64,000 nucleotides of DNA from Solirubrobacter soli DSM 22325 (lineage in GTDB: Bacteria; Actinomycetota; Thermoleophilia; Solirubrobacterales; Solirubrobacteraceae). The translations under genes were made by a program, and so were the position numbers. This document shows, in pieces, positions 1-64,000 of this stretch. Numbering within the stretch: position 1 is the first letter of the stretch; each line of letters opens with the position of its first letter. The DNA lies in the NCBI RefSeq assembly GCF_000423665.1, contig NZ_AUIK01000021.1, forward strand, positions 124,001-188,000. Direction: 5' to 3'. The notes beneath the pieces were generated by a model. The model was given only the letters and a program-made list of their open reading frames with translations, was not told the origin of the DNA and searched no databases.

Positions 1-642
1 GACCTTGCCGTCCTGGACCAGGACCTCGGCGACATTGGCGACGCCGGCGAAGCTGCGCCCGCGGATCTGGCTGCCCCACGCCGAGGTGTAGGCGACGATG
101 CTGCCTGCCGGGACGCCGCCCGAGCTGGCCGCGTTGAGCGTGACGACCGGCTTCTCGGTGCTGTTGAGGTTCGCGGTGGCCTGCAGCGTGAGGTCGACCA
201 GGCGGCCGAGGCCGTCCTTCGTGACACCGACGTGCGCCCAGCCGGAGAAGTCGGCGCTCTTGATCAGCTCGCCTGCCTTGACCTCGCCGCCGAGCGAGGC
301 CTGGGTGCTGTCGATGTCGAAGAAGTCGCCGTTCACGCCGGCAGCCGCGCCGACGCGGTTGGCCATCGTCGTCAAGGCCTCGCCTTGCGCGACCTTCGGC
401 GCGGTCAGCAGGTCCGACTTCACCGCCGAGTTGGACAGGTCGACGGTCAGGACCTGCTCGTCGTACCAGCCCGACGAGTCGAGGAACTTGTGATGCTGCA
501 GCGTGATGCCGGGACCGACCGGCTCCGACGTGTCGATCAGGCTCAGCCGATCCGCCGCGTGTGCGAAGGACGGCGTGGCGGCGACGATCGCAGCCGCCGC
601 TATGACCGCACGCACGAGGGTGCGCGGGCGTGGTTCGAGCAT
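1..642 (-). CDS. Secreted phosphodiester glycosidase (NAGPA-like), C-terminus outside window
   Basis: The frame is open from an ATG at 642 to the left edge, 214 codons, so the C-terminus is missing. It starts with a Sec-type signal peptide (positively charged N-region, Ala/Val-rich core, cleavage near SFAHA-A). The segment GVNGDFFD followed by a short loop is the hallmark of the phosphodiester glycosidase (NAGPA, formerly DUF2233-type) fold, in which this region forms part of the active site. The family hydrolyses sugar phosphodiesters or modifies exopolysaccharides; the substrate here is unknown. AGGAG lies five bases before the ATG. It would act outside the membrane. The gene stands alone, upstream of the kinase gene's 3' end on the same strand. 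Confidence 0.75.
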   Translation of the reverse strand, partial: MLEPRPRTLVRAVIAAAAIVAATPSFAHAADRLSLIDTSEPVGPGITLQHHKFLDSSGWYDEQVLTVDLSNSAVKSDLLTAPKVAQGEALTTMANRVGAAAGVNGDFFDIDSTQASLGGEVKAGELIKSADFSGWAHVGVTKDGLGRLVDLTLQATANLNSTEKPVVTLNAASSGGVPAGSIVAYTSAWGSQIRGRSFAGVANVAEVLVQDGKV

Positions 643-728
643 CCGGGCTCCTATTGAGAGAGGTACTGCGGGGAGACCGGCGATCTAAATGACGGCGCGC
701 CCGGTTTACGTGACGGTGCTGTGAACTG

Positions 729-3503
<2,775 letters not shown>

Positions 3504-3546
3504 CGCCAGTCGAAGCTACCACCGCGATCGGGCCTGAAAACTCGTG

Positions 3547-3924
3547 CTAGCTGGTGATCTTGCCGGCCGCCGCCCACTCGGCGGCGCGCGTCCGCGGGCG
3601 GCCGATCATCGCCGCCGTGCCGTCGTCCAGGATCGGCCGCTGCAGCAGCGACGGGTGCTCGACGAGGATCGCGACGACCTCGTCGACGCCCAGCCCGTCC
3701 GCGTTCAGCCCGAGCTCCGCGTACTTCTTATCGCGCCGGATCAGCGCGTCCGGCGGGTCGCCCACCAGGCGCTCGGCGAGCGACCGCAGCTCGGCCTCGT
3801 CCAGCCGCTCGGCCTTGAGCAGGTACTTGCGGACCGTCACGTCCCGCCCGGCGGCCTCGAGCGCGTCGAGCGCGTGGACGGACGTCGAGCAGTGCGGGTT
3901 GTGCAGCAGCGTCAGGGTGGTCAC
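3547..3924 (-). CDS. ArsC-like thioredoxin-fold protein (arsenate reductase family)
   Basis: 125 residues, the normal length for the glutaredoxin-coupled ArsC/Spx family. The N-terminal strand is followed by HNPHCSTS, which places Cys12 at the position of the catalytic cysteine of E. coli ArsC (HNPxCxTS). The remainder (RKYLL, ELRSLAERL, ALIRRDKKYAELG, RPIL) matches the family layout, with conserved-looking arginines. The usual CxxSR arrangement is altered to CSTSV. No ars operon genes are adjacent, so an arsenate role is not supported by context; it may be a general thiol reductase. GTG start. Confidence 0.75.
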   Translation of the reverse strand: MTTLTLLHNPHCSTSVHALDALEAAGRDVTVRKYLLKAERLDEAELRSLAERLVGDPPDALIRRDKKYAELGLNADGLGVDEVVAILVEHPSLLQRPILDDGTAAMIGRPRTRAAEWAAAGKITS

Positions 3925-3980
3925 GCGAAGATCGTAGGCAAGTGGCCAACCTCGGCCCGCGCGACAGGGTCTTGACCCGC

Positions 3981-4163
3981 ATGACCCGCATCCTCCTCCC
4001 CCTCCTCGCCACGTTCACCCTCGCGCTGCCCGCCACCGCGCTGGCGGCGAACGACGGCACCTCGAACACGATCATGGTCGCCGAGCTGCGACAGCGACCC
4101 GTCGCGCCGAGCTTCATGGACTACACGGACGACGTGATGCTGACTAGCACGCGTCGGCCTTGA
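3981..4163 (+). CDS. Small secreted protein, 60 residues, unknown function
   Basis: ATG at 3981 gives a convincing signal peptide (MTRILLPLLATFTLALPATALA-AND) followed by a short hydrophilic mature peptide of about 38 residues containing NDGTSNTIMVAEL. I do not recognise a family. It is divergent from the ArsC-like gene and its last 20 bases overlap the 3' end of the HxlR gene on the other strand. A longer upstream start at 3942 would spoil the signal peptide. Confidence 0.5.
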   Translation: MTRILLPLLATFTLALPATALAANDGTSNTIMVAELRQRPVAPSFMDYTDDVMLTSTRRP

Positions 4164-4488
4164 GGTGCTCGTTGGCCCACAGGGCGATCTGCTCGAGCGC
4201 GGGCATGAGGGCGCGGCCTGAGTCCGTGAGCGCATAGGTCACGCTGAGCGGCGGCCCCTCGTCGACGGTGCGCGTCACGAGGCCGCCCTCGGTCAGGTCG
4301 GACAGCCGGTCCGACAGCACGGAGTCGCTGACGCCGCCGACCGCGCGCGAGAGCTCGCGGAACCCCGCCGGGCCTTCGCTCAGGCGGCCCAGGAGAACCG
4401 CGGTCCAGCGCTTGCCGAGGAAGCGGAAGGCCCGCGCGAGCGACTCGGCCCGCGGCACGCACTGGTCGGGCGAGAGCGGTTCCGTCAC
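4144..4488 (-). CDS. HxlR-family winged-helix regulator
   Basis: 114 residues, typical HxlR length. It has the N-terminal Cys10, then a winged helix (RFLGKRWTAVLLGRL, GFRELSRAVGGVSDSVLSDRLSDL, EGGLVTR wing, YALTDSGRAL). HxlR proteins often sense reactive aldehydes or oxidants through a conserved N-terminal cysteine. It is transcribed away from the flavoenzyme gene at 4562 with a 73-bp shared promoter region containing a dyad, so it most likely represses that gene and itself. GTG start. Confidence 0.9.
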   Translation of the reverse strand: MTEPLSPDQCVPRAESLARAFRFLGKRWTAVLLGRLSEGPAGFRELSRAVGGVSDSVLSDRLSDLTEGGLVTRTVDEGPPLSVTYALTDSGRALMPALEQIALWANEHLKADAC

Positions 4489-4525
4489 GGGAACGATGCT
4501 AGCGCGATCGAAGCTGCTAGTTTTT

Positions 4526-4540
4526 TCGAAGCGACTTCGA
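4526..4540. promoter_or_regulatory. Candidate HxlR operator
   Basis: Perfect inverted repeat TCGAAG-CGA-CTTCGA in the 73-bp divergent promoter region between the HxlR gene and the LLM/BBE flavoenzyme gene, preceded by a run of T. A second partial copy (TCGAAGC) lies about 20 bp to the left. Binding by the HxlR protein is inferred from position. Confidence 0.55.
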
Positions 4541-4561
4541 CTTTGCGAGAGAGCTGACTAC

Positions 4562-6754
4562 ATGCCCGACTACGGCCACGACCTTGCCTTCGGCACCTTC
4601 ATCACCCCGCAGAACCAGCGACCCGAGGACGTGGTCGCGCTCGCCCAGCTGACTGAGGCGGCGGGGCTCGACCTGGCGACGTTCCAGGATCACCCGTACC
4701 AGCCCGCGTTCCTGGACACCTGGACGCTGCTCTCGTGGGTGGCGGCCCAGACCACCACGCTGCGCGTCGCGGCCAACGTGCTCAACCTGCCGCTGCGGCC
4801 GCCGGCGGTGCTCGCACGGTCCGCGGCGAGCCTCGACCTGCTCTCAAAGGGCCGGTTGGAGCTCGGGCTCGGGGCGGGCGCGTTCTGGGACGCGATCGAG
4901 GCGATGGGCGGCCCACGCCGCACGCCGGGCGAGGCGGTCACCGCGCTCGACGAGGCGATCGACGTCATCCGCGGCATCTGGGACACGAGCCGGCGTGGCG
5001 GGGTCAAGATCAGCGGCTCCGCGAAAGGCGCCAAGCGCGGCCCGGCGCCCGCGCACGACATCGAGATCTGGCTCGGCGCCTACAAGCCGCGGATGCTGCG
5101 GTTGACGGGCACCAAGGCCGACGGCTGGCTCCCGACGCTCGGCTACCTCGAGCAGATCGCGGAGTCCAACCGCACGATCGACGCCGCCGCCCTCGCCGCC
5201 GGCCGCGACCCACGCGAGATCCGGCGCCTGTTGAACATCACGTCAGCGGAGCTGACCGTCGACCGCCTGCTCGAGCTCACCACCGAGCACGGCTTCAGCA
5301 CGTTCATCCTCGCCTCCGACGACCCGCAGGAGATCCAGCGCTTCGGCCAGGAGATCGCACCCGCCCTGCGCGACGCCGTCGCCGAGTTCCGCGAGACCTC
5401 CGGCGCGCCGAGCGGCCCGCCCCGCGGCGCGAACGCCCTCGCGGCGCGCCGCGACGGCATCGACTACGACGCCGCCCCGGTGGACGCCGTCGAGCCCGGC
5501 GATCGCGGGTACGACAAGGTCCGCTCGACCTACGTGCGCAGCGGCACGCCCGGGCTCGTGCTGCGCCCGAAGGACACCGCCGAGGTCGCGCACGCGCTCG
5601 TCTACGCCCGCGAACAGGACGTCCCGCTGGCGGTCCGCTCCGGCGGGCACGGCATCAGCGGCCGCTCGACCAACGACGGCGGGATCGTGATCGACCTCGG
5701 CCGCATCAACGAAGTCACGCTGACAGACGGCCGCGCACGGGTGGGCGCAGGCGCCCGCTGGGGCGACGTCGCGCAGGCGCTGGCGCCCTACGGCCTGGGA
5801 ATGAGCTCCGGCGACTACGGGGACGTGGGCGTCGGCGGCCTCGCGACCGCGGGCGGCATCGGCTTCCTCGGGCGCAAGCACGGGCTGACGCTCGACCATG
5901 TCACCGCCGCCGACGTCGTCCTGGCCGACGGCCGCATCGTCCACGCCGATCGCGACGAGCACCCCGACCTCTTCTGGGCCCTGCGCGGCGCGGGCGGGAA
6001 CTTCGGCATCGTCACGAACCTCGAGCTCGCCCCGTACCCGGTCGGCGACGTCGTCTTCAGCCGCATGGTCTTCGCCGCCGACGCGGACATGCTCGAGCGG
6101 TGGGGACGCCTCGTAGAAGCCTCTCCGCGGGAGCTCACGAGCTTCCTCACGATCGCGTCCGACCTCGCGCAGCTCTACACGGTCTACGCGGGAGACACGG
6201 ACTCGGCCGTCGAGGCGCTGACGCCCCTCCTGCAAGCCGGCCGCCTCCTCGACCAGCAGGCCTCGCTCGTCCCCTACCACGCGGTCGTCGCCCCCCAGGG
6301 CGGGCTGCACACGGGCAGCTCGCGACCGCCCGCGATCCGCTCGGGCCTGATCGACCACGTCACGCCGGCGCTCGCGCAAGGGCTGGTCGAGATCCTCCCC
6401 GTCGCCCCGTTCATCCAGCTGCGGGCGGTTGGCGGCGCGGTCAACGACGTCGACCCGATGGCGACCGCGTACGCCCACCGCCACCAGAACTTCTCGCTCA
6501 ACGCGGTCAGCGGCTCGCTCGAGCGGCTCAACCCGGTCTGGGACGAGGTGATCGCCCCGCACACGGACGGCATGTACCTGAGCTTCAACACCGATCCGCG
6601 GCCCGAGCGGCTCGCCGAGGGCTTCCCCGGCGCGACGCTCGACCGGTTGCGAGAGCTGAAGGCGGTCTACGACCCCGACAACGTCTTCGACCAGAACATG
6701 CCGATCGGCGATCCTTCGACGTATGGCGACCTCTCCCCGCTGGGCGCTCGCTGA
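4562..6754 (+). CDS. Fusion: LLM-class flavin oxidoreductase + FAD-dependent BBE-type oxidoreductase
   Basis: 730 residues from the ATG at 4562. Residues 1-290 are a luciferase-like (LLM) TIM-barrel (FGTFITPQNQRPEDVVALAQ, LGLGAGAFWDAIEAMGG, GAYKPRMLRL), normally FMN/F420 dependent. Residues about 305-730 are a PCMH-type FAD domain with the berberine-bridge motif RSGGHGISGRS, whose His is the usual site of 8-alpha-histidyl FAD linkage, then GDVGVGGLATAGGIG and the C-terminal BBE segment (YDPDNVFDQNMPI). The second, cysteinyl FAD link seen in some BBE enzymes is not apparent. The two oxidases are in one uninterrupted frame. It overlaps the thioredoxin-like gene by 32 bp and faces an HxlR regulator, suggesting a redox or xenobiotic role. 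Confidence 0.9.
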   Translation: MPDYGHDLAFGTFITPQNQRPEDVVALAQLTEAAGLDLATFQDHPYQPAFLDTWTLLSWVAAQTTTLRVAANVLNLPLRPPAVLARSAASLDLLSKGRLELGLGAGAFWDAIEAMGGPRRTPGEAVTALDEAIDVIRGIWDTSRRGGVKISGSAKGAKRGPAPAHDIEIWLGAYKPRMLRLTGTKADGWLPTLGYLEQIAESNRTIDAAALAAGRDPREIRRLLNITSAELTVDRLLELTTEHGFSTFILASDDPQEIQRFGQEIAPALRDAVAEFRETSGAPSGPPRGANALAARRDGIDYDAAPVDAVEPGDRGYDKVRSTYVRSGTPGLVLRPKDTAEVAHALVYAREQDVPLAVRSGGHGISGRSTNDGGIVIDLGRINEVTLTDGRARVGAGARWGDVAQALAPYGLGMSSGDYGDVGVGGLATAGGIGFLGRKHGLTLDHVTAADVVLADGRIVHADRDEHPDLFWALRGAGGNFGIVTNLELAPYPVGDVVFSRMVFAADADMLERWGRLVEASPRELTSFLTIASDLAQLYTVYAGDTDSAVEALTPLLQAGRLLDQQASLVPYHAVVAPQGGLHTGSSRPPAIRSGLIDHVTPALAQGLVEILPVAPFIQLRAVGGAVNDVDPMATAYAHRHQNFSLNAVSGSLERLNPVWDEVIAPHTDGMYLSFNTDPRPERLAEGFPGATLDRLRELKAVYDPDNVFDQNMPIGDPSTYGDLSPLGAR

Positions 6755-7565
6755 GGCGCCCGTCTGGATCAACGGCGAGCCGGACCTGCGCGGACGCATC
6801 GTGCTGGTCGACTTCTGGACGTACACCTGCGTGAACTGGCTGCGGACGCTGCCGTACGTGCGGGCGTGGCACGAGCGCTACGAGGGCCTGACCGTCGTGG
6901 GCGCGCACTCGCCGGAGTTCAGCTTCGAGCACGAACTGGACCACGTCCGCCGGGCGGTCGCCACGCTGGACGTCCCGTACCCGGTCGCGATCGACAACGA
7001 CTTCACGATCTGGCGCGCGTTCGGGAACCACTACTGGCCGGCGACCTACCTCGTCGACGGCGACGGGAACGTGCGCTTCGAGCACTTCGGCGAGGGCAAC
7101 TACGACGGGATCGAGCGCGCGATCCAGGCACTGCTGGGCGTGGACGGCGACCTGGTGGAGGTCGACGCCGACGGCGTGACGAAGGCCGCCGACTGGGCCA
7201 ACGTCGGCACTCCCGAGACCTACGTCGGCACGGCGCGCGGCGACACCGCGCTCGACCTGAGGGGAGCGTGGACGGTCGGCGACGAGTCCGCCCTCCTCGA
7301 GTCCGGCTCAGGGACGCTCGCGTTCGACTTCCAGGCGCGCGACCTCAACCTGGTCATGTCCGGAACCGGCCGCTTCACGGTCCACCTCGACGGCGAGCCG
7401 CCGGGGGATGACCATGGCGTCGACGTGACCGCCGACGGCGAGGGGTCCTTCGACGAGCCGCGCATGTACCAGCTGATCCGCCAGCGCGGCGACATCGTGG
7501 CGCGCACGTTCGAGATCGCGTTCGACGACCCCGGCGCGCGCGCCTACGTGTTCACGTTCGGCTAG
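6723..7565 (+). CDS. TlpA/DipZ-like thioredoxin-fold protein with CxxW motif
   Basis: 280 residues. The N-terminal half is a redoxin/TlpA fold: VDFWTYTCVNWLRTLPYVRAW, AHSPEFSFE, HYWPATYLVDGDG. The active site reads C-V-N-W where DipZ proteins have CxxC, so the resolving cysteine is replaced by Trp while the first Cys remains. The C-terminal half (from about residue 150) resembles the beta-sandwich seen at the end of DipZ-type proteins (ETYVGTARG, TVHLDGEPPG). No signal peptide is seen, so it is probably cytoplasmic. Its first 32 bases lie inside the upstream flavoenzyme gene, indicating translational coupling. Confidence 0.8.
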   Translation: MATSPRWALAEAPVWINGEPDLRGRIVLVDFWTYTCVNWLRTLPYVRAWHERYEGLTVVGAHSPEFSFEHELDHVRRAVATLDVPYPVAIDNDFTIWRAFGNHYWPATYLVDGDGNVRFEHFGEGNYDGIERAIQALLGVDGDLVEVDADGVTKAADWANVGTPETYVGTARGDTALDLRGAWTVGDESALLESGSGTLAFDFQARDLNLVMSGTGRFTVHLDGEPPGDDHGVDVTADGEGSFDEPRMYQLIRQRGDIVARTFEIAFDDPGARAYVFTFG

Positions 7566-7677
7566 AGCCTGTTGACGAATGGTCGGTCCGACCGATGTGG
7601 TGCAGCCGCCAGTGGCTCGCGCCGGCCGCGCTCGCGATGCGGCCCTCTGGGCCGTGAGCAGCGCGGGCGGCGCGAGG

Positions 7678-7698
7678 CGCTGCGGATGTGCCGCAGCG
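7678..7698. terminator. Hairpin between convergent genes
   Basis: Eight-base stem CGCTGCGG / CCGCAGCG with loop ATGTG, located between the stop codons of two convergent genes. No T-run follows, as is common in high-GC actinobacteria. Confidence 0.4.
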
Positions 7699-7725
7699 GG
7701 CGTACCGGTATCCGTCAGCAGGCTC

Positions 7726-7989
7726 TCAGGCCGCGGCGCCTTCGAAGGCGACGAAGTCGCCGGCGGCGGTGACCGAGCCGACGATCAGCGAGCCGTTGTC
7801 GACCTTCGCGATGCCGGCGCCGGCCTCGAGGCTGGTGGCCAGCCGGACCGCCTCGCCGAGGGAGACCCCGGTGCCGCCGTAGACGCGAATGCCATCGCGC
7901 ACGACGGCGTACTTGTCACCGTCGTCCTTGATGACCTCGGCGCCGACGTTGCGGTTGGCCATCTTCGCGTTCTTCTTCTTCTCGGCCAT
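7726..7989 (-). CDS. Small basic/acidic protein, unknown
   Basis: 87 residues, starting with a Lys-rich segment (MAEKKKNAKMANRNVG), then VIKDDGDKYAVVRDGIRVYGG and an Ala/Gly/Val-rich tail. No signal peptide or membrane span. I do not recognise the family; the body could be a small beta-rich fold. It lies 66 bp downstream of the UvrA-like gene on the same strand, so it could be co-transcribed. Confidence 0.6.
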   Translation of the reverse strand: MAEKKKNAKMANRNVGAEVIKDDGDKYAVVRDGIRVYGGTGVSLGEAVRLATSLEAGAGIAKVDNGSLIVGSVTAAGDFVAFEGAAA

Positions 7990-8055
7990 ACGGCATCCGT
8001 CCTCGTTGAATCGGTGGTGCGGGCGCGGGCATGATAGACGCGCGCCGGTGGCGTC

Positions 8056-10416
<2,361 letters not shown>

Positions 10417-10430
10417 CAAGTCTCCATCTA

Positions 10431-10871
10431 TCAAACCGACCACCGCCCGTCGCGCATCAGCTCGCGGTCGGACAGCTCGTTCACCTCGCGCCAGGCCTGG
10501 ATGCGGCGCGGCGTGACGCGGAACCAGGGGTACGCGAAGTCGCGCGGATCGAACCCGGTGCGCGCCGCGAACCGATCCCCCACCTCGGGTGTGACGTCGA
10601 CGACCTCGACCGTCCCTTCGATCATCGTCACGTCGCGGGTGTCGCCGAGGCCGAGCCGCACGGTGCCGGTGGCGGCGAGGTTGCGGCCGGTGGGGCTGTT
10701 CGCCGGGGTCGCGAGCAGCAGCGCCTCGCCGTCCCAGTCGAACGACAGCGGGACGAGGTACGGCGCGCCGTCGGCCGAGGCGGTCGCGACCCAGAGGTCG
10801 ACGTCGTGCGCGAGCCGGTGCTCGGTGTCGCGACGCCGTTGATCACGTGAGCGGGGGGCCACGGCGGTCAC
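10431..10871 (-). CDS. PPOX-class F420/FMN-dependent flavoprotein
   Basis: 146 residues with the split-barrel pattern of pyridoxamine-phosphate-oxidase-like proteins: VDLWVATASADGAPYLVPLSFDWDGEALLLATP, NLAATGTVRLGLGDTRDVTMIEG, RFAARTGFDPRDF, WFRVTPRRIQAW. In actinobacteria this family commonly binds F420 and reduces small molecules. It lies directly upstream of the UvrA-like gene on the same strand (14 bp gap), so both may form a small stress/detoxification operon. Confidence 0.85.
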   Translation of the reverse strand: MTAVAPRSRDQRRRDTEHRLAHDVDLWVATASADGAPYLVPLSFDWDGEALLLATPANSPTGRNLAATGTVRLGLGDTRDVTMIEGTVEVVDVTPEVGDRFAARTGFDPRDFAYPWFRVTPRRIQAWREVNELSDRELMRDGRWSV

Positions 10872-10984
10872 TCTAGTTGCGGTTCTGCCGGACCGTTTCT
10901 CGATTCCTGCTCGGCGCGCCCTAGGGGGTGGACTGGGTGGGGTGACGGATGCGACCGGTGCGTTCAGACGCGATCTTCACGGTC

Positions 10985-11725
10985 ATGAAGATCGTCATCA
11001 TCGGTGGGACCGGACGCGTCGGTGGCAATGTCGTCCGGCGGCTCACCGCCCTCGGGCACGAGCCGGTGCCCGCCTCGCCCTCCACGGGCGTCGACACCAT
11101 CACGGGCGAAGGGCTCGAGTCCGCGCTGGCGGGCGCGGACGTCGTCGTCGACGTGTCCAACGCGCCCGAGTGGGACGACGAGGCCGTCCGGCGGTTCTTC
11201 GTCACCTCCACCCGCAACCTGCTGGCGGCGGAGCGCTCCGCCGGCGTCGGCCATCACCTCGCCGTGACGATCGTCGGTGCCGACCGGCTGCCCGAGAGCG
11301 GCTACCTGCGGGCCAAGGTCGCGCAGGAGGCGGAGATCGCGGGCGGCGAGGTCCCCTACACGGTGTTGCGCGCGACGCAGTTCTTCGAGTTCCTGCCGGT
11401 GATCGTCGAGGCGGGTGCCGAGGGCGATCACGTGCGGCTGTCGACCGGGTTGATGCAACTGGTCGCGGCGGATGACGTCGCCGCCACCGTGACGGACCTG
11501 GCGACGGGCTCGCCGGTCGGCGGGGTCGTGGAGCTCGGCGGCCCGGAGAAGCTGGGGATCGACGCGTGGGCGCGGCGGCTGTTCGCCGCCACGGGTGACG
11601 GGCGCTCGGTGATCGGCGATCCGCGCGCGGGCTACTTCGGGACCGAGCTGGCGGGCGGGGAGCTGACCACCGGCGAGGGCGCGCGGATCGGAGCGATCGA
11701 CTTCGAGACGTGGATCGCGCGATGA
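10985..11725 (+). CDS. NmrA/NAD(P)H-binding SDR-type oxidoreductase
   Basis: 246 residues from ATG 10985, where the Rossmann motif begins (MKIVIIGGTGRVGGNVV). Later elements AGADVVVDVSNAPEWDD, VTIVGADRLPESGYLRAKVAQE and VLRATQFFEF match atypical NAD(P)H-binding SDR proteins of the NmrA/azoreductase-like type. An in-frame ATG at 10949 with GGGGTG upstream would add 12 residues and cannot be excluded. It is divergent from the PPOX gene. Substrate unknown. Confidence 0.8.
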   Translation: MKIVIIGGTGRVGGNVVRRLTALGHEPVPASPSTGVDTITGEGLESALAGADVVVDVSNAPEWDDEAVRRFFVTSTRNLLAAERSAGVGHHLAVTIVGADRLPESGYLRAKVAQEAEIAGGEVPYTVLRATQFFEFLPVIVEAGAEGDHVRLSTGLMQLVAADDVAATVTDLATGSPVGGVVELGGPEKLGIDAWARRLFAATGDGRSVIGDPRAGYFGTELAGGELTTGEGARIGAIDFETWIAR

Positions 11726-11747
11726 GGATCCCCACGCCGCGCGGCCC

Positions 11748-12281
11748 GATCGCGGCGGGCGGGTGGCCTACCGGATCGCGCTCGACGACCCTGAGGTCGT
11801 GAAGCGGGTCGCCGTCCTCGACGTCGTGCCGACGGGCGAGGTCTGGCGCCGCGCGGACGCGTCGTTGGCGCTGACCTGCTGGCACTGGGCGTTCCTCGCC
11901 CAGCCGGCGCCGCTCCCCGAGCGGCTGATCCTCGGCGTCCCCGACGGGTTCTGGATCGCGGCACGACGGATGGGGCTCAAGCCCGGTGACCCGTATCGCA
12001 CGCAGCTCGGCGACCCGGGCTTCGTGACCGCGGTGTGCGAGGACTACCGCGCGGGGGCGACGATCGACCGCGAGCACGACGACGAGGGCGGGACGATCGC
12101 CTGCCCGGTGCGGGCGCTGTGGGCGGGTGAAGGGGCGCTGCCGCGCCTCTACGAGGACCCGCTCGAGCCGTGGCGGGCGTTCGCGCCCCCGATCACCGGC
12201 CGCGCGGTCGAGGGCGCCTCGCACTTCCTCGTGGAGGACGCCCCCGACGTCGTGGGCCGCGAACTGGCGGCGTTCTTCTGA
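11748..12281 (+). pseudogene. N-terminally truncated alpha/beta hydrolase (haloacetate dehalogenase-like)
   Basis: The reading frame aligns to the second half of fluoro/haloacetate dehalogenases: it begins at PDRGGRVAYRIALDDPE (family GHDRGGRVAYR, where Asp is the nucleophile), then VLDVVPTGEVWRRAD, WHWAFLAQPAPLPERLI, and ends GASHFLVEDAPDVVGRELAAFF with the catalytic His. The first 100 or so residues, including the oxyanion-hole HG motif, are absent; the preceding sequence belongs to the NmrA-like gene, whose stop is only 22 bp away. A GTG at 11763 could still start a 172-residue product. Best read as a deletion remnant. Confidence 0.7.
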
Positions 12282-12288
12282 ACCCGAG

Positions 12289-13167
12289 CTAGGCGTAGTG
12301 CGGGATGTCCTCGAGCAGGCCCGGGTGCGTTGGCTCCCAGTTCAGGAGCGCGCGCGTCCTGGCGCTCGAGGCGGGCGCGTCGGCGGCGAAGAAGCCGCCG
12401 ATCCAGCCGAAGTGCTCGGCGGCCTGCTCGGGCTCGATCGAGGTCGTCGGGACGTCGAGCGCGTTCCCGATGGCCTCGGCGATCTCGCGCGCGGGGATGC
12501 CGGTCTCCGCGGTGGCGTGGAGGATGCTGCCGGCGGGCGCGTGGTCGACGGCGAGCGCGACCAGGCGGCCGGCGTCGAGGCGGTGGACCGCCGGCCAGCG
12601 GTTGGCGCCGCCGCCGACGTACGCCGAGACGCCCTTCTCCTTCGCGACGCCCACGAGGACCGCGATGAAGCCGTGATCGCCGGGGCCGTGCACGGTGGGC
12701 GCGAAGCGGGCGACGATCGGGCGCACGCCGCGGTCGGCGAACGCGCGTGCGACCTCGGCGTTCGCGACCCGCGGGTGGACGCCCGGGTCGGGGATGTCGT
12801 CCTCGGTGCCGACCCTGCCAGGCGCGAGGCCGAGCGTTCCGGAAGCCATCACCAGCGGTGCGCCGGTGCCCTCCAGTGCCTCCCCCATCGCCGTGATCGC
12901 GGCGAGGTCGGTCCGCGCCGCGTCGGGCATCCGCGAAAAGTCGTGGTTGTAGCCGAGGTGGACGACGCCTTGCGAGTCGGCCGCGCCGGCGCGTAGGCCG
13001 TCGACGTCGTCGAGGTCGCCGCGGCGCACGGTGGCGCCGAGCGCGGCGACCTTCTCCGCCGCTTGGTCTGAACGGGCCAGCCCGACCACCTCGTGGCCGG
13101 CGCCGATGAGCTCCGGGATGACGGCCGAGCCGATCCAGCCCGACGCCCCGGTGACGAATACGCGCAT
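12289..13167 (-). CDS. NAD-dependent epimerase/SDR family oxidoreductase
   Basis: 292 residues. Extended-SDR Rossmann start MRVFVTGASGWIGSAVIPELI, then VVHLGYNHDFSRM, MASGTLGLAPG, NAEVARAFADRG, and a C-terminal substrate domain (WPAVHRLDAGRLVALAVDHA, HFGWIGGFFAADAPASSARTRALLNWEPTHPGLL). The ATG at 13167 has a strong GGAGG eight bases upstream. It is divergent from a TetR gene with two operators in between, so it is very likely the TetR target. Substrate unknown; many such TetR/SDR pairs act on small carbonyl compounds. Confidence 0.88.
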   Translation of the reverse strand: MRVFVTGASGWIGSAVIPELIGAGHEVVGLARSDQAAEKVAALGATVRRGDLDDVDGLRAGAADSQGVVHLGYNHDFSRMPDAARTDLAAITAMGEALEGTGAPLVMASGTLGLAPGRVGTEDDIPDPGVHPRVANAEVARAFADRGVRPIVARFAPTVHGPGDHGFIAVLVGVAKEKGVSAYVGGGANRWPAVHRLDAGRLVALAVDHAPAGSILHATAETGIPAREIAEAIGNALDVPTTSIEPEQAAEHFGWIGGFFAADAPASSARTRALLNWEPTHPGLLEDIPHYA

Positions 13168-13183
13168 TTGGGAAACCTCCGTG

Positions 13184-13236
13184 ATGTCACAGTGCGACAT
13201 CAGGGATCGTAGCACTGTGATGTCGCACTGTGACAT
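13184..13236. promoter_or_regulatory. Pair of TetR operators
   Basis: Two near-palindromic 17-bp sites, ATGTCACAGTGCGACAT (13184-13200) and ATGTCGCACTGTGACAT (13220-13236). They are exact reverse complements of each other, so the whole region is one large dyad, and their centres are 36 bp apart. They lie between the divergent SDR and TetR genes and cover the start region of both. Confidence 0.85.
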
Positions 13237-13255
13237 AGCCCTATCCTTGGAGTGG

Positions 13256-13816
13256 ATGGGTCGTTGGGAGCCAAACGCCGAGGGACGACTGCGCGAAGCC
13301 GCGATGGAGCTGTTCACGTCGCGCGGCTATGAGCAGACGACCGTCGCGGACATCGCCTCGCGGGCCGGGGTCACCTCGCGCACGTTCTTCCGCTACTTCA
13401 CCGACAAGCGCGAGGTGCTCTTCGCGCGCTCGGACGAGTTCGAACGGCCGCTGGTGGAGGCACTGGAGGCCGCACCCGCCGACGCGTCGCCGATGGCGGC
13501 GGTCGCGGCCGCACTGGACGCCGCCGCCGCGATGATCGGCGGCAACCGCGAGCACTCCCGCGCCCGCCAGGCCGTGCTCGCGTCCAGCGCCGAGTTGCGC
13601 GAGCGCGAGCTGATCAAGATGGCGTCGCTGGCCGCCGCTCTCGCCGCGGCGCTGCGCCGGCGGGGTGTGCCCGAGCCGCAGGCCGGCCTGGCGGCCGAGA
13701 CCGGGATCGCGGTGTTCCGCGTCGCGTTCCCCCGTTGGATGGACGAAGAGGTGGAGCGCCCGCTCGCCGAGGTCATGCGCGCGTCGCTCGCCGACCTCAC
13801 GACCCTGGTCGCCTGA
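13256..13816 (+). CDS. TetR-family repressor
   Basis: 186 residues. The N-terminal HTH is clear: LREAAMELFTSRGYEQTTVADIASRAGVTSRTFFRYFTDKREVLF. The C-terminal ligand domain is Ala-rich helical. ATG at 13256 has TTGGAG four bases upstream. It probably represses itself and the divergent SDR gene through the 13184-13236 sites. The ligand is unknown. Confidence 0.92.
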   Translation: MGRWEPNAEGRLREAAMELFTSRGYEQTTVADIASRAGVTSRTFFRYFTDKREVLFARSDEFERPLVEALEAAPADASPMAAVAAALDAAAAMIGGNREHSRARQAVLASSAELRERELIKMASLAAALAAALRRRGVPEPQAGLAAETGIAVFRVAFPRWMDEEVERPLAEVMRASLADLTTLVA

Positions 13817-13868
13817 TCGGTCCCCCTCATGACCCCAACTTCCGGCGCGAAATGCCGATACAGGGGCT

Positions 13869-14225
13869 GTGACCACCCTCCGTTCCGTTCTGCTCGCCAC
13901 GCTCGCTCTCGCCGTCTGCGCCGGCCCCGCTGACGCCGCCTCCTCCAAGCACCGCAAGCCGAAGGCCAAGCGCCCCGCCGCCGTGAAGGTGGTCCCGAAG
14001 GCCGCTCCGGCCGCCACGCCCGCCCCGGCCCCGGCGCCCGCCCCCACTCCCGCCCCGACGGTCAACTCCGTGATCTCGATCGGCGGCTACGTCTTCTACA
14101 ACCTGACCTACGCCGAGGCCGTCGCCGCCTACGAGGCCGCCGTCGCCGCCGCCCCCGCCGGCTACACGCCGCCGCCGGTCACCTCCGTCTCGGTCACCAC
14201 GACCGTGGGCGGACAGGTGAGCTAG
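13869..14225 (+). CDS. Secreted Ala/Pro-rich small protein
   Basis: 118 residues. GTG start gives a signal peptide (TTLRSVLLATLALAVCAGPADA-ASS), then a Lys-rich segment, an APAPAPAPTPAPT linker and a C-terminal part with YVFYNLTYAEAVAAYEAA and TSVSVTTTVGGQVS. No recognised family; a cell-wall-associated or exported structural peptide is possible. Confidence 0.6.
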   Translation: MTTLRSVLLATLALAVCAGPADAASSKHRKPKAKRPAAVKVVPKAAPAATPAPAPAPAPTPAPTVNSVISIGGYVFYNLTYAEAVAAYEAAVAAAPAGYTPPPVTSVSVTTTVGGQVS

Positions 14226-14242
14226 CGCGATCGCGCCGCCGC

Positions 14243-14265
14243 CCGCCACGGGCCAACCGTGGCGG
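14243..14265. terminator. Hairpin between convergent genes
   Basis: Nine-base stem CCGCCACGG / CCGTGGCGG with a five-base loop, 18 bp after the secreted-protein stop and upstream of the MMPL gene's stop on the other strand. Suitable as a bidirectional terminator; no T-run. Confidence 0.5.
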
Positions 14266-14311
14266 CGTGCTGCCTCGAGGGCTCGTGATCTTCGCGGTCG
14301 GGCTCCTCGTA

Positions 14312-16365
14312 TCAGGCGGCGTACCCAGGGCTGACGGCAAGTCGGCGGCGGCCCGGCCAGAGCTTGTCGCCGAGCAGGGAGAGCGCGGCGGGCGCCATCA
14401 GCAGGCGGACGAGCGTCACGTCCACGAGGACGGCGCTGGCGAGCCCGATGCCGGTCATCTTGATCACCGGGTCCGAGTCGGTGGCGAAGCCGAGGAAGAC
14501 GGCGATCATGATCCCGCCGGCGGCGGTGACGATCTTGCGCGTGCCCGCCGACACGGCGGCGATCGCTTCGTGGTGGGTCGCGTGGCGGTCCCATTCCTCG
14601 CGGACCCGCGAGAGCAGGAACACGTTGTAGTCGGTCGAGAGGCCGAACAGGATCGCGAACATGAAGAGCGGCACGTACGGGACGACGGGCTGCTGTTCGA
14701 CGCCCAGCAACGAGGCGCCGGCCGCGGTCTGGAACGCGAGCGTCACGACGCCGTAGGCGGCGGCGATCGACGCCAGGTTGAACAGCGCGGAGAGCAGCGA
14801 GATCCGCCACGAGCGGAACGCGGCCAGCAGGAGCAGCAGCGAGAGGCCGATTACGGCCGCGGCGAACAGCGGGATCCGCGAGGCGATCTTCTCGGCCTCG
14901 TCGCCGAAGCGCGCCGTGCGGCCGCCGACGAAGGCGGTGGCTTCCGACCCGCGCAATGCGGACGGGATCACGACCGCAGGCGGTCCACCAGCGCGCGGGT
15001 CTGCTCGTCCTGCGGGCCGTGCTTCGGGGTGACCGTGATCACCGCGGTGTCGCCGGCCTTGTTGGTGACCGGCTGGGCGACGGCGGCGACCTCCCGGTCG
15101 GCGGCGATCCCCTTGGTCAGGCCGGCGAGCGCCTTGTCGCCGGGCTTGGAGACCGCGATCACGAGCGGCCCGTTGACGCCCGCGCCGAAGCCCTCGGCGA
15201 GGCGGTCGTAGGCCTGGCGCTGGGTCGTGTCGGAGGTGAGGTTGCGGTCGTCGGGCTGGCCGAGTTCGAGGCCGGCGGCGGGAGCGGCGAGCGCGACCGT
15301 CACGGCGCCCGCGGTGAGCAGCGCGACGACGGGGCGCTTGGTCGCCCACGGGGCGCGCGGAGCGCTCGCGGGGGCCGCGCCACCCCTGCGCTCCCTGCGA
15401 GGCAGCAGCTTGCGACCGGCACGGGCGAAGCGGGCGGGCAGCAGGACGACGCAGACGACGGCGCAGGCGAGGACGACGAGCCCGGTGGCGACGCCGGCGC
15501 GACCCACGAACGGGATGCCGGTCACGAGCAGACCGGAGATCGAGACGAGCACGATCCCCGCGGCGGTCAGAGCGGACTCGCCGGCGGTGGCGTTGGCGCG
15601 CTGCGCGGCCTCGAGCGGGCCGTAGCCGGCGCGGAGCTCCTCCTGCTGGCGCGCGGCGAGCAGCAGCGCGTAGTCGATGCCGGCGCCGAGGCCGAGCATG
15701 CCGGCGAGCGTCGGCGCGAGGCCGGGCACGTCGGTGGCGGCCGCGGCCCACATCAGCGCGGCGAAGCCGAACCCGATGCCGACGAACGCGGCGCCGAGGG
15801 CGTTGCGCGTGGCGCGCAGGTTGCGCAGCACGAGCAGCATCAGCAGCACGGCGATCACCAGGCCGATCACCTCGCCGATCGGGAACCCACCGGTGGCGGC
15901 GCCGTCGATCGGCTCACCGGACATCGCGACGGCGATGCCCGCCGCGGGCAGCCCGGCCGTGGCCTGCTCGAGGCGCTCGCGCGCCTTGGCGTCGAGGTCG
16001 GTCGCCGTCTGGTCGTAGCTGACGGTGGTGTACGCGGTCCGGCCGTCCCTGGCAACGTGGAGGTCTTCGACCGCGGTCACGTGCGGCTGGCGCCGGATCG
16101 TCGCCAGCACGGTGTCGACGCCGTCGAGCTTGGAGCCCGTGAACACGAGCGTGGTCTGCGTGCCCGACTGCGCGGGGAAGCGCTGCTCGAGCAGGTCCTG
16201 CGCCTTCTGGGACTCGATGCCGGGGACGGTGAAGTCGTCCTTGAACGAGCCGCCGGCGAAGACCGCGCCGGCGATCAGCGCGATCAGCACCGCGATGACG
16301 GTGAGCGTCGTCGCTCGCGGGCGGCGCCCTGCGAGTCCGGCCAGACGGGAGAGCGGGGAGGTCAT
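14312..16365 (-). pseudogene. MMPL/RND-type exporter, single frameshift
   Basis: Two overlapping frames together make one MMPL transporter of about 684 residues. The first (ATG 16365 to stop 14968) carries the N-terminal span, the periplasmic domain and the first membrane block (LGLGAGIDYALLLAARQQEE). The second continues with VVIPSALRGSEATAFVGGRT and the second block (FGLSTDYNVFLLSRVREEWDR). The switch falls near 14970-14980: LVDRLR would run into VVIPSALRG if one base were added. No slippery heptamer is visible, so this is a real inactivating indel or an assembly error. MMPL proteins export lipids or drugs. The divergent TetR gene at 16424 is the likely regulator. Confidence 0.8.
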
Positions 16366-16382
16366 GGATCGAAGGTACTCAT

Positions 16383-16417
16383 ACTCAGTCTAAAATTCAA
16401 CTGAGTTCTAAATTCGA
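16383..16417. promoter_or_regulatory. Candidate TetR operator/promoter region for MMPL and TetR genes
   Basis: AT-rich island between divergent MMPL and TetR genes. It contains ACTCAG (16383-16388) facing CTGAGT (16401-16406) and a direct repeat of the form AGT-CTAAA-ATTC, with copies starting near 16387 and 16404. In this very GC-rich genome such a stretch most likely holds both promoters and the repressor sites. Confidence 0.55.
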
Positions 16418-16423
16418 CGCGGT

Positions 16424-17041
16424 ATGCTTTCTGGCGTGACGGGACTCCGGGAACGCAAGAAGGCCGCGACCCGTATCGCGATCCGCGACGCGGGCATGCG
16501 GCTGTTCGCCGAGCGTGGGTTCGCCGGGACGACGATCGACGAGATCGCCGAGGACGCCGGCGTCTCGCGGGCGACGGTCTTCGCCTACTTCCCGACCAAG
16601 GAGGAGATCGTCTTCGGGGACGCGGCCGTCGCCGTCGACGCGCTTCGCGAACTGCTGCGCGACGCGCCGACCATCGTGGCCGTGCGGGCGTGGCTGAAAC
16701 AGCTCACGGGGTGGCTCGAGCCGGAGCTGTTGCTGCAGCAGCGCCTGCGCGAGGAGGCGCCGACCGTGGCCGCGCGGCGGCTTCAGCTCCTCGGCGCCAT
16801 CGAGGACGTGATCACCGAGGCGCTGAAGCTGGAGCTCGGCCCCGGCCGCGAGCTCGCCGCGCAGCTCACCGCCGCGGGGCTGATCGGCGGCTTGAACGCC
16901 GTCGAATTGACCGCCGCGGCGCAGATGGGAGAGCGCGGCGTCGCGCTCTCCCCTGCTGAGATCGACCACATCCTCGACGTCACGATCACGTACGTCGAGG
17001 CGGGTCTCGCCGCGGTTACGGGCTTGTCGTCGACAATGTGA
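16424..17041 (+). CDS. TetR-family repressor
   Basis: 205 residues. HTH: ERKKAATRIAIRDAGMRLFAERGFAGTT then IDEIAEDAGVSRATVFAYFPTKEEIVF. The C-terminal half is helical and ends near ITYVEAGLAAVTG. A GTG at 16436 is an alternative start just before the conserved GLRERKK. It faces the MMPL exporter gene, the usual arrangement for a local repressor. The 3' end overlaps the ThuA-type gene by 26 bp on the opposite strand. Confidence 0.9.
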   Translation: MLSGVTGLRERKKAATRIAIRDAGMRLFAERGFAGTTIDEIAEDAGVSRATVFAYFPTKEEIVFGDAAVAVDALRELLRDAPTIVAVRAWLKQLTGWLEPELLLQQRLREEAPTVAARRLQLLGAIEDVITEALKLELGPGRELAAQLTAAGLIGGLNAVELTAAAQMGERGVALSPAEIDHILDVTITYVEAGLAAVTGLSSTM

Positions 17042-20000
17042 ACGTCACGTTTTTGCTGTACGTGCCCGTTCGCAAGGCGTCACCGGCGGCGATCGCCTGC
17101 TTGAACGTGACCGGGACGGCCTCGTTGGAGGTCGGCGCGGTCCACGTCTTCACGACCCCCAGACCCTGCAGCGGCTGCGGCAGCGCGAACGTACCGTTGA
17201 CGAGCCGGCCTGGGGCGTTCGTGCTCGGGTCGGCGACGCTCAGCGTCGCGTCGCCGGCGGTCGAGACCACGGTGGCGGTGGTCGTCGCGGTGTACTCCTT
17301 CGCCACGCCCGGCGTGAACGCGCCGAACGTCGCGGGAGCGCCCAGCGTCAGCGCCAGCGTCGCCGGAACGCTGCCGCCGACGCTGCCGGGCGTGTCGGTC
17401 TGCAGCGCGGGCGTGGGCGGCGCGACCTCGTTCCCGCTCATCCAGTTCACCAGCTCGACGCCCTTGGACTGGATCTTCAGCAGCGCGGCGCCGCCGTCGG
17501 CGCAGCCGCAGTTGGAGATCCGCTTGGCCTCGGCGACGAACTGCTTGGCGGCGGTGGCCGCGGCCGCGTTGTCGCCGGCGCGGTAGGCGGTGTCGGCGGC
17601 GTTGAGCGCGGCGCTCATCGCGGTCGACGCCTTGACGTTGCCGTCGGCGACCGCGGCCGAGAGCAGGTCCTTGACCTCGTTGAACGTGACGCAGTTGGCG
17701 TATTCCTGCCCGCCGGTCCACTGGATCGCGTTGAGGATCATCCCCCGGAACCACGCCTCGGTCGCGAACTGCCAGTTGTGGCCGAGGGTCGAGGTGAAGG
17801 AACGGCCGCCGTCGAAGTTGCGGCACCAGACCATTCCGTGGCGGTCGGTGTTGTGCAGCGAGCCGGTGCCGTAGCCGATCTGCCCCATGAGCGAGTCCTC
17901 GTTCTCATAGACCAGCGGGTGCGCGATCCCCAGGTCGACCGGGTCGCGGTTGGTGTTGTAGTTCTCCTCCACCGTGTACCAGCGCGCGGGCATCGCCGCC
18001 GTGCTCGTGTGGGCGGGATCGGCGGTCACGAGCTCGACGTGGCCGCCTGATTCGGTGTCGATCAGGATGCCGCCCTGGTTTGAGCCGTGGTTGCTGAAGC
18101 CCGCACCGATGAGGTCCATGAACCAGGGCACGTTCTGCATCGAGTCCGTGCCGCCGTGGATGGCGACGATGCCGCCGCCCCCGCGGATGTACGCCTGCAG
18201 GTTCGCGAACTCCGTCGCGTTGAACGTCGCCGACGCGTTGATGCCGACGGTCGAGTTCATGACGATCGTCTTGTACTGCTTGAGCGTCGCCAGATCCATG
18301 AACGGGCTGGTCGCGAGCGACACGCCGGCCGGGGCTTGGCGGCCGGGGCTCGCGTTGATGTTCGGGTCCCAGATCTCGACGTCGAAGCCGTTGGTCGCGC
18401 CGAGCTGCTGGATCATCCACTCGAAGTCGACGATCGACTGGTGCCGGAAGCCGCCCGCGCGGCCGCTGATCAGGATCTTGTAGGTCGCGCCGGGCGTGGC
18501 GACGAACGGGACGGGGTTGTAGAACGCGCGGATCGCCTGCGTGTCCGGCTCGGCCGCGCCGACGGTCACGCCGGTGCCGCTCGTGTCGACCGGGGTGCCG
18601 TTGAGCTGTGCGATCAGCGCGGTTCCGGCGCTCGAGAGCGGCGCCTCGGAGCCCGCCGCGGTGACGAACTGCTGCAGAGAGGCGATGGCGCCGGCGGTGT
18701 TGCTCGCGTCGGCCTTGGCCTTCGCGTCGGCGAGCAGCGCCTTGAGCTCGGTCGCCTTCGCGGCGGAGATGTACGGCTGCGGGTCGGCGACGGTCACGCC
18801 GGTCGCGTGCGCCTTGGTCAGCGGGGAGCTGAGGATGACGTTGGCGAGCGTCGTCGCGGTCCCGGCCGCGTGGTCCTTGGCCAGCGGCGCGCTGAGCTCG
18901 ACGTTCGGCGCCGGCGCCGCGGGGAGCGGCGAGATGTGGCGCTTGACCGTCACGACCTCCTGGTTGGCGCCCGTGTCGAGCACGATCGGCTGGCCCACGA
19001 TCGGGCCGTTGTTGGACGGCGGGTTGACGCCGTTGTTGGTCTCGGTGGAGTAGCTCGCGAGGCGGACCTGGGTCGCGCCGGCGCTCGCCGCCGCGGACAG
19101 GGTCGTGTTGAGGGTCGGCGGCGGCTTGAGCGCCTTGGCGATCGTCACCCTCTCCTGGTTGTCGCCGGTGTCGACGACGATCTCCTGGCCTTCACGGAAG
19201 CCGAACGGGGTCGCGAGGCGCAGGCCGGTCGCTCCTACCGTCGTCGCCCCGTTGAGCGTGGTCCGCAGCGCGTTGTCGGCGAGCTGGTCGATCACGATCG
19301 CCAGGTCGGCGAACGACGTCGTGACCACGAACGTGTTCGTGTACTTGGCCGTGCTGCCCGCGACGTCCTGGAGCGAGACGGTCTGCGTGTGCTTGCCGGT
19401 GGTGAGCCGGTTGAGCTGCAGCGTCTTCGGGACCATGAACGTGCCGTCGATGGTCATCCGGCGCGGCGCCGCACCGCCGGCGCCGCTCGCGACGGTGTCG
19501 GTCGCGTCGCGCAGGCGCGGGTCGGTCCGCAGCGGCGTCAGCGTCTGGGACTGGAGGATCTTGCCGTCGACGATCGACGGGACGTAGACGTTCGAACCGG
19601 CGACGTGGCTCTTGGCCAACGCGCTCGTGAGGGTGACGTTCGGCGCGGGCGCGGCGGGCTCCGGCGAGATGATGGTCGCGATCTTGACGGTCTCGGCGTT
19701 GCCGCCCTGGTCGAGCTGCAGCGTCTCCCCCACGGCGCGGCCGGTCAGGCTGGCGAGGCGGACCTGCGTGTTCCCGCTCGTCACGCCCTGGTTGAGCGTC
19801 GTGGCCTGCGTCCCCCACGTCGCCACGGGACCCTTGGTGTCGATCTGCAGCGCGACCGTGCTGTAGAGCGCGGTGCCGGCGACCGTCGCGTTCGCGGCGT
19901 GCGCGTTGGCCAGCGGCGCCGTCAGCGTGACGTTCGGCGCGGGCGCGGCGGGCGCGGGCGTCACGATCGTGGCGATCGTCGCCGTCTCCTGGCCTGCACC

Positions 20001-20468
20001 GGTGTCGATGAGGAGGCTGTCGCCGGCGCCGCGACCGGTCGTGCTCGTGAGGCGGACGGCCGTCGCCCCGGCCGCCGAGGCCTGGTTGAGGGTCGTGTTC
20101 GTGGTCGCGCCCCTCGACGTGTTCCCGGAGCTGTCGATCGCCCGGTAGCGCACGGTCGTGTTGCCCTCGTCGGAGAGCGTCACGTTCGCGCTCACCGACG
20201 GTCCGGCCGTGACCGGGACGTCGACGTACGTCGCGCCGCCGTCCATCGAGTACTGGAGCTTCGCCACCGCGACGTCGTCCGTCGCCGACAGCTGCAACGT
20301 CTGCGGCGCTGTCAGCCGCCAGTTGCTGTTGCCGTTGGCCGCTGCGGCGAACGTCGCCGTGCCCGTGACCGGCGCCACGGTGTCGGCCGCGGACGCCGGC
20401 GCCGCGGCGAGCAGCGATACGGCGATCCCCGGCAGCGCCCAGCGACGGACCGAATCCCTCACAGACAT
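17016..20468 (-). CDS. Large secreted ThuA-domain protein with internal repeats
   Basis: 1150 residues. A signal peptide (ending PASAAD) is followed by an Ig/OmpL47-like segment (LSATDDVAVAKLQYSMDGG) and several repeats of about 70 residues built on LNQxxxxGxTxVRLxSxTGRxxGxxLxxDxGxNxE then PAPNVTL (around residues 130-300 and 410-570). Residues about 660-900 form a ThuA-like (class I glutamine-amidotransferase-like) domain: ILISGRAGGFRHQSIVDFE, GGGGIVAIHGGTDS, HPLVYENEDSLMG, GGRSFTSTLGHN, MILNAIQWTGG. A helical segment and beta domain end the protein. ThuA-type domains in secreted proteins are linked to sugar metabolism. The start is ATG with a GGGGGAG region upstream. Confidence 0.85.
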   Translation of the reverse strand: MSVRDSVRRWALPGIAVSLLAAAPASAADTVAPVTGTATFAAAANGNSNWRLTAPQTLQLSATDDVAVAKLQYSMDGGATYVDVPVTAGPSVSANVTLSDEGNTTVRYRAIDSSGNTSRGATTNTTLNQASAAGATAVRLTSTTGRGAGDSLLIDTGAGQETATIATIVTPAPAAPAPNVTLTAPLANAHAANATVAGTALYSTVALQIDTKGPVATWGTQATTLNQGVTSGNTQVRLASLTGRAVGETLQLDQGGNAETVKIATIISPEPAAPAPNVTLTSALAKSHVAGSNVYVPSIVDGKILQSQTLTPLRTDPRLRDATDTVASGAGGAAPRRMTIDGTFMVPKTLQLNRLTTGKHTQTVSLQDVAGSTAKYTNTFVVTTSFADLAIVIDQLADNALRTTLNGATTVGATGLRLATPFGFREGQEIVVDTGDNQERVTIAKALKPPPTLNTTLSAAASAGATQVRLASYSTETNNGVNPPSNNGPIVGQPIVLDTGANQEVVTVKRHISPLPAAPAPNVELSAPLAKDHAAGTATTLANVILSSPLTKAHATGVTVADPQPYISAAKATELKALLADAKAKADASNTAGAIASLQQFVTAAGSEAPLSSAGTALIAQLNGTPVDTSGTGVTVGAAEPDTQAIRAFYNPVPFVATPGATYKILISGRAGGFRHQSIVDFEWMIQQLGATNGFDVEIWDPNINASPGRQAPAGVSLATSPFMDLATLKQYKTIVMNSTVGINASATFNATEFANLQAYIRGGGGIVAIHGGTDSMQNVPWFMDLIGAGFSNHGSNQGGILIDTESGGHVELVTADPAHTSTAAMPARWYTVEENYNTNRDPVDLGIAHPLVYENEDSLMGQIGYGTGSLHNTDRHGMVWCRNFDGGRSFTSTLGHNWQFATEAWFRGMILNAIQWTGGQEYANCVTFNEVKDLLSAAVADGNVKASTAMSAALNAADTAYRAGDNAAAATAAKQFVAEAKRISNCGCADGGAALLKIQSKGVELVNWMSGNEVAPPTPALQTDTPGSVGGSVPATLALTLGAPATFGAFTPGVAKEYTATTTATVVSTAGDATLSVADPSTNAPGRLVNGTFALPQPLQGLGVVKTWTAPTSNEAVPVTFKQAIAAGDALRTGTYSKNVTFTLSTTSP

Positions 20469-20538
20469 GCCCTCTCCCCCTCACCTCACGTTCAGGAAGC
20501 TGGAGCGTAACCAGGGCCAGTTACACGTGTCAATCTCT

Positions 20539-21399
20539 ATGGTTCGCGGCGTGATCGTCGCGGCGGTGGCCGACAGCGTTCGCGAGTTGGCCGTCGGCGT
20601 CGGCGGTGTCGAACTCCGCGGCGTGCACGACCGCCTCGACGACGTCGAGTTCCTCGCCCCCGAGTGGGGCGACGTGCCCGACCTGGCGTCGATGCCGGCG
20701 TTGCGCGTCGTGCAGATCCTGTCGGCGGGAAGTGACTGGATCGAGCCGTCGCTCCCGCCGGGCGTCGTGCTGTGCAACGCCCGCGGGACCCGCGACATCC
20801 CGGTCGCCGAGTGGGTCGTGGGCGCGATCCTCGGCGCCGCGACCGGCTTGTTGGAGGGCGCTCGCCGGGTTGTCTGGGAGCACCGTGTTCCGGCGGAGGT
20901 GTCCGGATCGCGGATCGTGATCGTCGGGTTCGGGTCGATCGGGCTCGCCGCGGCCTCGCGACTCTCCGCACTCGGCGCGACGGTGGTCGGCGTGGGCCGG
21001 TCGCGACTCGGTGAGTTGTCGCGCCTGGTGGCGGACGCGGATGTCGTCGTCGACCTCGTGCCTCTGACCGACGCGAGCCGCGGCATGTTCGACGCCACCG
21101 TGTTCGGGGCGATGCGCGACGGCGCGTTGTTCGTCAACGCGGGTCGCGGAGGCACGGTCGACCAGGACGCGCTGCTCGCCGAGCTCCCGCGCCTGCGCGC
21201 CGTCCTCGACGTGACCGACCCCGAGCCGCTGCCCACCGGCCATCCGCTGTGGACCGCTCCCGGCGTGCTCTCGATCACCAGCCACCAGGCGGGCGACAGC
21301 TTCGAGGCCGACACGCGCGCAGCGCAATTCGCCGTCGACCAGCTGCGCGCGTACGTGGCGGGCTCGCCGCTGCGCAACGTTGTTCCCCTTTTGTCCTAG
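20539..21399 (+). CDS. D-2-hydroxyacid dehydrogenase family protein
   Basis: 286 residues from ATG 20539. NAD-binding domain SGSRIVIVGFGSIGLAAASRL, DLVPLTDASRGMFDATVF, FVNAGRGGTVDQDALLAEL, LDVTDPEPLP and a C-terminal His-containing ITSHQAG motif are those of D-isomer 2-hydroxyacid dehydrogenases. A GTG at 20551 is an alternative start. It is shorter than PGDH-type enzymes and lacks a regulatory domain. It is the first gene of the metabolic island; its upstream CAATCTCT-ATG arrangement resembles that of the Gfo/Idh gene at 37419. Confidence 0.87.
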   Translation: MVRGVIVAAVADSVRELAVGVGGVELRGVHDRLDDVEFLAPEWGDVPDLASMPALRVVQILSAGSDWIEPSLPPGVVLCNARGTRDIPVAEWVVGAILGAATGLLEGARRVVWEHRVPAEVSGSRIVIVGFGSIGLAAASRLSALGATVVGVGRSRLGELSRLVADADVVVDLVPLTDASRGMFDATVFGAMRDGALFVNAGRGGTVDQDALLAELPRLRAVLDVTDPEPLPTGHPLWTAPGVLSITSHQAGDSFEADTRAAQFAVDQLRAYVAGSPLRNVVPLLS

Positions 21400-21412
21400 G
21401 ACAAAGTAGAAT
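21390..21412 (+). promoter_or_regulatory. MocR operator and leaderless promoter
   Basis: A perfect 16-bp palindrome TTTGTCCTAGGACAAA (21390-21405) overlaps the stop codon of the upstream gene. It is followed by a -10-like TAGAAT (21407-21412) eight bases before the ATG of the MocR-type gene, so transcription probably begins at or next to the start codon. Position and symmetry suggest autoregulation by the MocR protein. Confidence 0.65.
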
Positions 21413-21420
21413 CGTCGCCG

Positions 21421-22845
21421 ATGAGCATCGGCGGGACGACAGCGGCCGGCATTGCGACAAGCGTGCGGGACCTCGTGGGCGCGGGGCGGATCGGGCCTGG
21501 CGACATGCTGCCGCCGATCCGGTCGCTGGCCGCCGACCTGGGTGTGAACCGCAACACGGTGGCCGCGGCGTACCGACACCTCGTGGCCGCCGGGGTGGCG
21601 GAGACGCGCGGACGCGGCGGGACGGCGATCGCGGCGCTGCCCGACGTCGCACGCGACGGGGCCGCGCCGCAGGACGACGCGACGGCGCGGGACGGCGCGT
21701 CGGTGCGCGGTGGCGCGACCGGGCGCGGTGGCGCGTCGGCGCACGGTGGCGCGACGGTGCGCGGTGGCGCGTCGGCGCGCGGTGGCGCGTCGGCGCACGG
21801 TGGCGCGTCGGCTCGGCGCGGGCCCGCCCGCGCGGGCGCGACGCCCGGCGGCGCGCGGCCGGACCGTCGGGCGGCGGATCTCGTCGACCTCGCCGGCGGC
21901 AATCCCGACCCCGCGCTCTTGCCGGACATCGGCGCCTATCTCCGCGGCTATTCGCCCGCGCTCTACGGCTCGCCCGCGGAGCTGCCGGCGCTATTGGATG
22001 TCGCGCGGGGGCGGTTCGAGGTCGACGGCGAACTCGTCGTCACCCACGGCGCGGTCGATGCGATCGAGCGTCTCCTGGCCGCGCACCTGACCCGCGGGGA
22101 CGCGGTGGCGGTCGAGGACCCGTGCTTCCTCGCGCACATCAGCACCTTGCGGCTGAACGGATTCGCGGCGCTCCCGGTCGCGGTCGACGCGCAGGGGATG
22201 ACGCCCGATGGGCTTTCGCGCGCACTCGAGGCGGGCGCGCGGGCGGTGATCTGCACGCCTCGCGCGCAGAACCCGACGGGCGCGAGCGTGACCGCGGGCC
22301 GCGCCGCCGAATTGCGCTCCGTGCTCGCTCGTCATCCGCACGTGCTCGTCATCGAGGACGACCACTTCTGGGCACTCTCGACGGCGCCGTATCAACGGGT
22401 GACGCCGGAGGAGACCTCGCGCTGGGCGTTGGTGCGCTCCGCCGCCAAGTTCCTCGGGCCCGACGTGCGCGTCGCGTTGGTCGCCGCCGACGCGACGACG
22501 GCCTCGCGATTGCACGCGCGGCTCGGGCCGGCGACGACCTGGGTCAGCCACCTGCTCCAGCACGCGGTCGCGACGATGCTCGCGGACCCGGCGATCGAGG
22601 CGCTGCGCCTGCGCGCGTCCGCGACGTACGCCTCGCGCGCGGCGCTGCTCGGCGGGCGCGACGGGCTCAACGTCTGGATCGAGACCGGCGTCGATGTTGA
22701 CGCGCTCGCCGCCCGCGGGTGGCGCGTGCGGCCCGCGACGGCGTTCGCCGTCGGTTCGCCGATGGGCGCGATCCGCGTCACCACTTCCACCATGACCCCT
22801 GAACAGGCGGCTGCTTTCGCCGCCGACCTGAAGGAGCTCTCCTGA
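21421..22845 (+). CDS. MocR-type GntR/aminotransferase regulator
   Basis: 474 residues. Residues 10-75 are a GntR winged helix (RDLVGAGRIGPGDMLPPIRSLAADLGVNRNTVAAAYRHL). Residues about 80-150 are a Gly/Ala/Arg-rich linker with six-residue GGASAH-like repeats. The rest is a fold-type I PLP aminotransferase domain with DPCF, TPRAQNPTG, IEDDHFW and the PLP lysine in SAAKFLGPDVR (about residue 343). MocR proteins bind DNA and respond to an amino-compound/PLP adduct; some keep transaminase activity. It likely controls this end of the island and is translationally coupled (TGATG) to the aldolase gene. Confidence 0.9.
   Translation: MSIGGTTAAGIATSVRDLVGAGRIGPGDMLPPIRSLAADLGVNRNTVAAAYRHLVAAGVAETRGRGGTAIAALPDVARDGAAPQDDATARDGASVRGGATGRGGASAHGGATVRGGASARGGASAHGGASARRGPARAGATPGGARPDRRAADLVDLAGGNPDPALLPDIGAYLRGYSPALYGSPAELPALLDVARGRFEVDGELVVTHGAVDAIERLLAAHLTRGDAVAVEDPCFLAHISTLRLNGFAALPVAVDAQGMTPDGLSRALEAGARAVICTPRAQNPTGASVTAGRAAELRSVLARHPHVLVIEDDHFWALSTAPYQRVTPEETSRWALVRSAAKFLGPDVRVALVAADATTASRLHARLGPATTWVSHLLQHAVATMLADPAIEALRLRASATYASRAALLGGRDGLNVWIETGVDVDALAARGWRVRPATAFAVGSPMGAIRVTTSTMTPEQAAAFAADLKELS
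21700..21815. repeat. 18-bp in-frame repeats in MocR linker
   Basis: About six imperfect copies of GGTGGCGCGTCGGCGCAC encode the Gly-Gly-Ala-Ser-Ala-His/Arg linker between the DNA-binding and PLP domains. The unit is a multiple of three, so the frame is preserved. Confidence 0.8.
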
Positions 22846-23870
22846 TGTTCACCGGCCTCAGCGCGTTCCCCCTCACCCCGCTCGACGACGACGGCAAGCT
22901 CGACGAGGCCGCGTTCGTGCGGCTCGTCGCGCGCCTGGTGGAGGCGGGCGTCCAGTCGATCGGCGCGCTCGGGAGCACCGGCTCCTACGCGTACCTGTCC
23001 CGCGCCGAGCGGGCGCGCACGGCACGGTTGGCAGTCGAGGCGGCGCAGGGCGTGCCGGTGATGATCGGCATCGGCGCCGTGCGCACCGAGCATGTCCTGG
23101 AGCACGCCGTCGACGCCCAGGACGCGGGCGCGGCCGCGGTCATGCTCGCACCGGTCTCCTACCAGGCGTTGACCGAGGACGAGGTGTTCGGGTTCTACGA
23201 CGACGTCACCCGCGAGTTGTCGGTGCCGCTGTGCGTCTACGACAACCCCGGAACGACGCACTTCACGTTCACGGACGAGTTGCACGCGCGCGTGGCGGCG
23301 CTGCCCAACGTGGGCGCGATCAAGCTGCCCGGCGCGGGGGCGGCGGAGCGTGTCGACGTGCTGCGAGCGCTCGTTCCCGACACGGTCGCGCTGGGCGTCA
23401 GCGGCGACCAGTTCGCGGCGGGCGCGCTGTCCGCCGGCGCGGACGTGTGGTTCAGCGTGGTCGGCGGGCTCTTTCCGTCGGCGGCGCTGTCCGTGGTGGC
23501 CGAGGGGGACGCGGCGTCCGCGCGACTCGAGCCGCTGTGGGCGCTGTTCCGCCGCCACGGCGGGATTCGCGTGGTCGCCACTGCGGCTGCGCTGCTCGGC
23601 CTGGCCGGCGAGCGCAATCTCCCGCGCCCGTTGCGCCTCCTCGACGGCGCGGCGCGGGACGAGGTGGCGGATGTGCTCGCGGCGCTCGCGCGCCCCCTCG
23701 ACGGCGAGCCGGCGGCGGCGCTCGAGGCAGCCGCGCGCCCCCTGCGGCCGCACGACGGCGCGCCACGCGCCGAGCCGGCGGCGGCGCTCGAGGCGGCCGC
23801 GCGCCCCCTGCGGCCGCACAACGGCGCGCCACGCGCCGAGCCGGCGGCGGCGCTCGAGGCGCGCGGATGA
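22845..23870 (+). CDS. DHDPS/N-acetylneuraminate lyase family aldolase
   Basis: 341 residues. TIM-barrel class I aldolase: GALGSTGSYAYLSRAER (phosphate/carboxylate loop), VYDNPGTTHF with the catalytic Tyr, and VGAIKLPG with the Schiff-base Lys. Its place in a catabolic-looking cluster argues against lysine biosynthesis; members of this family cleave or dehydrate 2-keto-3-deoxy sugar acids. The core ends near residue 285 and is followed by an unusual tail of 22-residue tandem repeats. Start overlaps the MocR stop by one base (TGATG) and the 3' end overlaps the MFS gene by four. Confidence 0.87.
   Translation: MFTGLSAFPLTPLDDDGKLDEAAFVRLVARLVEAGVQSIGALGSTGSYAYLSRAERARTARLAVEAAQGVPVMIGIGAVRTEHVLEHAVDAQDAGAAAVMLAPVSYQALTEDEVFGFYDDVTRELSVPLCVYDNPGTTHFTFTDELHARVAALPNVGAIKLPGAGAAERVDVLRALVPDTVALGVSGDQFAAGALSAGADVWFSVVGGLFPSAALSVVAEGDAASARLEPLWALFRRHGGIRVVATAAALLGLAGERNLPRPLRLLDGAARDEVADVLAALARPLDGEPAAALEAAARPLRPHDGAPRAEPAAALEAAARPLRPHNGAPRAEPAAALEARG
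23706..23867. repeat. 66-bp tandem repeat, about 2.5 copies, in aldolase 3' end
   Basis: Units begin at 23706, 23772 and 23838 (third partial) and encode a 22-residue Ala/Pro/Arg-rich unit starting EPAAALEA. Copies are nearly identical, which indicates recent duplication. The repeat adds a tail after the folded aldolase domain. Confidence 0.9.
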
Positions 23871-25207
23871 TGATCCTCGCGGTCCTCGTGGCCGCCCAGG
23901 TGCTGACCGTCGCCAACACGAACCTGATCGCGATCGCCCTGCCGCCGCTGAGCGCCGAGCTCGGCGCGACCGCCGTGCAGCGCCAGTGGATCGTCGATGT
24001 CTACGTGTTGGTGTTCGCGGCGCTGCTCGTCGCCGGGGGCGTGCTCGCCGATCGCTATGGGCGACGTCGCGCGCTGTTGACCGGGCTCGCGGTGTTCGCC
24101 GCCGGCTCGGTGGCGTGCGCGGTCGTGTCCGACCCGGGGCTGCTGATCGCCGCGCGTGTGTTGCAGGCGCTCGGGCCGCCGCTCGTGCTCCCGGCCTCGC
24201 TGTCGATCGTCAGCGCGACCTTCTCCTCCCCCACCGCCCGCGCCAAGGCGATCGGCGTGTGGGGCGCGGGCTCCGGGTTCGGGATCGCGGTCGGGCCGGT
24301 GGTCGGCGGGTTGATCGTCGCCGGGCTCGGGTGGCGGTGGGCGTTCGGTGTCAGCGCGCTCGCCGCGTCGCTTCTCGCGGTCGCTGTCGCGGTTTCGATC
24401 CCCGCCGACCGGCCGCCCACGCCGTCGCGGCGCTTCGATCTGCGCGGCGCCGTGTTGGTGACGGGAGCGATCGGCGGGCTGGTGTTCGCCCTGATCGAAG
24501 GTCCCTCGCGCGGGTGGAACTCGGCGTCGGTGGTCGCGGCGTTCGTCGCCTCCGGAGTCCTCGCCGGCGCGCTGGTCCTCGCCGAGCGCGCGCACCCCGC
24601 GCCGTTGATCGACTTCGAGCTGCTCCGTCGACCGAAGTTCCTCGCCGCCAATCTCTCGGCGGCGACGATGATGTTCGCGATGCTCGCGACGAGCGTCTAC
24701 GTCTCCGAGTTCCTACAGACGTTCCGCGCGAACTCGCCGTTGGACGCCGGGCTCGCCCTGCTCCCGCTCGGCCTGGCGACCGCGGTCCTGGCCGCCGTCT
24801 CCGGCCGCCTGACCTCGCACGTGCCGGCGCGGACGCAGATCGTCCTCGGCCTGCTGTGCGCCGGCGGCGGTGCGCTGGTTCTGAGCCGCGCCGGCACCGA
24901 CCGCGGGCTCGTTCCCGCGTTGCTCCTGCTCGGCGCGGGCGCGGGGATCGCGCTGCCCGCCACCACCGCGACGGCGGTGAGCGCCGTCGCCGCTGGGCGC
25001 ACCGGCATGGCGTCCGCCATCCACAACGCGAGCCGGCAGGTGGGCGCGACGTTGGGCGTCGCCGCGCTCGGCTCGATCGTCACGACCCACGCCGCGAGTG
25101 GCCGTGCCGCCGACTACGCCGACGGGCTCTCGATCGCGTTGCTGGTCGCTGCGACCGCGCTCGTCGCGTGTGCCGTGCTGACCGTGCGCCTCATCACCAG
25201 AGAATAA
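23867..25207 (+). CDS. MFS drug/metabolite transporter (DHA2/EmrB-like)
   Basis: 446 residues and about 13-14 hydrophobic segments. MFS motif A is GGVLADRYGRRRAL and the antiporter-type motif C region is GFGIAVGPVVGGL, both typical of proton-driven exporters. It starts by ATGA overlap with the aldolase gene, so it belongs to the same MocR-led operon. It may export a toxic intermediate or import substrate; direction cannot be read from sequence. Confidence 0.88.
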   Translation: MMILAVLVAAQVLTVANTNLIAIALPPLSAELGATAVQRQWIVDVYVLVFAALLVAGGVLADRYGRRRALLTGLAVFAAGSVACAVVSDPGLLIAARVLQALGPPLVLPASLSIVSATFSSPTARAKAIGVWGAGSGFGIAVGPVVGGLIVAGLGWRWAFGVSALAASLLAVAVAVSIPADRPPTPSRRFDLRGAVLVTGAIGGLVFALIEGPSRGWNSASVVAAFVASGVLAGALVLAERAHPAPLIDFELLRRPKFLAANLSAATMMFAMLATSVYVSEFLQTFRANSPLDAGLALLPLGLATAVLAAVSGRLTSHVPARTQIVLGLLCAGGGALVLSRAGTDRGLVPALLLLGAGAGIALPATTATAVSAVAAGRTGMASAIHNASRQVGATLGVAALGSIVTTHAASGRAADYADGLSIALLVAATALVACAVLTVRLITRE

Positions 25208-25217
25208 GTGATTGAAT
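25207..25217 (+). promoter_or_regulatory. Island operator, half-palindrome plus -10
   Basis: AGTGATTGAAT, the same as the left eleven bases of the perfect palindrome at 48328. It lies just after the MFS stop and six bases before the GTG of the IolE-like gene. TTGAAT is positioned as a -10 for a leaderless transcript. Confidence 0.6.
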
Positions 25218-25223
25218 GTCTCC

Positions 25224-26072
25224 GTGATCGAACTCGCCGGAGGACCGGTCTCCTGGGGCGTCGACTTCGCCGACGCCCCCGGCAACCCGCCGTACACCGT
25301 GGTGCTCGACGCGCTGGCCGCGGTCGGCCTGCGCTGGATGGAGCTCGGCCCGGTCGGCTACCTGCCGGGCGATGCCCTCGCGTCCCGCGGGTTGGGCGCC
25401 GTCGGGACGTTCGTCTTCGACGACTTCCACGCGGGCGCGCCGTCGGACGAGGTTCTGGCCGCGACCGACGCCGCCCTCGACGCGATCACCGCGACCGGCG
25501 GCTCCCTGCTGGTCCTGATCGACCGCCCCAGCGCCGCCCGTGCCGCCGTCGCCGGGCGCTCTCCTGCGGCGCCGCGACTCGACGACGTTGCGTGGACGAG
25601 CATGCTGGAGCTGTTCGTGGCCGCCGCCGACCGCGCCGCCGCACGCGGCGTCCGCGCGGTCGTGCACCCCCACGCCGGCGGGTACCTCGAGTTCGAGGAC
25701 GAGATCTCGCGACTGCTCGCCGACACGTCCCTCGACCTCTGCCTGGACACCGGCCACGCCCTCTACGCGGGCAGCGACCCCCTCGAATTGCTGCACCGCC
25801 ACGCCGACCGCATCCGCCACCTCCACCTCAAGGACGTCGCCGCCCCGGTCCGCGCCCGCGGCCTCGGCTTCTGGGACGCCGTCGCCGCCGGCATCTTCTG
25901 CCCGGTCGGCGAAGGCCTCCTCGACCTCCCCGGCCTCCGCGACACCTTGTCGGCAACCGGCTACTCCGGCTTCGCCACCATCGAGCAGGACCGCCGCCCC
26001 GACACCGCGGGCGACCCGGCCACCGACCTCGCCCGCAGCGTCACCCGGCTCCGCGAGCTCGGCATCGGCTGA
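25224..26072 (+). CDS. IolE/MocC-like TIM-barrel sugar isomerase/dehydratase
   Basis: 282 residues from GTG 25224, which gives the family-like start MIELAGGPVSWGVDF. Xylose-isomerase-like barrel: AVVHPHAGGYLEFEDEI, DLCLDTGHALYAG, RIRHLHLKDV, FCPVGEGLLDLPGL, YSGFATIEQD; the Glu/Asp/His residues are the usual metal ligands. The closest characterised families are 2-keto-myo-inositol dehydratase (IolE) and rhizopine MocC. A TTG at 25212 in frame is an alternative start inside the operator. With the IolD-like gene nearby it suggests cyclitol chemistry. Confidence 0.82.
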   Translation: MIELAGGPVSWGVDFADAPGNPPYTVVLDALAAVGLRWMELGPVGYLPGDALASRGLGAVGTFVFDDFHAGAPSDEVLAATDAALDAITATGGSLLVLIDRPSAARAAVAGRSPAAPRLDDVAWTSMLELFVAAADRAAARGVRAVVHPHAGGYLEFEDEISRLLADTSLDLCLDTGHALYAGSDPLELLHRHADRIRHLHLKDVAAPVRARGLGFWDAVAAGIFCPVGEGLLDLPGLRDTLSATGYSGFATIEQDRRPDTAGDPATDLARSVTRLRELGIG

Positions 26073-26154
26073 ACGCCGCTGTCGACGAGGCGCGTTGGGG
26101 GGCTCGCTCCGGGCGGCGACGTCGCTCACGCCGCGGGATCGGGCGCCGCGCGGC

Positions 26155-26345
26155 GCGGCCCAGCGCGGCGCGGCGCGGCGCAGCGCGGCCCAGCGCGGCC
26201 CAGCGCGGCGCAGCGCGGCCCAGCGCGGCCCAGCGCGGCGCAGCGCGGCCCAAGGCCCAGCGCGGCGCAGCGCGGCCCAGCGCGGCGCAGCGCGGCCCAG
26301 CGCGGCGCAGCGCGGCGCAGCGCGGCGCAGCGCGGCGCGGTCCGC
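26155..26345. repeat. 10-bp tandem repeat array between convergent genes
   Basis: About 17 copies of a decamer, CAGCGCGGCG or CAGCGCGGCC, with one interruption (AAGG near 26253). The unit is not a multiple of three, and all frames read through it as Arg/Ala-rich low complexity, so it is not credibly coding. It lies in the 0.9-kb gap between the convergent IolE-like and IolD-like genes. Confidence 0.9.
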
Positions 26346-26441
26346 GGGTAGGGCGCGTGGGCGCGCGCTCAAGTTCGGAAGTGCGCTCGCCGTCGTCGCC
26401 GTGCGGAAGCAGAGTGGGCGAACCCGGCGCGCCGGGGGAAC

Positions 26442-26504
26442 CGCGTGACGGGTGGGGTAACAACCTTGCGCGTAGCGCAACCTAATGAACCCACCCGTCA
26501 CGCG
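26442..26504. other. Nested perfect inverted repeats (hairpin within a hairpin)
   Basis: Outer arms CGCGTGACGGGTGGG (26442-26456) and CCCACCCGTCACGCG (26490-26504) are perfect 15-mers. Inside lies a second perfect stem TTGCGC-GTA-GCGCAA (26466-26480). It sits between two GC-rich repeat arrays in the gap between convergent genes. It could act as a bidirectional terminator or be the remnant of a palindromic mobile element; there is no T-run. Confidence 0.75.
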
Positions 26505-26639
26505 CCGAACGAGCGGCCGGGTGGGCGGTGCAACGTGACGCGGAACGGCCACGGGCATCGCGGCGCGGCGGGCGCGACATGGCCGGCCTGGCGGGCGTGG
26601 TCGGCGCGCGCGGCGTGGCGCCGGGCTGGCGGCGGGGGG

Positions 26640-26975
26640 CGCGTCGCGAGCAGCGTGACGTCCGGTGGGGCGGCGTGCCGATACGCCGGGCAGCGTGGCC
26701 ACGCGCGGGGCGGCATGGCGACGCGTGGGGCGGCAGGGCGACGCGCCGGGCGACAGAGCGGCGCGGCGACGCGCCGGGCGGCGTGGCGCCGGGCGGGGCG
26801 GCGTGGCGCCCGCGAGGCGGCAGGGCGGCGCGGCGACGCGCCGCGCGACAGGGCGCCGGGCGGGGCGGCGTGGCGCGCGCGAGGCGGCGTGGCGACGCGC
26901 CGGGCGGCGTGGCCACGCGCCGGGCGGCGCGGCGAGGCGCCGGGCGGCATGGCGCCGCGTGGGGCGGCGTGTGGG
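26640..26975. repeat. Irregular GC-rich repeat array
   Basis: Dozens of imperfect copies of a roughly 10-20 bp motif such as GCGCCGGGCGGCGTGGCGAC, abutting the stop codon of the IolD-like gene. Open frames across it on both strands are Arg/Gly/Ala low complexity and are not taken as genes. Between 26350 and 26440 and between 26510 and 26640 I see no other feature. Confidence 0.75.
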
Positions 26976-28790
26976 TCAGGCGGGTGGGCGTTGGGCCAAG
27001 GTGCGGCGGCGGTCGAGCTCCTGGGTGAGGCGGCGTTGGGTGGATGGGTCGGTTGCGATCTCGGGCACGCCTAGGTCCCAGAAGGCCCCGCTCGGGGGTG
27101 TTTCGCCTGGCACGACCGGGCAGTGGATGACGGTGGTGTCGTCGCCCGTGCGGGCGAGGGTGAGCAGCTCGCGGAGGGTCTCGGTGTCGTCGGCGCGGGT
27201 GCCGCGGCAGCCGAGGGCGGTGGCCAGGGCGGCGTAGTCGACGGGGAGCGGCTCGCCGGAGTCGGACACGAAGCGGTTGCCGACGCTGACGCCGGTGAGG
27301 TCGAGGGCGAGGGCTTCGATTGAGCCGAAGCCGGCGTTGTCGATGACCACGACGGTGATCTTCAGGCGGTGTTGGACGGCTGTGAGCAGCTCGCCGAGGA
27401 CCATCAGGGCGCTGCCGTCGCCCACGACGACGACCACCTCCCCGGCCGGCCCTTCGTGCTGGCGGATGCCAAGACCCGCCGGGACTTCGTGTCCCATGCA
27501 CGAATAGCCGAACTCGAGGTGGGCATGGCCGCCATCTGGCACGTCGTAGAGCTTCAGGAGGTCGCCGGGCGCCCAGCCCGCGGCCGCGACGACCCAATCG
27601 CCCGCGCGGGCGCACGCGTTGATCGTCTCGTAGACCGCGCGGCGATCGAACGTCGCGGCGCGCTCGCCCACGTCGACTCGCCATGACGCCAAGGCGGACA
27701 CGACGTCGGGACGCTCTCCGGGACCGGTCGTCAGGCCACGCCGTAGCGCCTCGAGGGCGAGCCGGGCGTCGGCGACGACCGGGGTCGCGCCGAGCTTGAC
27801 CGCATCCGCCGCGCGCACGTTGATCGAGAGGAAGCGCACCGACGGATGCCGGAACAGCGAGAGCGAGCCGGTCGTGAAGTCCGTCAGCCTCGTCCCCACG
27901 CACACGACGAGGTCGGCGTCCTCGGCGACCTGCCGGGCCGCCGCGGTGCCGTTGACGCCGATGCCGCCGAGGTTCAGCGGACCGCGCGCCATCACGCCCT
28001 TGCCCGCTGACGTCTCGGCCACGGGGATTCCGGCGGCCTCGGCGAATGCCGCCAGCGCCGCCTCAGCCGCCGAGTAGCGCACCCCGCCGCCCGCGATGAT
28101 CAGCGGGCGGCGCGCGCCGGCGAGCAACTCCCGCGCCGCGCCGAGCTCCTCGGCCGCCGGCGGCCGCCGGCTCACCACCCACGTCCGCGGCGCGAAGAAC
28201 GACCCGGGCCAGTCATAGGCCTCGCCGAGCACGTCCTGGTGCAGTGCCACGGTGACCGCCCCCGTCTCCGCCGGATCGAGCAGGACCCGCAGCGCGGCCG
28301 GGAGCGCGGTCAACAGCTGCTCGGGTCGGCTGACGCGGTCGAAGAAGCGACTGAGCGGGCGGAACGCGTCGTTGACCGTGATGTCGCCGACGCCGTCCAG
28401 CTGTTGCAGAACGACGCCCGATCGCCGAGACGCGAAGGTGTCCGCCGGCAGGAGCAGCACCGGGAGCCGGTTGACCGTGGCCGTCGCGGCGCCGGTGAGC
28501 AGGTTCGTCGCACCGGGGCCGATCGACGCCGTGCACGCCTGGAGCTGCACCCCTCGGGCGGCCTTGGCGAAGCCGAGCGCCGCGTGCACCATCGACTGCT
28601 CGTGCTTGGGCTGAAAGAGCGGCAGCTCCCCGCCCTCCTGCGCGAGCGCCTGCCCGAGCCCGAGCACGTTGCCGTGCCCGAAGATCCCCCACATCGCCGG
28701 CACCGCGCGCCGGCGCTCGCCGTCGCGTTCGGACCATTGCGCCTGCAGCCAGCGCACAAGTGCCTGGCCGGTCGTCAGTCGTTCGGTCAC
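26976..28790 (-). CDS. iolD: ThDP-dependent cyclohexanedione hydrolase (IolD-like)
   Basis: 604 residues. Acetolactate-synthase superfamily architecture: N-terminal PYR domain (MWGIFGHGNVLGLGQAL, PLFQPKHEQSMVHAALGFAKA with the activating Glu, ASIGPGATNLLTGAA), central domain, and C-terminal PP domain with the ThDP/Mg motif GDGSALMVLGELLTAVQHRLKITVVVIDNAGFG. The segments WVVAAAGWAPGDLLKLYDV and HLEFGYSCMGHEVPAGLGIRQ resemble IolD, which hydrolyses a cyclohexane-1,2-dione ring in inositol breakdown. GTG start at 28790 overlaps the upstream SDR stop by four bases. It is last in a five-gene operon that starts at 31990. The true substrate may be another cyclitol. Confidence 0.85.
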   Translation of the reverse strand: MTERLTTGQALVRWLQAQWSERDGERRRAVPAMWGIFGHGNVLGLGQALAQEGGELPLFQPKHEQSMVHAALGFAKAARGVQLQACTASIGPGATNLLTGAATATVNRLPVLLLPADTFASRRSGVVLQQLDGVGDITVNDAFRPLSRFFDRVSRPEQLLTALPAALRVLLDPAETGAVTVALHQDVLGEAYDWPGSFFAPRTWVVSRRPPAAEELGAARELLAGARRPLIIAGGGVRYSAAEAALAAFAEAAGIPVAETSAGKGVMARGPLNLGGIGVNGTAAARQVAEDADLVVCVGTRLTDFTTGSLSLFRHPSVRFLSINVRAADAVKLGATPVVADARLALEALRRGLTTGPGERPDVVSALASWRVDVGERAATFDRRAVYETINACARAGDWVVAAAGWAPGDLLKLYDVPDGGHAHLEFGYSCMGHEVPAGLGIRQHEGPAGEVVVVVGDGSALMVLGELLTAVQHRLKITVVVIDNAGFGSIEALALDLTGVSVGNRFVSDSGEPLPVDYAALATALGCRGTRADDTETLRELLTLARTGDDTTVIHCPVVPGETPPSGAFWDLGVPEIATDPSTQRRLTQELDRRRTLAQRPPA

Positions 28791-29563
28791 TGCGCCGTCC
28801 ACCCTCCGTCGATTCGCAGGCTGCATCCCGTCAGCGACCCGGCCGCGGGCGAGGCGGCGAAGACCGCTGCCGCCGCCACCTCGTCGACCGTCGCGAGCCT
28901 CCCGAGTGGAATCCGGCGCACCACGTCGGCGCGGAACCCCGGGTCCGCCAAGAACGGCAGAGTCAGATCCGTGTCGACGAAGGTCGGCGCCAGCGCCACG
29001 ACTCGGACTCCGCGCGGCGCGAGCTCGACCGCCAGCGCACGGGTCATCCCCTCGACCGCGTGCTTGGTCGCGCAGTAGACGCTGCGGCGTGGCGCGCCGA
29101 CGTGACCCATCTGCGACGACAGGAAGACGATCACGCCGCCCGCGCGCATCCGCCGGGTCGCCTCCCGCGCCGCATGCAAACCCGCCCGCACGTTGAGCGC
29201 CCACAGGGCGTCGGCCACATCGAGATCGAGTTGCGCGAGCGGCTGCGGGACGTTGGCGCCCGCCGAGCAGACGAGGACGTCGAGCGCGTCGACGCGCGTG
29301 AACGCCGCCTGCAACTGAGCGACGTCGGCGACGTCGCACGCCAACGCCGTGGCGTCCGCGCCATGGCGCCGCGCCGACCGCGCGACCTCCTCCAGGGCAT
29401 CCAGCGAGCGGGCGACGAGCGTGAGCCGCGCGGCACCCGCGGCCGCGAACGCGACCGCGATCGCCGCGCCGATCCCACGGCTCGCGCCAGTGACGAGCGC
29501 GTGGTAACCGTCGAGGCGGAAGCTCGCGCTCGGCGTACCGACGCAAGTCGCGGGGGCGCTCAT
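28787..29563 (-). CDS. SDR-family oxidoreductase
   Basis: 258 residues. Classical SDR: ALVTGASRGIGAAIA, LVCSAGANVP, VFLSSQMGHVGAPRRSVYCATKHAVEGMTRALAVEL with Ser, Tyr and Lys in place, and a C-terminal LTGCSLRIDGGW. It overlaps the mini-ORF upstream (ATGA) and the iolD-like gene downstream (GTGA), so all are translationally coupled. A role in oxidising a hydroxyl of the imported compound is inferred. Confidence 0.88.
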   Translation of the reverse strand: MSAPATCVGTPSASFRLDGYHALVTGASRGIGAAIAVAFAAAGAARLTLVARSLDALEEVARSARRHGADATALACDVADVAQLQAAFTRVDALDVLVCSAGANVPQPLAQLDLDVADALWALNVRAGLHAAREATRRMRAGGVIVFLSSQMGHVGAPRRSVYCATKHAVEGMTRALAVELAPRGVRVVALAPTFVDTDLTLPFLADPGFRADVVRRIPLGRLATVDEVAAAAVFAASPAAGSLTGCSLRIDGGWTAQ

Positions 29564-29763
29564 CGGCGCTCCGCGGCGGCCGGCCGCAGCACAGCGATAC
29601 GCGCGCCGCGGGGCGCGTCGGGGACGCTCATGCGCGCGCCGTGGGGCGTGTCGGGGACGCTCATGCGCGCGGCGCGGGGCGCGTCGGGGACGCTCATGCG
29701 CGCGGCGCGGGGCGCGACGGGGACGCTCATGCGCGCGGCGCGGGGCGCGTCGGGGGCGCTCAT
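29560..29763 (-). CDS. Mini-ORF of five 11-residue repeats, each starting with Met
   Basis: 67 residues: five copies of the 11-residue unit MSVPDAPRAAR (first copy MSAPDAPRAAR) followed by IAVLRPAAAERR. Its ATG overlaps the HisD-like stop (ATGA) and its stop overlaps the SDR start (ATGA), so it exactly fills the space between two genes with perfect operon coupling. The repeat unit resembles the first residues of the downstream SDR (MSAPA), suggesting duplication of a start region. Each unit supplies a potential in-frame ATG. Whether the peptide does anything is unknown; it may simply carry ribosomes to the next gene. Confidence 0.6.
   Translation of the reverse strand: MSAPDAPRAARMSVPVAPRAARMSVPDAPRAARMSVPDTPHGARMSVPDAPRGARIAVLRPAAAERR
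29599..29763. repeat. 33-bp tandem repeat, five copies
   Basis: Five 33-bp units covering the mini-ORF between the HisD-like and SDR genes; plus-strand core GGGACGCTCATGCGCGCGGC. Unit length is a multiple of three and each contains an ATG on the minus strand. Confidence 0.9.
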
Positions 29764-31040
29764 GCCCGCTCCGCGGCGGCGAGGCGCAGCTCGGCGGTGC
29801 GGGCGTGGCCCGCGAAGCCTTCGGCGTGGGAGATCGCCGCCACGGCCCGCGCCACCGCGCGGGTGCCGGCCGGTGTCACCCGTTGGTAGGTGCAGGTGCG
29901 CAGGAAGGAGCCCGCCCAGAGACCGCCCGTGTAGCGGGCGGCGCCCATCGTCGGGAGGACGTGGTTGGTGCCGATCGCCTTGTCGCCGTAGGCCACGGTC
30001 GCCTCGGCGCCGAGGAACAGGCCGCCGTAGCACCGCAGGCCGGCGAGGTAGCGGTCGAGCTTGGAGTCGGCGACGTGCACCTCGAGGTGCTCGGGCGCGT
30101 GCTGGTCGGCGAGGCGCATCGCCGCCTCGTCGTCCTCGACCACCGCGATGCTGCCGTGGTCGCGCCAGGCGACGCCTGCGACCGCGCGAGTGGGCCACGT
30201 CGCGAGCAGCTCGTCCACCGCCGCGAGCACGGCCCGACCGAAGGCGTCGGACGTCGTGATCAGCAGCGCCGGCGACGTCGGCCCGTGCTCGGCCTGCCCG
30301 AGCAGGTCCGCGGCGACGCGTTGTGGGTCCGCGGTCTCGTCCGCGATCACGGCGATCTCCGTCGGGCCCGCGATCAGATCGACCCCCACCGTTCCGAAGA
30401 GCTGACGCTTGGCCTCGGCGACGTACGCGTTCCCGGGCCCGACGATGAGGTCGGCCGGCGAGGCGCCGCACAGCCCGAACGCCATCGCGGCGACCGCCTG
30501 CACGCCGCCGAGACACAGGATCCGATCGGCGCCGGAGGTCGCGATCGCGTGGATCATCAGCGGATCGAGCCCCTGCCCGCCGCGCGGCGGCGCGCACGCC
30601 GTGACGTCGCCGACGCCGGCCACCTTCGCCACGGCCACCGTCATGAACGACGACGCCAGCATCGGGTAGCGGCCGCCGGGCACGTAGGCGCCGACCGCAC
30701 CCACCGGAAGATGGCGGTGGCCGAGCACGACCCCGGGCAGCGGCTCGACCTCGAGCTCGCTCAGCGTGCCGAGCTGGGCACGGGCGAAGCCACGAACCTG
30801 CTGCTGCGCGAACGCGATGTGCTCCGCGAGCACCGGCTCGACGACCTCCGAGGCGCGCCGGATCTCGTCATCGGGGACGAGGAAGCTCGGCGGCGACCAG
30901 TCGTCGAGCGCGGCGGAGAGCCGGCGCACCGCCTGCTCGCGGCCACGCTCGATCTCCAACAGCAGCTCGGACACGCGCTCACGCACGGCAGCGGCCGCCG
31001 CCGGCGCGTGCCACGGCGCGCTCTTGAGATAGTGGATCAT
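29760..31040 (-). CDS. HisD-family polyol dehydrogenase
   Basis: 426 residues. The histidinol-dehydrogenase fold is clear: VGAYVPGGRYPMLASSFMTVAVAKVAGV, LCLGGVQAVAAMAFG, IVGPGNAYVAEAKRQLFG, IAGPTEIAVIAD, GQAEHGPTSPALLIT and HAPEHLEVH carry the NAD-site and zinc-ligand residues. The N-terminus (MIHYLKSAPW) resembles catabolic paralogues such as the sulfopropanediol dehydrogenase HpsN rather than biosynthetic HisD, and no his genes are near. It probably oxidises a primary alcohol of a polyol to an acid in two NAD-dependent steps. It overlaps its neighbours by four bases on both sides. Confidence 0.85.
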   Translation of the reverse strand: MIHYLKSAPWHAPAAAAAVRERVSELLLEIERGREQAVRRLSAALDDWSPPSFLVPDDEIRRASEVVEPVLAEHIAFAQQQVRGFARAQLGTLSELEVEPLPGVVLGHRHLPVGAVGAYVPGGRYPMLASSFMTVAVAKVAGVGDVTACAPPRGGQGLDPLMIHAIATSGADRILCLGGVQAVAAMAFGLCGASPADLIVGPGNAYVAEAKRQLFGTVGVDLIAGPTEIAVIADETADPQRVAADLLGQAEHGPTSPALLITTSDAFGRAVLAAVDELLATWPTRAVAGVAWRDHGSIAVVEDDEAAMRLADQHAPEHLEVHVADSKLDRYLAGLRCYGGLFLGAEATVAYGDKAIGTNHVLPTMGAARYTGGLWAGSFLRTCTYQRVTPAGTRAVARAVAAISHAEGFAGHARTAELRLAAAERA

Positions 31041-31990
31041 GCCGATGCCACCCGGTCGGCAGGCTCACGCCCCGCGAGCACATCGAGGACGACGTCCGTC
31101 GCCCGCCGGGTCATCTCGTGGATCGACCGGTCGCTGAGCCCCGCCACGTGCGGGCTGAGCACGACGTTGGGCAGCGCGCGCAGCCGTGTCGCCCCCGGCG
31201 GCTCCTTCGCCAGGACGTCCAGTGCCGCCGCACGCAGCGCCCCGCGCTCCAGCGCGTCGGCGAGGGCGTCCTCGTCGATCAGTCCGCCGCGGGCGGTGTT
31301 GACCAGCACCGCCCGAGCGGGCATCTGGGCGAGGCGGCGCCGGTCGAGGAGCCCTCGGGTCGCCGATGTCAGCGGCAGATGCAATGAGATCACGTCGCTT
31401 TCGGCCAGCAGGCGTTCGAGCGGAACGCGCTCCGTGCCCGGAGCGTCGCCCGCGTAGGGATCGAACACGAGGACCCGCGCGTCGAAGCCGCTGAGCCGGC
31501 GCGCGACGGCGCGACCGATCGCGCCGCAGCCGACGAGTCCGACGGTCGCACCGTGCAGCTCCCAGCCCGTCGCGCTCCCGGTCCGCTCCCACGCCCCCGC
31601 GCGCACGGCGCGATCATGCTCTGGCACCCGGCGCAACGCAGCGAGCATCAGGGCGATCGCGTGGTCGGCGCTGCTCTCGGTGTTGGCGCCCGGTGTCGTG
31701 CAGACCGCCACGCCGTGCCGGGCGGCGGCCTCGAGGTCGATCGAGTCGGTGCCGACGCCCACGCGGGCGATGACGCGCAACCGCCGCGCAGCCGCGAGCA
31801 CCGTGGCGTCGAAGGGGTCCGTGGACACGATCGCCGCCTCCACGCCATCGAGCAGCGCGATCAGCTCATCACGCGAGCGCCCGACGCCCGGCGCGAGGCG
31901 CAACTCGTGCCCCGCGGCGGACAACCGGCGGCCGACGTCAGGACCGTCGACGTCGAAGTCCGGCCAGGTCACGAGGATCGTCGCGTTCAC
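31037..31990 (-). CDS. D-2-hydroxyacid dehydrogenase (phosphoglycerate-dehydrogenase-like)
   Basis: 317 residues without a C-terminal regulatory domain. Key motifs: RVGVGTDSIDLEAAARHGV, LVGCGAIGRAVARRL, DVISLHLPLTSATRGLL, LVNTARGGLIDEDAL, LDVLAKEPPG, VVLSPHVAGLSDRS with Arg, Glu and His of the catalytic triad. GTG start, first gene of the operon, with GTGATTGGATC seven bases before the start. It overlaps the HisD-like gene by four bases. It probably reduces or oxidises a 2-keto/2-hydroxy acid intermediate. Confidence 0.88.
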   Translation of the reverse strand: MNATILVTWPDFDVDGPDVGRRLSAAGHELRLAPGVGRSRDELIALLDGVEAAIVSTDPFDATVLAAARRLRVIARVGVGTDSIDLEAAARHGVAVCTTPGANTESSADHAIALMLAALRRVPEHDRAVRAGAWERTGSATGWELHGATVGLVGCGAIGRAVARRLSGFDARVLVFDPYAGDAPGTERVPLERLLAESDVISLHLPLTSATRGLLDRRRLAQMPARAVLVNTARGGLIDEDALADALERGALRAAALDVLAKEPPGATRLRALPNVVLSPHVAGLSDRSIHEMTRRATDVVLDVLAGREPADRVASA

Positions 31991-31996
31991 GAAAGA

Positions 31997-32007
31997 GATC
32001 CAATCAC
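31997..32007 (-). promoter_or_regulatory. Island operator before the hydroxyacid dehydrogenase operon
   Basis: Minus-strand GTGATTGGATC, then six bases (TCTTTC) and the GTG start. TTGGAT is placed as a -10 for a leaderless transcript, exactly as in the copy before 25224. A separate 10-bp palindrome ACAGATCTGT lies at 32030-32039. Confidence 0.6.
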
Positions 32008-32045
32008 CGGACGACCGGCGGGGGTAGACACAGATCTGTCCGGGT

Positions 32046-32768
32046 TCACCCCGCCCGGCGAGCCGTCAGGCCGCCGTCGACGAACAGCGTGGCTCCGGTG
32101 ACATAGCTCGCGTCGTCGGAGGCGAGGAACGCGATCGTCGCCGCGACCTCGGCCGGCGTCGCGATCCGCCCCAGCGCCACGCCCGCGACCATCGCCCGCT
32201 CGGCCGCCGCCGGGTCGTCCGCCCGCGCCATGCTCTCGCGCACGAGCCGCGTGTCGGTGAAGCCGGGGCACACGCAGTTGACGCGGATGCCGCGCGGGCC
32301 ATAGTCGAGCGCGAGGCTGCGGGTGAGCCCGACGAGGCCGGCCTTCGCCGCGGCGTACGGGAAGAAGCCGTCCAACGTCACGGCCGCGTGGATCGATGAG
32401 ACGTTGACGATCGCGCCGCCCTCGCCCATCCAAGGCAGCACGTGCTTCGCGCACAGCCATGCGGACTTGAGGTCGGTGGCCATGAACGCGTCCCACTCGG
32501 CCTCGGTCAACGCTGTCGCGGAGTAGTTCGCGTTGCGGCCGGCGTTGTTGACGAGCACCGTCGGCGCCCCGAACCGCGCCACGCACGCGTCGACGAGCGC
32601 ACGGACATCGTCCTCGGACGCCACGTCGGCGGGCACGAAGAAGGCGCGGTCCGCGACCTCGAAGTCCGGCGAGGACCGCCCGCAGAAGCACACCGACAGC
32701 CCGTCGCGGAGCAGGCGCTCGACGACCGCGAGGCCGATTCCTCGAGTGCCACCGGTGACAATCGCGAT
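32046..32768 (-). CDS. SDR-family oxidoreductase with apparent ATC start
   Basis: 240 residues if translation begins at ATC 32768, giving the normal SDR start (M)AIVTGGTRGIGLAVVERLL. No ATG, GTG or TTG exists in frame between the upstream stop (TAG at 32787-32789) and a GTG at 32693, which lies after the cofactor-binding motif. Later motifs are intact: LVNNAGRNANYS, VNVSSIHAAVTLDGFFPYAAAKAGLVGLTRSLALDYGPRGIRVNCVCPG, YVTGATLFVDGG. The ATC sits six bases after an operator copy, where sibling promoters have GTG. Alternatives are ATC 32777, ATT 32762, or an inactive gene. Confidence 0.75.
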   Translation of the reverse strand: MAIVTGGTRGIGLAVVERLLRDGLSVCFCGRSSPDFEVADRAFFVPADVASEDDVRALVDACVARFGAPTVLVNNAGRNANYSATALTEAEWDAFMATDLKSAWLCAKHVLPWMGEGGAIVNVSSIHAAVTLDGFFPYAAAKAGLVGLTRSLALDYGPRGIRVNCVCPGFTDTRLVRESMARADDPAAAERAMVAGVALGRIATPAEVAATIAFLASDDASYVTGATLFVDGGLTARRAG

Positions 32769-32774
32769 GCCAGA

Positions 32775-32789
32775 GATATAATCACTCTA
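32775..32789. promoter_or_regulatory. Overlapping divergent leaderless promoters with operator
   Basis: GATATAATCACTCTA. On the plus strand TATAAT (32777-32782) is followed by six bases and ATC of the lactonase gene. On the minus strand GTGATTATATC matches the island motif, with TTATAT as -10 and ATC of the SDR gene seven bases on. The two divergent genes are only 20 bp apart. Confidence 0.6.
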
Positions 32790-33607
32790 TCACTGTCGAG
32801 ATCCTCATCGAGAGCGCCGACATCCTGGGAGAAGGACCGGTCTGGCTCCCGGACACCGGGCAGCTGCTGCGGGTGGACATCCACGCGCCCGCGATCGTCG
32901 TGCGCGACGTCGCCACGGGCCGCGAGCGGCGTCGCGCCGTGTCCGACCACGTCGGCTTCGCCGTGCCGACCGCCGACGGCGGCCTGCTGGCCGGGATCGG
33001 ACGCACGCTGGTCGCGCTCGACCAGGCGGAGCTCGCGACCGTCGAACCAGACCGGGCGGAGAACCGCTTCAACGACGCCGTCGTCGACCCGCGCGGGCGC
33101 CTGTGGGCGGGCACGATGTCGACCACCCGCACCCACGGGACCGCCGCGCTGTACCGCTACACGGGCGACGGCCCGCCGGACACGGCGATCCGCGACGTGA
33201 CGATCTCCAACGGCCTGGACTTCGACCGCGACGCGACCCGCCTCTACTACGTCGATTCGCTCACGCAGCGCATCGACGCCATCGGCTTCGACCTCGACCG
33301 CGGGCTGCTCGGCAACCGCAGGCCGCTGATCGCGATCGACCCGGCAGACGGCCTCCCCGACGGGTTGTGCGTCGACGCCGAAGGTGGCATCTGGATCGCG
33401 CTCTTCGGCGGCGGCGCGCTCCGGCGCTACCTCCCCGACGGACGCCTCGACGCGCATATCCCCCTCCCCGCAACCCACCCGACGAGCATGGCGTTCGGGG
33501 GCGAGGACCTGCGCGATCTCTATGTCACGTCGGCACGCCGAGGCCCGCTCATGCGTCTGCGCCCAGGCGTCGCCGGCCGAGTCACCTGGAGGTTCCGTGC
33601 GTCCTGA
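32789..33607 (+). CDS. SMP-30/gluconolactonase-family lactonase with apparent ATC start
   Basis: 272 residues if read from ATC 32789: (M)TVEILIESADILGEGPVWLPDTG. The Glu in GEGPVW is a metal ligand of the family, and the others are present (ENRFND, ISNGLDFD, PDGLCVDAEGG). The first canonical start in frame is a GTG at 32873, after the metal-ligand Glu, so using it would destroy the site. The upstream stop in this frame is TGA at 32756, with only ATC or weaker codons between. The family hydrolyses sugar lactones; here it would follow one of the dehydrogenases. The stop is one base from the convergent GntR stop. Confidence 0.8.
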   Translation: MTVEILIESADILGEGPVWLPDTGQLLRVDIHAPAIVVRDVATGRERRRAVSDHVGFAVPTADGGLLAGIGRTLVALDQAELATVEPDRAENRFNDAVVDPRGRLWAGTMSTTRTHGTAALYRYTGDGPPDTAIRDVTISNGLDFDRDATRLYYVDSLTQRIDAIGFDLDRGLLGNRRPLIAIDPADGLPDGLCVDAEGGIWIALFGGGALRRYLPDGRLDAHIPLPATHPTSMAFGGEDLRDLYVTSARRGPLMRLRPGVAGRVTWRFRAS

Positions 33608-33608
33608 C

Positions 33609-34328
33609 TCAGGCCGCCCGCGCGACCTTGCGGGCATGCTCCTGGAGGTAGCCCTCGACGGTGTCCAGGTGCGCGCGCATCGCCGAGCGCGCCGCCTCCG
33701 CGTCCCCTGCGCTGACCGCCGCGAGGATCGCCTCGTGCTCCGGCAGCGCGCGCGTGCGTCGATACGCGGGGCGGGCGAGCGGGTAGCGGGCGGCGAGCAG
33801 CGCCGCGTCGACGCGGCGCACCAACGCGAGCAGCGCCAGATTGCCGGTCGCCTCGACGAGCGCCGTGTGGAACGCGACGTCGGCGGCATGGAACGCGGCC
33901 TCCTGGTCACGGGCGGGCTTGACCGACAACGCACTCTCGATGTCAGCGAGGCGCGCCTCCAACACCGAGATCGTCTCCGGGGTCGCGCGCTGGGCCGCCA
34001 GCCCCGCCGCGTCGATCTCGACGATCCGCCGGCACTCGAGGTACTCCCCCAGCAGCTCGACCGCGGCCGACCCGGCGAGCGATGCGGCGATCACGTCGGG
34101 ATCGAACAGATCCCAGTCCTCGCGGGGATTGACCGTCGTCGCGCTCCCGTGCTTGACGGTCGCCAGTCCACGCTCCTCCAGCGCGCGCAGGCACTCGCGC
34201 GCGATGCCGCGGCTGATGCCGAACCGCTCCGCGACCGCGACCTCGCGCGGCAGGGCGTCGCCCGGCAGCAATCGACCGTCCACGATGTCGGCGACGTACT
34301 GCAGCATGGCCTCGCGGTGCAACCGCAT
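33609..34328 (-). CDS. FadR-type GntR regulator (FCD domain), paralogue 1
   Basis: 239 residues. Winged helix: MLQYVADIVDGRLLPGDALPREVAVAERFGISRGIARECLRALEERGLATVKHG. The FCD all-helical ligand domain has the metal-binding Asp/His pattern (ECRRIVEIDAAGLAAQRA, FHAADVAFHTALVEATGN, EHEAILAAVSAGDAEAARSAMRAHL). It is about half identical to the second GntR gene at 36560. It is divergent from a MarR gene over a 38-bp region with island-motif half-sites. A good candidate for the island regulator. Confidence 0.92.
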   Translation of the reverse strand: MRLHREAMLQYVADIVDGRLLPGDALPREVAVAERFGISRGIARECLRALEERGLATVKHGSATTVNPREDWDLFDPDVIAASLAGSAAVELLGEYLECRRIVEIDAAGLAAQRATPETISVLEARLADIESALSVKPARDQEAAFHAADVAFHTALVEATGNLALLALVRRVDAALLAARYPLARPAYRRTRALPEHEAILAAVSAGDAEAARSAMRAHLDTVEGYLQEHARKVARAA

Positions 34329-34337
34329 TGGTCCACA

Positions 34338-34348
34338 GACCCAATCAC
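34338..34348 (-). promoter_or_regulatory. Island operator copy in GntR/MarR divergent region
   Basis: Minus-strand GTGATTGGGTC, followed ten bases later by the GntR ATG. The neighbouring ATTGGTC-CACA-GACCCAAT forms a near-dyad, and a further half-site GGATCACT lies at 34350-34357. Confidence 0.5.
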
Positions 34349-34366
34349 AGGATCACTCGTACGTCA

Positions 34367-34795
34367 ATGACCGACGTGCAACGCGCACTCGCGGCGCTCG
34401 AACTCGCAGCCATCGAGCACCTCCGGCGCATGCGACAGCGCCTGCGTGTCGGCGACGAGGAGCTCTCCGCGCTGCTCCACCTCGCGCACCACGGCGCCGT
34501 TCCGCAAGGGCGGCTCGCCGCGGTCACCGGGCTCTCGCGCAGCGGCGCTGGGACACTGGTGCAGCGCTTGGAGGAGCAGGGCTACGTCGAGCGCCAGACC
34601 GACCCGGCCGACCGGCGGCTGAGGCTCGTCGGGCTCTCCGCCGGCGGCCGCAACGCGTTGGCCACGAGGCTCGAGTTCCTGCTCGCCGACCACGATCCCG
34701 ACGTCATCGTCGCGCTCGGGCAGCTCGTGGAGGAACGCGATCAGGACCCGCCGGTCACCGACGCCGTCGATCCGATCTGGCGCGTCTGGGGCTGA
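34367..34795 (+). CDS. MarR-family regulator
   Basis: 142 residues from ATG 34367. Winged helix: LRVGDEELSALLHLAHHGAVPQGRLAAVTGLSRSGAGTLVQRLEEQGYVERQTDPADRRLRLVGLS. It shares a 38-bp divergent promoter with GntR 1. Its last 55 bases overlap the 3' end of the ThiF-type gene on the opposite strand, an unusually long convergent overlap. Ligand unknown. Confidence 0.88.
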   Translation: MTDVQRALAALELAAIEHLRRMRQRLRVGDEELSALLHLAHHGAVPQGRLAAVTGLSRSGAGTLVQRLEEQGYVERQTDPADRRLRLVGLSAGGRNALATRLEFLLADHDPDVIVALGQLVEERDQDPPVTDAVDPIWRVWG

Positions 34796-35838
34796 CACGC
34801 CGGACAGGCGGGATCGCGCGCGATCGGCTCCCGTCGCACCCCGAACGTGCGCAGATCGACGAGCAGCGCCGCGCCCGCACTGGCGGGCTCCGCCCCGATC
34901 AGCAGATGCACGAGCTCCATCGCGAGCATCGACCCGACCACGCCGGACGCAGGGCCGAGGGTGGCACCGCGCACGGGCGCCGACCCGATGTGCTCCACGT
35001 ACGCGTCGTAGTCCTGCGACTCGCGCCGCAGCGCCAATTCGTGGCAGGCGAAGCACGCGGTGCGCCCGGGCCAGTAGAGCGGACCGACCTTCGCCAGCGG
35101 CGGAAGCTGGCCGGCCGTGATGAACGGGACGCGCTCGCGCACGCACGCCTGGTTGATCCACCGCGCCAGCTCGTACGGCGGCGAGTCCGCGGCCAGCACG
35201 AGGACATCCGCGCCCTCGACGACCGCGTCGGCGGCGGCCGGACTGTCCACGCGGAGCCGCAGCTCCTCCACCTCGACCTGTTCGTCGAAGCGCCGCAGCC
35301 ACTGCTCCGTGGCGCCGGTCTTCGCCGCGCCGAGCTGTGCAGGCGAGTAGAGCACCTGACGGTTGAGGTTGGACAGCTCGACGGTGTCATCGTCGACCAC
35401 ACGGAACCGCCGCACGCCGGCCGCGGCCAGCGCGCAGATCGCCCACGTGCCGAGCCCGCCACAGCCGACGACAGCCACGCACGCGTTGCCCAGCCGCCGC
35501 TGGAGGACGCGCTCGTCGCCGAAGTCCGCCAGGTAGGGCAGCTGCCTGGCGTACCGCTCCGCGTCGTCGCCGGCCAGCGCGGGCGAGCTCGCCGCCTGGA
35601 CGACGACGCCCGCGGCGATCAGCGACGTCAGCTTCGCCTCGGCGTCGAGCCCGATCGCCGCGGTCAGCTCGGAGAGCGAAGGCTCTCCCGCCCCGAGCAG
35701 CGCGAGCAGTGCGTGATCTGCCTCGACCGCGTCGCGGACGAGGAGATCCTCCTCGCACGCCCGCACGAGGAACAGCGACCCGTCACGGCCGCACACGGCC
35801 TCGACCGAGCTGCGCAGCCGATAGCGGGGCTCGCTCAT
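34741..35838 (-). CDS. E1-like (ThiF/MccB-type) adenylating enzyme with N-terminal winged-helix domain
   Basis: 365 residues. Residues 120-340 are a ThiF/E1 adenylation domain with the nucleotide loop VVGCGGLG (124-130), VVDDDTVELSNLNRQ (147-161), and two zinc-type CxxC pairs (Cys262/265 and Cys345/348). Residues 1-85 (YRLRSSVEAVCGRDGSLFLV, LLALLGAGEPSLSELTAAIG, SLIAAGVVV) look like the RiPP-recognition winged helix found in MccB/PaaA and cyclodehydratase partner proteins. Such enzymes adenylate a peptide C-terminus or side chain. No ubiquitin-like or thiamine/molybdopterin gene is adjacent. It ends a GntR-IclR-E1 operon with four-base overlaps. The substrate is unknown. Confidence 0.8.
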   Translation of the reverse strand: MSEPRYRLRSSVEAVCGRDGSLFLVRACEEDLLVRDAVEADHALLALLGAGEPSLSELTAAIGLDAEAKLTSLIAAGVVVQAASSPALAGDDAERYARQLPYLADFGDERVLQRRLGNACVAVVGCGGLGTWAICALAAAGVRRFRVVDDDTVELSNLNRQVLYSPAQLGAAKTGATEQWLRRFDEQVEVEELRLRVDSPAAADAVVEGADVLVLAADSPPYELARWINQACVRERVPFITAGQLPPLAKVGPLYWPGRTACFACHELALRRESQDYDAYVEHIGSAPVRGATLGPASGVVGSMLAMELVHLLIGAEPASAGAALLVDLRTFGVRREPIARDPACPACQPQTRQIGSTASVTGGS

Positions 35839-36563
35839 GCCTGCAGCCTCGCCGAGATCTCCTCGCCCGCCGCGACGACGTCCGCGGCGCGCTCCAGCAG
35901 TCCGTCGATCGACCCGCCCGCGGTCGAGAGGGCCAGGGCCGCGACCACCTCGTCGTCGTCGCCGCGAACGGGGACCGCCAGCGCGTACGTGCCGACCCGG
36001 AACTCCTCCTGCTCGAGCGCGTACCCGCGTTCGCGTGCGCGTTCCAGGTCCGCGCGCAGGATGCTGGGCTCGATCAGCGTCCGCTCGGTCAGCGGTGTCA
36101 GCGGCGATGCCAGGACCGCCTCGCGCCATGGATCGCGGAACGCGAGGAGGAGCTTGCCGGCCGCGATCGCGTTGGCCGGCGTGAGGTCGCGCGCCGCCGC
36201 TGCTGACGGCGCCGCCCGCACGAGCCGCAGCGCCGAGCGGTAGCTCGGCACCGCGAGGTGGACGGCGTCACCCGGGCCGCGATGCAGCCCGTCGGCGACG
36301 TCGAGCGTGTATTGGACGAGCGGCGCCCGATGCGCGAGCTGCGCGGCCAGGGCGACGATCCGCATCGTCGGCGTGTACGTCGGGCGCGGGCCTTCGCGCC
36401 GCACGAGCCACCCGTCATGGACCATGCGGTTCAGGAGCCGTCTCGCCGTGCGCGGGTGCACCTGCAGCTCGTTCGCCAACCGGGTGGCGGTCGACGGGCC
36501 GAACGCCAGCACCTCGAGCGCCTGCATCGCGCGGCTCGCGAAGTACGCCTCGGTCGCGCTCAC
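35835..36563 (-). CDS. IclR-family regulator
   Basis: 242 residues. N-terminal winged helix (AMQALEVLAFGPSTATRLANELQVHPRTARRLLNRMVHDGWLVRR) and the C-terminal effector domain (NAIAAGKLLLAF, EREFR-like QEEFRVGTYALAVPVRGDDDEVVAALALS). GTG start overlaps the GntR 2 stop by four bases and its stop overlaps the E1 start by four. IclR proteins commonly sense small carbon-source metabolites. Confidence 0.9.
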   Translation of the reverse strand: MSATEAYFASRAMQALEVLAFGPSTATRLANELQVHPRTARRLLNRMVHDGWLVRREGPRPTYTPTMRIVALAAQLAHRAPLVQYTLDVADGLHRGPGDAVHLAVPSYRSALRLVRAAPSAAAARDLTPANAIAAGKLLLAFRDPWREAVLASPLTPLTERTLIEPSILRADLERARERGYALEQEEFRVGTYALAVPVRGDDDEVVAALALSTAGGSIDGLLERAADVVAAGEEISARLQA

Positions 36564-37285
36564 ACGCGGCTCCGCAGGCCCGCGGTGTACTCGGACAGGT
36601 AGCGCTCGACGGTGAGCAGATGGGTGCGCATCGCGTCGCGGGCGGCGTCGGCATCGCCGTCGGCGATCGCCCCGAGGATCCGCCGGTGCTCGGGCAGGCT
36701 GCGCTCGAGCCGGAGGTCCGGCCGCGCGAGCGGGCGCCGCGCCGCGGCCAAAGCCCGGTGCACCGGCTCGGTCATCGAGCCCAGTGCACGGTTCCCCGTG
36801 GCATGGATGACCGCGCGGTGGAACGCGACGTCGGCGGCGTGGAAGCGATCCTCGGCGGACGGGCTCGCCGCCGTCTCCACGGCGGCCGCGGTCATCGCGT
36901 CCAGCGCGTCCGTGAGGGCGACGAGGTGGGCGCGGGTGGCGCGGCGCGCGGCGAGCGCCGCGGCCTCGATCTCCAACAGCCGGCGGCACTCGAGATAGTC
37001 GCCGAGCAGTTGCGGCCCGCGGTCGCTCGAGAGCACGGCGGCGATCACGTCAGGGTTGAACATGTCCCACTCCGTCGCGGGCCGGACCGACGCGCCGCTG
37101 CCGTGCTTGACGGTCACGAGCCCGCGTTCCTCCAGGCTGCGCAAGCTCTCGCGGGCGACGCCGCGACTGACGCCGAAGCGCTGCGCGAGCGCCGCCTCCG
37201 TGGGCAGCCGCGCGCCCTCGGGGAGAGTTCCGCGCACGATGTCGGCCACCAAGGCTTCGAGCAGCGTGCGGTGCAACCGAGACAT
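36560..37285 (-). CDS. FadR-type GntR regulator (FCD domain), paralogue 2
   Basis: 241 residues. Winged helix: LLEALVADIVRGTLPEGARLPTEAALAQRFGVSRGVARESLRSLEERGLVTVKHGSG; FCD domain with FHAADVAFHRAVIHATGNRAL and EHRRILGAIADGDADAARDAMRTHL. It is closely related to GntR 1 at 33609, a duplication within the island. It heads the GntR-IclR-E1 operon and is divergent from the seven-gene transport and oxidation operon at 37419, which it probably controls. Confidence 0.92.
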   Translation of the reverse strand: MSRLHRTLLEALVADIVRGTLPEGARLPTEAALAQRFGVSRGVARESLRSLEERGLVTVKHGSGASVRPATEWDMFNPDVIAAVLSSDRGPQLLGDYLECRRLLEIEAAALAARRATRAHLVALTDALDAMTAAAVETAASPSAEDRFHAADVAFHRAVIHATGNRALGSMTEPVHRALAAARRPLARPDLRLERSLPEHRRILGAIADGDADAARDAMRTHLLTVERYLSEYTAGLRSRV

Positions 37286-37287
37286 AG

Positions 37288-37413
37288 GGTGATTCGACCA
37301 CCCTCCTCCTAGGTCCGCCAGTCAGAACTTCGTCCCCCGATCTGCCGACATATCGGCGGATTCGCTGGACCGATCCGTGGCGTTGACGCCGGAAGTCAAC
37401 CAATGATCCAATC
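37288..37413. promoter_or_regulatory. Divergent regulatory region of GntR 2 and transport operon
   Basis: Contains GGTGATTCGACC (37288-37299) next to the GntR start, a small dyad GCCGA-CATA-TCGGC (37344-37357), and minus-strand GATTGGATC (37405-37413) six bases before the Gfo/Idh GTG. The outer two match the island motif. Confidence 0.5.
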
Positions 37414-37418
37414 TCTGT

Positions 37419-38459
37419 GTGCTCAACGTCCCCGATGCCGTGGTCCGGCTCGGCGTCGTCGGCGGCGGTCTGATCTCCCAAGTCGCGCATCTCCCCGCGC
37501 TGCTCGGGCTCGATCGGTTGTTCGCGGTCGTCGCGCTCGCCGAGCCGGACCTCGCCGCCCGCGACGCGCTCTCCCGCAGGTACGGGATCGCGGCCACATA
37601 CGCCAACCACGCGCCGATGCTCGAGCGCGCCGACCTCGACGCGCTGCTCGTGTGCTCGCCGAACGGCACCCACGCTCGCGTCGTGCTCGACGCGCTCTCC
37701 GCCGGGCTCCACGTGCTGGTCGAGAAGCCGCTCTGCCTCGATCCCGCCGACGCGCGTGACATCGCCGCGCAGGCCGACCGCGCCGGGCGCGTCGTGCAGG
37801 TCGGGTACATGAAGCGGTTCGACCCCGCGTACGAGCGCCTGCGGGCGAACCTGTCCGGCGACCTCCGGCTCGTCGCCAGCGCGACCGTCGACCCCGGGAT
37901 CGGGGAGCGGCTGCGCCCGTCCGGCTTCATCGCTCCCCGCCCGCGGGCGACGGCCGCGTACCGGCGTGACACCGCGGCGCAGGTCGCGACGGCGCTGGAG
38001 ACCGACGACCCACAGCACGTCGCCCCGTTCTCGGACGTGTTCCTCGGTGCGCTGATCCACGACGTGAACTTGGTGCTGGGCGTGTGCCCGGGCGCGTGGC
38101 ACGTCACCGACGCGGCGGGCGGTGCCGACGCGGCGTACGGCGCGTGGGCGCGCGATGACGGCGCCCGGTGGACGGCCGGCTGGTACCGGCTGCCCGCCGG
38201 CGAGTTCAGCGAGGAGCTGACGGTCTACACCGGCGACGGCGTCTCGCGACTGCGGTTCCCCGCTCCCTATCTCGGGTCCGCGCCCGCCGAGCTCCGCGTC
38301 GGGAACGCGTGCTGGCGGGAACCCGCGAATGCCTACGTGCGCCAGCTCGAGCACTTCCACGCCTGCATCACCGCCGGTGAGCCGTGCCGGACGCCCGCGG
38401 AGCAGGGCGCCCGTGACATCGAGCTGTTGACGGAGCTCTACCGCGCGGTGGCGACGTGA
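37419..38459 (+). CDS. Gfo/Idh/MocA-family dehydrogenase
   Basis: 346 residues. Rossmann start VRLGVVGGGLISQVAHLPAL, CSPNGTHARVVLDALSAGLHVLVEKPLCL (the family EKP motif), QVGYMKRFDPAY, and the C-terminal beta domain with FLGALIHDVNLVLG. The family includes inositol and rhizopine dehydrogenases. GTG start; first gene of a seven-gene operon in which nearly every junction is a four-base overlap. It likely oxidises the imported sugar or cyclitol. Confidence 0.9.
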   Translation: MLNVPDAVVRLGVVGGGLISQVAHLPALLGLDRLFAVVALAEPDLAARDALSRRYGIAATYANHAPMLERADLDALLVCSPNGTHARVVLDALSAGLHVLVEKPLCLDPADARDIAAQADRAGRVVQVGYMKRFDPAYERLRANLSGDLRLVASATVDPGIGERLRPSGFIAPRPRATAAYRRDTAAQVATALETDDPQHVAPFSDVFLGALIHDVNLVLGVCPGAWHVTDAAGGADAAYGAWARDDGARWTAGWYRLPAGEFSEELTVYTGDGVSRLRFPAPYLGSAPAELRVGNACWREPANAYVRQLEHFHACITAGEPCRTPAEQGARDIELLTELYRAVAT

Positions 38460-39223
38460 GCGGCGCGGTGATCGTCACCGGATCGGACTCCGGCATCGGC
38501 CGGGCGACGGCGATCGCGCTGGCGCGCGCCGGATATGCGGTGGGAGTCACGTGGCACACGGACGAGGCGGGCGCGCTCGAGACCGCCCGCCAGGCCGGGC
38601 TTGGCGCCAAGGTCGCGCGGCTGGATCTGACGGACCGTCCGGGCGACGCGATCGCCGAGCTGGCGGCGTCGCTCGGCGGCAGCCTCTGGGCACTCGTCGC
38701 GTGCGCGGGCGCCAACCATCGGGCCGGCTCCCTCGACGACGAGCCAGACGCGTGGCGGCGTGCGCTCGAGATCAACCTGACCGGCCCGTTCCTCTGCGCG
38801 CAGGCGGCGGCGCAGCGGCTCGTGGCCGCGGGCGCCGGAGGTCGGATCGTGTTCGTGACATCGGTGCACGAGCACGTGCCGCTGCGCTTCGCGGCCGCCT
38901 ACTCCGCCGCCAAGGCGGGCCTGGGCATGGCCGCGCAGGTGATGGCGCTCGAGCTGGCGCGGTTCGGGATCACGGTCAACGCCGTCGCGCCCGGGCACAT
39001 CGCCACGCCGATGACCGGCAAGGCCGACGTCGACCCGCACTCCGTGTCGCTGCCACCGATCCCACTCGGGCGGCCTGGCGCTCCCGCTGAGGTCGCGGCC
39101 ACGATCGCGCATCTGGTGTCGGCGGACGCCGCGTACGTGACCGGCAGCTCGTTCGTGGTCGACGGCGGGCTGCTGCTGACGGCGGCGCTCCCGCTGCAGC
39201 GCATGGTCGAGGGCGGCTCGTGA
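38456..39223 (+). CDS. SDR-family oxidoreductase
   Basis: 255 residues. VIVTGSDSGIGRATAIALA, VACAGANHRAG, EINLTGPFLCAQAAAQRL, VFVTSVHEHVPLRFAAAYSAAKAGLGMAAQVMALELARFGITVNAVAPG, YVTGSSFVVDGGLLL: all classical SDR elements with Ser/Tyr/Lys. GTGA overlap with both neighbours. Third SDR of the island; substrate unknown. Confidence 0.9.
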   Translation: MSGAVIVTGSDSGIGRATAIALARAGYAVGVTWHTDEAGALETARQAGLGAKVARLDLTDRPGDAIAELAASLGGSLWALVACAGANHRAGSLDDEPDAWRRALEINLTGPFLCAQAAAQRLVAAGAGGRIVFVTSVHEHVPLRFAAAYSAAKAGLGMAAQVMALELARFGITVNAVAPGHIATPMTGKADVDPHSVSLPPIPLGRPGAPAEVAATIAHLVSADAAYVTGSSFVVDGGLLLTAALPLQRMVEGGS

Positions 39224-40215
39224 GCGCCGAGGCGGTCACCCCCGCCGCCGACCGGCGCACGTCCGCCCTCGGCCTGCGGGCGCTCCAAGGCGGTCCGCTC
39301 GTGATCCTCGTCGTCCTGCTGGTCGTGATGGCGCTGCTGTCGCCGTACTTCCTCACGAGCCGCAACCTCACCAACCTCGGCTTCCAGGCGTCGTTCGTGG
39401 CGGTGCTCGCGCTCGGGCAGCTGTTGGTGATCATCACCCGCGGGATCGACCTGTCCGTCGGATCCGTCGTCGGGCTTGCGGGCGTGATCGCGGCGACGTC
39501 GGCGTCCGGCCCGACGAGCCTCGCGCTGTTCGTGCTGACCGGCCTCGCGGTCGGGCTCGTCAACGGCGCGGTCCTCGTCTTCGGGCGGGTGATGAACCCG
39601 TTCATCGTCACGCTGGGAACGCTCGGCATCGCGCGCGGCCTCGCGCTCGTCATCTCCGACGGCGAGACGCGCACCGGGCTGCCGCCGGTGGTGAGCACGC
39701 TCGGCTCGGGCACGGTGCTGGGGATTCCGGTGCCGGTCGTGCTCGTCGCCGCGCTCGCGCTGTGCGTCGGCACATTGCTCGGTCGCACCCAGTGGGGACG
39801 CTGGATCTACGCGGTCGGCGGCAACCCGGAGGCGGCGCGCCGCGCGGGCATTCCCGCCGACGGCGTGCTGCTGTCGGTGTACGCGCTCTGCGGGCTGCTC
39901 GCGGGGGTCGCGGGCATTCTCGTCGCGGGGCGCACCGACTCGGCCTCGCCGCAGGCGGGCCAGCTCCTCGAGCTCGATGCCATCACGGCCGTGATCATCG
40001 GCGGGGCGAGCTTCCTCGGCGGCCGCGGGCGTGTGGTCAATGTGCTGGCGGGCGCGCTGATCATCGGCGTGATCCGCAACGGCCTCGATCTGCTCGGGGT
40101 GAGCCCGTTCTGGCAGCTGATCGCGGTCGGGACGCTCGTCATCGTCTCGCTGGAGCTCGACGTCCTGCGCGGGCGGCTCGAGCAGCGGCTCCGGACCCGG
40201 GCGTCGATCGCATGA
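39220..40215 (+). CDS. ABC sugar transporter permease (RbsC-like)
   Basis: 331 residues with about nine hydrophobic segments. Family features: LITRGIDLSVGSVVGLAGVIAA, GLVNGAVLVFGRVMNPFIVTLGTLGIARGLAL, YAVGGNPEAARRAGI, AITAVIIGGASFLGGRGRVVNVLAGALIIGVIRNGLDLLGV. Inner-membrane subunit of a ribose/inositol-class importer; the ATPase and binding protein follow with four-base overlaps. Confidence 0.92.
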   Translation: MSAEAVTPAADRRTSALGLRALQGGPLVILVVLLVVMALLSPYFLTSRNLTNLGFQASFVAVLALGQLLVIITRGIDLSVGSVVGLAGVIAATSASGPTSLALFVLTGLAVGLVNGAVLVFGRVMNPFIVTLGTLGIARGLALVISDGETRTGLPPVVSTLGSGTVLGIPVPVVLVAALALCVGTLLGRTQWGRWIYAVGGNPEAARRAGIPADGVLLSVYALCGLLAGVAGILVAGRTDSASPQAGQLLELDAITAVIIGGASFLGGRGRVVNVLAGALIIGVIRNGLDLLGVSPFWQLIAVGTLVIVSLELDVLRGRLEQRLRTRASIA

Positions 40216-40985
40216 CGCCGTTGCTCGATGTCAGCGGCGCCGTCAAGAGCTACGGCGCGGTGCGGGCGCTCGACGGTGCGGAGCTGTCGGTCCACGCCGG
40301 CGAGGTCGTCGCGCTGCTCGGCGACAACGGCGCGGGGAAGTCGACGCTGATCAAGGCGATCGGCGGCGTGCACACGCTCGACGCGGGCGAGATCCGCATC
40401 AACGGCCGGCCGGTCGTGCTCGGCTCGCCGCGCGCGTCGCGCGACGCGGGGATCGAGACGCTGCACCAGGACCTCGGGCTCTTCGACAATCTGTCCGCGG
40501 TCGCGAACTTTCGCATCGGGAGGGAGCTGCGGCGCCCGCGGGCGCTCGGGCGGCTCGGGCTCCTGCGTGAGCGCGCGATGGAGCGCGATTGGATCGCGCA
40601 GTTGGAGCGCCTCGCGGTCGATCGCGTCGATCCGCGTCAGGAGGTCGCGCTTCTGTCGGGCGGACAGCGGCAGGCGATCGCGGTGCTGCGCGCGGTCGCG
40701 TTCGCCCAGCGGCTGGTGATCCTCGACGAGCCGACGGCCGCGCTCGGACTGCGTGAGTCGGCCAAGGTGCTCGAGCTGATCGCCCGCCTGCCCGAGCGCG
40801 GCGTCGCAGTGATCCTGATCTCTCACAACCTCGAGCACGTCGCGCAGGTCGCCGACCGCGCGGTCGTGCTCCGTAAGGGCCGGACGGTCGGCGTAGCGGC
40901 ACCGACATCCGAAAACCACGAGGCGCTCGTGTCGATGATCGTCGGCGCGGTGCCTCCGCCGCCCCCGAGGAGGGAGCTTGGATGA
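40212..40985 (+). CDS. ABC sugar transporter ATPase, single-domain
   Basis: 257 residues from ATG 40212. Walker A LLGDNGAGKSTLI, Q-loop region ETLHQDLGLFDNLS, signature LSGGQRQAIAVLRA, Walker B LVILDEPTAALG, H-loop ISHN. RbsA proteins usually have two fused ATPase domains; this one has one, as in the FrcA type, so it must dimerise. Start overlaps the permease stop and its stop overlaps the binding-protein start. Confidence 0.92.
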   Translation: MTPLLDVSGAVKSYGAVRALDGAELSVHAGEVVALLGDNGAGKSTLIKAIGGVHTLDAGEIRINGRPVVLGSPRASRDAGIETLHQDLGLFDNLSAVANFRIGRELRRPRALGRLGLLRERAMERDWIAQLERLAVDRVDPRQEVALLSGGQRQAIAVLRAVAFAQRLVILDEPTAALGLRESAKVLELIARLPERGVAVILISHNLEHVAQVADRAVVLRKGRTVGVAAPTSENHEALVSMIVGAVPPPPPRRELG

Positions 40986-41941
40986 GGAGACGTGGATTGG
41001 CGGCCGTGGCCGTCCTGGCCGCCGTGGTCGTCGGCTGTGGCGGGGAGGACGAGCCCGCGGCGCCGGCAGCATCGGCGGCGGCGAAGGCCAAGCCGGTGCG
41101 TGTGGCGGTGGTGATGGCGTCGCTCGGCAATGACTTCTACATCGCGCAGAAGGCCGGGGCCGAGGCGCAGGCCGCGTCGGAGCCGGGAGCGGAGGTCACG
41201 GTCTCGGCCGGGCGGGCGCAGGGGTCGACCGACGACGTCGTCGCCCTGATCGAGAACGCGATCGCCAAGCGCGTCGATGCCATCGCCGTCAACGGCTCCG
41301 ACACCAAGCCGCTGCTCCCGGCGCTGCGACGTGTCATCGACGCGGGCATCCCGCTCGTGCTCTTCGACGCGCCGGCCGAGGAGCTCAACGACAAGCTCGC
41401 GGCGTTCATCGGCACCGACAACCGCGCGGGTGGCGAGGCGGGCGGCGCGTGGCTCAAGCAGAAGCTCCCGGACGGTGGGAAGGTCGGCGTGATCCTGTGC
41501 GTCGCCGGGCATCCGGTCACCACGGCGCGGCTCGACGGCTTCAAGGCGGGCGCGGGACCCGGGTTCTCCTACGTCGCCGAGGCCGATGCGGGCTGCGATC
41601 CCGAGAAGGGCCGCAAGGCGATGGAGGACATGCTCGCGCGCCACCGTGACCTCGACGCGGTGTTCTCGACGAGCGACAGCCAGTCGATCGGCGTCATCAA
41701 GGCGTTGCAGGCGGCCAAGGAGGACCCGGTGGTCGTGTCCTTCGACGCGCAGCCCGCGATCGTCAAGGACATCGAGAGCGGGACGGTCGTGGACGCGTCG
41801 GTCGCGTGGTCGGCGCACGAGCTGGGGGCAGACGCCGTCAAGGCCGCGGTTGCCGCCGCGCGCAAGCAGGCGGTCGAGAAGACGACGCTCGTCCCGGTCA
41901 CGGTCGTCAGCGCCGACAACGCCGCGAGTTGGAAGGGCTAG
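40982..41941 (+). CDS. Sugar-binding lipoprotein (RbsB-like)
   Basis: 319 residues. Lipoprotein signal with lipobox VVVGC (Cys19), then a periplasmic-binding-protein type 1 fold: VRVAVVMASLGNDFYIAQKAGAEAQA, NAIAKRVDAIAVNGSDTKPLLPALRRVIDAGIPLVLFDAPA, FIGTDNRAGGEAGGAWL, FSTSDSQSIGVIKALQAA, VSFDAQPAIVKDIESGTV. Binds the substrate outside the membrane and hands it to the RbsC-like permease. The closest class handles ribose, inositol or similar pyranoses and cyclitols. Confidence 0.92.
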   Translation: MRRRGLAAVAVLAAVVVGCGGEDEPAAPAASAAAKAKPVRVAVVMASLGNDFYIAQKAGAEAQAASEPGAEVTVSAGRAQGSTDDVVALIENAIAKRVDAIAVNGSDTKPLLPALRRVIDAGIPLVLFDAPAEELNDKLAAFIGTDNRAGGEAGGAWLKQKLPDGGKVGVILCVAGHPVTTARLDGFKAGAGPGFSYVAEADAGCDPEKGRKAMEDMLARHRDLDAVFSTSDSQSIGVIKALQAAKEDPVVVSFDAQPAIVKDIESGTVVDASVAWSAHELGADAVKAAVAAARKQAVEKTTLVPVTVVSADNAASWKG

Positions 41942-42948
41942 TCTCCCGAGAGGTCTCCCCGGGGGATCGCGGGCGTGCGTTCGGCAGCGCCTGTGCGGAG
42001 GCGGTCGCGCGCACCGTCGGGGTGTACCGGCGGCTCTTCGCCGACGCTGCCGGGCTGTGTCGTGACGAGGTGTTGCGGCTCGGTGAGCAGGTCGGCATCG
42101 CGGTGTCCGCGGGGTGGCCGGAGCTCGTGGACGAGATCGAAGGTCTCGCCGCGGGCGCCGGCCACGATCCCCGCGAGCTGCTGGCGATCAACGCTCGCAC
42201 CGAGTTGCTCGCGGGGACGCAGGCGCGGGGTGAGTGCTCGCTGGTGGCTCGTCGCGGGACGTGGCTCGCGCAGACGTGGGATTGGCATCCCGATCTGGCG
42301 GGCGCGGCGATCGCGTGGACGGTCGAGCACGCCGGAGGGCGCTTCACCACCGTCACCGAGGCCGGCGTGCTCGCCAAGCTCGGGTGCAACGACGCGGGTG
42401 TGGCGTGTGGGCTGAACTTCCTCACGTGCTCGGAGGACCGACGGACGGGTGGCATGCCCATCCACCTGTTGCTGCGGCTCGTGCTCGAGCGCTGCGCGTC
42501 TGCCTCGGAGGCGCGGGCGCTGCTGCGTGATGTCCGGACGGCGGCGTCGTCGTGCATCACGGTCGCGGCGGGCGACTCGTTGTTCGCCGCGGAGCTATCT
42601 CCGGGAGGGACGCGGTTCGTCTCGCCAGCGGATGACGGTTGGCTCGTGCACACGAACCACTTCCTGCTACCGCCGGCGTCGGGGAGCGACCCGACGCCGA
42701 GTGTCCACCCCGGCACTTTGGAACGCCGCTCGCGGCTGCTGGAAGCGGCGCGCGACGGACTGGCACCGCCGGATGCGCTGGCGCTGCACGACGGGCGGCT
42801 CGAGTCGGTCTGCCGGCACGACGATGGTGCGGGTCCGTGGCATGAGCGCCGCGCGACGCTGCTCGCGGTGTGGATGGAGCCCGCGCGGCGGTTGCTGCGC
42901 GTGGCGCCTGGGCCACCCTGTTCGACGCCGTTCGAGGTTGTTTGGTGA
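41929..42948 (+). CDS. C45-family N-terminal-nucleophile acyltransferase/amidase
   Basis: 339 residues from a TTG at 41929, overlapping the binding-protein gene by 13 bp; no better start is available before the conserved region. The architecture is that of penicillin acyltransferase-like C45 proteins: an N-terminal propeptide, then GECSLVARRGTWLAQTWDW in which Cys103 would become the N-terminal nucleophile after self-cleavage, then GVLAKLGCNDAGVACGLNFL and VHTNHFLLP. The family cleaves or forms amide bonds of acylated amines. Next to a deacetylase and sugar importer, it may remove an acyl group from an imported N-acyl compound. Confidence 0.78.
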   Translation: MEGLVSREVSPGDRGRAFGSACAEAVARTVGVYRRLFADAAGLCRDEVLRLGEQVGIAVSAGWPELVDEIEGLAAGAGHDPRELLAINARTELLAGTQARGECSLVARRGTWLAQTWDWHPDLAGAAIAWTVEHAGGRFTTVTEAGVLAKLGCNDAGVACGLNFLTCSEDRRTGGMPIHLLLRLVLERCASASEARALLRDVRTAASSCITVAAGDSLFAAELSPGGTRFVSPADDGWLVHTNHFLLPPASGSDPTPSVHPGTLERRSRLLEAARDGLAPPDALALHDGRLESVCRHDDGAGPWHERRATLLAVWMEPARRLLRVAPGPPCSTPFEVVW

Positions 42949-43703
42949 CCAGCCTCGCGATCACGGTCGACGTGGACGGCGAGGCCGGGCTGCCGGACGG
43001 CGGGCGCGCGTACGCCGACCGTCTCTCCAGCCGCTCCGAGCGCACGTACGGGGTGCTGCGGGGGCTTCCGCGGATCCTGGGACTGTTGGATGCGTATGGC
43101 GTCGTGGCCACCTTCTATGTGCCAGGGCTCACCGCCTTGCGGCATCCCGAGGCGATCCATGCCATCGCGTCAGGCGGTCACGAGCTCGGCCACCACGGGC
43201 ACACGCACCGCCGTCCCGACACATTGAGCCCGGCCGAGCAGCGCGAGGAGATCCTGCGCGGTGTGGCGGCGCTGTCGAACCTCGCGGCCCGGCCGCGCGG
43301 CTATCGCGCGCCCGGGTGGGAACTGACACCGGTGACGGTCGCGCTGCTCGCCGAGCACGGCTTCGAGTACGACTCCAGCCTGATGGGCGACGACCGGCCG
43401 TACACCGCCGGCCCGCTGGTCGAGCTGCCGGTGCACTGGAGCCTCGACGACGCGCCGTACTTCGAGGCGTCGCCCGCCGGCAGCGGACTCTGGGACGTGT
43501 GGCGGCGCGAGCTCGAGCTCGCAGCGGACGAGCGGCGTGCGATCACGTTGACCCTGCACCCCGAGATCCTCGGTCGACCGCACCGTGCCGACATCCTCCG
43601 CCGCGTGCTCGACCTCGCCCGCGAGCTCGGGTTCGAGGCCGTCACCCACGGCGCGCTCGCCGCCGAGACTATTCGACGCCGGACAGCAGCTCAGGCAAAG
43701 TGA
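42945..43703 (+). CDS. NodB-type polysaccharide deacetylase family protein, paralogue A
   Basis: 252 residues, no signal peptide, so cytoplasmic. Motifs: LAITVDVDGEAGLPDGG (motif 1, Asp-Asp), GGHELGHHGHTHRRP (His metal ligands), RGYRAPGWELTP, SSLMGDDRPY, LTLHPEILGRPHR. About 60 percent identical by eye to the gene at 45588. Cytoplasmic members act on N-acetyl or amide groups of small molecules. GTG overlaps the C45 stop by four bases; the 3' end overlaps the convergent XRE gene by 35 bp. Confidence 0.87.
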   Translation: MTSLAITVDVDGEAGLPDGGRAYADRLSSRSERTYGVLRGLPRILGLLDAYGVVATFYVPGLTALRHPEAIHAIASGGHELGHHGHTHRRPDTLSPAEQREEILRGVAALSNLAARPRGYRAPGWELTPVTVALLAEHGFEYDSSLMGDDRPYTAGPLVELPVHWSLDDAPYFEASPAGSGLWDVWRRELELAADERRAITLTLHPEILGRPHRADILRRVLDLARELGFEAVTHGALAAETIRRRTAAQAK

Positions 43704-43881
43704 CGTCGAGCCCGCGCGCAAGCCGGACGATCGTCAACAGCCGCGGGTTGCGGTCGCCCCGCTCCAGGCGCGAGATCTCGCCCGGGTCGAGCTCGCTGGC
43801 ATCGGAGAGCGCTTCCTGCGTCATGCCGTTCGCGAGCCGCAGCCGGCGCAGGTTCTCCGAGAACTGAGCCAGCGGCTCCAC
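43669..43881 (-). CDS. Small XRE-family DNA-binding protein
   Basis: 70 residues, essentially one helix-turn-helix: FSENLRRLRLANGMTQEALSDASELDPGEISRLERGDRNPRLLTIVRLARGLDVTLPELL. GTG start. It overlaps the deacetylase 3' end on the opposite strand. It could be a local regulator of the island or a solitary HTH protein. Confidence 0.85.
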   Translation of the reverse strand: MEPLAQFSENLRRLRLANGMTQEALSDASELDPGEISRLERGDRNPRLLTIVRLARGLDVTLPELLSGVE

Positions 43882-43989
43882 GGGCGCGCATGCTCGGGGT
43901 TCACCCTCGTCGGTACCAGGGCCAATACCTCAAGTCCCTGCAAATGCTCGGCGAGATTCGTCCGCCGCGCGCCCCAGTCGCGGGACGGG

Positions 43990-45591
43990 TCACGCAGCCC
44001 GGAAGAGTCGTGTCGGGACGACACCGGCGAAGGCGACCGCGGCGGTCACGAACACCGCGGCCGGCGCGCCGTGAGCGGCAGCGATCGACGTCGCCGCCAA
44101 CGACCCGACGCCGCCGCCCACGTACTGCGCCGCGATCAGCAGCGCCGCGGAGCGGGCGGCCGGGCCCGTGGTGAGCGCCGCGGCCGCCGCGCCGGCGTTG
44201 GCCGCGACGTGACCGGCGCCGAAGCAGGCGATGGCCGCCGCGAGCACGACCGATGGGCTCTCGGTCGCGAGCGCGAGGCCGACCGCGGCGAGCGCGAGGC
44301 CCTGCATCGCGATGCCGGCCGAAGCGCCGGCCTGCGGTCCCGCCCGCGCCACGATCCGCCGTGCCACCCACGCCCCGGGAACGACGCCGAGCCCGAACAC
44401 GACGAGCAGCGAGGGCGGGAGCCCCTCGGCGGCGAGCGCGGCACCGAGGACGACCGTCGCCCCTACGCCCGTGGCGGTCGTGGCCGCGCCGACGCCACAC
44501 GCCGCACCGAGCGCCGCCCCACACCGAGCGCGCCGGACGAACACGACGAACGCCACGCCGGCGCCGACGGCCAGCACGGTGGCGGGCCACCTGGCGGCCG
44601 CGAGGGCGCCGGCGACGAGGACGATCGCGGCGGTGAGCGCGACGCCGCCGCGAGGTGGCGCGGCGAGCGGCGCGCCGCGCCGCGCGGAGGATGGCGGCGC
44701 GGCGTTGCGCGCCGGCGCGGCCGACGGCGCCGCGAGCGGCGGGGAGGCGGGCGCCGGGGCGCGACGTTGGGGCGCGGCCGGCGGCGCCGAGCGCGGCGCG
44801 GCGTTCCGCGCCGGCACGGCCGGCGGCGCCGAGCGCGGCGCGGCGTTCCGCGCCGGCGCGGCCGGCGGCGCCGAGCGCGGCGCGGCGTTCCGCGCCGGGA
44901 CGGCCGGCGGAGCTGCGAGCGGCGCGGCGTTGCGCGCCGGCACGGCCGGCGGCGCCGCGCGTGGCGCGGCGACCCGCGACACGGTGCGCCGCGGTAGAGA
45001 GGCCGGCGTCGGCGCGGCGGCCGGCCGCGCTGTCGTTCGTTGCGGCGCGGCGGGCCTACTCGGCTCGACGTCGAGCCGGGACGCGAGGACGGCGGTCGCC
45101 AAGGTGAGGACGGCGACCGCCGCGAGGACGAGTCGCCAGTCGGTGACGCCCGCCGCCAGGGTGCCGGTCGCGAAGCCCGCGGCCACGGCGCCGCCCAGCG
45201 CGGCGAAGCCCGCCGCGCGGCCGCGGGTCTCTCCGGCCGACGCCAGCAGGGCCAGGGCCGCGGTTGCCGCCTGCGCGCCGCCGAGGCCGAACACCACGCG
45301 GGCGGTGAGCGTCGTCGCCAGGCCCGTCGAGAGCGCGAGGGTGGCGACGCCCAGGGCGGCGGCCGCGAGGCCGAGCGCGAGTGCGCGCGGCGGGCCGAGC
45401 CGGGCGGTCACCGCCGCGGCCGCCATGACGGCGGCGCCGTACGCGAACGAGGACGCGCTGAAGAGCCACGGGTAGGCGTCCCCGCTGACACCGAGCTCCG
45501 ATGAGATGCGTGGGCCGGCGAGCGCGAGCAGACCGAAGTCGAACGCGCCCAGCGCCGCCGGAACACACGCGCACAGCGCCGCGCGGGTCAC
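43990..45591 (-). CDS. MFS transporter with repeat-rich central loop
   Basis: 533 residues. About six hydrophobic segments (residues 1-185), then a 110-residue Pro/Ala/Arg loop of 14-residue tandem repeats, then about six to eight more hydrophobic segments. The general layout (VTARLGPPRALALG, GLGGAQAATAALALLASAGETRGRAAGFAALGGAVAAG, FGLGVVPGAWVARRIVARAG) fits a 12-14-span MFS exporter. GTG start overlaps the deacetylase B stop by four bases. The repeat loop is presumably cytoplasmic and is highly unusual. Confidence 0.8.
   Translation of the reverse strand: MTRAALCACVPAALGAFDFGLLALAGPRISSELGVSGDAYPWLFSASSFAYGAAVMAAAAVTARLGPPRALALGLAAAALGVATLALSTGLATTLTARVVFGLGGAQAATAALALLASAGETRGRAAGFAALGGAVAAGFATGTLAAGVTDWRLVLAAVAVLTLATAVLASRLDVEPSRPAAPQRTTARPAAAPTPASLPRRTVSRVAAPRAAPPAVPARNAAPLAAPPAVPARNAAPRSAPPAAPARNAAPRSAPPAVPARNAAPRSAPPAAPQRRAPAPASPPLAAPSAAPARNAAPPSSARRGAPLAAPPRGGVALTAAIVLVAGALAAARWPATVLAVGAGVAFVVFVRRARCGAALGAACGVGAATTATGVGATVVLGAALAAEGLPPSLLVVFGLGVVPGAWVARRIVARAGPQAGASAGIAMQGLALAAVGLALATESPSVVLAAAIACFGAGHVAANAGAAAAALTTGPAARSAALLIAAQYVGGGVGSLAATSIAAAHGAPAAVFVTAAVAFAGVVPTRLFRAA
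44760..44970. repeat. 42-bp tandem repeat in MFS central loop
   Basis: Nearly identical 42-bp units with landmarks at 44801, 44843, 44885 and 44927 (exact 42-bp spacing), with degenerate copies on both sides. They encode a 14-residue unit containing ARNAAPRSAPPA. In frame, so the transporter remains open. Confidence 0.9.
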
Positions 45592-46370
45592 GGCGAGGTG
45601 GAGGCGAACGAGTCCGCGGGTAGGGCGGCGGCGACCGTGTCCGCGACTTCGCCGTGCGGGATCGATCGCAGGCCCCTCGAGGCGGCGGCGTCGAGGAGCC
45701 GGCGGAGGACGTCGACGCGGGCGCCGCGGCCGAGGATCTCCGGATGGCAGGTGATCGTGAGGTGGCGGTCCTCGCGCACGGCCAGCGCGAGTTCGTCGAG
45801 CCAGACGGCGAGCAGGCCGGCCTGATCGGTGGTGTGGGCGAAGTGCGGCGCGTCGTCGAGCGCCCAGTGCACCGGCAGCTCGATCAACTGCCGGCCGGCG
45901 GCCTCGACGAAGTACGGACGGTCGTCGCCCATCAGGCTCGAGTCGAACACGAAGCCCGCCTCGCCGAGCGCGTCGAGCGTCGCGCGTGTGAGCTCCCAGC
46001 CCGGTGCGCGGTAGCCGCGAGGCGTGATACCGGTCACGGCCGAGAGCGCGCGGGTGCCGTCGGCGATCTCGCGCCGCTGGGTGACCGCGTCCATCCGGCA
46101 CGGCAGACGGTGCGTGTGGCCGTGGTGCCCGATCTCGTGGCGCGAACCCGCGAGCGCCGCGATGTCGTCCGGGTGGCGCTGCGCGGTCACGCCCACCACG
46201 TAGAACGTCGCGCGCGCCTCGAACTCGTCGAGCGCCCGCAGGATCCGAGGCAGGCCGGCGGTGAGCCCGTAGGTGCGTTCGGACCAGCAGGAGAGCCGTT
46301 GCTCGAAGCCGATGCCACCGCCGGGCAGGCCCGCGGCGCCGTCGACGTCGACGGTGATCGACAGTCCCAT
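45588..46370 (-). CDS. NodB-type polysaccharide deacetylase family protein, paralogue B
   Basis: 260 residues from ATG 46370, which overlaps the GNAT stop by one base (TGATG). Motifs parallel paralogue A: LSITVDVDGAAGLPGGG, SRHEIGHHGHTHRLP, RGYRAPGWELTR, SSLMGDDRPYF, ITCHPEILGRGAR. An upstream ATG at 46397 would add nine residues. No signal peptide. The two copies lie in opposite-strand operons about 2.7 kb apart, each with different partners, suggesting that they handle related substrates. Confidence 0.87.
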   Translation of the reverse strand: MGLSITVDVDGAAGLPGGGIGFEQRLSCWSERTYGLTAGLPRILRALDEFEARATFYVVGVTAQRHPDDIAALAGSRHEIGHHGHTHRLPCRMDAVTQRREIADGTRALSAVTGITPRGYRAPGWELTRATLDALGEAGFVFDSSLMGDDRPYFVEAAGRQLIELPVHWALDDAPHFAHTTDQAGLLAVWLDELALAVREDRHLTITCHPEILGRGARVDVLRRLLDAAASRGLRSIPHGEVADTVAAALPADSFASTSP

Positions 46371-47026
46371 CACGCCCCCTCTCGGAACAGGACCCACGCG
46401 CGGCCGGCGGCGCGGTCGACGGTGACGTCGACACCGACGCCGCCGGCGGCCAGCGCGTCCGTCATCGCGCGCCGCACCTCGCCGCGGCAGCGGTCGCCGG
46501 CGTCACGGTCGAGCGGGATCTCGACCCGGGCTGACGGTGACCCCAGAGCCGGACCTTCAACGAGCGGCCACTCGATCACGACGTCGTCCGCCGCCCCCGG
46601 CCGCACGGCGGCGTAGAGCGCCGGCGCGTACGCGACCAGGCGCGCCCTGAGCCGACCGAGGTAGAGGGCGAGGGCCGGCACCGACAGGGGATCGGCGGTC
46701 CAGCGGATCAACCGCACGCCGGCGGCCCGCGCGCGGTCGCGCTGCAACTGCTTCAGACGGCGGCCGACACCCCGGCCGCGCACGCCCGGGGCGACCGCGA
46801 GGCCACAGGAGAAGAGCGTAGAGGGCTCGCCCGGAAGCGCGAACGAGAAGCCGACGAGGCTGCTGCCGTCGAACGCGCCGAGCGCGAGCCCGCCGTGCGC
46901 GGCGCTCGTCTGGACGAGCCACGGCGGCAACGCGTCGCGCTCTGCGAAGGCGAGCGACCGGGCGAGCAGCGCGCAGCCGTCGGCGAGCTCGGCGCCGCGC
47001 GCGTCGCGGAACTGGATTTCGGACAT
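46370..47026 (-). CDS. GNAT-fold acetyltransferase
   Basis: 218 residues. Acetyl-CoA site FSCGLAVAPGVRGRGVGRRLKQLQRDRARAAG matches GNAT motif A; the preceding GLALGAFDGSSLVGFSFALPG is strand beta 4. The C-terminal part resembles predicted acetyltransferases of the COG3375 type. First gene of the GNAT-deacetylase-MFS operon, so acetylation and deacetylation are encoded side by side. Confidence 0.8.
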   Translation of the reverse strand: MSEIQFRDARGAELADGCALLARSLAFAERDALPPWLVQTSAAHGGLALGAFDGSSLVGFSFALPGEPSTLFSCGLAVAPGVRGRGVGRRLKQLQRDRARAAGVRLIRWTADPLSVPALALYLGRLRARLVAYAPALYAAVRPGAADDVVIEWPLVEGPALGSPSARVEIPLDRDAGDRCRGEVRRAMTDALAAGGVGVDVTVDRAAGRAWVLFREGA

Positions 47027-47159
47027 GCCGGCAAACCTCGGCCGCGCGAGCCCGGCGCGCCATCCCCTGATCGCAGGATCGGCGACGGGATGCGGGCGTC
47101 GCACTCGATCCCACCGGAACGGGATACCGGCGGGCGGTCGGGCGACGCACGGTGGCGGC

Positions 47160-48323
47160 ATGCACAGCGCCGTCATCACCGGTTTCCGCGTCCGCGACGC
47201 GATCGCCATGTCACACGACGACCGCCCGGTCGTCGCCCACGCGACCCGCACCGAGCGCCACTCGATCCACGTCACCCGCGACGCGGCCGGCTCCAGGCGC
47301 TGCCTGGCCGAGCTGCTCGAGCAGGCGCACACGGTCGCCGTGATCTCCGACGAGACCGTCGATGCCCTCTACGGCAACGAGCTCCGCGACGAGCTGCGAG
47401 CGCTCGGCCACGAGGTCCTCATGCACACGGTGCCGGCCGGCGAGGCGAGCAAGTCGCTCGAGTCGGCGGTCGCGCTCTGGAACTGGCTCGCCGGCAGCGG
47501 GCTGGGGCGCCGGGACGTGGTCGTGAGCTTCGGCGGCGGTGTCATCGCCGACCTCGGCGGCTGGGTGGCGAGCGTGTACATGCGCGGCGTGCCGTATGTG
47601 AACGTGCCGACGACGTTGCTGGCGATGGTCGACGGCGCCCTCGGCGGCAAGGTCGCGGTCAACCACCCGGTGGCGAAGAACCTGCTCGGCGCGTTCCAGC
47701 AGCCGGCGGGCGTGATCTCCGACCTGCGCTATCTGCGCTCGCTCGACGCGCGACAGCTCGCCGCCGGGGTCGCGGAGTGCATCAAGAAGGGCGTGATCGC
47801 CTCGCCGGAGTACTTCGCGTTCATCGAGGACGAGGCCGACGCGCTCGTCGCCGGCGACCCCGCCGCGCTCGAACCGCTGGTCCGCTCGGCCGCGACGATC
47901 AAGACGGCGCTGATCGAGCGCGACCCGTACGAGGACGACCTGCGCCGCCCGCTCAACTTCGGACACACGGTCGGCCACCCGCTGGAGACCGTGACCGGGT
48001 ACGCCCCGCTGCTGCACGGCGAGGCGGTCGCGTTCGGGATGGCGGTGGAAGCGCGGATCGCCGCGCGGCGCGGTTGGCTCTCCACCGGCACACGTGACCG
48101 GTTGCTGGCCGTGATCGAGCGCTGTGGGCTGCCGTCCCGCGCGGCCGCGCTCGGAGCCGATGTCACCGCCGACGCGCTGCTCGCCGCGATGGAGAAGGTG
48201 CGCCTGATCCGCGCGGGCAGCCTGCGCTGGGTCCTGCCGGTGGCACTCGGCGAGACCGTCATCGCCGACGACGTCACCGAGGGCGAGATCCGCGGCGCAT
48301 TGGCCGAATGCGACGTCACGTAG
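47160..48323 (+). CDS. Sugar-phosphate cyclase (3-dehydroquinate-synthase-like)
   Basis: 387 residues from ATG 47160; ATG 47208 is a later alternative. NAD-binding VVVSFGGGVIADLGGWVASVYMRGVPYVNVPTTLLAMVDGALGGKVAVNHPVAKNLLGAF and the metal ligands of the family are present: Glu in GVAECIKKG, His in NFGHTVGHPLE, His in LLHGEAVAFG. The superfamily includes AroB and the synthases that make inosose- or valiolone-type rings. Departures from AroB (for example AMVDGALGGKVAVNHP), and location beside an aminotransferase rather than aroC/K/E, argue against housekeeping AroB. The product cannot be assigned from sequence alone. Confidence 0.82.
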   Translation: MHSAVITGFRVRDAIAMSHDDRPVVAHATRTERHSIHVTRDAAGSRRCLAELLEQAHTVAVISDETVDALYGNELRDELRALGHEVLMHTVPAGEASKSLESAVALWNWLAGSGLGRRDVVVSFGGGVIADLGGWVASVYMRGVPYVNVPTTLLAMVDGALGGKVAVNHPVAKNLLGAFQQPAGVISDLRYLRSLDARQLAAGVAECIKKGVIASPEYFAFIEDEADALVAGDPAALEPLVRSAATIKTALIERDPYEDDLRRPLNFGHTVGHPLETVTGYAPLLHGEAVAFGMAVEARIAARRGWLSTGTRDRLLAVIERCGLPSRAAALGADVTADALLAAMEKVRLIRAGSLRWVLPVALGETVIADDVTEGEIRGALAECDVT

Positions 48324-48327
48324 TAGA

Positions 48328-48342
48328 GTGATTGAATCACTT
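48328..48342 (+). promoter_or_regulatory. Perfect 15-bp palindromic island operator
   Basis: AGTGATT-G-AATCACT, a perfect inverted repeat and the most complete copy of the motif found at 25207, 31997, 32775, 34338 and 37288/37405. TAGAGT (48325-48330) could be a -10. The aminotransferase ATG follows with GGAGG at 48353-48357, so this transcript has a leader. Confidence 0.7.
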
Positions 48343-48362
48343 ACTCTCTTTGGAGGTCTCCG

Positions 48363-49664
48363 ATGAACGCGTCCGAAGCCCTGCTCGAGACCGCCGCCGA
48401 GGTGATCCCGGGCGGCGTGAACACGTGTCGCCGGCGCAGTGAGCCGCGACTGTGCTTCCGCCGCGGAGCGGGCGCGTACCTCGAGGACCTCGACGGCAAC
48501 CGCTTCGTCGACTACCACGCCGCGTACGGTGCGATCTTCCTCGGCCACTCGCACCCCGCGGTCACCGAGCGGGTCGCGAATGCCATCAAGGAGACGGTGC
48601 TGTTCGGCGTCGGTGTCACCGAGGCGGAGGTCGCGCTCGCGAGCAAGATCGTCGAGCACGTGCCGTCGATCGAGCAGACCGTCGTCTGCAACAGCGGATC
48701 AGAGGCGACCTACCACGCGATCCGGCTCGCGCGCGGCGTGACCGGTCGGCAGCAGCTGATCAAGTTCCAAGGCTGCTACGACGGGTTTCACGACTATGTG
48801 CTCCGGAATGTGTTGAGCCGCCCCGACCGCGTCGGCCGGCGCGACCCGCATTCGGCGGGCATGCTCGAGGCGGCGATCGATGCCACGCTCGTCTGCCGCT
48901 ACAACGACCTCGACGACGTCCGCCAGACGCTCGAGCGCCACGGCGAGGACGTCGCGGCGATCATCGTCGAGCCGGTCGCCCACAACTCGCCCGGGCTCCT
49001 CCCCCGCCCCGGCTTCCTCGAAGGCCTGCGCGAGCTCTGCGACGCCACCGGCGCGCTTCTCATCTTCGACGAGGTGATCACGGGCTTCCGCCACCACATC
49101 GGCGGCTACCAGGCCATCTGCGGCGTGCATCCGGACCTGACGACGCTCGGGAAGGCGATCGCCAACGGCTTCCCGCTGGCGGCGATCGGCGGCCGGCGGG
49201 AGCACATGGAGCGCTTGAACACCACCGCCGACGGCGACGTCCACTTCGGCGGCACCTACAACGGCAACGCGGCGGCGGTCGAGGCGGGGCTGGCGACGAT
49301 CGAGCAGCTCGAGGACGGCCGCGTCCACGAGCATGTCTTCGCGCTCGGCGAGCGGATGCGCGACGGTCTCACCGAGGTCGCCGCCCGGGTGGGCGTGCCG
49401 GCGACCGTCGGCGGGTTCGGGTCGCTGTTCGTCCTGTGCTTCATGGATGGCCCGCTGGAGACCTATGAGGACGTGCTGCGCAACGACGACGCGCTGTTCG
49501 GGCGCTACCGCCGGGAGCTGATCGAGCGCGGCGTGTTCGAGATGCCGGAGAGCCTGGGCCGCAGCCACATCGGCGCCTCACACACGGCCGCTGACGTCGA
49601 CCGCTCGCTCGAAGCGGCGGAGGACGCGCTGCGCGCCGCGGTGGACGCGCTCGCGCGCCTTTGA
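48363..49664 (+). CDS. Class III PLP aminotransferase (glutamate-1-semialdehyde aminomutase-like)
   Basis: 433 residues. GGVNTCRR, YLEDLDGNRFVDYHAAYGAIFLGHSHP, CNSGSEATYHAIRLARGVTGR, EPVAHNSPGLLPRPGFLEGL, IFDEVITGFRHH, LTTLGKAIANGFPLAAIGGRR with the PLP Lys. It lacks the context of haem genes, so a dedicated amino/keto conversion is more likely than HemL. Strong GGAGG SD. Together with the cyclase it could aminate a cyclic ketone, or in the other direction deaminate an imported amino compound. Confidence 0.88.
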   Translation: MNASEALLETAAEVIPGGVNTCRRRSEPRLCFRRGAGAYLEDLDGNRFVDYHAAYGAIFLGHSHPAVTERVANAIKETVLFGVGVTEAEVALASKIVEHVPSIEQTVVCNSGSEATYHAIRLARGVTGRQQLIKFQGCYDGFHDYVLRNVLSRPDRVGRRDPHSAGMLEAAIDATLVCRYNDLDDVRQTLERHGEDVAAIIVEPVAHNSPGLLPRPGFLEGLRELCDATGALLIFDEVITGFRHHIGGYQAICGVHPDLTTLGKAIANGFPLAAIGGRREHMERLNTTADGDVHFGGTYNGNAAAVEAGLATIEQLEDGRVHEHVFALGERMRDGLTEVAARVGVPATVGGFGSLFVLCFMDGPLETYEDVLRNDDALFGRYRRELIERGVFEMPESLGRSHIGASHTAADVDRSLEAAEDALRAAVDALARL

Positions 49665-49670
49665 GAGGCC

Positions 49671-49710
49671 GTGCGGGGCGGGGGTGGTTCCCCCCACCCC
49701 CGCCCCGCAC
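49671..49710. terminator. Strong bidirectional hairpin terminator
   Basis: A perfect 17-base stem (arms 49671-49687 and 49694-49710; left arm GTGCGGGGCGGGGGTGG) with a six-base loop, 6 bp after the aminotransferase stop and 4 bp before the convergent secreted-protein stop. It marks the right border of the island. Confidence 0.85.
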
Positions 49711-49713
49711 CGC

Positions 49714-50259
49714 TCATCGTGTCGGTGTCAGTCCCTTCGCGGTGGCGTAGGCGACCTCGCGCTGGTGCGCGGCGTCGCAGTCCGCCAGCATCGCGCGGGC
49801 GTCAGCCCCACCGCCCGCACGGACGTCGCCCACGACCCCGGCGATCGCCGCCGCGCCGTCGCCCCCGCGCCAGAGCGGCCACGAGGGGACGTCGGCGAGC
49901 ACGCGCGCGGTCGCCGGCGTGTTCCGGCCGTCCCGCCAGGCGCGAAGCCACTGGCAGGTGGCGTTGTACTGCAGGACGAGCGCGATCTCGTCCGCGGTGA
50001 AGACGCCACCCGCCTCTTCCCAGCGGATGCCGTCGAACGTGCCGCCCGGAGGCAGCGGGATCGTGCGCGCGATCCCGGCCGCGGCCGAACGCGCGGCCTC
50101 GGCGCCGATCGGGGAGCCGGCCGCCGGGGCCGGCGCGACGGCGAGCTGAGCGGAGCGCTCGAGTGCGGGGTCGCCGGAGCCCTGCTGGGCCACGCTCGAC
50201 CCGGTGACGGCGAGGACGGCGGCGACCGCCGCCACGCCGAGGATGCGGACGCGCGTCAT
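49714..50259 (-). CDS. Secreted protein, unknown
   Basis: 181 residues from ATG 50259 with GGGAGG upstream. Signal peptide MTRVRILGVAAVAAVLAVTGSSVAQQ. The mature part has Ala-rich helices and a segment GVFTADEIALVLQYNATCQWLRAW, with two cysteines (CQW, DCDAAHQ). No known family recognised. It overlaps the upstream secreted-protein gene by four bases, so the pair is co-transcribed. Confidence 0.7.
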   Translation of the reverse strand: MTRVRILGVAAVAAVLAVTGSSVAQQGSGDPALERSAQLAVAPAPAAGSPIGAEAARSAAAGIARTIPLPPGGTFDGIRWEEAGGVFTADEIALVLQYNATCQWLRAWRDGRNTPATARVLADVPSWPLWRGGDGAAAIAGVVGDVRAGGGADARAMLADCDAAHQREVAYATAKGLTPTR

Positions 50260-50657
50260 CGCCGGACCCTCCCGTCGTGGTTGACCATCGAGCCCGAGCC
50301 GCTGGCGGTCCGCCCGCGCAGGACGAAGCACGTCCCGGCGCCACCCCAGAACAGGTTGTGGTAGTTCGTGTCGTTGACGCCGATCGTGTCGCTGCCGTAC
50401 AGCGTCAGGTCCGCGCAGGAGTTGCCTGAGATGACCGTGGTCTTGTTCGGGCTGTCGAGCCAGCGGAAGGCCGCCCAGCCGTCCCCGCTGGTGCTGATGT
50501 GGTACTGCGTGTTCCAGGTGCTCGTCGACTCGGTGAGGTTCCAGTCGATGAGGTCACTGGTCACCTGCGCGTGGGCTGTGGCCGGCAACACGCCGGACGA
50601 CAGCGCCATGGCGCAGAGCATCGCGCGCACAGATGCGCGCCGAGTGCGTCGGTTCAT
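50256..50657 (-). CDS. Small secreted protein, unknown
   Basis: 133 residues. Signal peptide ending ATAHAQ. The mature domain is about 100 residues, rich in Asn/Ser/Thr/Trp (DLIDWNLTESTSTWNTQYHISTS, AFRWLDSPNKTTVISG, NYHNLFWGG) and contains two cysteines, suggesting a small disulphide-bonded beta domain. ATG at 50657 preceded by AAAGGA. Divergent from the ECF sigma gene. Confidence 0.65.
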   Translation of the reverse strand: MNRRTRRASVRAMLCAMALSSGVLPATAHAQVTSDLIDWNLTESTSTWNTQYHISTSGDGWAAFRWLDSPNKTTVISGNSCADLTLYGSDTIGVNDTNYHNLFWGGAGTCFVLRGRTASGSGSMVNHDGRVRR

Positions 50658-50792
50658 TTCTCGGTCCTTTCGGTTGGAGGACCGGTGCGCGCTCCGGCGT
50701 GGCCTAGGAGCCATGTCGTGACGACGCTGTGACAGGTCGGGCGAAACCTCCCCGCACGTTGCGAAAACCTGTGCGTGCGGACGCGGGTGGGC

Positions 50793-50798
50793 TAGGCT
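50793..50798 (+). promoter_or_regulatory. Putative -10 of ECF sigma gene
   Basis: TAGGCT nine bases before the GTG start, compatible with a leaderless transcript. The adjacent repeat GCGAAACC / GCGAAAACC (50738 and 50761) may be a -35 or activator site. Confidence 0.35.
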
Positions 50799-50807
50799 CG
50801 CTTTCCA

Positions 50808-51413
50808 GTGCGTCGCCGCTTCCGCCTTCTGGGTCCCCGGCCGTCGAGCCTGCTCGTGCAGTCGCTCGATGACATCGAGGTTTTCGCGGACTTCTATCGT
50901 GCTTACTACGAGTCCATCCTGGCCTTCCTCGCGCGGCGGGTCCTGGATCCCGAGGTGGCGTTCGACCTCATGTCGGAGACGTTTGCGAAGGCGCTCGAGC
51001 GGCGCCGGCAGTTCCGTGGGCAGACCACGCAGGAGGAACAGGCGTGGCTGTTCGCGATCGCGCGGACGGAGCTGTTGCACTACTGGCGGTCGGGCAAGAC
51101 CGAGCGGGCGGCGATCCAGCGCTTCTCGATCTCGGTCCCCGCGCTCAGCGACGAGGAGGCCGACCGCGTCGAGGCGCTGGCCGGGCTCGACACGCTCGCC
51201 GAGAGCGTCGCCGGGGCGCTCGACGCGCTGCCCGCGGACCAGCGCGCGGCCGTCGAGCTGCGGGTCGTGCGGGAGCACTCCTACGCCGAGGTGGCCGCCG
51301 CGCTCGCGATCTCCGAGCAGACGGCGAGGGCCCGCGTCTCGCGCGGCCTGCGCGCGCTCGCTCGAGAGCTGTCGGATGAGCCCCTGCAGGACATGGTGGG
51401 AGACACCGCGTGA
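50808..51413 (+). CDS. ECF-type RNA polymerase sigma factor
   Basis: 201 residues. Sigma-2 region FADFYRAYYESILAFLARRVLDPEVAFDLMSETFAKALERR; sigma-4 region GALDALPADQRAAVELRVVREHSYAEVAAALAISEQTARARVSRGLRALARE. GTG start. Its stop overlaps the following membrane-protein gene by four bases, the usual sigma/anti-sigma arrangement. Confidence 0.88.
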   Translation: MRRRFRLLGPRPSSLLVQSLDDIEVFADFYRAYYESILAFLARRVLDPEVAFDLMSETFAKALERRRQFRGQTTQEEQAWLFAIARTELLHYWRSGKTERAAIQRFSISVPALSDEEADRVEALAGLDTLAESVAGALDALPADQRAAVELRVVREHSYAEVAAALAISEQTARARVSRGLRALARELSDEPLQDMVGDTA

Positions 51414-52069
51414 GCGCCCCGGAACCCCACCGCGCCGCGAGCGAGCAGCTGCTCGACCAGCTGATGGAGGCCGCGCGACGCGACGAGGCGGCGGCCACGC
51501 CGCGGCGTGCGCGCCGCCGCCGCCGGCGCGGGATCGCGCTGCTGGCCGCCGTCGTGCTCGGCGGCGCGGCCGCCGCGGGTGCCGCCGACCTGATCTCGAC
51601 CGGCGAGCCGGTACCGGACCACACGGTGCGTGGCGCCCGCTACGACCCCAACGGGTTCTACGACCTCGCGGCCAAGGCGAAGGACTCCACCGGGGCGGCG
51701 TCATGGGGCGTCGGGGTCTACACCTCCCAGAAGGGCCTGGACTGCTCCATCGCCGGGCAGGTCCGCGGGGTTCAGCTGGGTCTGATCCGCGACGGGAAGT
51801 TCCACGCCTTCGCGACCGGAAGCTCGGGCTCCTGCGGCGACCTCTCCCGGTTCCCGATCCTCAGCGACCGGCTGCAGACCGCCGGCGAGCACCCGCGCAC
51901 GATCATCTACGGGCGCTCCAGCCGTCCCGACCGGGAAGTGGCGGTCGACTTCAAGGGCAAGACGCACTCCGCCCCGCCGGCGAGAGGCGGCGCGTTCATC
52001 TTCGTCTTCGACGGACACCTGCAGCCGAACGAGGCGTACCCGCGCCTCGGCAAGCGGATCCAGCGCTGA
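51410..52069 (+). CDS. Single-span membrane protein, probable partner of the ECF sigma factor
   Basis: 219 residues. The N-terminal cytoplasmic segment (SEQLLDQLMEAARRDEAAATPRRARRRRRR) is followed by one membrane span (GIALLAAVVLGGAAAAGAADL) and an extracytoplasmic domain with two cysteines (GLDCSIAG, SGSCGDLS). The order after a sigma gene and the topology suggest an anti-sigma or sensor protein, but no zinc-binding anti-sigma HxxxCxxC motif is present, so this is inferred from context only. Confidence 0.65.
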   Translation: MSAPEPHRAASEQLLDQLMEAARRDEAAATPRRARRRRRRGIALLAAVVLGGAAAAGAADLISTGEPVPDHTVRGARYDPNGFYDLAAKAKDSTGAASWGVGVYTSQKGLDCSIAGQVRGVQLGLIRDGKFHAFATGSSGSCGDLSRFPILSDRLQTAGEHPRTIIYGRSSRPDREVAVDFKGKTHSAPPARGGAFIFVFDGHLQPNEAYPRLGKRIQR

Positions 52070-52137
52070 AGTTCGCACACTGACCGGGCGTCACAAGACC
52101 GGCGCCCCGAGGCTCTTACGCGTGGTCGAGACTCACC

Positions 52138-52986
52138 ATGCCGACGATCCTCACCTTCCCTGGCCCGCGGGGGCCGGCGGCACGCCCGGAGGCCGACCCG
52201 GTCCGGCTCGCCTACGACGCACTCGCGCCCGCCTACGACGCGTTCACCGCCGACTCGCGGCATGACCTCTGGCTTGGACAGATCGACCGCATCGCGACCG
52301 AACGCGGCGTGCGTGGCCGGCGGGCGCTGGACCTCGCGTGCGGGACCGGCAAGAGCTTCCTCGGCCTGCTCGAGCGCGGCTACGCCGTGACGGCCTGCGA
52401 CCTGTCGCCCGAGATGGCGCAGCGCGCCACGGCGAAGGCACCGGCGGCGACGGTGCTCGTCGCCGACATGCGCGCCCTGCCGGCGCTCGGCACGTTCGAC
52501 CTCGTCACGTGCCTGGACGACGCGTTCAACGAACTGATCAACCGCGACGAGCTGGCGCGGGCGCTCGCCGGCGTGGCCGGCCACCTCGCCGCGGACGGGA
52601 TCGCGGTCTGGGACGTCAACACGCTGGCGACGGTCCGCTCGAGCTTCTCGCGCGACTGGATCGCCGACCGCGGCGAGTGGGTGCTGGCGTGGCACGGCAC
52701 CGGGTCGCCCGACGTCGGCCCCGGTGCGGTCGTCGAGGCGCGGATCGACGCATTCCGGCATCGCGGCGCGGTCTGGTCGCGGTCGACCAGCCGCCATCGG
52801 CAGCGGCACTGGCCGCCGGCCGAGGTCACGCGGGTCGCGCGGGAGGCGGGCCTCGAGATCGTGCAGGTGCTGGGGCGGCGCCGCGACGCGCAGCTCGAAC
52901 CGAGCCTCGACGAGCAACGCCACGCGAAGGCGCTGTTCGTCGCCCGCCGCTCAGGAACCTCCAAGGTGGGCTTGACGCAGAGTTGA
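52138..52986 (+). CDS. Class I SAM-dependent methyltransferase
   Basis: 282 residues. VRLAYDALAPAYDAFTADSRHDLWLGQ is the common N-terminal lid, RALDLACGTGKSFLGLLERGYAVTACDLSPEMAQRA is motif I plus the acidic loop, and FDLVTCLDDAFNEL follows as motif II. Substrate unknown. It stands alone between the sigma pair and a secreted PepSY-like protein. Confidence 0.85.
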   Translation: MPTILTFPGPRGPAARPEADPVRLAYDALAPAYDAFTADSRHDLWLGQIDRIATERGVRGRRALDLACGTGKSFLGLLERGYAVTACDLSPEMAQRATAKAPAATVLVADMRALPALGTFDLVTCLDDAFNELINRDELARALAGVAGHLAADGIAVWDVNTLATVRSSFSRDWIADRGEWVLAWHGTGSPDVGPGAVVEARIDAFRHRGAVWSRSTSRHRQRHWPPAEVTRVAREAGLEIVQVLGRRRDAQLEPSLDEQRHAKALFVARRSGTSKVGLTQS

Positions 52987-53040
52987 CCGACGGGCGGTCA
53001 CGGTTGCCGCACAACCACCCCCGTTCAGGAGGAACGTTCC

Positions 53041-53628
53041 ATGGTCAGCACCGTCCGCAAGACCGCGATCACCGTCGCGGCCGTCGGCGCCTTCGGGCTC
53101 GGTGGCGCCGCGATCGCCGGCGCCGCCGGCAACACCACCACCGCACCCCAGCAGCGCCCGCAGCGTGAGCAGCTCGCGAGTGACATCGCCGCGAAGGTCA
53201 AGGCCGCGGCCCTGGCCAAGGTCCCCGGCGCGACCGTCCTGCGCACCGAGGCCGGCGGCCCGTACGGGACGCCCTACCACGCCCACATCAAGACGTCCGA
53301 CGGCAAGCTCCAGGTCGTCCTCGTCGACGCGTCGTTCACGGCCACGGCCGTCCAGGCCGATCAGGGCCGCGGCGGCGGTGGGCGCGGGCACGGCGGACCG
53401 GGTGGCGGCCACGGCGAGACCGCGCTCACGGGTGACACCAAGACCAAGGTCGAAGCCGCCGTGCTGGACAAGTACCCGGGCGCGACCATCGAGCGGACCG
53501 AGACCAACGGCGACTCCGCCGCTCCCTACGAGTCGCACGTCACGACCAAGGACGGCAAGGAGCTCGAGGTCCTCGTCAGCAAGGACTTCAAGGTCGTCGA
53601 CGCGCGCGAGCACGCGGCGCGCCCCTAG
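53041..53628 (+). CDS. Secreted protein with two PepSY-like domains
   Basis: 195 residues. Signal peptide ending AIAGAAG. Two similar units: KVKAAALAKVPGATVLRTEAGGPYGTPYHAHIKTSDGK and KVEAAVLDKYPGATIERTETNGDSAAPYESHVTTKDGK, joined by a Gly/His-rich linker (GRGHGGPGGGHGE). Each has the PepSY-like pattern of a helix followed by three strands. GGAGGAAC precedes the ATG. The stop shares a CTAG with the convergent gene's stop. Confidence 0.75.
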   Translation: MVSTVRKTAITVAAVGAFGLGGAAIAGAAGNTTTAPQQRPQREQLASDIAAKVKAAALAKVPGATVLRTEAGGPYGTPYHAHIKTSDGKLQVVLVDASFTATAVQADQGRGGGGRGHGGPGGGHGETALTGDTKTKVEAAVLDKYPGATIERTETNGDSAAPYESHVTTKDGKELEVLVSKDFKVVDAREHAARP

Positions 53629-54107
53629 GGCGCGTAGTGACGCCGGACCAGGTAGCCGGCGGTGATGAACGGGACGATCAGCGGGACGCCGAAGAGCAGC
53701 ACGTCGAGCGCGGGTGAGCCGGTCGCCGCGAACCAGAACGACGGCGCGAGGCCGCCGAAGAGGCCGTAGGGCCAGACGAGCGTTCCGATCAGCTTGTCGC
53801 GTCGCGTCCACCCGCGCGACTTCCACAACCGGTAGACGCCCCAGAACCATCCCGCGAGGAACAGGAACCCGCCGAGCAACACCAGCCCGACCGTCAGCCA
53901 ATCCTGCGGCGGGCGTGGGACGAGCTCGGCGGGCGCGGGCGCGCGCATCAGCGCGGTCAGCGCGTCGGACTCGCTCGCGTCCGGCGCGACCTGCACCTGG
54001 GCGGCCGCCGAGCGCACGAGCGTCTCGCGCTGCTCAGGCGGCAAGTGGGTGGCGCGCCGTTCGACGGCGTCGAGGTATTCCTGGACGAGCGGGTGGACGT
54101 CGGGCAC
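53625..54107 (-). CDS. Small membrane protein, unknown
   Basis: 160 residues. The N-terminal 65 residues are helical and soluble (HPLVQEYLDAVERRATHLPPEQRETLV, resembling the HAAS-type prefix of some membrane proteins). Three hydrophobic segments follow (WLTVGLVLLGGFLFLAGWFWGVY, TLVWPYGLFGGLAPSFWFA, VLLFGVPLIVPFITAGYLV). No defined function. Confidence 0.65.
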   Translation of the reverse strand: MPDVHPLVQEYLDAVERRATHLPPEQRETLVRSAAAQVQVAPDASESDALTALMRAPAPAELVPRPPQDWLTVGLVLLGGFLFLAGWFWGVYRLWKSRGWTRRDKLIGTLVWPYGLFGGLAPSFWFAATGSPALDVLLFGVPLIVPFITAGYLVRRHYAP

Positions 54108-54146
54108 AGGCAGCGGCGCGCAATGCTAGTCGCACCGCCTCCAGGC

Positions 54147-54449
54147 TCAGTGCGTGATCGGGCGCGGGAGCGTGGCGGGCGCGGAGCGGCGCTCGGGAGC
54201 GCGCTGCTCGGCGGGCGCGCGCCGCGGGGCGGGAATCGGCGTGTCCTCCTCGATCAGCCGGGCCAGCGCGGCGGTCACGCCGATCGCGGCGCAGATCACC
54301 AGCAGCAGCGCGGCGGCCATCAGCCACCAACCGGCGAAGGCGATGAAGAGGCCTTCGAACGCCACGACGACCACCACGGCCATCGCGATCAGGAACATGA
54401 GCCCGTCACCACCGGCGGGCTCGTAGGAAGTCTGCGGTTCAGTCGTCAT
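54147..54449 (-). CDS. Small two-span membrane protein, unknown
   Basis: 100 residues. Two membrane spans (LMFLIAMAVVVVVAFEGLFIAFAGWW and LMAAALLLVICAAIGVTAALARL), then a Pro/Arg-rich cytoplasmic tail (PAPRRAPAEQRAPERRSAP). Lies 40 bp upstream of the previous gene on the same strand. No family recognised. Confidence 0.6.
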   Translation of the reverse strand: MTTEPQTSYEPAGGDGLMFLIAMAVVVVVAFEGLFIAFAGWWLMAAALLLVICAAIGVTAALARLIEEDTPIPAPRRAPAEQRAPERRSAPATLPRPITH

Positions 54450-54523
54450 GCCCTAATGATTCGTCGGGCGGCGCCGTTCGTGATCGGCGTTGAGCACGGA
54501 ACCGGATCCGTAGATTCCCGCAC

Positions 54524-54931
54524 TCACTCGAGCTCGTAGTCGAACCACGTGCGGTGGGTGCCGTCGGCGTCGATCGCCAGGCCGCCCGCGCCGCGGATCG
54601 TCGCGAGGGCGCCGGTGCCACTCGACGGGACGATCAGGAAGTACTCGTGTGCACGATCGGACCCGGACGTGCTCGCGCTGTGGACGAAGTTGAACGTGCC
54701 CGCCACGCCGTTCAGGGCGCCCTCGAATGACTCCATCGCGACGTAGGTGCCGACGCCGGTCGGCTGGTCGAACGCGGCGGTGAAGATGGTCGCCGAGGTG
54801 CCCGTGACCTCACCTTCGTAGCGCTTGAGCATGGTCGCGACGCCGACCGGGAGAGCGGTGGCGATGGCGGTGGCGGGCTCGAGCCCGACGGGGGTGAACG
54901 ACTCGACGCGGAACTGCCCGGTGGCTCGCAT
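54524..54931 (-). CDS. DUF3224-family protein
   Basis: 135 residues with the DUF3224 layout: GQFRVESFTPV, KRYEGEVTGTSATIFTAAFDQPTGVGTYVAMESFEGALNGVAGTFNFVHSA, FLIVPSSGTGALATIRGAGGLAIDADGTHRTWFDYEL. These proteins form a small beta-barrel related to allene-oxide-cyclase-like folds; the role is not established. Its start is 10 bp from the ATPase stop, on the same strand. Confidence 0.85.
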   Translation of the reverse strand: MRATGQFRVESFTPVGLEPATAIATALPVGVATMLKRYEGEVTGTSATIFTAAFDQPTGVGTYVAMESFEGALNGVAGTFNFVHSASTSGSDRAHEYFLIVPSSGTGALATIRGAGGLAIDADGTHRTWFDYELE

Positions 54932-54940
54932 CGGCCGAGG

Positions 54941-57052
54941 CTACCCGCGCAGGAGTCGCATCGCGTTGAGCGTGACCAGCAGTGACATGCCCATGTCGGC
55001 CGCGACCGCGAGGACGAGCGTGACGAGGCCGAACGGCGCGAGCACGACGAACACGGCCTTGATGGCGAGTGAGGCGATGATGTTCGCGCGCATGATCGCC
55101 AACGCGCGGCGCGCCTGGGTGATCGCTTCGGGAAGCCGGTCCAGCCGGTCGGACATGAGCGCGACGTCGGCGTTCTGCAGCGCGACGTCGGAGCCGGCGG
55201 CGCCCATCGCGACGCCGACGCTCGCCGCGGCGAGGGCCGGCGCGTCGTTGACGCCGTCGCCGACCATCGCGGTCACGCCCGAGTCGCGCTCGATCGCCCG
55301 CACGGCCTCGAGCTTGTCCTCCGGAAGCAGCCCGGACCGGACGTCGTCGATGCCGGCGCCGCCCGCCACCGCGCGGGCGACAGGTTCGGTGTCACCGGTC
55401 AACATCACCACGCGGGTCACGCCGGTCTCGCGCAGCCGGGCGGCCAGGTCGCGGGACTCCGGGCGTGGCTGGTCGGCAAGGCCGAACAGCGCGATCAGCC
55501 GGTCGTCCTCCCCGAGCGCGATCGCGATCTGCCCCGCGCCGTGCAGTTCCCGCACGCCCGCCGGGACCTCGCCGAGGCGCTCCTGCATCAATCGCGGCCC
55601 GCCCGCCCACAGGTGGCGCCCGTCGACGTGTGCCGTGGCACCGCGGCCGGGCAAAGCGAAGAAGCCTTCGGCCTTGGGGATCGTGAGACCGCGGTCGCGG
55701 GCGGCGCGACGGAGCGCCGCCGCCAGCGGGTGCTCGGAGCCGGTCTCGACGGCCGCGACCAGTGCGAGGGCCTCGTCGTCGCCGACCACGCGCTGCAGCT
55801 GTGGCAGGCCGAGCGTGAGCGTGCCGGTCTTGTCCAGCGCGACCGCTCGCACGCGGCCGAGGTCCTCGAGCGCCTGGCCGCCTTTGATGAGGATTCCGTG
55901 GCGGGCGGCACCGCCGACGGCGGACACGACGGCGACCGGGACGGAGATGACGAGCGAGCAGGGGCACGCGACGATGAGGAGCGCGAGCGCGCGGTAGAGC
56001 CACGTTCCGCCGTCGCCGCCGAGCAGGGTGGGCAGGACGGCGACGACGAGGGCGGCGATGAAGACGAGCGGGGTGTAGATCGCCGCGAAGCGGTCGACGA
56101 AACGCTCGGAGGGCGCGCGGGCGCCCTGCGCCTCCTCGACGAGCGCCGCGACGCGCGACAGCGTCGAGTCGGCCGCCGCCCGCGTCGTGCGCGCGTTCAG
56201 GGCGCCGGTGGTGTTGAGCGTGCCGGCGAACAGCTCGTCGCCGTGCTGTTTGTCGACCGGGACCGACTCGCCGGTGATCGGGGATTGGTCGACGCTGGAC
56301 GTCCCGGACACGACGACGGCGTCGAGCGGGACGCGCTCGCCGGGGCGGATCGAGATCTCGGCGCCGATCGGGACGGCCTCGACGTCCACGAGGTGCTCGC
56401 CGACGCGGGCGCGGGCGGGCGCGAGGTCCATCAGCGAGGCGACCGTCCGGCGGCTGCGCTCCAACGCCATCGCCTCGAGCCCGGTGCCGACGGCGAACAG
56501 GACGAGCACCCAGGCCCCTTCGGCGTACGCGCCGATGCCGACGGCGCCGACCGCCGCGAGGCCCATGAGCACGTTCATGTCCAGGCGCCGCCGGCCGAGC
56601 GCCACCCACGCGGCGCGGGCGATCGGCCAGCCGCCGACCGCCATCGACAACAGGTAGAGCGGTTCCGCGATGACACGAGGCGCCGATGCCAGCGAGGCGA
56701 TCACCCCTGCGATCAGCAGCACCACCGAGACGCTGGTCGAGAGCGCTCGCGCGTCACGGCGCCAGAAGGGCGCTCCGTCGTCGACGGTCCTGCGGACGGC
56801 GGGGAGCGCGCGGTAGCCGGCGCGTGCCACGGCGGTGGCGATGACCTCATCCGGCGCGTCACCGGCGACCGACATGGTCCCGTTGCCGAACGAGACCTGC
56901 GCGGTCGTCACGCCCGGCAACGCCGCGACGGCCTGCTCGACCGTCTTCGCGCACGCGCCGCAGTCCATGCCTTCGACGCGGAAGCGCCGCCCGACCACCG
57001 GCGCGGACGGCGGCGGCCCGACGGGCGCCATCGGCAACTCGACCGGGTTCAC
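54941..57052 (-). CDS. Heavy-metal-transporting P1B-type ATPase (Cd/Zn/Pb type)
   Basis: 703 residues. N-terminal HMA domain GMDCGACAKTV (Cys31/Cys34), then TGESVPVDK, the intramembrane CPC motif (LIVACPCSLVIS), phosphorylation site DKTGTLTLG (near residue 406), SEHPLA, MLTGDTEPVA and GDGVNDAPAL. CPC with HP in the soluble loop fits CadA/ZntA-like exporters. GTG start overlaps the ArsR stop by four bases, so the metal-sensing repressor and exporter form one operon. Confidence 0.92.
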   Translation of the reverse strand: MNPVELPMAPVGPPPSAPVVGRRFRVEGMDCGACAKTVEQAVAALPGVTTAQVSFGNGTMSVAGDAPDEVIATAVARAGYRALPAVRRTVDDGAPFWRRDARALSTSVSVVLLIAGVIASLASAPRVIAEPLYLLSMAVGGWPIARAAWVALGRRRLDMNVLMGLAAVGAVGIGAYAEGAWVLVLFAVGTGLEAMALERSRRTVASLMDLAPARARVGEHLVDVEAVPIGAEISIRPGERVPLDAVVVSGTSSVDQSPITGESVPVDKQHGDELFAGTLNTTGALNARTTRAAADSTLSRVAALVEEAQGARAPSERFVDRFAAIYTPLVFIAALVVAVLPTLLGGDGGTWLYRALALLIVACPCSLVISVPVAVVSAVGGAARHGILIKGGQALEDLGRVRAVALDKTGTLTLGLPQLQRVVGDDEALALVAAVETGSEHPLAAALRRAARDRGLTIPKAEGFFALPGRGATAHVDGRHLWAGGPRLMQERLGEVPAGVRELHGAGQIAIALGEDDRLIALFGLADQPRPESRDLAARLRETGVTRVVMLTGDTEPVARAVAGGAGIDDVRSGLLPEDKLEAVRAIERDSGVTAMVGDGVNDAPALAAASVGVAMGAAGSDVALQNADVALMSDRLDRLPEAITQARRALAIMRANIIASLAIKAVFVVLAPFGLVTLVLAVAADMGMSLLVTLNAMRLLRG

Positions 57053-57408
57053 GCCACCACCGGCTGCAGTCCCCGGTACGCCGCGATCAGCTGCGCGCCG
57101 AGCTCGGTGAGCTCGTACATGACCATGCGCCCGTCGCGCCGCGACCGCACCGCCCCGAGCGTCTTGAGCAGCCGGACGTGATGCGAGACCAGCTTCTCGT
57201 CGCGGCCGACGATCCACGACAAATCGCAGACACAGCAGCGGTCGCCGTCGGCCAGCGACAGCAGAACCGCGACCCGCGTCGGGTCGGTGAGCGCCTTGAA
57301 CGGCACGGCCGAGGCCTCGAGGTCCTCGGCTGCCGGCAGCGCCGCGCGCTTGGCCTCAGCCAGTGGAAGGTCGAGGCACAGCAGGTCGCACGTGTCGCGT
57401 TCGGGCAT
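57049..57408 (-). CDS. ArsR/SmtB-family metal sensor (CadC/CmtR-like)
   Basis: 119 residues. Winged helix FKALTDPTRVAVLLSLADGDRCCVCDLSWIVGRDEKLVSHHVRLLKTLGAVRSRRDGRMVMYELTE. Metal ligands: Cys7 and Cys11 near the N-terminus and Cys58/59/61 in RCCVCDL, equivalent to the ELCVCDL site of Cd/Pb-sensing CadC proteins. Controls the downstream ATPase; the operator is at 57427-57450. Confidence 0.92.
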   Translation of the reverse strand: MPERDTCDLLCLDLPLAEAKRAALPAAEDLEASAVPFKALTDPTRVAVLLSLADGDRCCVCDLSWIVGRDEKLVSHHVRLLKTLGAVRSRRDGRMVMYELTELGAQLIAAYRGLQPVVA

Positions 57409-57426
57409 GACGTGGAGATTAGACCA

Positions 57427-57450
57427 TCATTCGCACGAACATGCGAATGA
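57427..57450. promoter_or_regulatory. ArsR-type operator
   Basis: Inverted repeat with nine-base arms, TCATTCGCA (57427-57435) and TGCGAATGA (57442-57450), six-base spacer CGAACA, 18 bp upstream of the ArsR start. Size and spacing fit ArsR/SmtB-family sites. Confidence 0.75.
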
Positions 57451-57457
57451 CTACACC

Positions 57458-57476
57458 GACTACTCGTGTCGTAGTC
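57458..57476. promoter_or_regulatory. BlaI-type operator in front of blaI/M56 pair
   Basis: GACTAC-TCGTGTC-GTAGTC, six-base arms, 17 bp before the BlaI ATG. Additional ACTAC half-sites flank it (57450 and 57477). A TACGCT at 57479-57484 eight bases before the ATG may be the -10 of a leaderless transcript. The same ACTAC/GTAGT arms recur at 60237. Confidence 0.6.
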
Positions 57477-57492
57477 ACTACGCTTGAACGCG

Positions 57493-57873
57493 ATGTCGCT
57501 TCCCCCCGCCCTGCATGAGCTGGAGTCGTTGGTGATGGCCGCGGTCTGGGACCAAGGCGAGGCGACGGTGCGTTCGGTGACCGACGCGGTCGCCGAGAAA
57601 GTCACCGACGGCCCGCGGTCCTACACGACGATCCTCACGGTGATGACGCGGCTGGACACCAAGGGCTTCCTCAACCGCCGCCGTGAAGGCAAGCGCGACA
57701 TCTACGTCGCCGCCGTCGACCGCGACGTGTACATGCGCGCCCGGTCGGAGATCGAGGTCGACGCGCTCGTCGAGGCCTACGGCGATCTCGCCCTGGCCTC
57801 GTTCGCCCGCAAGTTCGCCAAGCTCGACCCGGCGCGGCAGCGGGCGCTGCGCCGGCGTGCGAAGGGTGACTGA
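57493..57873 (+). CDS. BlaI/MecI/CopY-family repressor
   Basis: 126 residues from ATG 57493. Winged helix LHELESLVMAAVWDQGEATVRSVTDAVAEKVTDGPRSYTTILTVMTRLDTKGFLNRRREGKRDIYVA followed by the helical dimerisation region. A TTG at 57484 is a poorer alternative start. Followed at once by an M56 peptidase gene, the standard sensor/protease partner. No beta-lactamase gene is in the window, so the pair may respond to other cell-wall stress. Confidence 0.9.
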   Translation: MSLPPALHELESLVMAAVWDQGEATVRSVTDAVAEKVTDGPRSYTTILTVMTRLDTKGFLNRRREGKRDIYVAAVDRDVYMRARSEIEVDALVEAYGDLALASFARKFAKLDPARQRALRRRAKGD

Positions 57874-58717
57874 CCGCCGCCATCTTCTGCGCCTCGAGCT
57901 CGCCGTCTGCGCGCTCGGGGTGACCGTGCTGCTGACGACGCTGGTCATCGGGATCGATGCGCTGCGCTTCCACCGTGGCGTGCCGCTGGCGGTCACGCTC
58001 GGCTTCGAGCTGCTGACGGTGGTGCTGATCGGCGCCTCGTTCGTCCGTCAGAGCTTGCGCCAGCGGACCTTCGTCTCGCGTCTGCCCACCGTGTCCCGGA
58101 CACTCCTCGGGGTGCCGGTGTTGATGATCGCGAGTCGCCGCCCGCATGCGTTCTGCGTCGGGTTCCTGCGTCCGCGGATCGTGGTCTCCGACGGCCTGCT
58201 CGACCTGCTCTCCGAGAACGAGCTGCTGTGTGTCATCGCGCACGAGGCGCACCACGCGCGCCGTCGTGACCCGCTGCGTCGCGCGCTGGTCAAGGCGACC
58301 TGCGACGGGTTCTGGTTCGTTCCCGGGATGCGCTCCACGGGGAAGACCTACGCCACGATCTCCGAGCTCGCCGCCGACGCCGTCGCCATCCGCAAGGCCG
58401 GGGCCGGCTCGCTGGCCTCCGCCCTCGTGCGCTTCGAGGAACACGGCGGGGACCAGCAGGGCGCCAGCGCCGAGCGGGTCAGCCACCTTCTCGGTGTCTC
58501 CGCGCGGCGCTCGGCGACCACGCTCAGCATGGGGATCGCGGGGCTCGTCCTCCTGGCGCTGGCCGCCGGACTGGTCTATCTGCTGCGCCCGGTCCCGACC
58601 GAGCTCTGCCTCCCGCTCTCCACCGAGCTCGGCGCACCGCTCGCGGTGTTCGCCTTGGGCCTCGCATGTGTTCCGGCGGGCGTCCTCGGTCGCCGCGCGG
58701 CGACCGAGCTCACCTAG
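57866..58717 (+). CDS. M56-family (BlaR1-like) membrane metallopeptidase
   Basis: 283 residues from GTG 57866, overlapping blaI by eight bases. Two N-terminal spans, the zinc site IAHEAHHARRRDP (HEAHH at 126-130) with a downstream Glu-containing ISELAADAVAIRKAG, and two C-terminal spans. It lacks the penicillin-binding sensor domain of BlaR1, as is usual for short actinobacterial members. It probably cleaves or inactivates the BlaI repressor after a signal. Its TAG stop is completed by the first base of the MITE-like element. Confidence 0.88.
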   Translation: MTDRRHLLRLELAVCALGVTVLLTTLVIGIDALRFHRGVPLAVTLGFELLTVVLIGASFVRQSLRQRTFVSRLPTVSRTLLGVPVLMIASRRPHAFCVGFLRPRIVVSDGLLDLLSENELLCVIAHEAHHARRRDPLRRALVKATCDGFWFVPGMRSTGKTYATISELAADAVAIRKAGAGSLASALVRFEEHGGDQQGASAERVSHLLGVSARRSATTLSMGIAGLVLLALAAGLVYLLRPVPTELCLPLSTELGAPLAVFALGLACVPAGVLGRRAATELT

Positions 58718-58879
58718 TGTCCTGAGTCGGAAGTTCGCGCGCGCATAGCGGTCCGCATCGTCGTGGCTGGGGGCCGGCGGTGATCCGGTGCATACCGGTG
58801 GTACGTGCGGGATCGCCGGCGGCCGCCAGGCGCGGCGAGGCGCACCGGTAGGTGCCCGCGAACTTCTGAATTAGGACGC
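58717..58879. mobile_element. MITE-like element, 163 bp, flanked by TA
   Basis: Terminal inverted repeats of about 23 bp: left begins GTGTCCTGAGTCGGAAGTT, right (reverse complement) begins GCGTCCTAATTCAGAAGTT; both continue CGCG, with four mismatches. A TA dinucleotide flanks each side (58715-58716 and 58880-58881), as for IS630/Tc1-type target duplication. The interior has no open frame of interest. The TA plus the element's terminal G/C form the TAG stops of the two convergent flanking genes. Removing the element restores a CTAG shared by both stops. Confidence 0.7.
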
Positions 58880-60234
58880 TAGCCCTTCGAGGCCTCTGAG
58901 AGGAGCCAGAGCGCGAGCACGGTGAAGAAGACCATGATCGTCAGCATCCAATACTGGGAGCGGGCGGCTCTGCGCTTGTCCTCGTAGAGCGTGAGCGCGC
59001 GGTCGTGGGCGAGGACCAGCGCCGCGACGTGGCCGCCGACGACGAACGCGAGTTGCAGGTACCAGAAGACCTCGGCGCTGACGAAGAAGCTGATGTCATA
59101 GCTCTCGGTGCCGAAGAGGTCCCAGCCCTTGCCGAACGGGTCCGATGCCAGTGGCAGGATCGATTGGCCGGTGAAAAGCAGGAGGCTGACGTAGTGGGCG
59201 GCGGCGTACGCGAGCGCGATCGGCACCAGTGTGGGCGCGAAACGGCGGGCGAGGTCGGTCAGGGAGCGTGTGCCGTCGACCGAGCGCACGCCGGCGATCG
59301 CCAGCAGGTACAGACCGGTGATGAGCGCGACGACGACGATCAGCCCGAGGCCGTAGAAGAGCTCGACGGCGAACCGCGGCCCGAGCCCGGCGTCGGCCAG
59401 GTCGTTGATGTAGGGCTTGGTCTCGCGCAGCCACGTCGGGCCGGCGCTGAGGCCGTCGAAGGTGACCGAGCCGATCATCGTCATGACGACCGCGACGGTG
59501 CCCGGCATCAGTTCGAGCCGCGCGAGGCCGCTGAGGAACGGGCGCCGACCGAGCACGCGGTCGCGGACCTCGACGACGGAGAGGCGCGAGAAGAGGTTGA
59601 AGTAGACGCCGAAGGCCTCGGCGCGGCGAGTCCAGGGCTCGACGCCGAAGAGCGCCATGCCGACCCACGTCAGCGAGGAGTAGACGATCGCGGCGTAGGC
59701 GACGGTGGACGGCCGGTCGCCGTAGGCCGAGACGAGCTCGAGCGCGGCGAAGGCGAGCAGGCCGAGCGCGGCCGGCCAGCGGCCGAGCCGGCGTGGATAT
59801 TCGAGCGGCTCGGCGTCGATGCCGCGCAACAGCCACCCCGTGAGCCGGCCGACCGCGCGCCAGGGGTTGAACGCGTGGAACACATCGCCGAACACGACGC
59901 TGACGGGCACGAACCCGAGCCAGAAGACCACGTAGACGAACGTGGGCGCGATGTTGTGGGGTGTGACCTGGGCGCCCGTGATGCCCGCCGCGATCACCAG
60001 CACGAGCAGCAGGACGCCGATCGTCCCGCAGGTGACATCGAGCGTTCGACCGGTCAGGAGCCGGCCGAGACGCGGGAGGACCGGCCGGAAGTCATCGCCC
60101 TCGAGCCGCGGCTTGGCCCAAAGCGTGCCCAGCGCGGCGAACGAGACCACGAGCACAGCTGCGGCGGCCCAGCTGAACAGCCAGGTCGGGATCGGCAGGT
60201 CGGCGCGTCCCGCCAGGCCGTGCGCGAGCATCAT
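58879..60234 (-). CDS. Polytopic membrane protein (annotated in relatives as fenitrothion hydrolase-like), function uncertain
   Basis: 451 residues with about ten to eleven hydrophobic segments. Conserved-looking elements include HGLAGRADLPIPTWLFSWAA at the N-terminus, VTPHNIAPTFVYVVFWLGFVPVSVVFGDVFHAFNPWRAVGRL and FGVEPWTRRAEAFGVYFNLFSR. From memory, related actinobacterial proteins carry a fenitrothion-hydrolase label, but I see no hydrolase motif and the fold looks like a transporter or membrane redox protein. It is divergent from the lipoprotein gene across a BlaI-like operator, which suggests shared control by BlaI. Confidence 0.65.
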   Translation of the reverse strand: MMLAHGLAGRADLPIPTWLFSWAAAAVLVVSFAALGTLWAKPRLEGDDFRPVLPRLGRLLTGRTLDVTCGTIGVLLLVLVIAAGITGAQVTPHNIAPTFVYVVFWLGFVPVSVVFGDVFHAFNPWRAVGRLTGWLLRGIDAEPLEYPRRLGRWPAALGLLAFAALELVSAYGDRPSTVAYAAIVYSSLTWVGMALFGVEPWTRRAEAFGVYFNLFSRLSVVEVRDRVLGRRPFLSGLARLELMPGTVAVVMTMIGSVTFDGLSAGPTWLRETKPYINDLADAGLGPRFAVELFYGLGLIVVVALITGLYLLAIAGVRSVDGTRSLTDLARRFAPTLVPIALAYAAAHYVSLLLFTGQSILPLASDPFGKGWDLFGTESYDISFFVSAEVFWYLQLAFVVGGHVAALVLAHDRALTLYEDKRRAARSQYWMLTIMVFFTVLALWLLSEASKG

Positions 60235-60236
60235 CC

Positions 60237-60250
60237 ACTACGAGTGTAGT
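60237..60250. promoter_or_regulatory. BlaI-type operator, second site
   Basis: ACTAC-GAGT-GTAGT between the divergent membrane-protein and lipoprotein genes, with the same half-sites as 57458-57476. TACCCT (60254-60259) ten bases before the lipoprotein ATG could be its -10, so a repressor here would block both promoters. Confidence 0.6.
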
Positions 60251-60269
60251 CGGTACCCTGTCACACCTC

Positions 60270-61268
60270 ATGCGTCTCGCACTCGCCTTCATCGCGGTTC
60301 TCGTCCTCCTGACCGGCTGTGGAGGCAGCGACACGCCGCCGTCCGCCGATCCCGTCGAGCAGGTGCCCGACATCCCAGGCCTGCGCGAGGCCGTACGTGA
60401 GGCGCAGACACCGGACCCGGCCTCGTTCCCGGACCCGAAGGGCAAGACGCTGCAGCAGGTCGCCGACCTCGTGACCGCGGGCCCGCAGGCCGCGATGGCG
60501 AGCTCGAACTTCACCGTCGGCGACAGCCGCTTCGCGTTCGGCGTGATCGGACAGGACGGCAAGCCGATCTACGGCCCGACCGCGATCTACGTCGCGCCGA
60601 CCCCGAACGAGCCCGCGCAGGGCCCGTTCGTCGCACCGGCCGACGTGCTGCTCACCGCCCCGCGATATCGCTCCGAACAGGCCGCGCGCGAGACCGACCC
60701 GTTCGCGGCGATCTACGCCGCGCCGGTGAAGTTCGATGAAGCGGGCCAGTGGGCGGTGCTGGTGATGACCCGCAGCGGCGGCCGCCTCGTCGGCGCGCCC
60801 ACGCAGATCCAGGTCAAGACCAAGGCCCAGGACAAGGTGCCCGACGTCGGCGAGACGGCGCCGCAGGTGGCGACCGACACGCTCGACACCGTCAAGGGCG
60901 ACAAGGCGCTCCTCGACACCCGCAAGCCGCCGAGTGACATGCACACCGACTTCGCGACGGTCGTCGGCAAGAAGCCCGTCGCCCTGCTGTTCTCGACGCC
61001 ACAGCTCTGCGAGTCGCGCGTGTGCGGACCGGTCACCGACGTCGCGTTGCAGTTGCAGGCCAAGTACGGCAAGCAGATGACGTTCATCCACCAGGAGGTC
61101 TACACCGGCAACCAGGTCAACCGGGGCCTGCGCGAGCCGCTGAAGGCGTTCAACCTGCAGACCGAGCCGTGGCTGTTCGTCGTCGACCGGCGCGGGAAGG
61201 TCACCGCGAGGCTCGAGGGCTCGTTCGGCCTCGACGCGTTCGAGACCGCCATCAAGACGGGTTTGTGA
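60270..61268 (+). CDS. Lipoprotein with thioredoxin-like C-terminal domain
   Basis: 332 residues. Lipobox LLTGC with Cys17. A middle domain of about 130 residues (FGVIGQDGKPIYGPTAIYVAP, WAVLVMTRSGGRLVGAPTQIQVK) follows. The C-terminal third resembles a thioredoxin fold: KKPVALLFSTPQLCESRVCGPVTDVALQLQAKYGKQMTFIHQEVY, with two cysteines five apart (about 247 and 252), then EPWLFVVDRRGKVTARLEGSFGLDAFETAI. Likely an exported redox or metal-handling protein on the outer face of the membrane. Confidence 0.75.
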   Translation: MRLALAFIAVLVLLTGCGGSDTPPSADPVEQVPDIPGLREAVREAQTPDPASFPDPKGKTLQQVADLVTAGPQAAMASSNFTVGDSRFAFGVIGQDGKPIYGPTAIYVAPTPNEPAQGPFVAPADVLLTAPRYRSEQAARETDPFAAIYAAPVKFDEAGQWAVLVMTRSGGRLVGAPTQIQVKTKAQDKVPDVGETAPQVATDTLDTVKGDKALLDTRKPPSDMHTDFATVVGKKPVALLFSTPQLCESRVCGPVTDVALQLQAKYGKQMTFIHQEVYTGNQVNRGLREPLKAFNLQTEPWLFVVDRRGKVTARLEGSFGLDAFETAIKTGL

Positions 61269-61424
61269 GCCGTGCCGGGATCCTCATGTCCCGTCACGAG
61301 CCCGCCGGGCGGTGCCCCTCACCGCCCGGCGGGTGACGGCTGATCGACGGTCCGACGCCCGACGCGGGCGCGGGGCGACGGTTCCGTCCGAGCGCGCGCG
61401 TAGCTTCCTCGCCCGTACAGAACG

Positions 61425-61560
61425 GCGTGGATGCCAGCGAAGTCCGGTGTGATCCCGGCGCTGTCCCGCAACGGTAATGGCCATGCTTGGCCCAGCCCGG
61501 TCGACTGCTCGACGCCCGTTGGAACGTCCTCGGTGATAAGGACAGCCGACACGAGCGCCA
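61425..61560 (+). ncRNA. Cobalamin riboswitch
   Basis: Conserved adenosylcobalamin aptamer elements in order: AAGTCCGGTGTGATCCCGG, then GCTGTCCCGCAACGGTAA (61460-61477), and the B12-box-like AGCCCGGTCGACTGC (61494-61508), closed by pairing of an AACGGCG near 61422 with CGCCCGTT near 61513. A hairpin GTCCT...AGGAC (61526-61543) follows. It precedes nrdB/nrdA, matching known B12 control of class I RNR operons in actinobacteria that also have a B12-dependent enzyme. Confidence 0.88.
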
Positions 61561-61573
61561 CCCCGCGCCTCGA

Positions 61574-61601
61574 GGCCTCCTCCACCGACCGTCAGGAGGC
61601 C
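61574..61601 (+). promoter_or_regulatory. SD-sequestering hairpin of the riboswitch
   Basis: Perfect eight-base stem GGCCTCCT (61574-61581) with AGGAGGCC (61594-61601). The right arm contains the Shine-Dalgarno AGGAGG of nrdB, six bases before the TTG. This would allow B12 binding to block translation rather than terminate transcription. Confidence 0.75.
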
Positions 61602-61605
61602 CGGA

Positions 61606-62688
61606 TTGCAGTACACACTCGGATCACGCACGTTCGTCCTGGACACCGCGAAGGCGGAGGCCGCACTGGCGGCCAAGCGCGTCGTCGGTGGGCGAGAGAC
61701 TCCGAACTTCAACCTGCTCCCGCTGCGCTACGGCTGGGCGTACGAGCTGTACCGGACGATGAAGGCCAACCACTGGGAGCCCGAGGACGTCCAGATGGCC
61801 AAGGACATCGAGCAGTGGCGGGACTCGCGGGCGCTGAGCGACATCGACCGCTGGATCGTGCGGATGGGGATCGGCTACTTCTCGGCGGCCGAGGGCATCG
61901 TCGGCGACAACGTGATCGGCGTCGTGCGCGAGCTCGTGACCGCGTCCGAGCTCAAGCTCGTGCTCGGCCGCCACGCGCACGAGGAGAACGTCCACGCGGA
62001 CTCGCTGCTGTACATGATCGCGTCGCTGGGGATCGATCCGCACGAGTGCGAGGCGATGTTCGAGGACGTCGAATCGATCGCGGACAAGAACCACTTCGTC
62101 ACCGAGACCAGCCGCGCGCTACGCCGCGACCTCGACATGAACGACCCGGACAACATCCGGCTGCTGGCCCGCAACATCTTCGTGTTCGGCCAGTGCATGG
62201 AGGGCACGCAGTTCTACGGACTGTTCGGCATGATCCTGTCGCTGTACCGACAGGGCAAGCTGCCGGGCATCGGGACGATGTTCCGGTACACGCTGCGCGA
62301 CGAGTCCAACCACATCGAGCTCTTCCGCCGCCTGCTGCTCGAGCTCGCGGCCGAGAACCCGCACGTCTGGACCACGGAGTTCAAGGACGAGCTGCGCGAG
62401 CTGATGCGCGAAGCGGTCACGCTCGAGCAGCGCTTCATCGCCGACTGCCTGCCGGTCGAGGGCGTCGGTCTCTCGAGCGAGGACTTCTCGACTTACATCG
62501 ACTACATCGCCGACCGGCGTCTGGCCGGCGTGGGCTTGGAGCCGCTGCGCGACGTCGCGGTCGCGAACCCGCTGCCGTGGCTGGCCGAGCTGATGGACGT
62601 GCGCAAGGAGCAGAACTTCTTCGAAGGGCGGGTCACCGAGTACCAGAAGGCCTCGTCGCTGGCGCTCGTCGCGGACGAGGAGCTCTAG
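61606..62688 (+). CDS. nrdB: Ribonucleotide reductase class I small subunit lacking the radical tyrosine (class Ic-like)
   Basis: 360 residues, TTG start six bases after AGGAGG. Metal ligands of the R2 fold: Glu96 (AAEGIVGDN), Glu127 and His130 (EENVH), Glu199 (MEGTQFYG), Glu233 and His236 (RDESNH). The position of the radical Tyr, four residues after His130, is Leu134. The first ligand is Glu rather than Asp. Both features are those of class Ic subunits, which use a Mn/Fe cofactor instead of a tyrosyl radical. Supplies the radical to NrdA for deoxynucleotide synthesis. Placed directly before nrdA under a B12 riboswitch, so it is expected to be expressed when cobalamin is short. Confidence 0.92.
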   Translation: MQYTLGSRTFVLDTAKAEAALAAKRVVGGRETPNFNLLPLRYGWAYELYRTMKANHWEPEDVQMAKDIEQWRDSRALSDIDRWIVRMGIGYFSAAEGIVGDNVIGVVRELVTASELKLVLGRHAHEENVHADSLLYMIASLGIDPHECEAMFEDVESIADKNHFVTETSRALRRDLDMNDPDNIRLLARNIFVFGQCMEGTQFYGLFGMILSLYRQGKLPGIGTMFRYTLRDESNHIELFRRLLLELAAENPHVWTTEFKDELRELMREAVTLEQRFIADCLPVEGVGLSSEDFSTYIDYIADRRLAGVGLEPLRDVAVANPLPWLAELMDVRKEQNFFEGRVTEYQKASSLALVADEEL

Positions 62689-62691
62689 GTC

Positions 62692-64000
62692 ATGGTCATC
62701 GACTTCTCCGAGCTGCTGCTCGACCTCGACCTCAAGCGCGCGGCCGCGGTCGACGCGCTCGCCCCGGTCACGCTGCCCGAGCTCCCGCCGGCCCCGCCCG
62801 TCGACGTCAGTGACGGCCACGATGCCACGCTCACCGCCGAGCTGCCCGCGGCGATGGTCGCCGACGCGCTCGCCGTCCTCGCCGCGGCGCTCGGCGAGGA
62901 AGCGGACACGGTCGCGGCGCGGGCGATCGTCCGCGCGGTCACGGGCGACGTGCTCGCGCGTCTGGACGGCGCGGCCAGCGTGACCGTCGCCGACGTCTCC
63001 ACGGTCGTCGAGGCGGCGCTGATCGACGCCGGCTACTTCGACGTCGCCAAGGCGCTCGTCCTGCGTCGCGCGCTCCCGACCGTCGCCTCCCGCGAGAGCG
63101 TGCGGCTGATCCGCCGCTCGGGCGAGCTCGCCGCGTGGAGCACGGTCAAGATCGAGGTCGCGATCCGCAAGGCCTTCCTCTCCGCCGGACTGGACTCCTC
63201 CCCCGCGGTCGCGCTGGCCGAACGGGTCGGTGAGCGTGCGCACGCCCTCGGGACCGCGTACGTGCCGATCGAGACGGTGCAGGACATCGTCCAGGAAGAG
63301 CTCGTGCTCGCCGGACACATGCGGGTCGCCGAGCGCTACATCGTGTACCGCGCGGAGCGGGCGCTGCTGCGGGCACAGGAGGCCAAGCCGTCCGCGCCGC
63401 CGGCGATCCCGCTCGACGACGGCACCGAGTGGAGCGGCGCGGACCTGCGCGAGCGGATCGCGTTCGCGTCGATCGGCCTCGACCTCGATCTCGACCCGGA
63501 CGCGCTCGAGCGCGAGCTGCGCCGCGCGGTGCGGCCGGGCATCGCCCGCGCCGACCTGCGGCGCCTGGTCGTCCTCAACGCGAAGGCGCTGATGGAGCGC
63601 GACAGCGAGTACTCGCGCTTCGCGGGCCGCATCCTGCTCAGCTACATCTACGAGGAGGCGCTCGGCTGGGACATCATGCGCGACGGCATCGGCGCGCTGA
63701 AGGCCTTCCACGAGCGCGCCTTCCACCGCGCGCTCGAGCATGGTGTCGCGATCGGGCGGATCGACCCGCGGCTGCTCGGCCACGACCTCGACCGGCTCGC
63801 CGCCGCGCTCGATCCCACCGCGGACCTCGACTTCGACTTCCTCGGCATCCAGACGCTGTATGACCGCTACCTGCTGGTCGACAAGACCGGCGACGAGCCG
63901 CGCCGGATCGAGGCGCCCCAGCTGTTCTGGATGCGTGTCGCGATGGGCGTCACGGGCGACGCGATCGACCTCTACACGATCTACAAGCAGCGGCGGTTCT
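62692..64000 (+). CDS. nrdA: Ribonucleotide reductase class I large subunit, N-terminal part
   Basis: 436 codons are visible; the C-terminus lies beyond the right edge. Residues about 45-115 look like a degenerate ATP-cone; residues about 132-225 form a complete one (VRLIRRSGELAAWSTVKIEVAIRKAFLSAG, ETVQDIVQEELVLAGHMRVAERYIVYRAER), the allosteric dATP/ATP activity site. The catalytic barrel begins with SRFAGRILLSYIYEEALGWD and LQTLYDRYLL-like IQTLYDRYLLVDKTG and ends in ENPQLFWMRVAMG-like APQLFWMRVAMGV. Follows nrdB by three bases. Confidence 0.92.
   Translation, partial: MVIDFSELLLDLDLKRAAAVDALAPVTLPELPPAPPVDVSDGHDATLTAELPAAMVADALAVLAAALGEEADTVAARAIVRAVTGDVLARLDGAASVTVADVSTVVEAALIDAGYFDVAKALVLRRALPTVASRESVRLIRRSGELAAWSTVKIEVAIRKAFLSAGLDSSPAVALAERVGERAHALGTAYVPIETVQDIVQEELVLAGHMRVAERYIVYRAERALLRAQEAKPSAPPAIPLDDGTEWSGADLRERIAFASIGLDLDLDPDALERELRRAVRPGIARADLRRLVVLNAKALMERDSEYSRFAGRILLSYIYEEALGWDIMRDGIGALKAFHERAFHRALEHGVAIGRIDPRLLGHDLDRLAAALDPTADLDFDFLGIQTLYDRYLLVDKTGDEPRRIEAPQLFWMRVAMGVTGDAIDLYTIYKQRRF

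What the first reader, a model, noticed from the sequence alone, without database searches (positions are those of the whole stretch)
20539..49664. Uncharacterised cyclitol/amino-sugar-type metabolic island
An RbsABC-type importer, IolE-like and IolD-like enzymes, Gfo/Idh, three SDRs, two 2-hydroxyacid dehydrogenases, a HisD-like polyol dehydrogenase, an SMP-30 lactonase, a DHDPS-family aldolase, a C45 acyltransferase, two NodB-type deacetylases, a GNAT enzyme, a sugar-phosphate cyclase and a class III aminotransferase are combined with at least six regulators. This does not match the standard iol operon (no IolB, IolC or IolG-IolA set). It suggests uptake and stepwise deacylation, deamination, oxidation and C-C cleavage of an N-acylated cyclitol or unusual amino sugar, or alternatively synthesis of one.
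Basis: inference. Interest (0 to 1): 0.72.

Follow-up and report, generated by a model that had tools for sequence, protein, structure and literature searches.

The report
IolB-free oxidative cyclitol breakdown island
A soil bacterium related to Solirubrobacter carries a gene island with a shared switch sequence that appears to break open inositol-like ring sugars and finish the job by oxidation instead of the usual phosphate route, and in a few relatives it is joined to enzymes for amino-bearing rings, including an unusual ring-forming enzyme.

Summary
The island is real and mostly co-inherited. Its order from IolE to the class III aminotransferase (window 25.2-49.7 kb) recurs, with a few extra genes, on two contigs of Solirubrobacter phytolaccae; MocR-DHDPS-MFS (21.4-25.2 kb) does not.

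An IolD survey of the order (39 places in 33 of 232 genomes; 35 loci compared) shows two exclusive kinds of locus: 19 with IolB, 11 (window included) with a 2-hydroxyacid dehydrogenase, none with both, 5 with neither. All 11 lie in one IolD clade, which also holds two IolB loci. They carry an HpcH-type aldolase (9 of 11; not the window) and either an HpsN-type "HisD" (7) or an aldehyde dehydrogenase (3), never both.

I infer an oxidative, phosphate-free route after IolD: the open-chain aldehyde acid is oxidised, cleaved by an aldolase, and hydroxypyruvate reduced. A palindrome (GTGATNNNATCAC) lies at four operon boundaries of the island and at matching places in relatives; an FCD-GntR is the likely regulator.

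The amino part (cyclase, aminotransferase, GNAT, NodB, C45) is an accessory in few genomes. The cyclase is a new clade beside AroB, not valiolone-type; its role is open.

The parts
25212..26072 (+). IolE-like TIM-barrel protein (predicted inosose dehydratase)
   Evidence: TIGR04379 122 bits, cut-off 290; matched in S. phytolaccae 69%, G302 59%, G777 53%, G352 44%, G288 40%
26976..28790 (-). IolD, ring-opening TPP hydrolase, of the subfamily linked to 2HADH
   Evidence: TIGR04377 694 bits, cut-off 715; 14-row clade 100/100 holding all 11 2HADH loci
28787..29563 (-). SDR1 dehydrogenase, partner of the HisD/HpsN-type enzyme
   Evidence: Pfam; next to HisD in many relatives
29560..29763 (-). 67-aa frame made of a 33-bp tandem repeat, probably not a real gene
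29760..31040 (-). HpsN-type 'histidinol dehydrogenase' family polyol/aldehyde dehydrogenase
   Evidence: PDB 8v35 413.6 bits against 232.6 for the best true HisD; in 7 of 11 loci of the class
31037..31990 (-). D-2-hydroxyacid dehydrogenase (predicted hydroxypyruvate reductase)
   Evidence: Pfam; best solved matches are phosphoglycerate dehydrogenase and glycerate DH/glyoxylate reductase; defines the 11-locus class
31995..32007 (.). operator-like copy GAGATCCAATCAC just upstream of 2HADH-HisD-SDR1-IolD
   Evidence: same place in S. phytolaccae, G302, G777
32046..32693 (-). SDR2 dehydrogenase; the called start is too short, the conserved N-terminus (TGGTRGIG) reads on to about 32.78 kb without a standard start codon
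   Evidence: Pfam; matched in 6 of 11
32773..32785 (.). operator-like copy GAGATATAATCAC at the SDR2/SMP-30 divergent boundary; overlaps the likely 5' end of SDR2
   Evidence: a site lies between SMP-30 and SDR2 in G302 and G777 too
32873..33607 (+). SMP-30/gluconolactonase (predicted lactonase)
   Evidence: Pfam; in 7 of 11
33609..34328 (-). GntR-FCD regulator a
   Evidence: Pfam
34328..34795 (+). MarR-type regulator
   Evidence: Pfam
34741..35838 (-). ThiF/MoeB-like adenylyltransferase, role unknown
   Evidence: Pfam; 62% in S. phytolaccae
35835..36563 (-). IclR-type regulator
   Evidence: Pfam
36560..37285 (-). GntR-FCD regulator b, candidate regulator of the operator
   Evidence: in 8 of 11; site in 7 of 8 loci with it and 2 of 27 without
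37289..37301 (.). operator-like copy GTGATTCGACCAC in the GntR_b/Gfo divergent gap
   Evidence: matching site in S. phytolaccae
37419..38459 (+). Gfo/Idh/MocA dehydrogenase (IolG-like N-terminus)
38456..39223 (+). SDR3 dehydrogenase
39220..40215 (+). RbsC-type permease
40212..40985 (+). RbsA-type ATPase, single domain
40982..41941 (+). RbsB-like binding lipoprotein; under the cut-off of every named specificity
   Evidence: RbsB 105 of 337; rhizopine SBP 49.5 of 420
41938..42948 (+). C45 acyltransferase/hydrolase
   Evidence: NF040521 219 bits, cut-off 85
42945..43703 (+). NodB-type deacetylase 1; no membrane segment in a hydropathy scan, so probably cytosolic
43990..45591 (-). MFS-like transporter with a GC-rich repeat-expanded loop
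45588..46397 (-). NodB-type deacetylase 2
   Evidence: a NodB next to GNAT also in G004 and G352
46370..47026 (-). GNAT acetyltransferase
   Evidence: 37% homologue beside an MFS gene in G352
47160..48323 (+). dehydroquinate-synthase-like sugar phosphate cyclase of a new clade
   Evidence: TIGR01357 314.7 bits, cut-off 305; 5-member clade 100/99; 6 of 232 genomes of the order
48328..48340 (.). perfect operator-like palindrome GTGATTGAATCAC upstream of AT3
   Evidence: identical in S. phytolaccae; one of only 3 places in the 9.3 Mb genome at <=1 mismatch
48363..49664 (+). class III (glutamate-semialdehyde-aminomutase-like) aminotransferase AT3
   Evidence: TIGR00713 389.9 of 527 while a true HemL exists elsewhere; 62-91% homologues beside the cyclase in G004, G015, G365

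Best explanation
The island is a cyclitol-catabolism regulon in which the ring is dehydrated and opened by IolE/IolD-type enzymes, but the product is then handled by an oxidative, phosphate-free lower pathway instead of IolB-IolC-aldolase-IolA. Predicted order: RbsABC import; entry by Gfo/Idh or SDR oxidation, or by deacylation (C45/NodB) and transamination (AT3) of amino-bearing rings, to an inosose; IolE dehydration to the dione; IolD ring opening to a 5-deoxyglucuronate-like aldehyde acid; oxidation to the aldaric acid by the HpsN-type enzyme (an aldehyde dehydrogenase in other genomes), with SDR plus SMP-30 lactonase as the lactone branch; SDR oxidation to a 2-oxo acid; retro-aldol cleavage by an HpcH-type aldolase (the window lacks it; perhaps the DHDPS-family aldolase or an unlinked gene) to hydroxypyruvate plus malonate semialdehyde; reduction of hydroxypyruvate to glycerate by the 2-hydroxyacid dehydrogenase. 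The operons share a GTGATNNNATCAC palindrome, probably read by GntR_b (36560). Shown by sequence: gene families, co-inheritance, exclusivity with IolB, the IolD subclade, palindrome positions. Inferred: every substrate and reaction, the order of steps, and the regulator-operator pairing.
For: IolD survey of the order at E<=1e-100 (the tool scored 5 candidates per genome): 39 places in 33 of 232 genomes; 35 loci compared, 4 fragments dropped. IolB in 19, 2HADH in 11, both 0, neither 5 (Fisher p=1.0e-5, not corrected for descent). Of the 11: HpcH 9, HpsN-type HisD 7, ALDH (>=65% to that of G046) 3, HisD and ALDH never together, neither in 1; that ALDH fits a lactaldehyde-dehydrogenase model best, 484 bits of a 650 cut-off. 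IolD tree: 14-row clade 100/100 holds all 11; label changes 2 against 9.2 in shuffles, 0 of 500 as low. The genome's three other IolD genes each have an IolB in the fetched stretch. Palindrome: 4 window sites at <=1 mismatch against 0.71 expected (1 of 100 shuffles reached 4), all outside the called genes; nine related stretches 13 sites against 2.6 in Markov shuffles (largest 6 of 20), 11 of 13 outside called genes; five comparison stretches 0; sites before 2HADH in four genomes and between SMP-30 and SDR2 in three.
Against: The window itself lacks the HpcH aldolase, as does the G288 stretch. Two loci of the same IolD clade (G224, G027a) carry IolB and no 2HADH match. An IolE match is present in only 6 of the 11; the TIM-barrel gene beside IolD in G046 fits epimerase models, not IolE. 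The HpcH and ALDH queries were taken from loci of this class. HisD+SDR1 is a common pair in the order without IolD. The motif was first found by eye in window gaps, so its window statistics are not independent; the 32773 site overlaps the likely 5' end of SDR2. G365 has no site at the cut-off; loci differ in length. The lower-pathway chemistry, including hydroxypyruvate-aldolase activity of the HpcH family, is from recall; one paper search for it found none.
Confidence: 0.55

Rival explanations
1. Catabolism specific for an N-acyl aminocyclitol: the importer, C45/NodB deacylation and AT3 transamination are the defining steps and the whole 25-50 kb is one pathway.
For: AT3 carries a perfect palindrome. 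An aminotransferase lies in 5 of 11 class loci: AT3 at >=62% in window, G004, G365; DegT in G025, G352. G365 runs IolD-2HADH-DHQS-VOC-AT3-X-Gfo-SDR-RbsBAC on one strand. Both NodB proteins lack membrane segments in a hydropathy scan.
Against: In 6 of 11 loci no AT3/DegT at comparable identity was seen in the stretch compared (G046 has only a 29% class III match). No binding-protein model reaches its cut-off. C45 was seen in 2 of 35 loci, window and G004; NodB in 3 of 35.
Confidence: 0.3
2. A make-and-eat (rhizopine-like) island: cyclase + aminotransferase + GNAT + NodB + MFS build and export an N-acetyl aminocyclitol, and the regulon re-imports and degrades it.
For: Cyclase next to or near an aminotransferase gene in 5 of the 6 genomes of the order that have it (G799's copy is split into two frames with none seen); GNAT and NodB near it in window, G004, G352; the cyclase's own upstream gap has no site while AT3 does. 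S. meliloti L5-30 carries both rhizopine synthesis and catabolism genes (PMC6668481, passages).
Against: In G365 the cyclase sits inside the catabolic operon. No glycosyl, nucleotidyl or kinase biosynthetic genes appear in the island scans. AT3 is in the catabolic regulon. The MFS gene beside GNAT in G352 resembles the window's other MFS (27%), not the one beside GNAT.
Confidence: 0.2
3. Sulfonate (DHPS/sulfolactate) catabolism recruited next to an iol-like gene: HisD is HpsN, the SDRs are HpsO/P-like, 2HADH is a sulfolactate dehydrogenase (HpsO/P and sulfolactate roles recalled).
For: HisD is nearest to sulfopropanediol dehydrogenase and the HisD-SDR1 pair is common in the order.
Against: The TPP enzyme is IolD-like (694 bits; sulfoacetaldehyde acetyltransferase model 120 of 620). 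No sulfolyase or sulfonate transporter family among the island's matches. HisD is replaced by an ALDH at other IolD loci of the class.
Confidence: 0.07
4. Chance neighbourhood of several unrelated sugar operons, as is common in large soil actinobacterial genomes.
For: MocR-DHDPS (21.4-23.9 kb) has no match in the S. phytolaccae stretches fetched; ThiF was seen in window and G004 only, of 12 loci, C45 in those two only, of 35.
Against: Order kept in S. phytolaccae; core kept in three families; shared palindrome.
Confidence: 0.08

Closest known systems
myo-inositol catabolic (iol) pathway, IolE-IolD steps
   Same: IolE-like and IolD-like enzymes, Gfo/Idh and RbsABC-type importer; IolD belongs to the IolD family tree
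   Different: No IolB or IolC found; HpsN-type HisD or ALDH, HpcH aldolase (not in the window) and 2HADH instead; own FCD-GntR and palindrome
Rhizopine mos/moc loci of Sinorhizobium meliloti L5-30
   Same: RbsB-type binding protein; MocR-type regulator nearby; an aminotransferase; catabolism and possible synthesis together
   Different: Binding protein far under the rhizopine model (49.5 of 420); aminotransferase is class III in the window; MocR/DHDPS/MFS part not conserved; IolD present
HpsN sulfopropanediol 3-dehydrogenase
   Same: Nearest solved relative of the HisD-like protein
   Different: Genomic context is IolD/aldolase, no sulfonate genes seen
3-dehydroquinate synthase (AroB)
   Same: Scores over the AroB cut-off; keeps residues aligned with the metal and carboxylate sites (positions recalled)
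   Different: Separate clade; the DKK motif of the five AroB-side rows is (V/I)R(L/H); the housekeeping AroKB gene is elsewhere
Sedoheptulose-7-phosphate cyclases (valiolone synthases)
   Same: Same superfamily
   Different: The two rows compared lose the K250/R264 equivalents and have D and P at the N268/H275 equivalents; the window does not

Membership tests
Inositol catabolic gene cluster (IolCatGC) | at least three of iolB, iolC, iolD, iolE within 10 kb (definition in PMC9430895, passages) | tested here: not met
   only IolD and an IolE-like gene; no IolB in the window, no PfkB kinase among the Pfam matches of the scanned frames
IolD (TIGR04377) | curated cut-off 715 bits | tested here: not met
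   694.4 bits; yet inside the IolD tree, with IolB-linked G224 and G027a in the same clade
IolE (TIGR04379) | curated cut-off 290 bits | tested here: not met
   121.9 bits
Rhizopine catabolism (moc) | rhizopine binding protein model NF052284, cut-off 420 | tested here: not met
   49.5 bits
Rhizopine catabolism/synthesis | growth on or synthesis of scyllo-inosamine compounds | not testable with these tools
   needs culture work
3-dehydroquinate synthase (AroB) | TIGR01357 cut-off 305 | tested here: met
   314.7 bits
3-dehydroquinate synthase (AroB) | DKK motif shared by the AroB-side rows compared | tested here: not met
   (V/I)R(L/H) in 5 of 5 clade members; DKK in 5 of 5 AroB-side rows
Valiolone-type S7P cyclase | loss of the K250/R264 equivalents, D and P at the N268/H275 equivalents (numbering recalled; seen in the 2 S7P-cyclase rows) | tested here: not met
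   window keeps K, R, N, H
HpsN-type dehydrogenase | closer to HpsN than to histidinol dehydrogenase | tested here: met
   413.6 against 232.6 bits
HpsN sulfonate pathway | sulfolyase or sulfonate transporter in the locus | tested here: not met
   none among the Pfam/NCBIfam matches of the island
Glutamate-1-semialdehyde aminomutase (HemL) | TIGR00713 cut-off 527.3 | tested here: not met
   389.9 bits, though over the broader NF000818 cut-off (406.6 of 398); a true HemL at C15, 554 bits

The most novel reading that the evidence does not exclude
The island belongs to an undescribed branch of ring-sugar metabolism with two new elements: (1) an IolD subfamily whose product is oxidised and aldol-cleaved without any phosphorylation, under its own GntR operator; and (2) a new clade of dehydroquinate-synthase-like cyclases, with an aminotransferase, GNAT and cytosolic NodB deacetylases, that makes (or remodels) an N-acetylated carboxylated aminocyclitol, which the same cells re-import and degrade: a private make-and-eat currency like rhizopines, from a different ring chemistry.
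Probability: 0.17. Interest if true: 0.82.

Novelty: new variant of a known kind. Interest (0 to 1): 0.6.

Why it matters
If right, it gives a testable second lower pathway (hydroxypyruvate plus malonate semialdehyde, no kinase), a regulator-operator pair that delimits it in genomes, and a previously unplaced cyclase clade whose product could be a new aminocyclitol.

Tried and rejected
Rejected: MocR-DHDPS-MFS as part of the system (no MocR or DHDPS match in the S. phytolaccae stretches). A rhizopine identity (binding-protein model far below cut-off). A valiolone-type cyclase. A second 2-hydroxyacid dehydrogenase (none in the frames scanned). An HpcH aldolase in the window after AT3: the frame 49684-50364 has no Pfam match and tblastn of three HpcH relatives finds none in the window. 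A FadR-type pattern TNGT..ACNA: 47 places over the window, no clear tie to the gaps, not tested statistically; the GTGAT..ATCAC motif was seen instead.

Led nowhere: HisD as a genome-contig query gave one Solirubrobacter locus and otherwise distant relatives. AT3 at E<=1e-140 in 396 genomes of the phylum: own genome only. Cyclase in 266 genomes of the phylum: own only. Plasmid search with the cyclase: 115 records, all under 60% identity. Paper searches, seen as listings only: (34 papers, 20 listed; 7; 0; 5; 40, 12 listed) showed no title or abstract start describing an aminocyclitol or IolB-free inositol route; one search matched 39,492 papers and says nothing. They cover only the open-licence library; of the papers found I read passages of PMC9430895, PMC9007349, PMC6668481, PMC9200736 and PMC6741124. 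No structure prediction was run: a DHQS-like fold would not settle the substrate.

Rows dropped: 4 IolD fragments (G791, G028, G380, G793) before the 35-locus counts. In the IolD trees, G001 and G006 are identical. An earlier 19-row IolD tree did not resolve the 14-row clade.
Full report
What is there. The window lies in a 9.3 Mb, 50-contig genome (contamination estimate 8%) of the same genus as G004, which I take to be Solirubrobacter phytolaccae KCTC 29190 because its contig C141 has the length of the named record holding the 82% HisD match. Corrections: one 2-hydroxyacid dehydrogenase, not two; five regulators, not six; the HisD-like protein is HpsN-like; a ThiF-like protein and two MFS proteins were not listed.

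Co-inheritance. tblastn of window proteins finds in S. phytolaccae, on two contigs whose ends break inside the same operon (not joined here), IolE, IolD, SDR1 / HisD, 2HADH, SDR2, SMP-30, GntR_a, MarR, ThiF, IclR, GntR_b, Gfo, SDR3, RbsC, RbsA, RbsB, C45, NodB1, then MFSx, NodB2, GNAT, cyclase and AT3, in window order, with extra genes between 2HADH and SDR2, between ThiF and IclR (a methyltransferase) and between NodB1 and MFSx. MocR and DHDPS have no match in the stretches fetched and the only MFS_DHA2 match (32%) lies about 13 kb away, so the left 4 kb of the finding is probably unrelated. S. phytolaccae has an HpcH-family aldolase directly after AT3; the window has none.

The core and its contrast. 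The genome's three other IolD genes each have an IolB in the fetched stretch. I then took the IolD matches at E<=1e-100 in all 232 held genomes of the order (the tool scored 5 candidates per genome): 39 places in 33 genomes. Four fragments were dropped and 35 loci compared (stretches 4.5-59 kb). IolB occurs in 19, 2HADH in 11 (window, G004, G777, G302, G365, G025, G046, G352, G288, G385a, G314), both in none, neither in five (G331, G009, G794, G003, G253); Fisher p=1.0e-5 (loci are related by descent). In the 11: HpcH 9 (not window, G288); GntR_b 8; HpsN-type HisD 7; SMP-30 7; IolE 6; ALDH at >=65% to that of G046 3 (G046, G385a, G314), never with HisD; neither in G352 (the HpcH and ALDH queries came from loci of this class, the IolB query from the other). 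The ALDH fits a lactaldehyde dehydrogenase model best, under its cut-off. In the IolD tree all 11 fall in a 14-row clade (100/100) with G331 and two IolB loci (G224, G027a); the label needs 2 changes against 9.2 in shuffles, none of 500 as low. An earlier 19-row tree had not resolved this clade.

Why this means an oxidative lower pathway (inference). In the known route 5-deoxyglucuronate is isomerised by IolB, phosphorylated by IolC and cleaved by an aldolase to DHAP and malonate semialdehyde (PMC9007349, PMC9430895 and PMC6741124, passages; the last also notes that S. soli uses myo-inositol and has iolABCDEG). Where IolB is absent here, an aldehyde/alcohol-to-acid oxidase of one of two unrelated kinds takes its place in 10 of 11 loci, with an HpcH aldolase in 9 (its models HpaI and GarL score best but under cut-off) and a 2HADH, in the window of the phosphoglycerate/glycerate dehydrogenase type. 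Oxidation to a 5-deoxy-aldarate, oxidation to a 2-oxo acid, retro-aldol cleavage to hydroxypyruvate plus malonate semialdehyde and reduction to glycerate finds a use for each gene; SMP-30 serves the lactone form. The chemistry is my proposal. IolC and IolA were not looked for in the relatives.

The shared palindrome. Reading the gaps showed a repeated sequence. GTGATTNAATCAC at <=2 mismatches: 5 window matches against 0.37 expected, 0 of 100 shuffles. GTGATNNNATCAC at <=1: 4 against 0.71, 1 of 100 shuffles. All 4 lie outside the genes as called, in 2,689 of about 29,200 bases. One caveat: SDR2 as called lacks its conserved N-terminus, and the frame that holds it (in the window and in S. phytolaccae) reads up to two stop codons at about 32.79 kb with no standard start, so the 32773 site overlaps the likely 5' end of SDR2. 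The motif came from those gaps, so relatives are the fair test: nine stretches of related loci hold 13 sites (Markov-shuffle mean 2.6, largest 6 of 20), 11 of them outside called genes; five comparison stretches hold none. Sites stand before 2HADH in window, G004, G302, G777; between SMP-30 and SDR2 in window, G302, G777; between GntR_b and Gfo in window and G004; before AT3 in both; before HisD in G025 and G288; before GntR_b in G777; between DegT and GntR_b in G025; between GntR_b and IolE in G288; between a GGT-like gene and GntR in G352. Some have no clear target (G302 3480, 16966, 19335; G004 L088 1364) and two lie inside genes (G025 8117, G794 974). Over the 35 loci the site occurs in 7 of 8 with GntR_b (not G365) and 2 of 27 without (G331, G794; Fisher 4e-5), although loci with GntR_b tend to be longer. 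In the whole genome only three places match GTGATTNAATCAC at <=1 mismatch: 48328 and two on contig C8 next to MarR-, methyltransferase- and GntR-like genes.

The amino accessory and the cyclase. The cyclase clade occurs in 6 of 232 genomes of the order, 5 of 399 in the class sample, and only the own genome in 266 of the phylum. It sits beside or near AT3 in window, G004, G015 and G365, and near two DegT aminotransferases in G352. In G799 its gene is split into two frames with a transposase on the same contig. G365 runs IolD-2HADH-cyclase-VOC-AT3-X-Gfo-SDR-RbsBAC on one strand. GNAT and NodB stand near it in window, G004 and G352. The genome's housekeeping AroKB is elsewhere. In a 17-row tree the five full-length members form one clade (100/99) beside the AroB rows (87/86, weak), apart from S7P cyclases, a Nostoc row I label DDGS-like from its neighbours, and EboD. 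By recalled Aspergillus DHQS numbering they keep R130, D146, K152, N162, E194, K197, K250, R264, H271, H275 and H287; N268 is kept in 3 of 5; DKK is replaced by (V/I)R(L/H). I read this as a 2-keto-acid substrate with altered phosphate-end contacts, not sedoheptulose 7-phosphate. Whether it builds a ring for the cell or takes part in breakdown cannot be told. The cyclase's own upstream gap has no site while AT3 does, which favours two programmes; G365 favours one.

Verdict. Missed were the left boundary, the accessory nature of the amino part, the oxidative core shared by 11 loci, and the palindrome. I rate the core as a new variant of inositol-type catabolism; the cyclase is the most open and potentially most novel element.

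Noticed in passing
window 32693-32790; L087 (S. phytolaccae) about 4946-5010: SDR2 has no standard start codon for its conserved N-terminus in either species: the frame reads two stops, then S(D/H)YIS...TGGTRGIG, and the palindrome overlaps these first codons in the window. A non-standard start or leaderless start is possible.
   Followed up: partly
window 29600-29781, 26143-26338, 26667-26971, 44657-45014: Very GC-rich tandem repeats (10-, 20-, 33-, 42- and 126-bp units) sit between operons, make up a 67-aa frame between SDR1 and HisD, and expand a loop inside the MFS protein.
   Followed up: partly
window 34741-35838: ThiF/MoeB-like adenylyltransferase with no sulfur-carrier partner noticed, kept in S. 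phytolaccae (62%) between regulators; S. phytolaccae has a methyltransferase next to it whose homologue in the window is at 52138 (41%).
   Followed up: partly
window 19395-19484: ARAGORN calls a tRNA-Arg on the + strand inside the 1150-aa ThuA-domain frame of the - strand; probably a false call.
   Followed up: no
L118 (G001:C49): Two matches to the window's ThuA-domain protein, 3.8 kb apart, stand beside a HisD-family gene.
   Followed up: no
L138 (Streptomyces sp. NBC_01454 plasmid): A cyclase gene with a TPP enzyme, BadF-type ATPase, inositol monophosphatase and NDP-sugar synthase, probably a cyclitol natural-product cluster; shares the non-DKK motif with the window cyclase.
   Followed up: partly
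L159 (G000:C8:338902 and 341773): Two near-perfect palindrome copies 2.9 kb apart near MarR-, methyltransferase- and GntR-like genes, perhaps a second target of the same or a paralogous regulator.
   Followed up: partly
L154 (G799:C91:28083-29208): Cyclase homologue split into two frames, with a transposase gene on the same contig; reads as a decaying or mis-assembled copy.
   Followed up: partly
G000:C13:49072-50331: A HisD-family match with one stop codon (TAA) inside, about 75 kb upstream of the window on the same contig.
   Followed up: no
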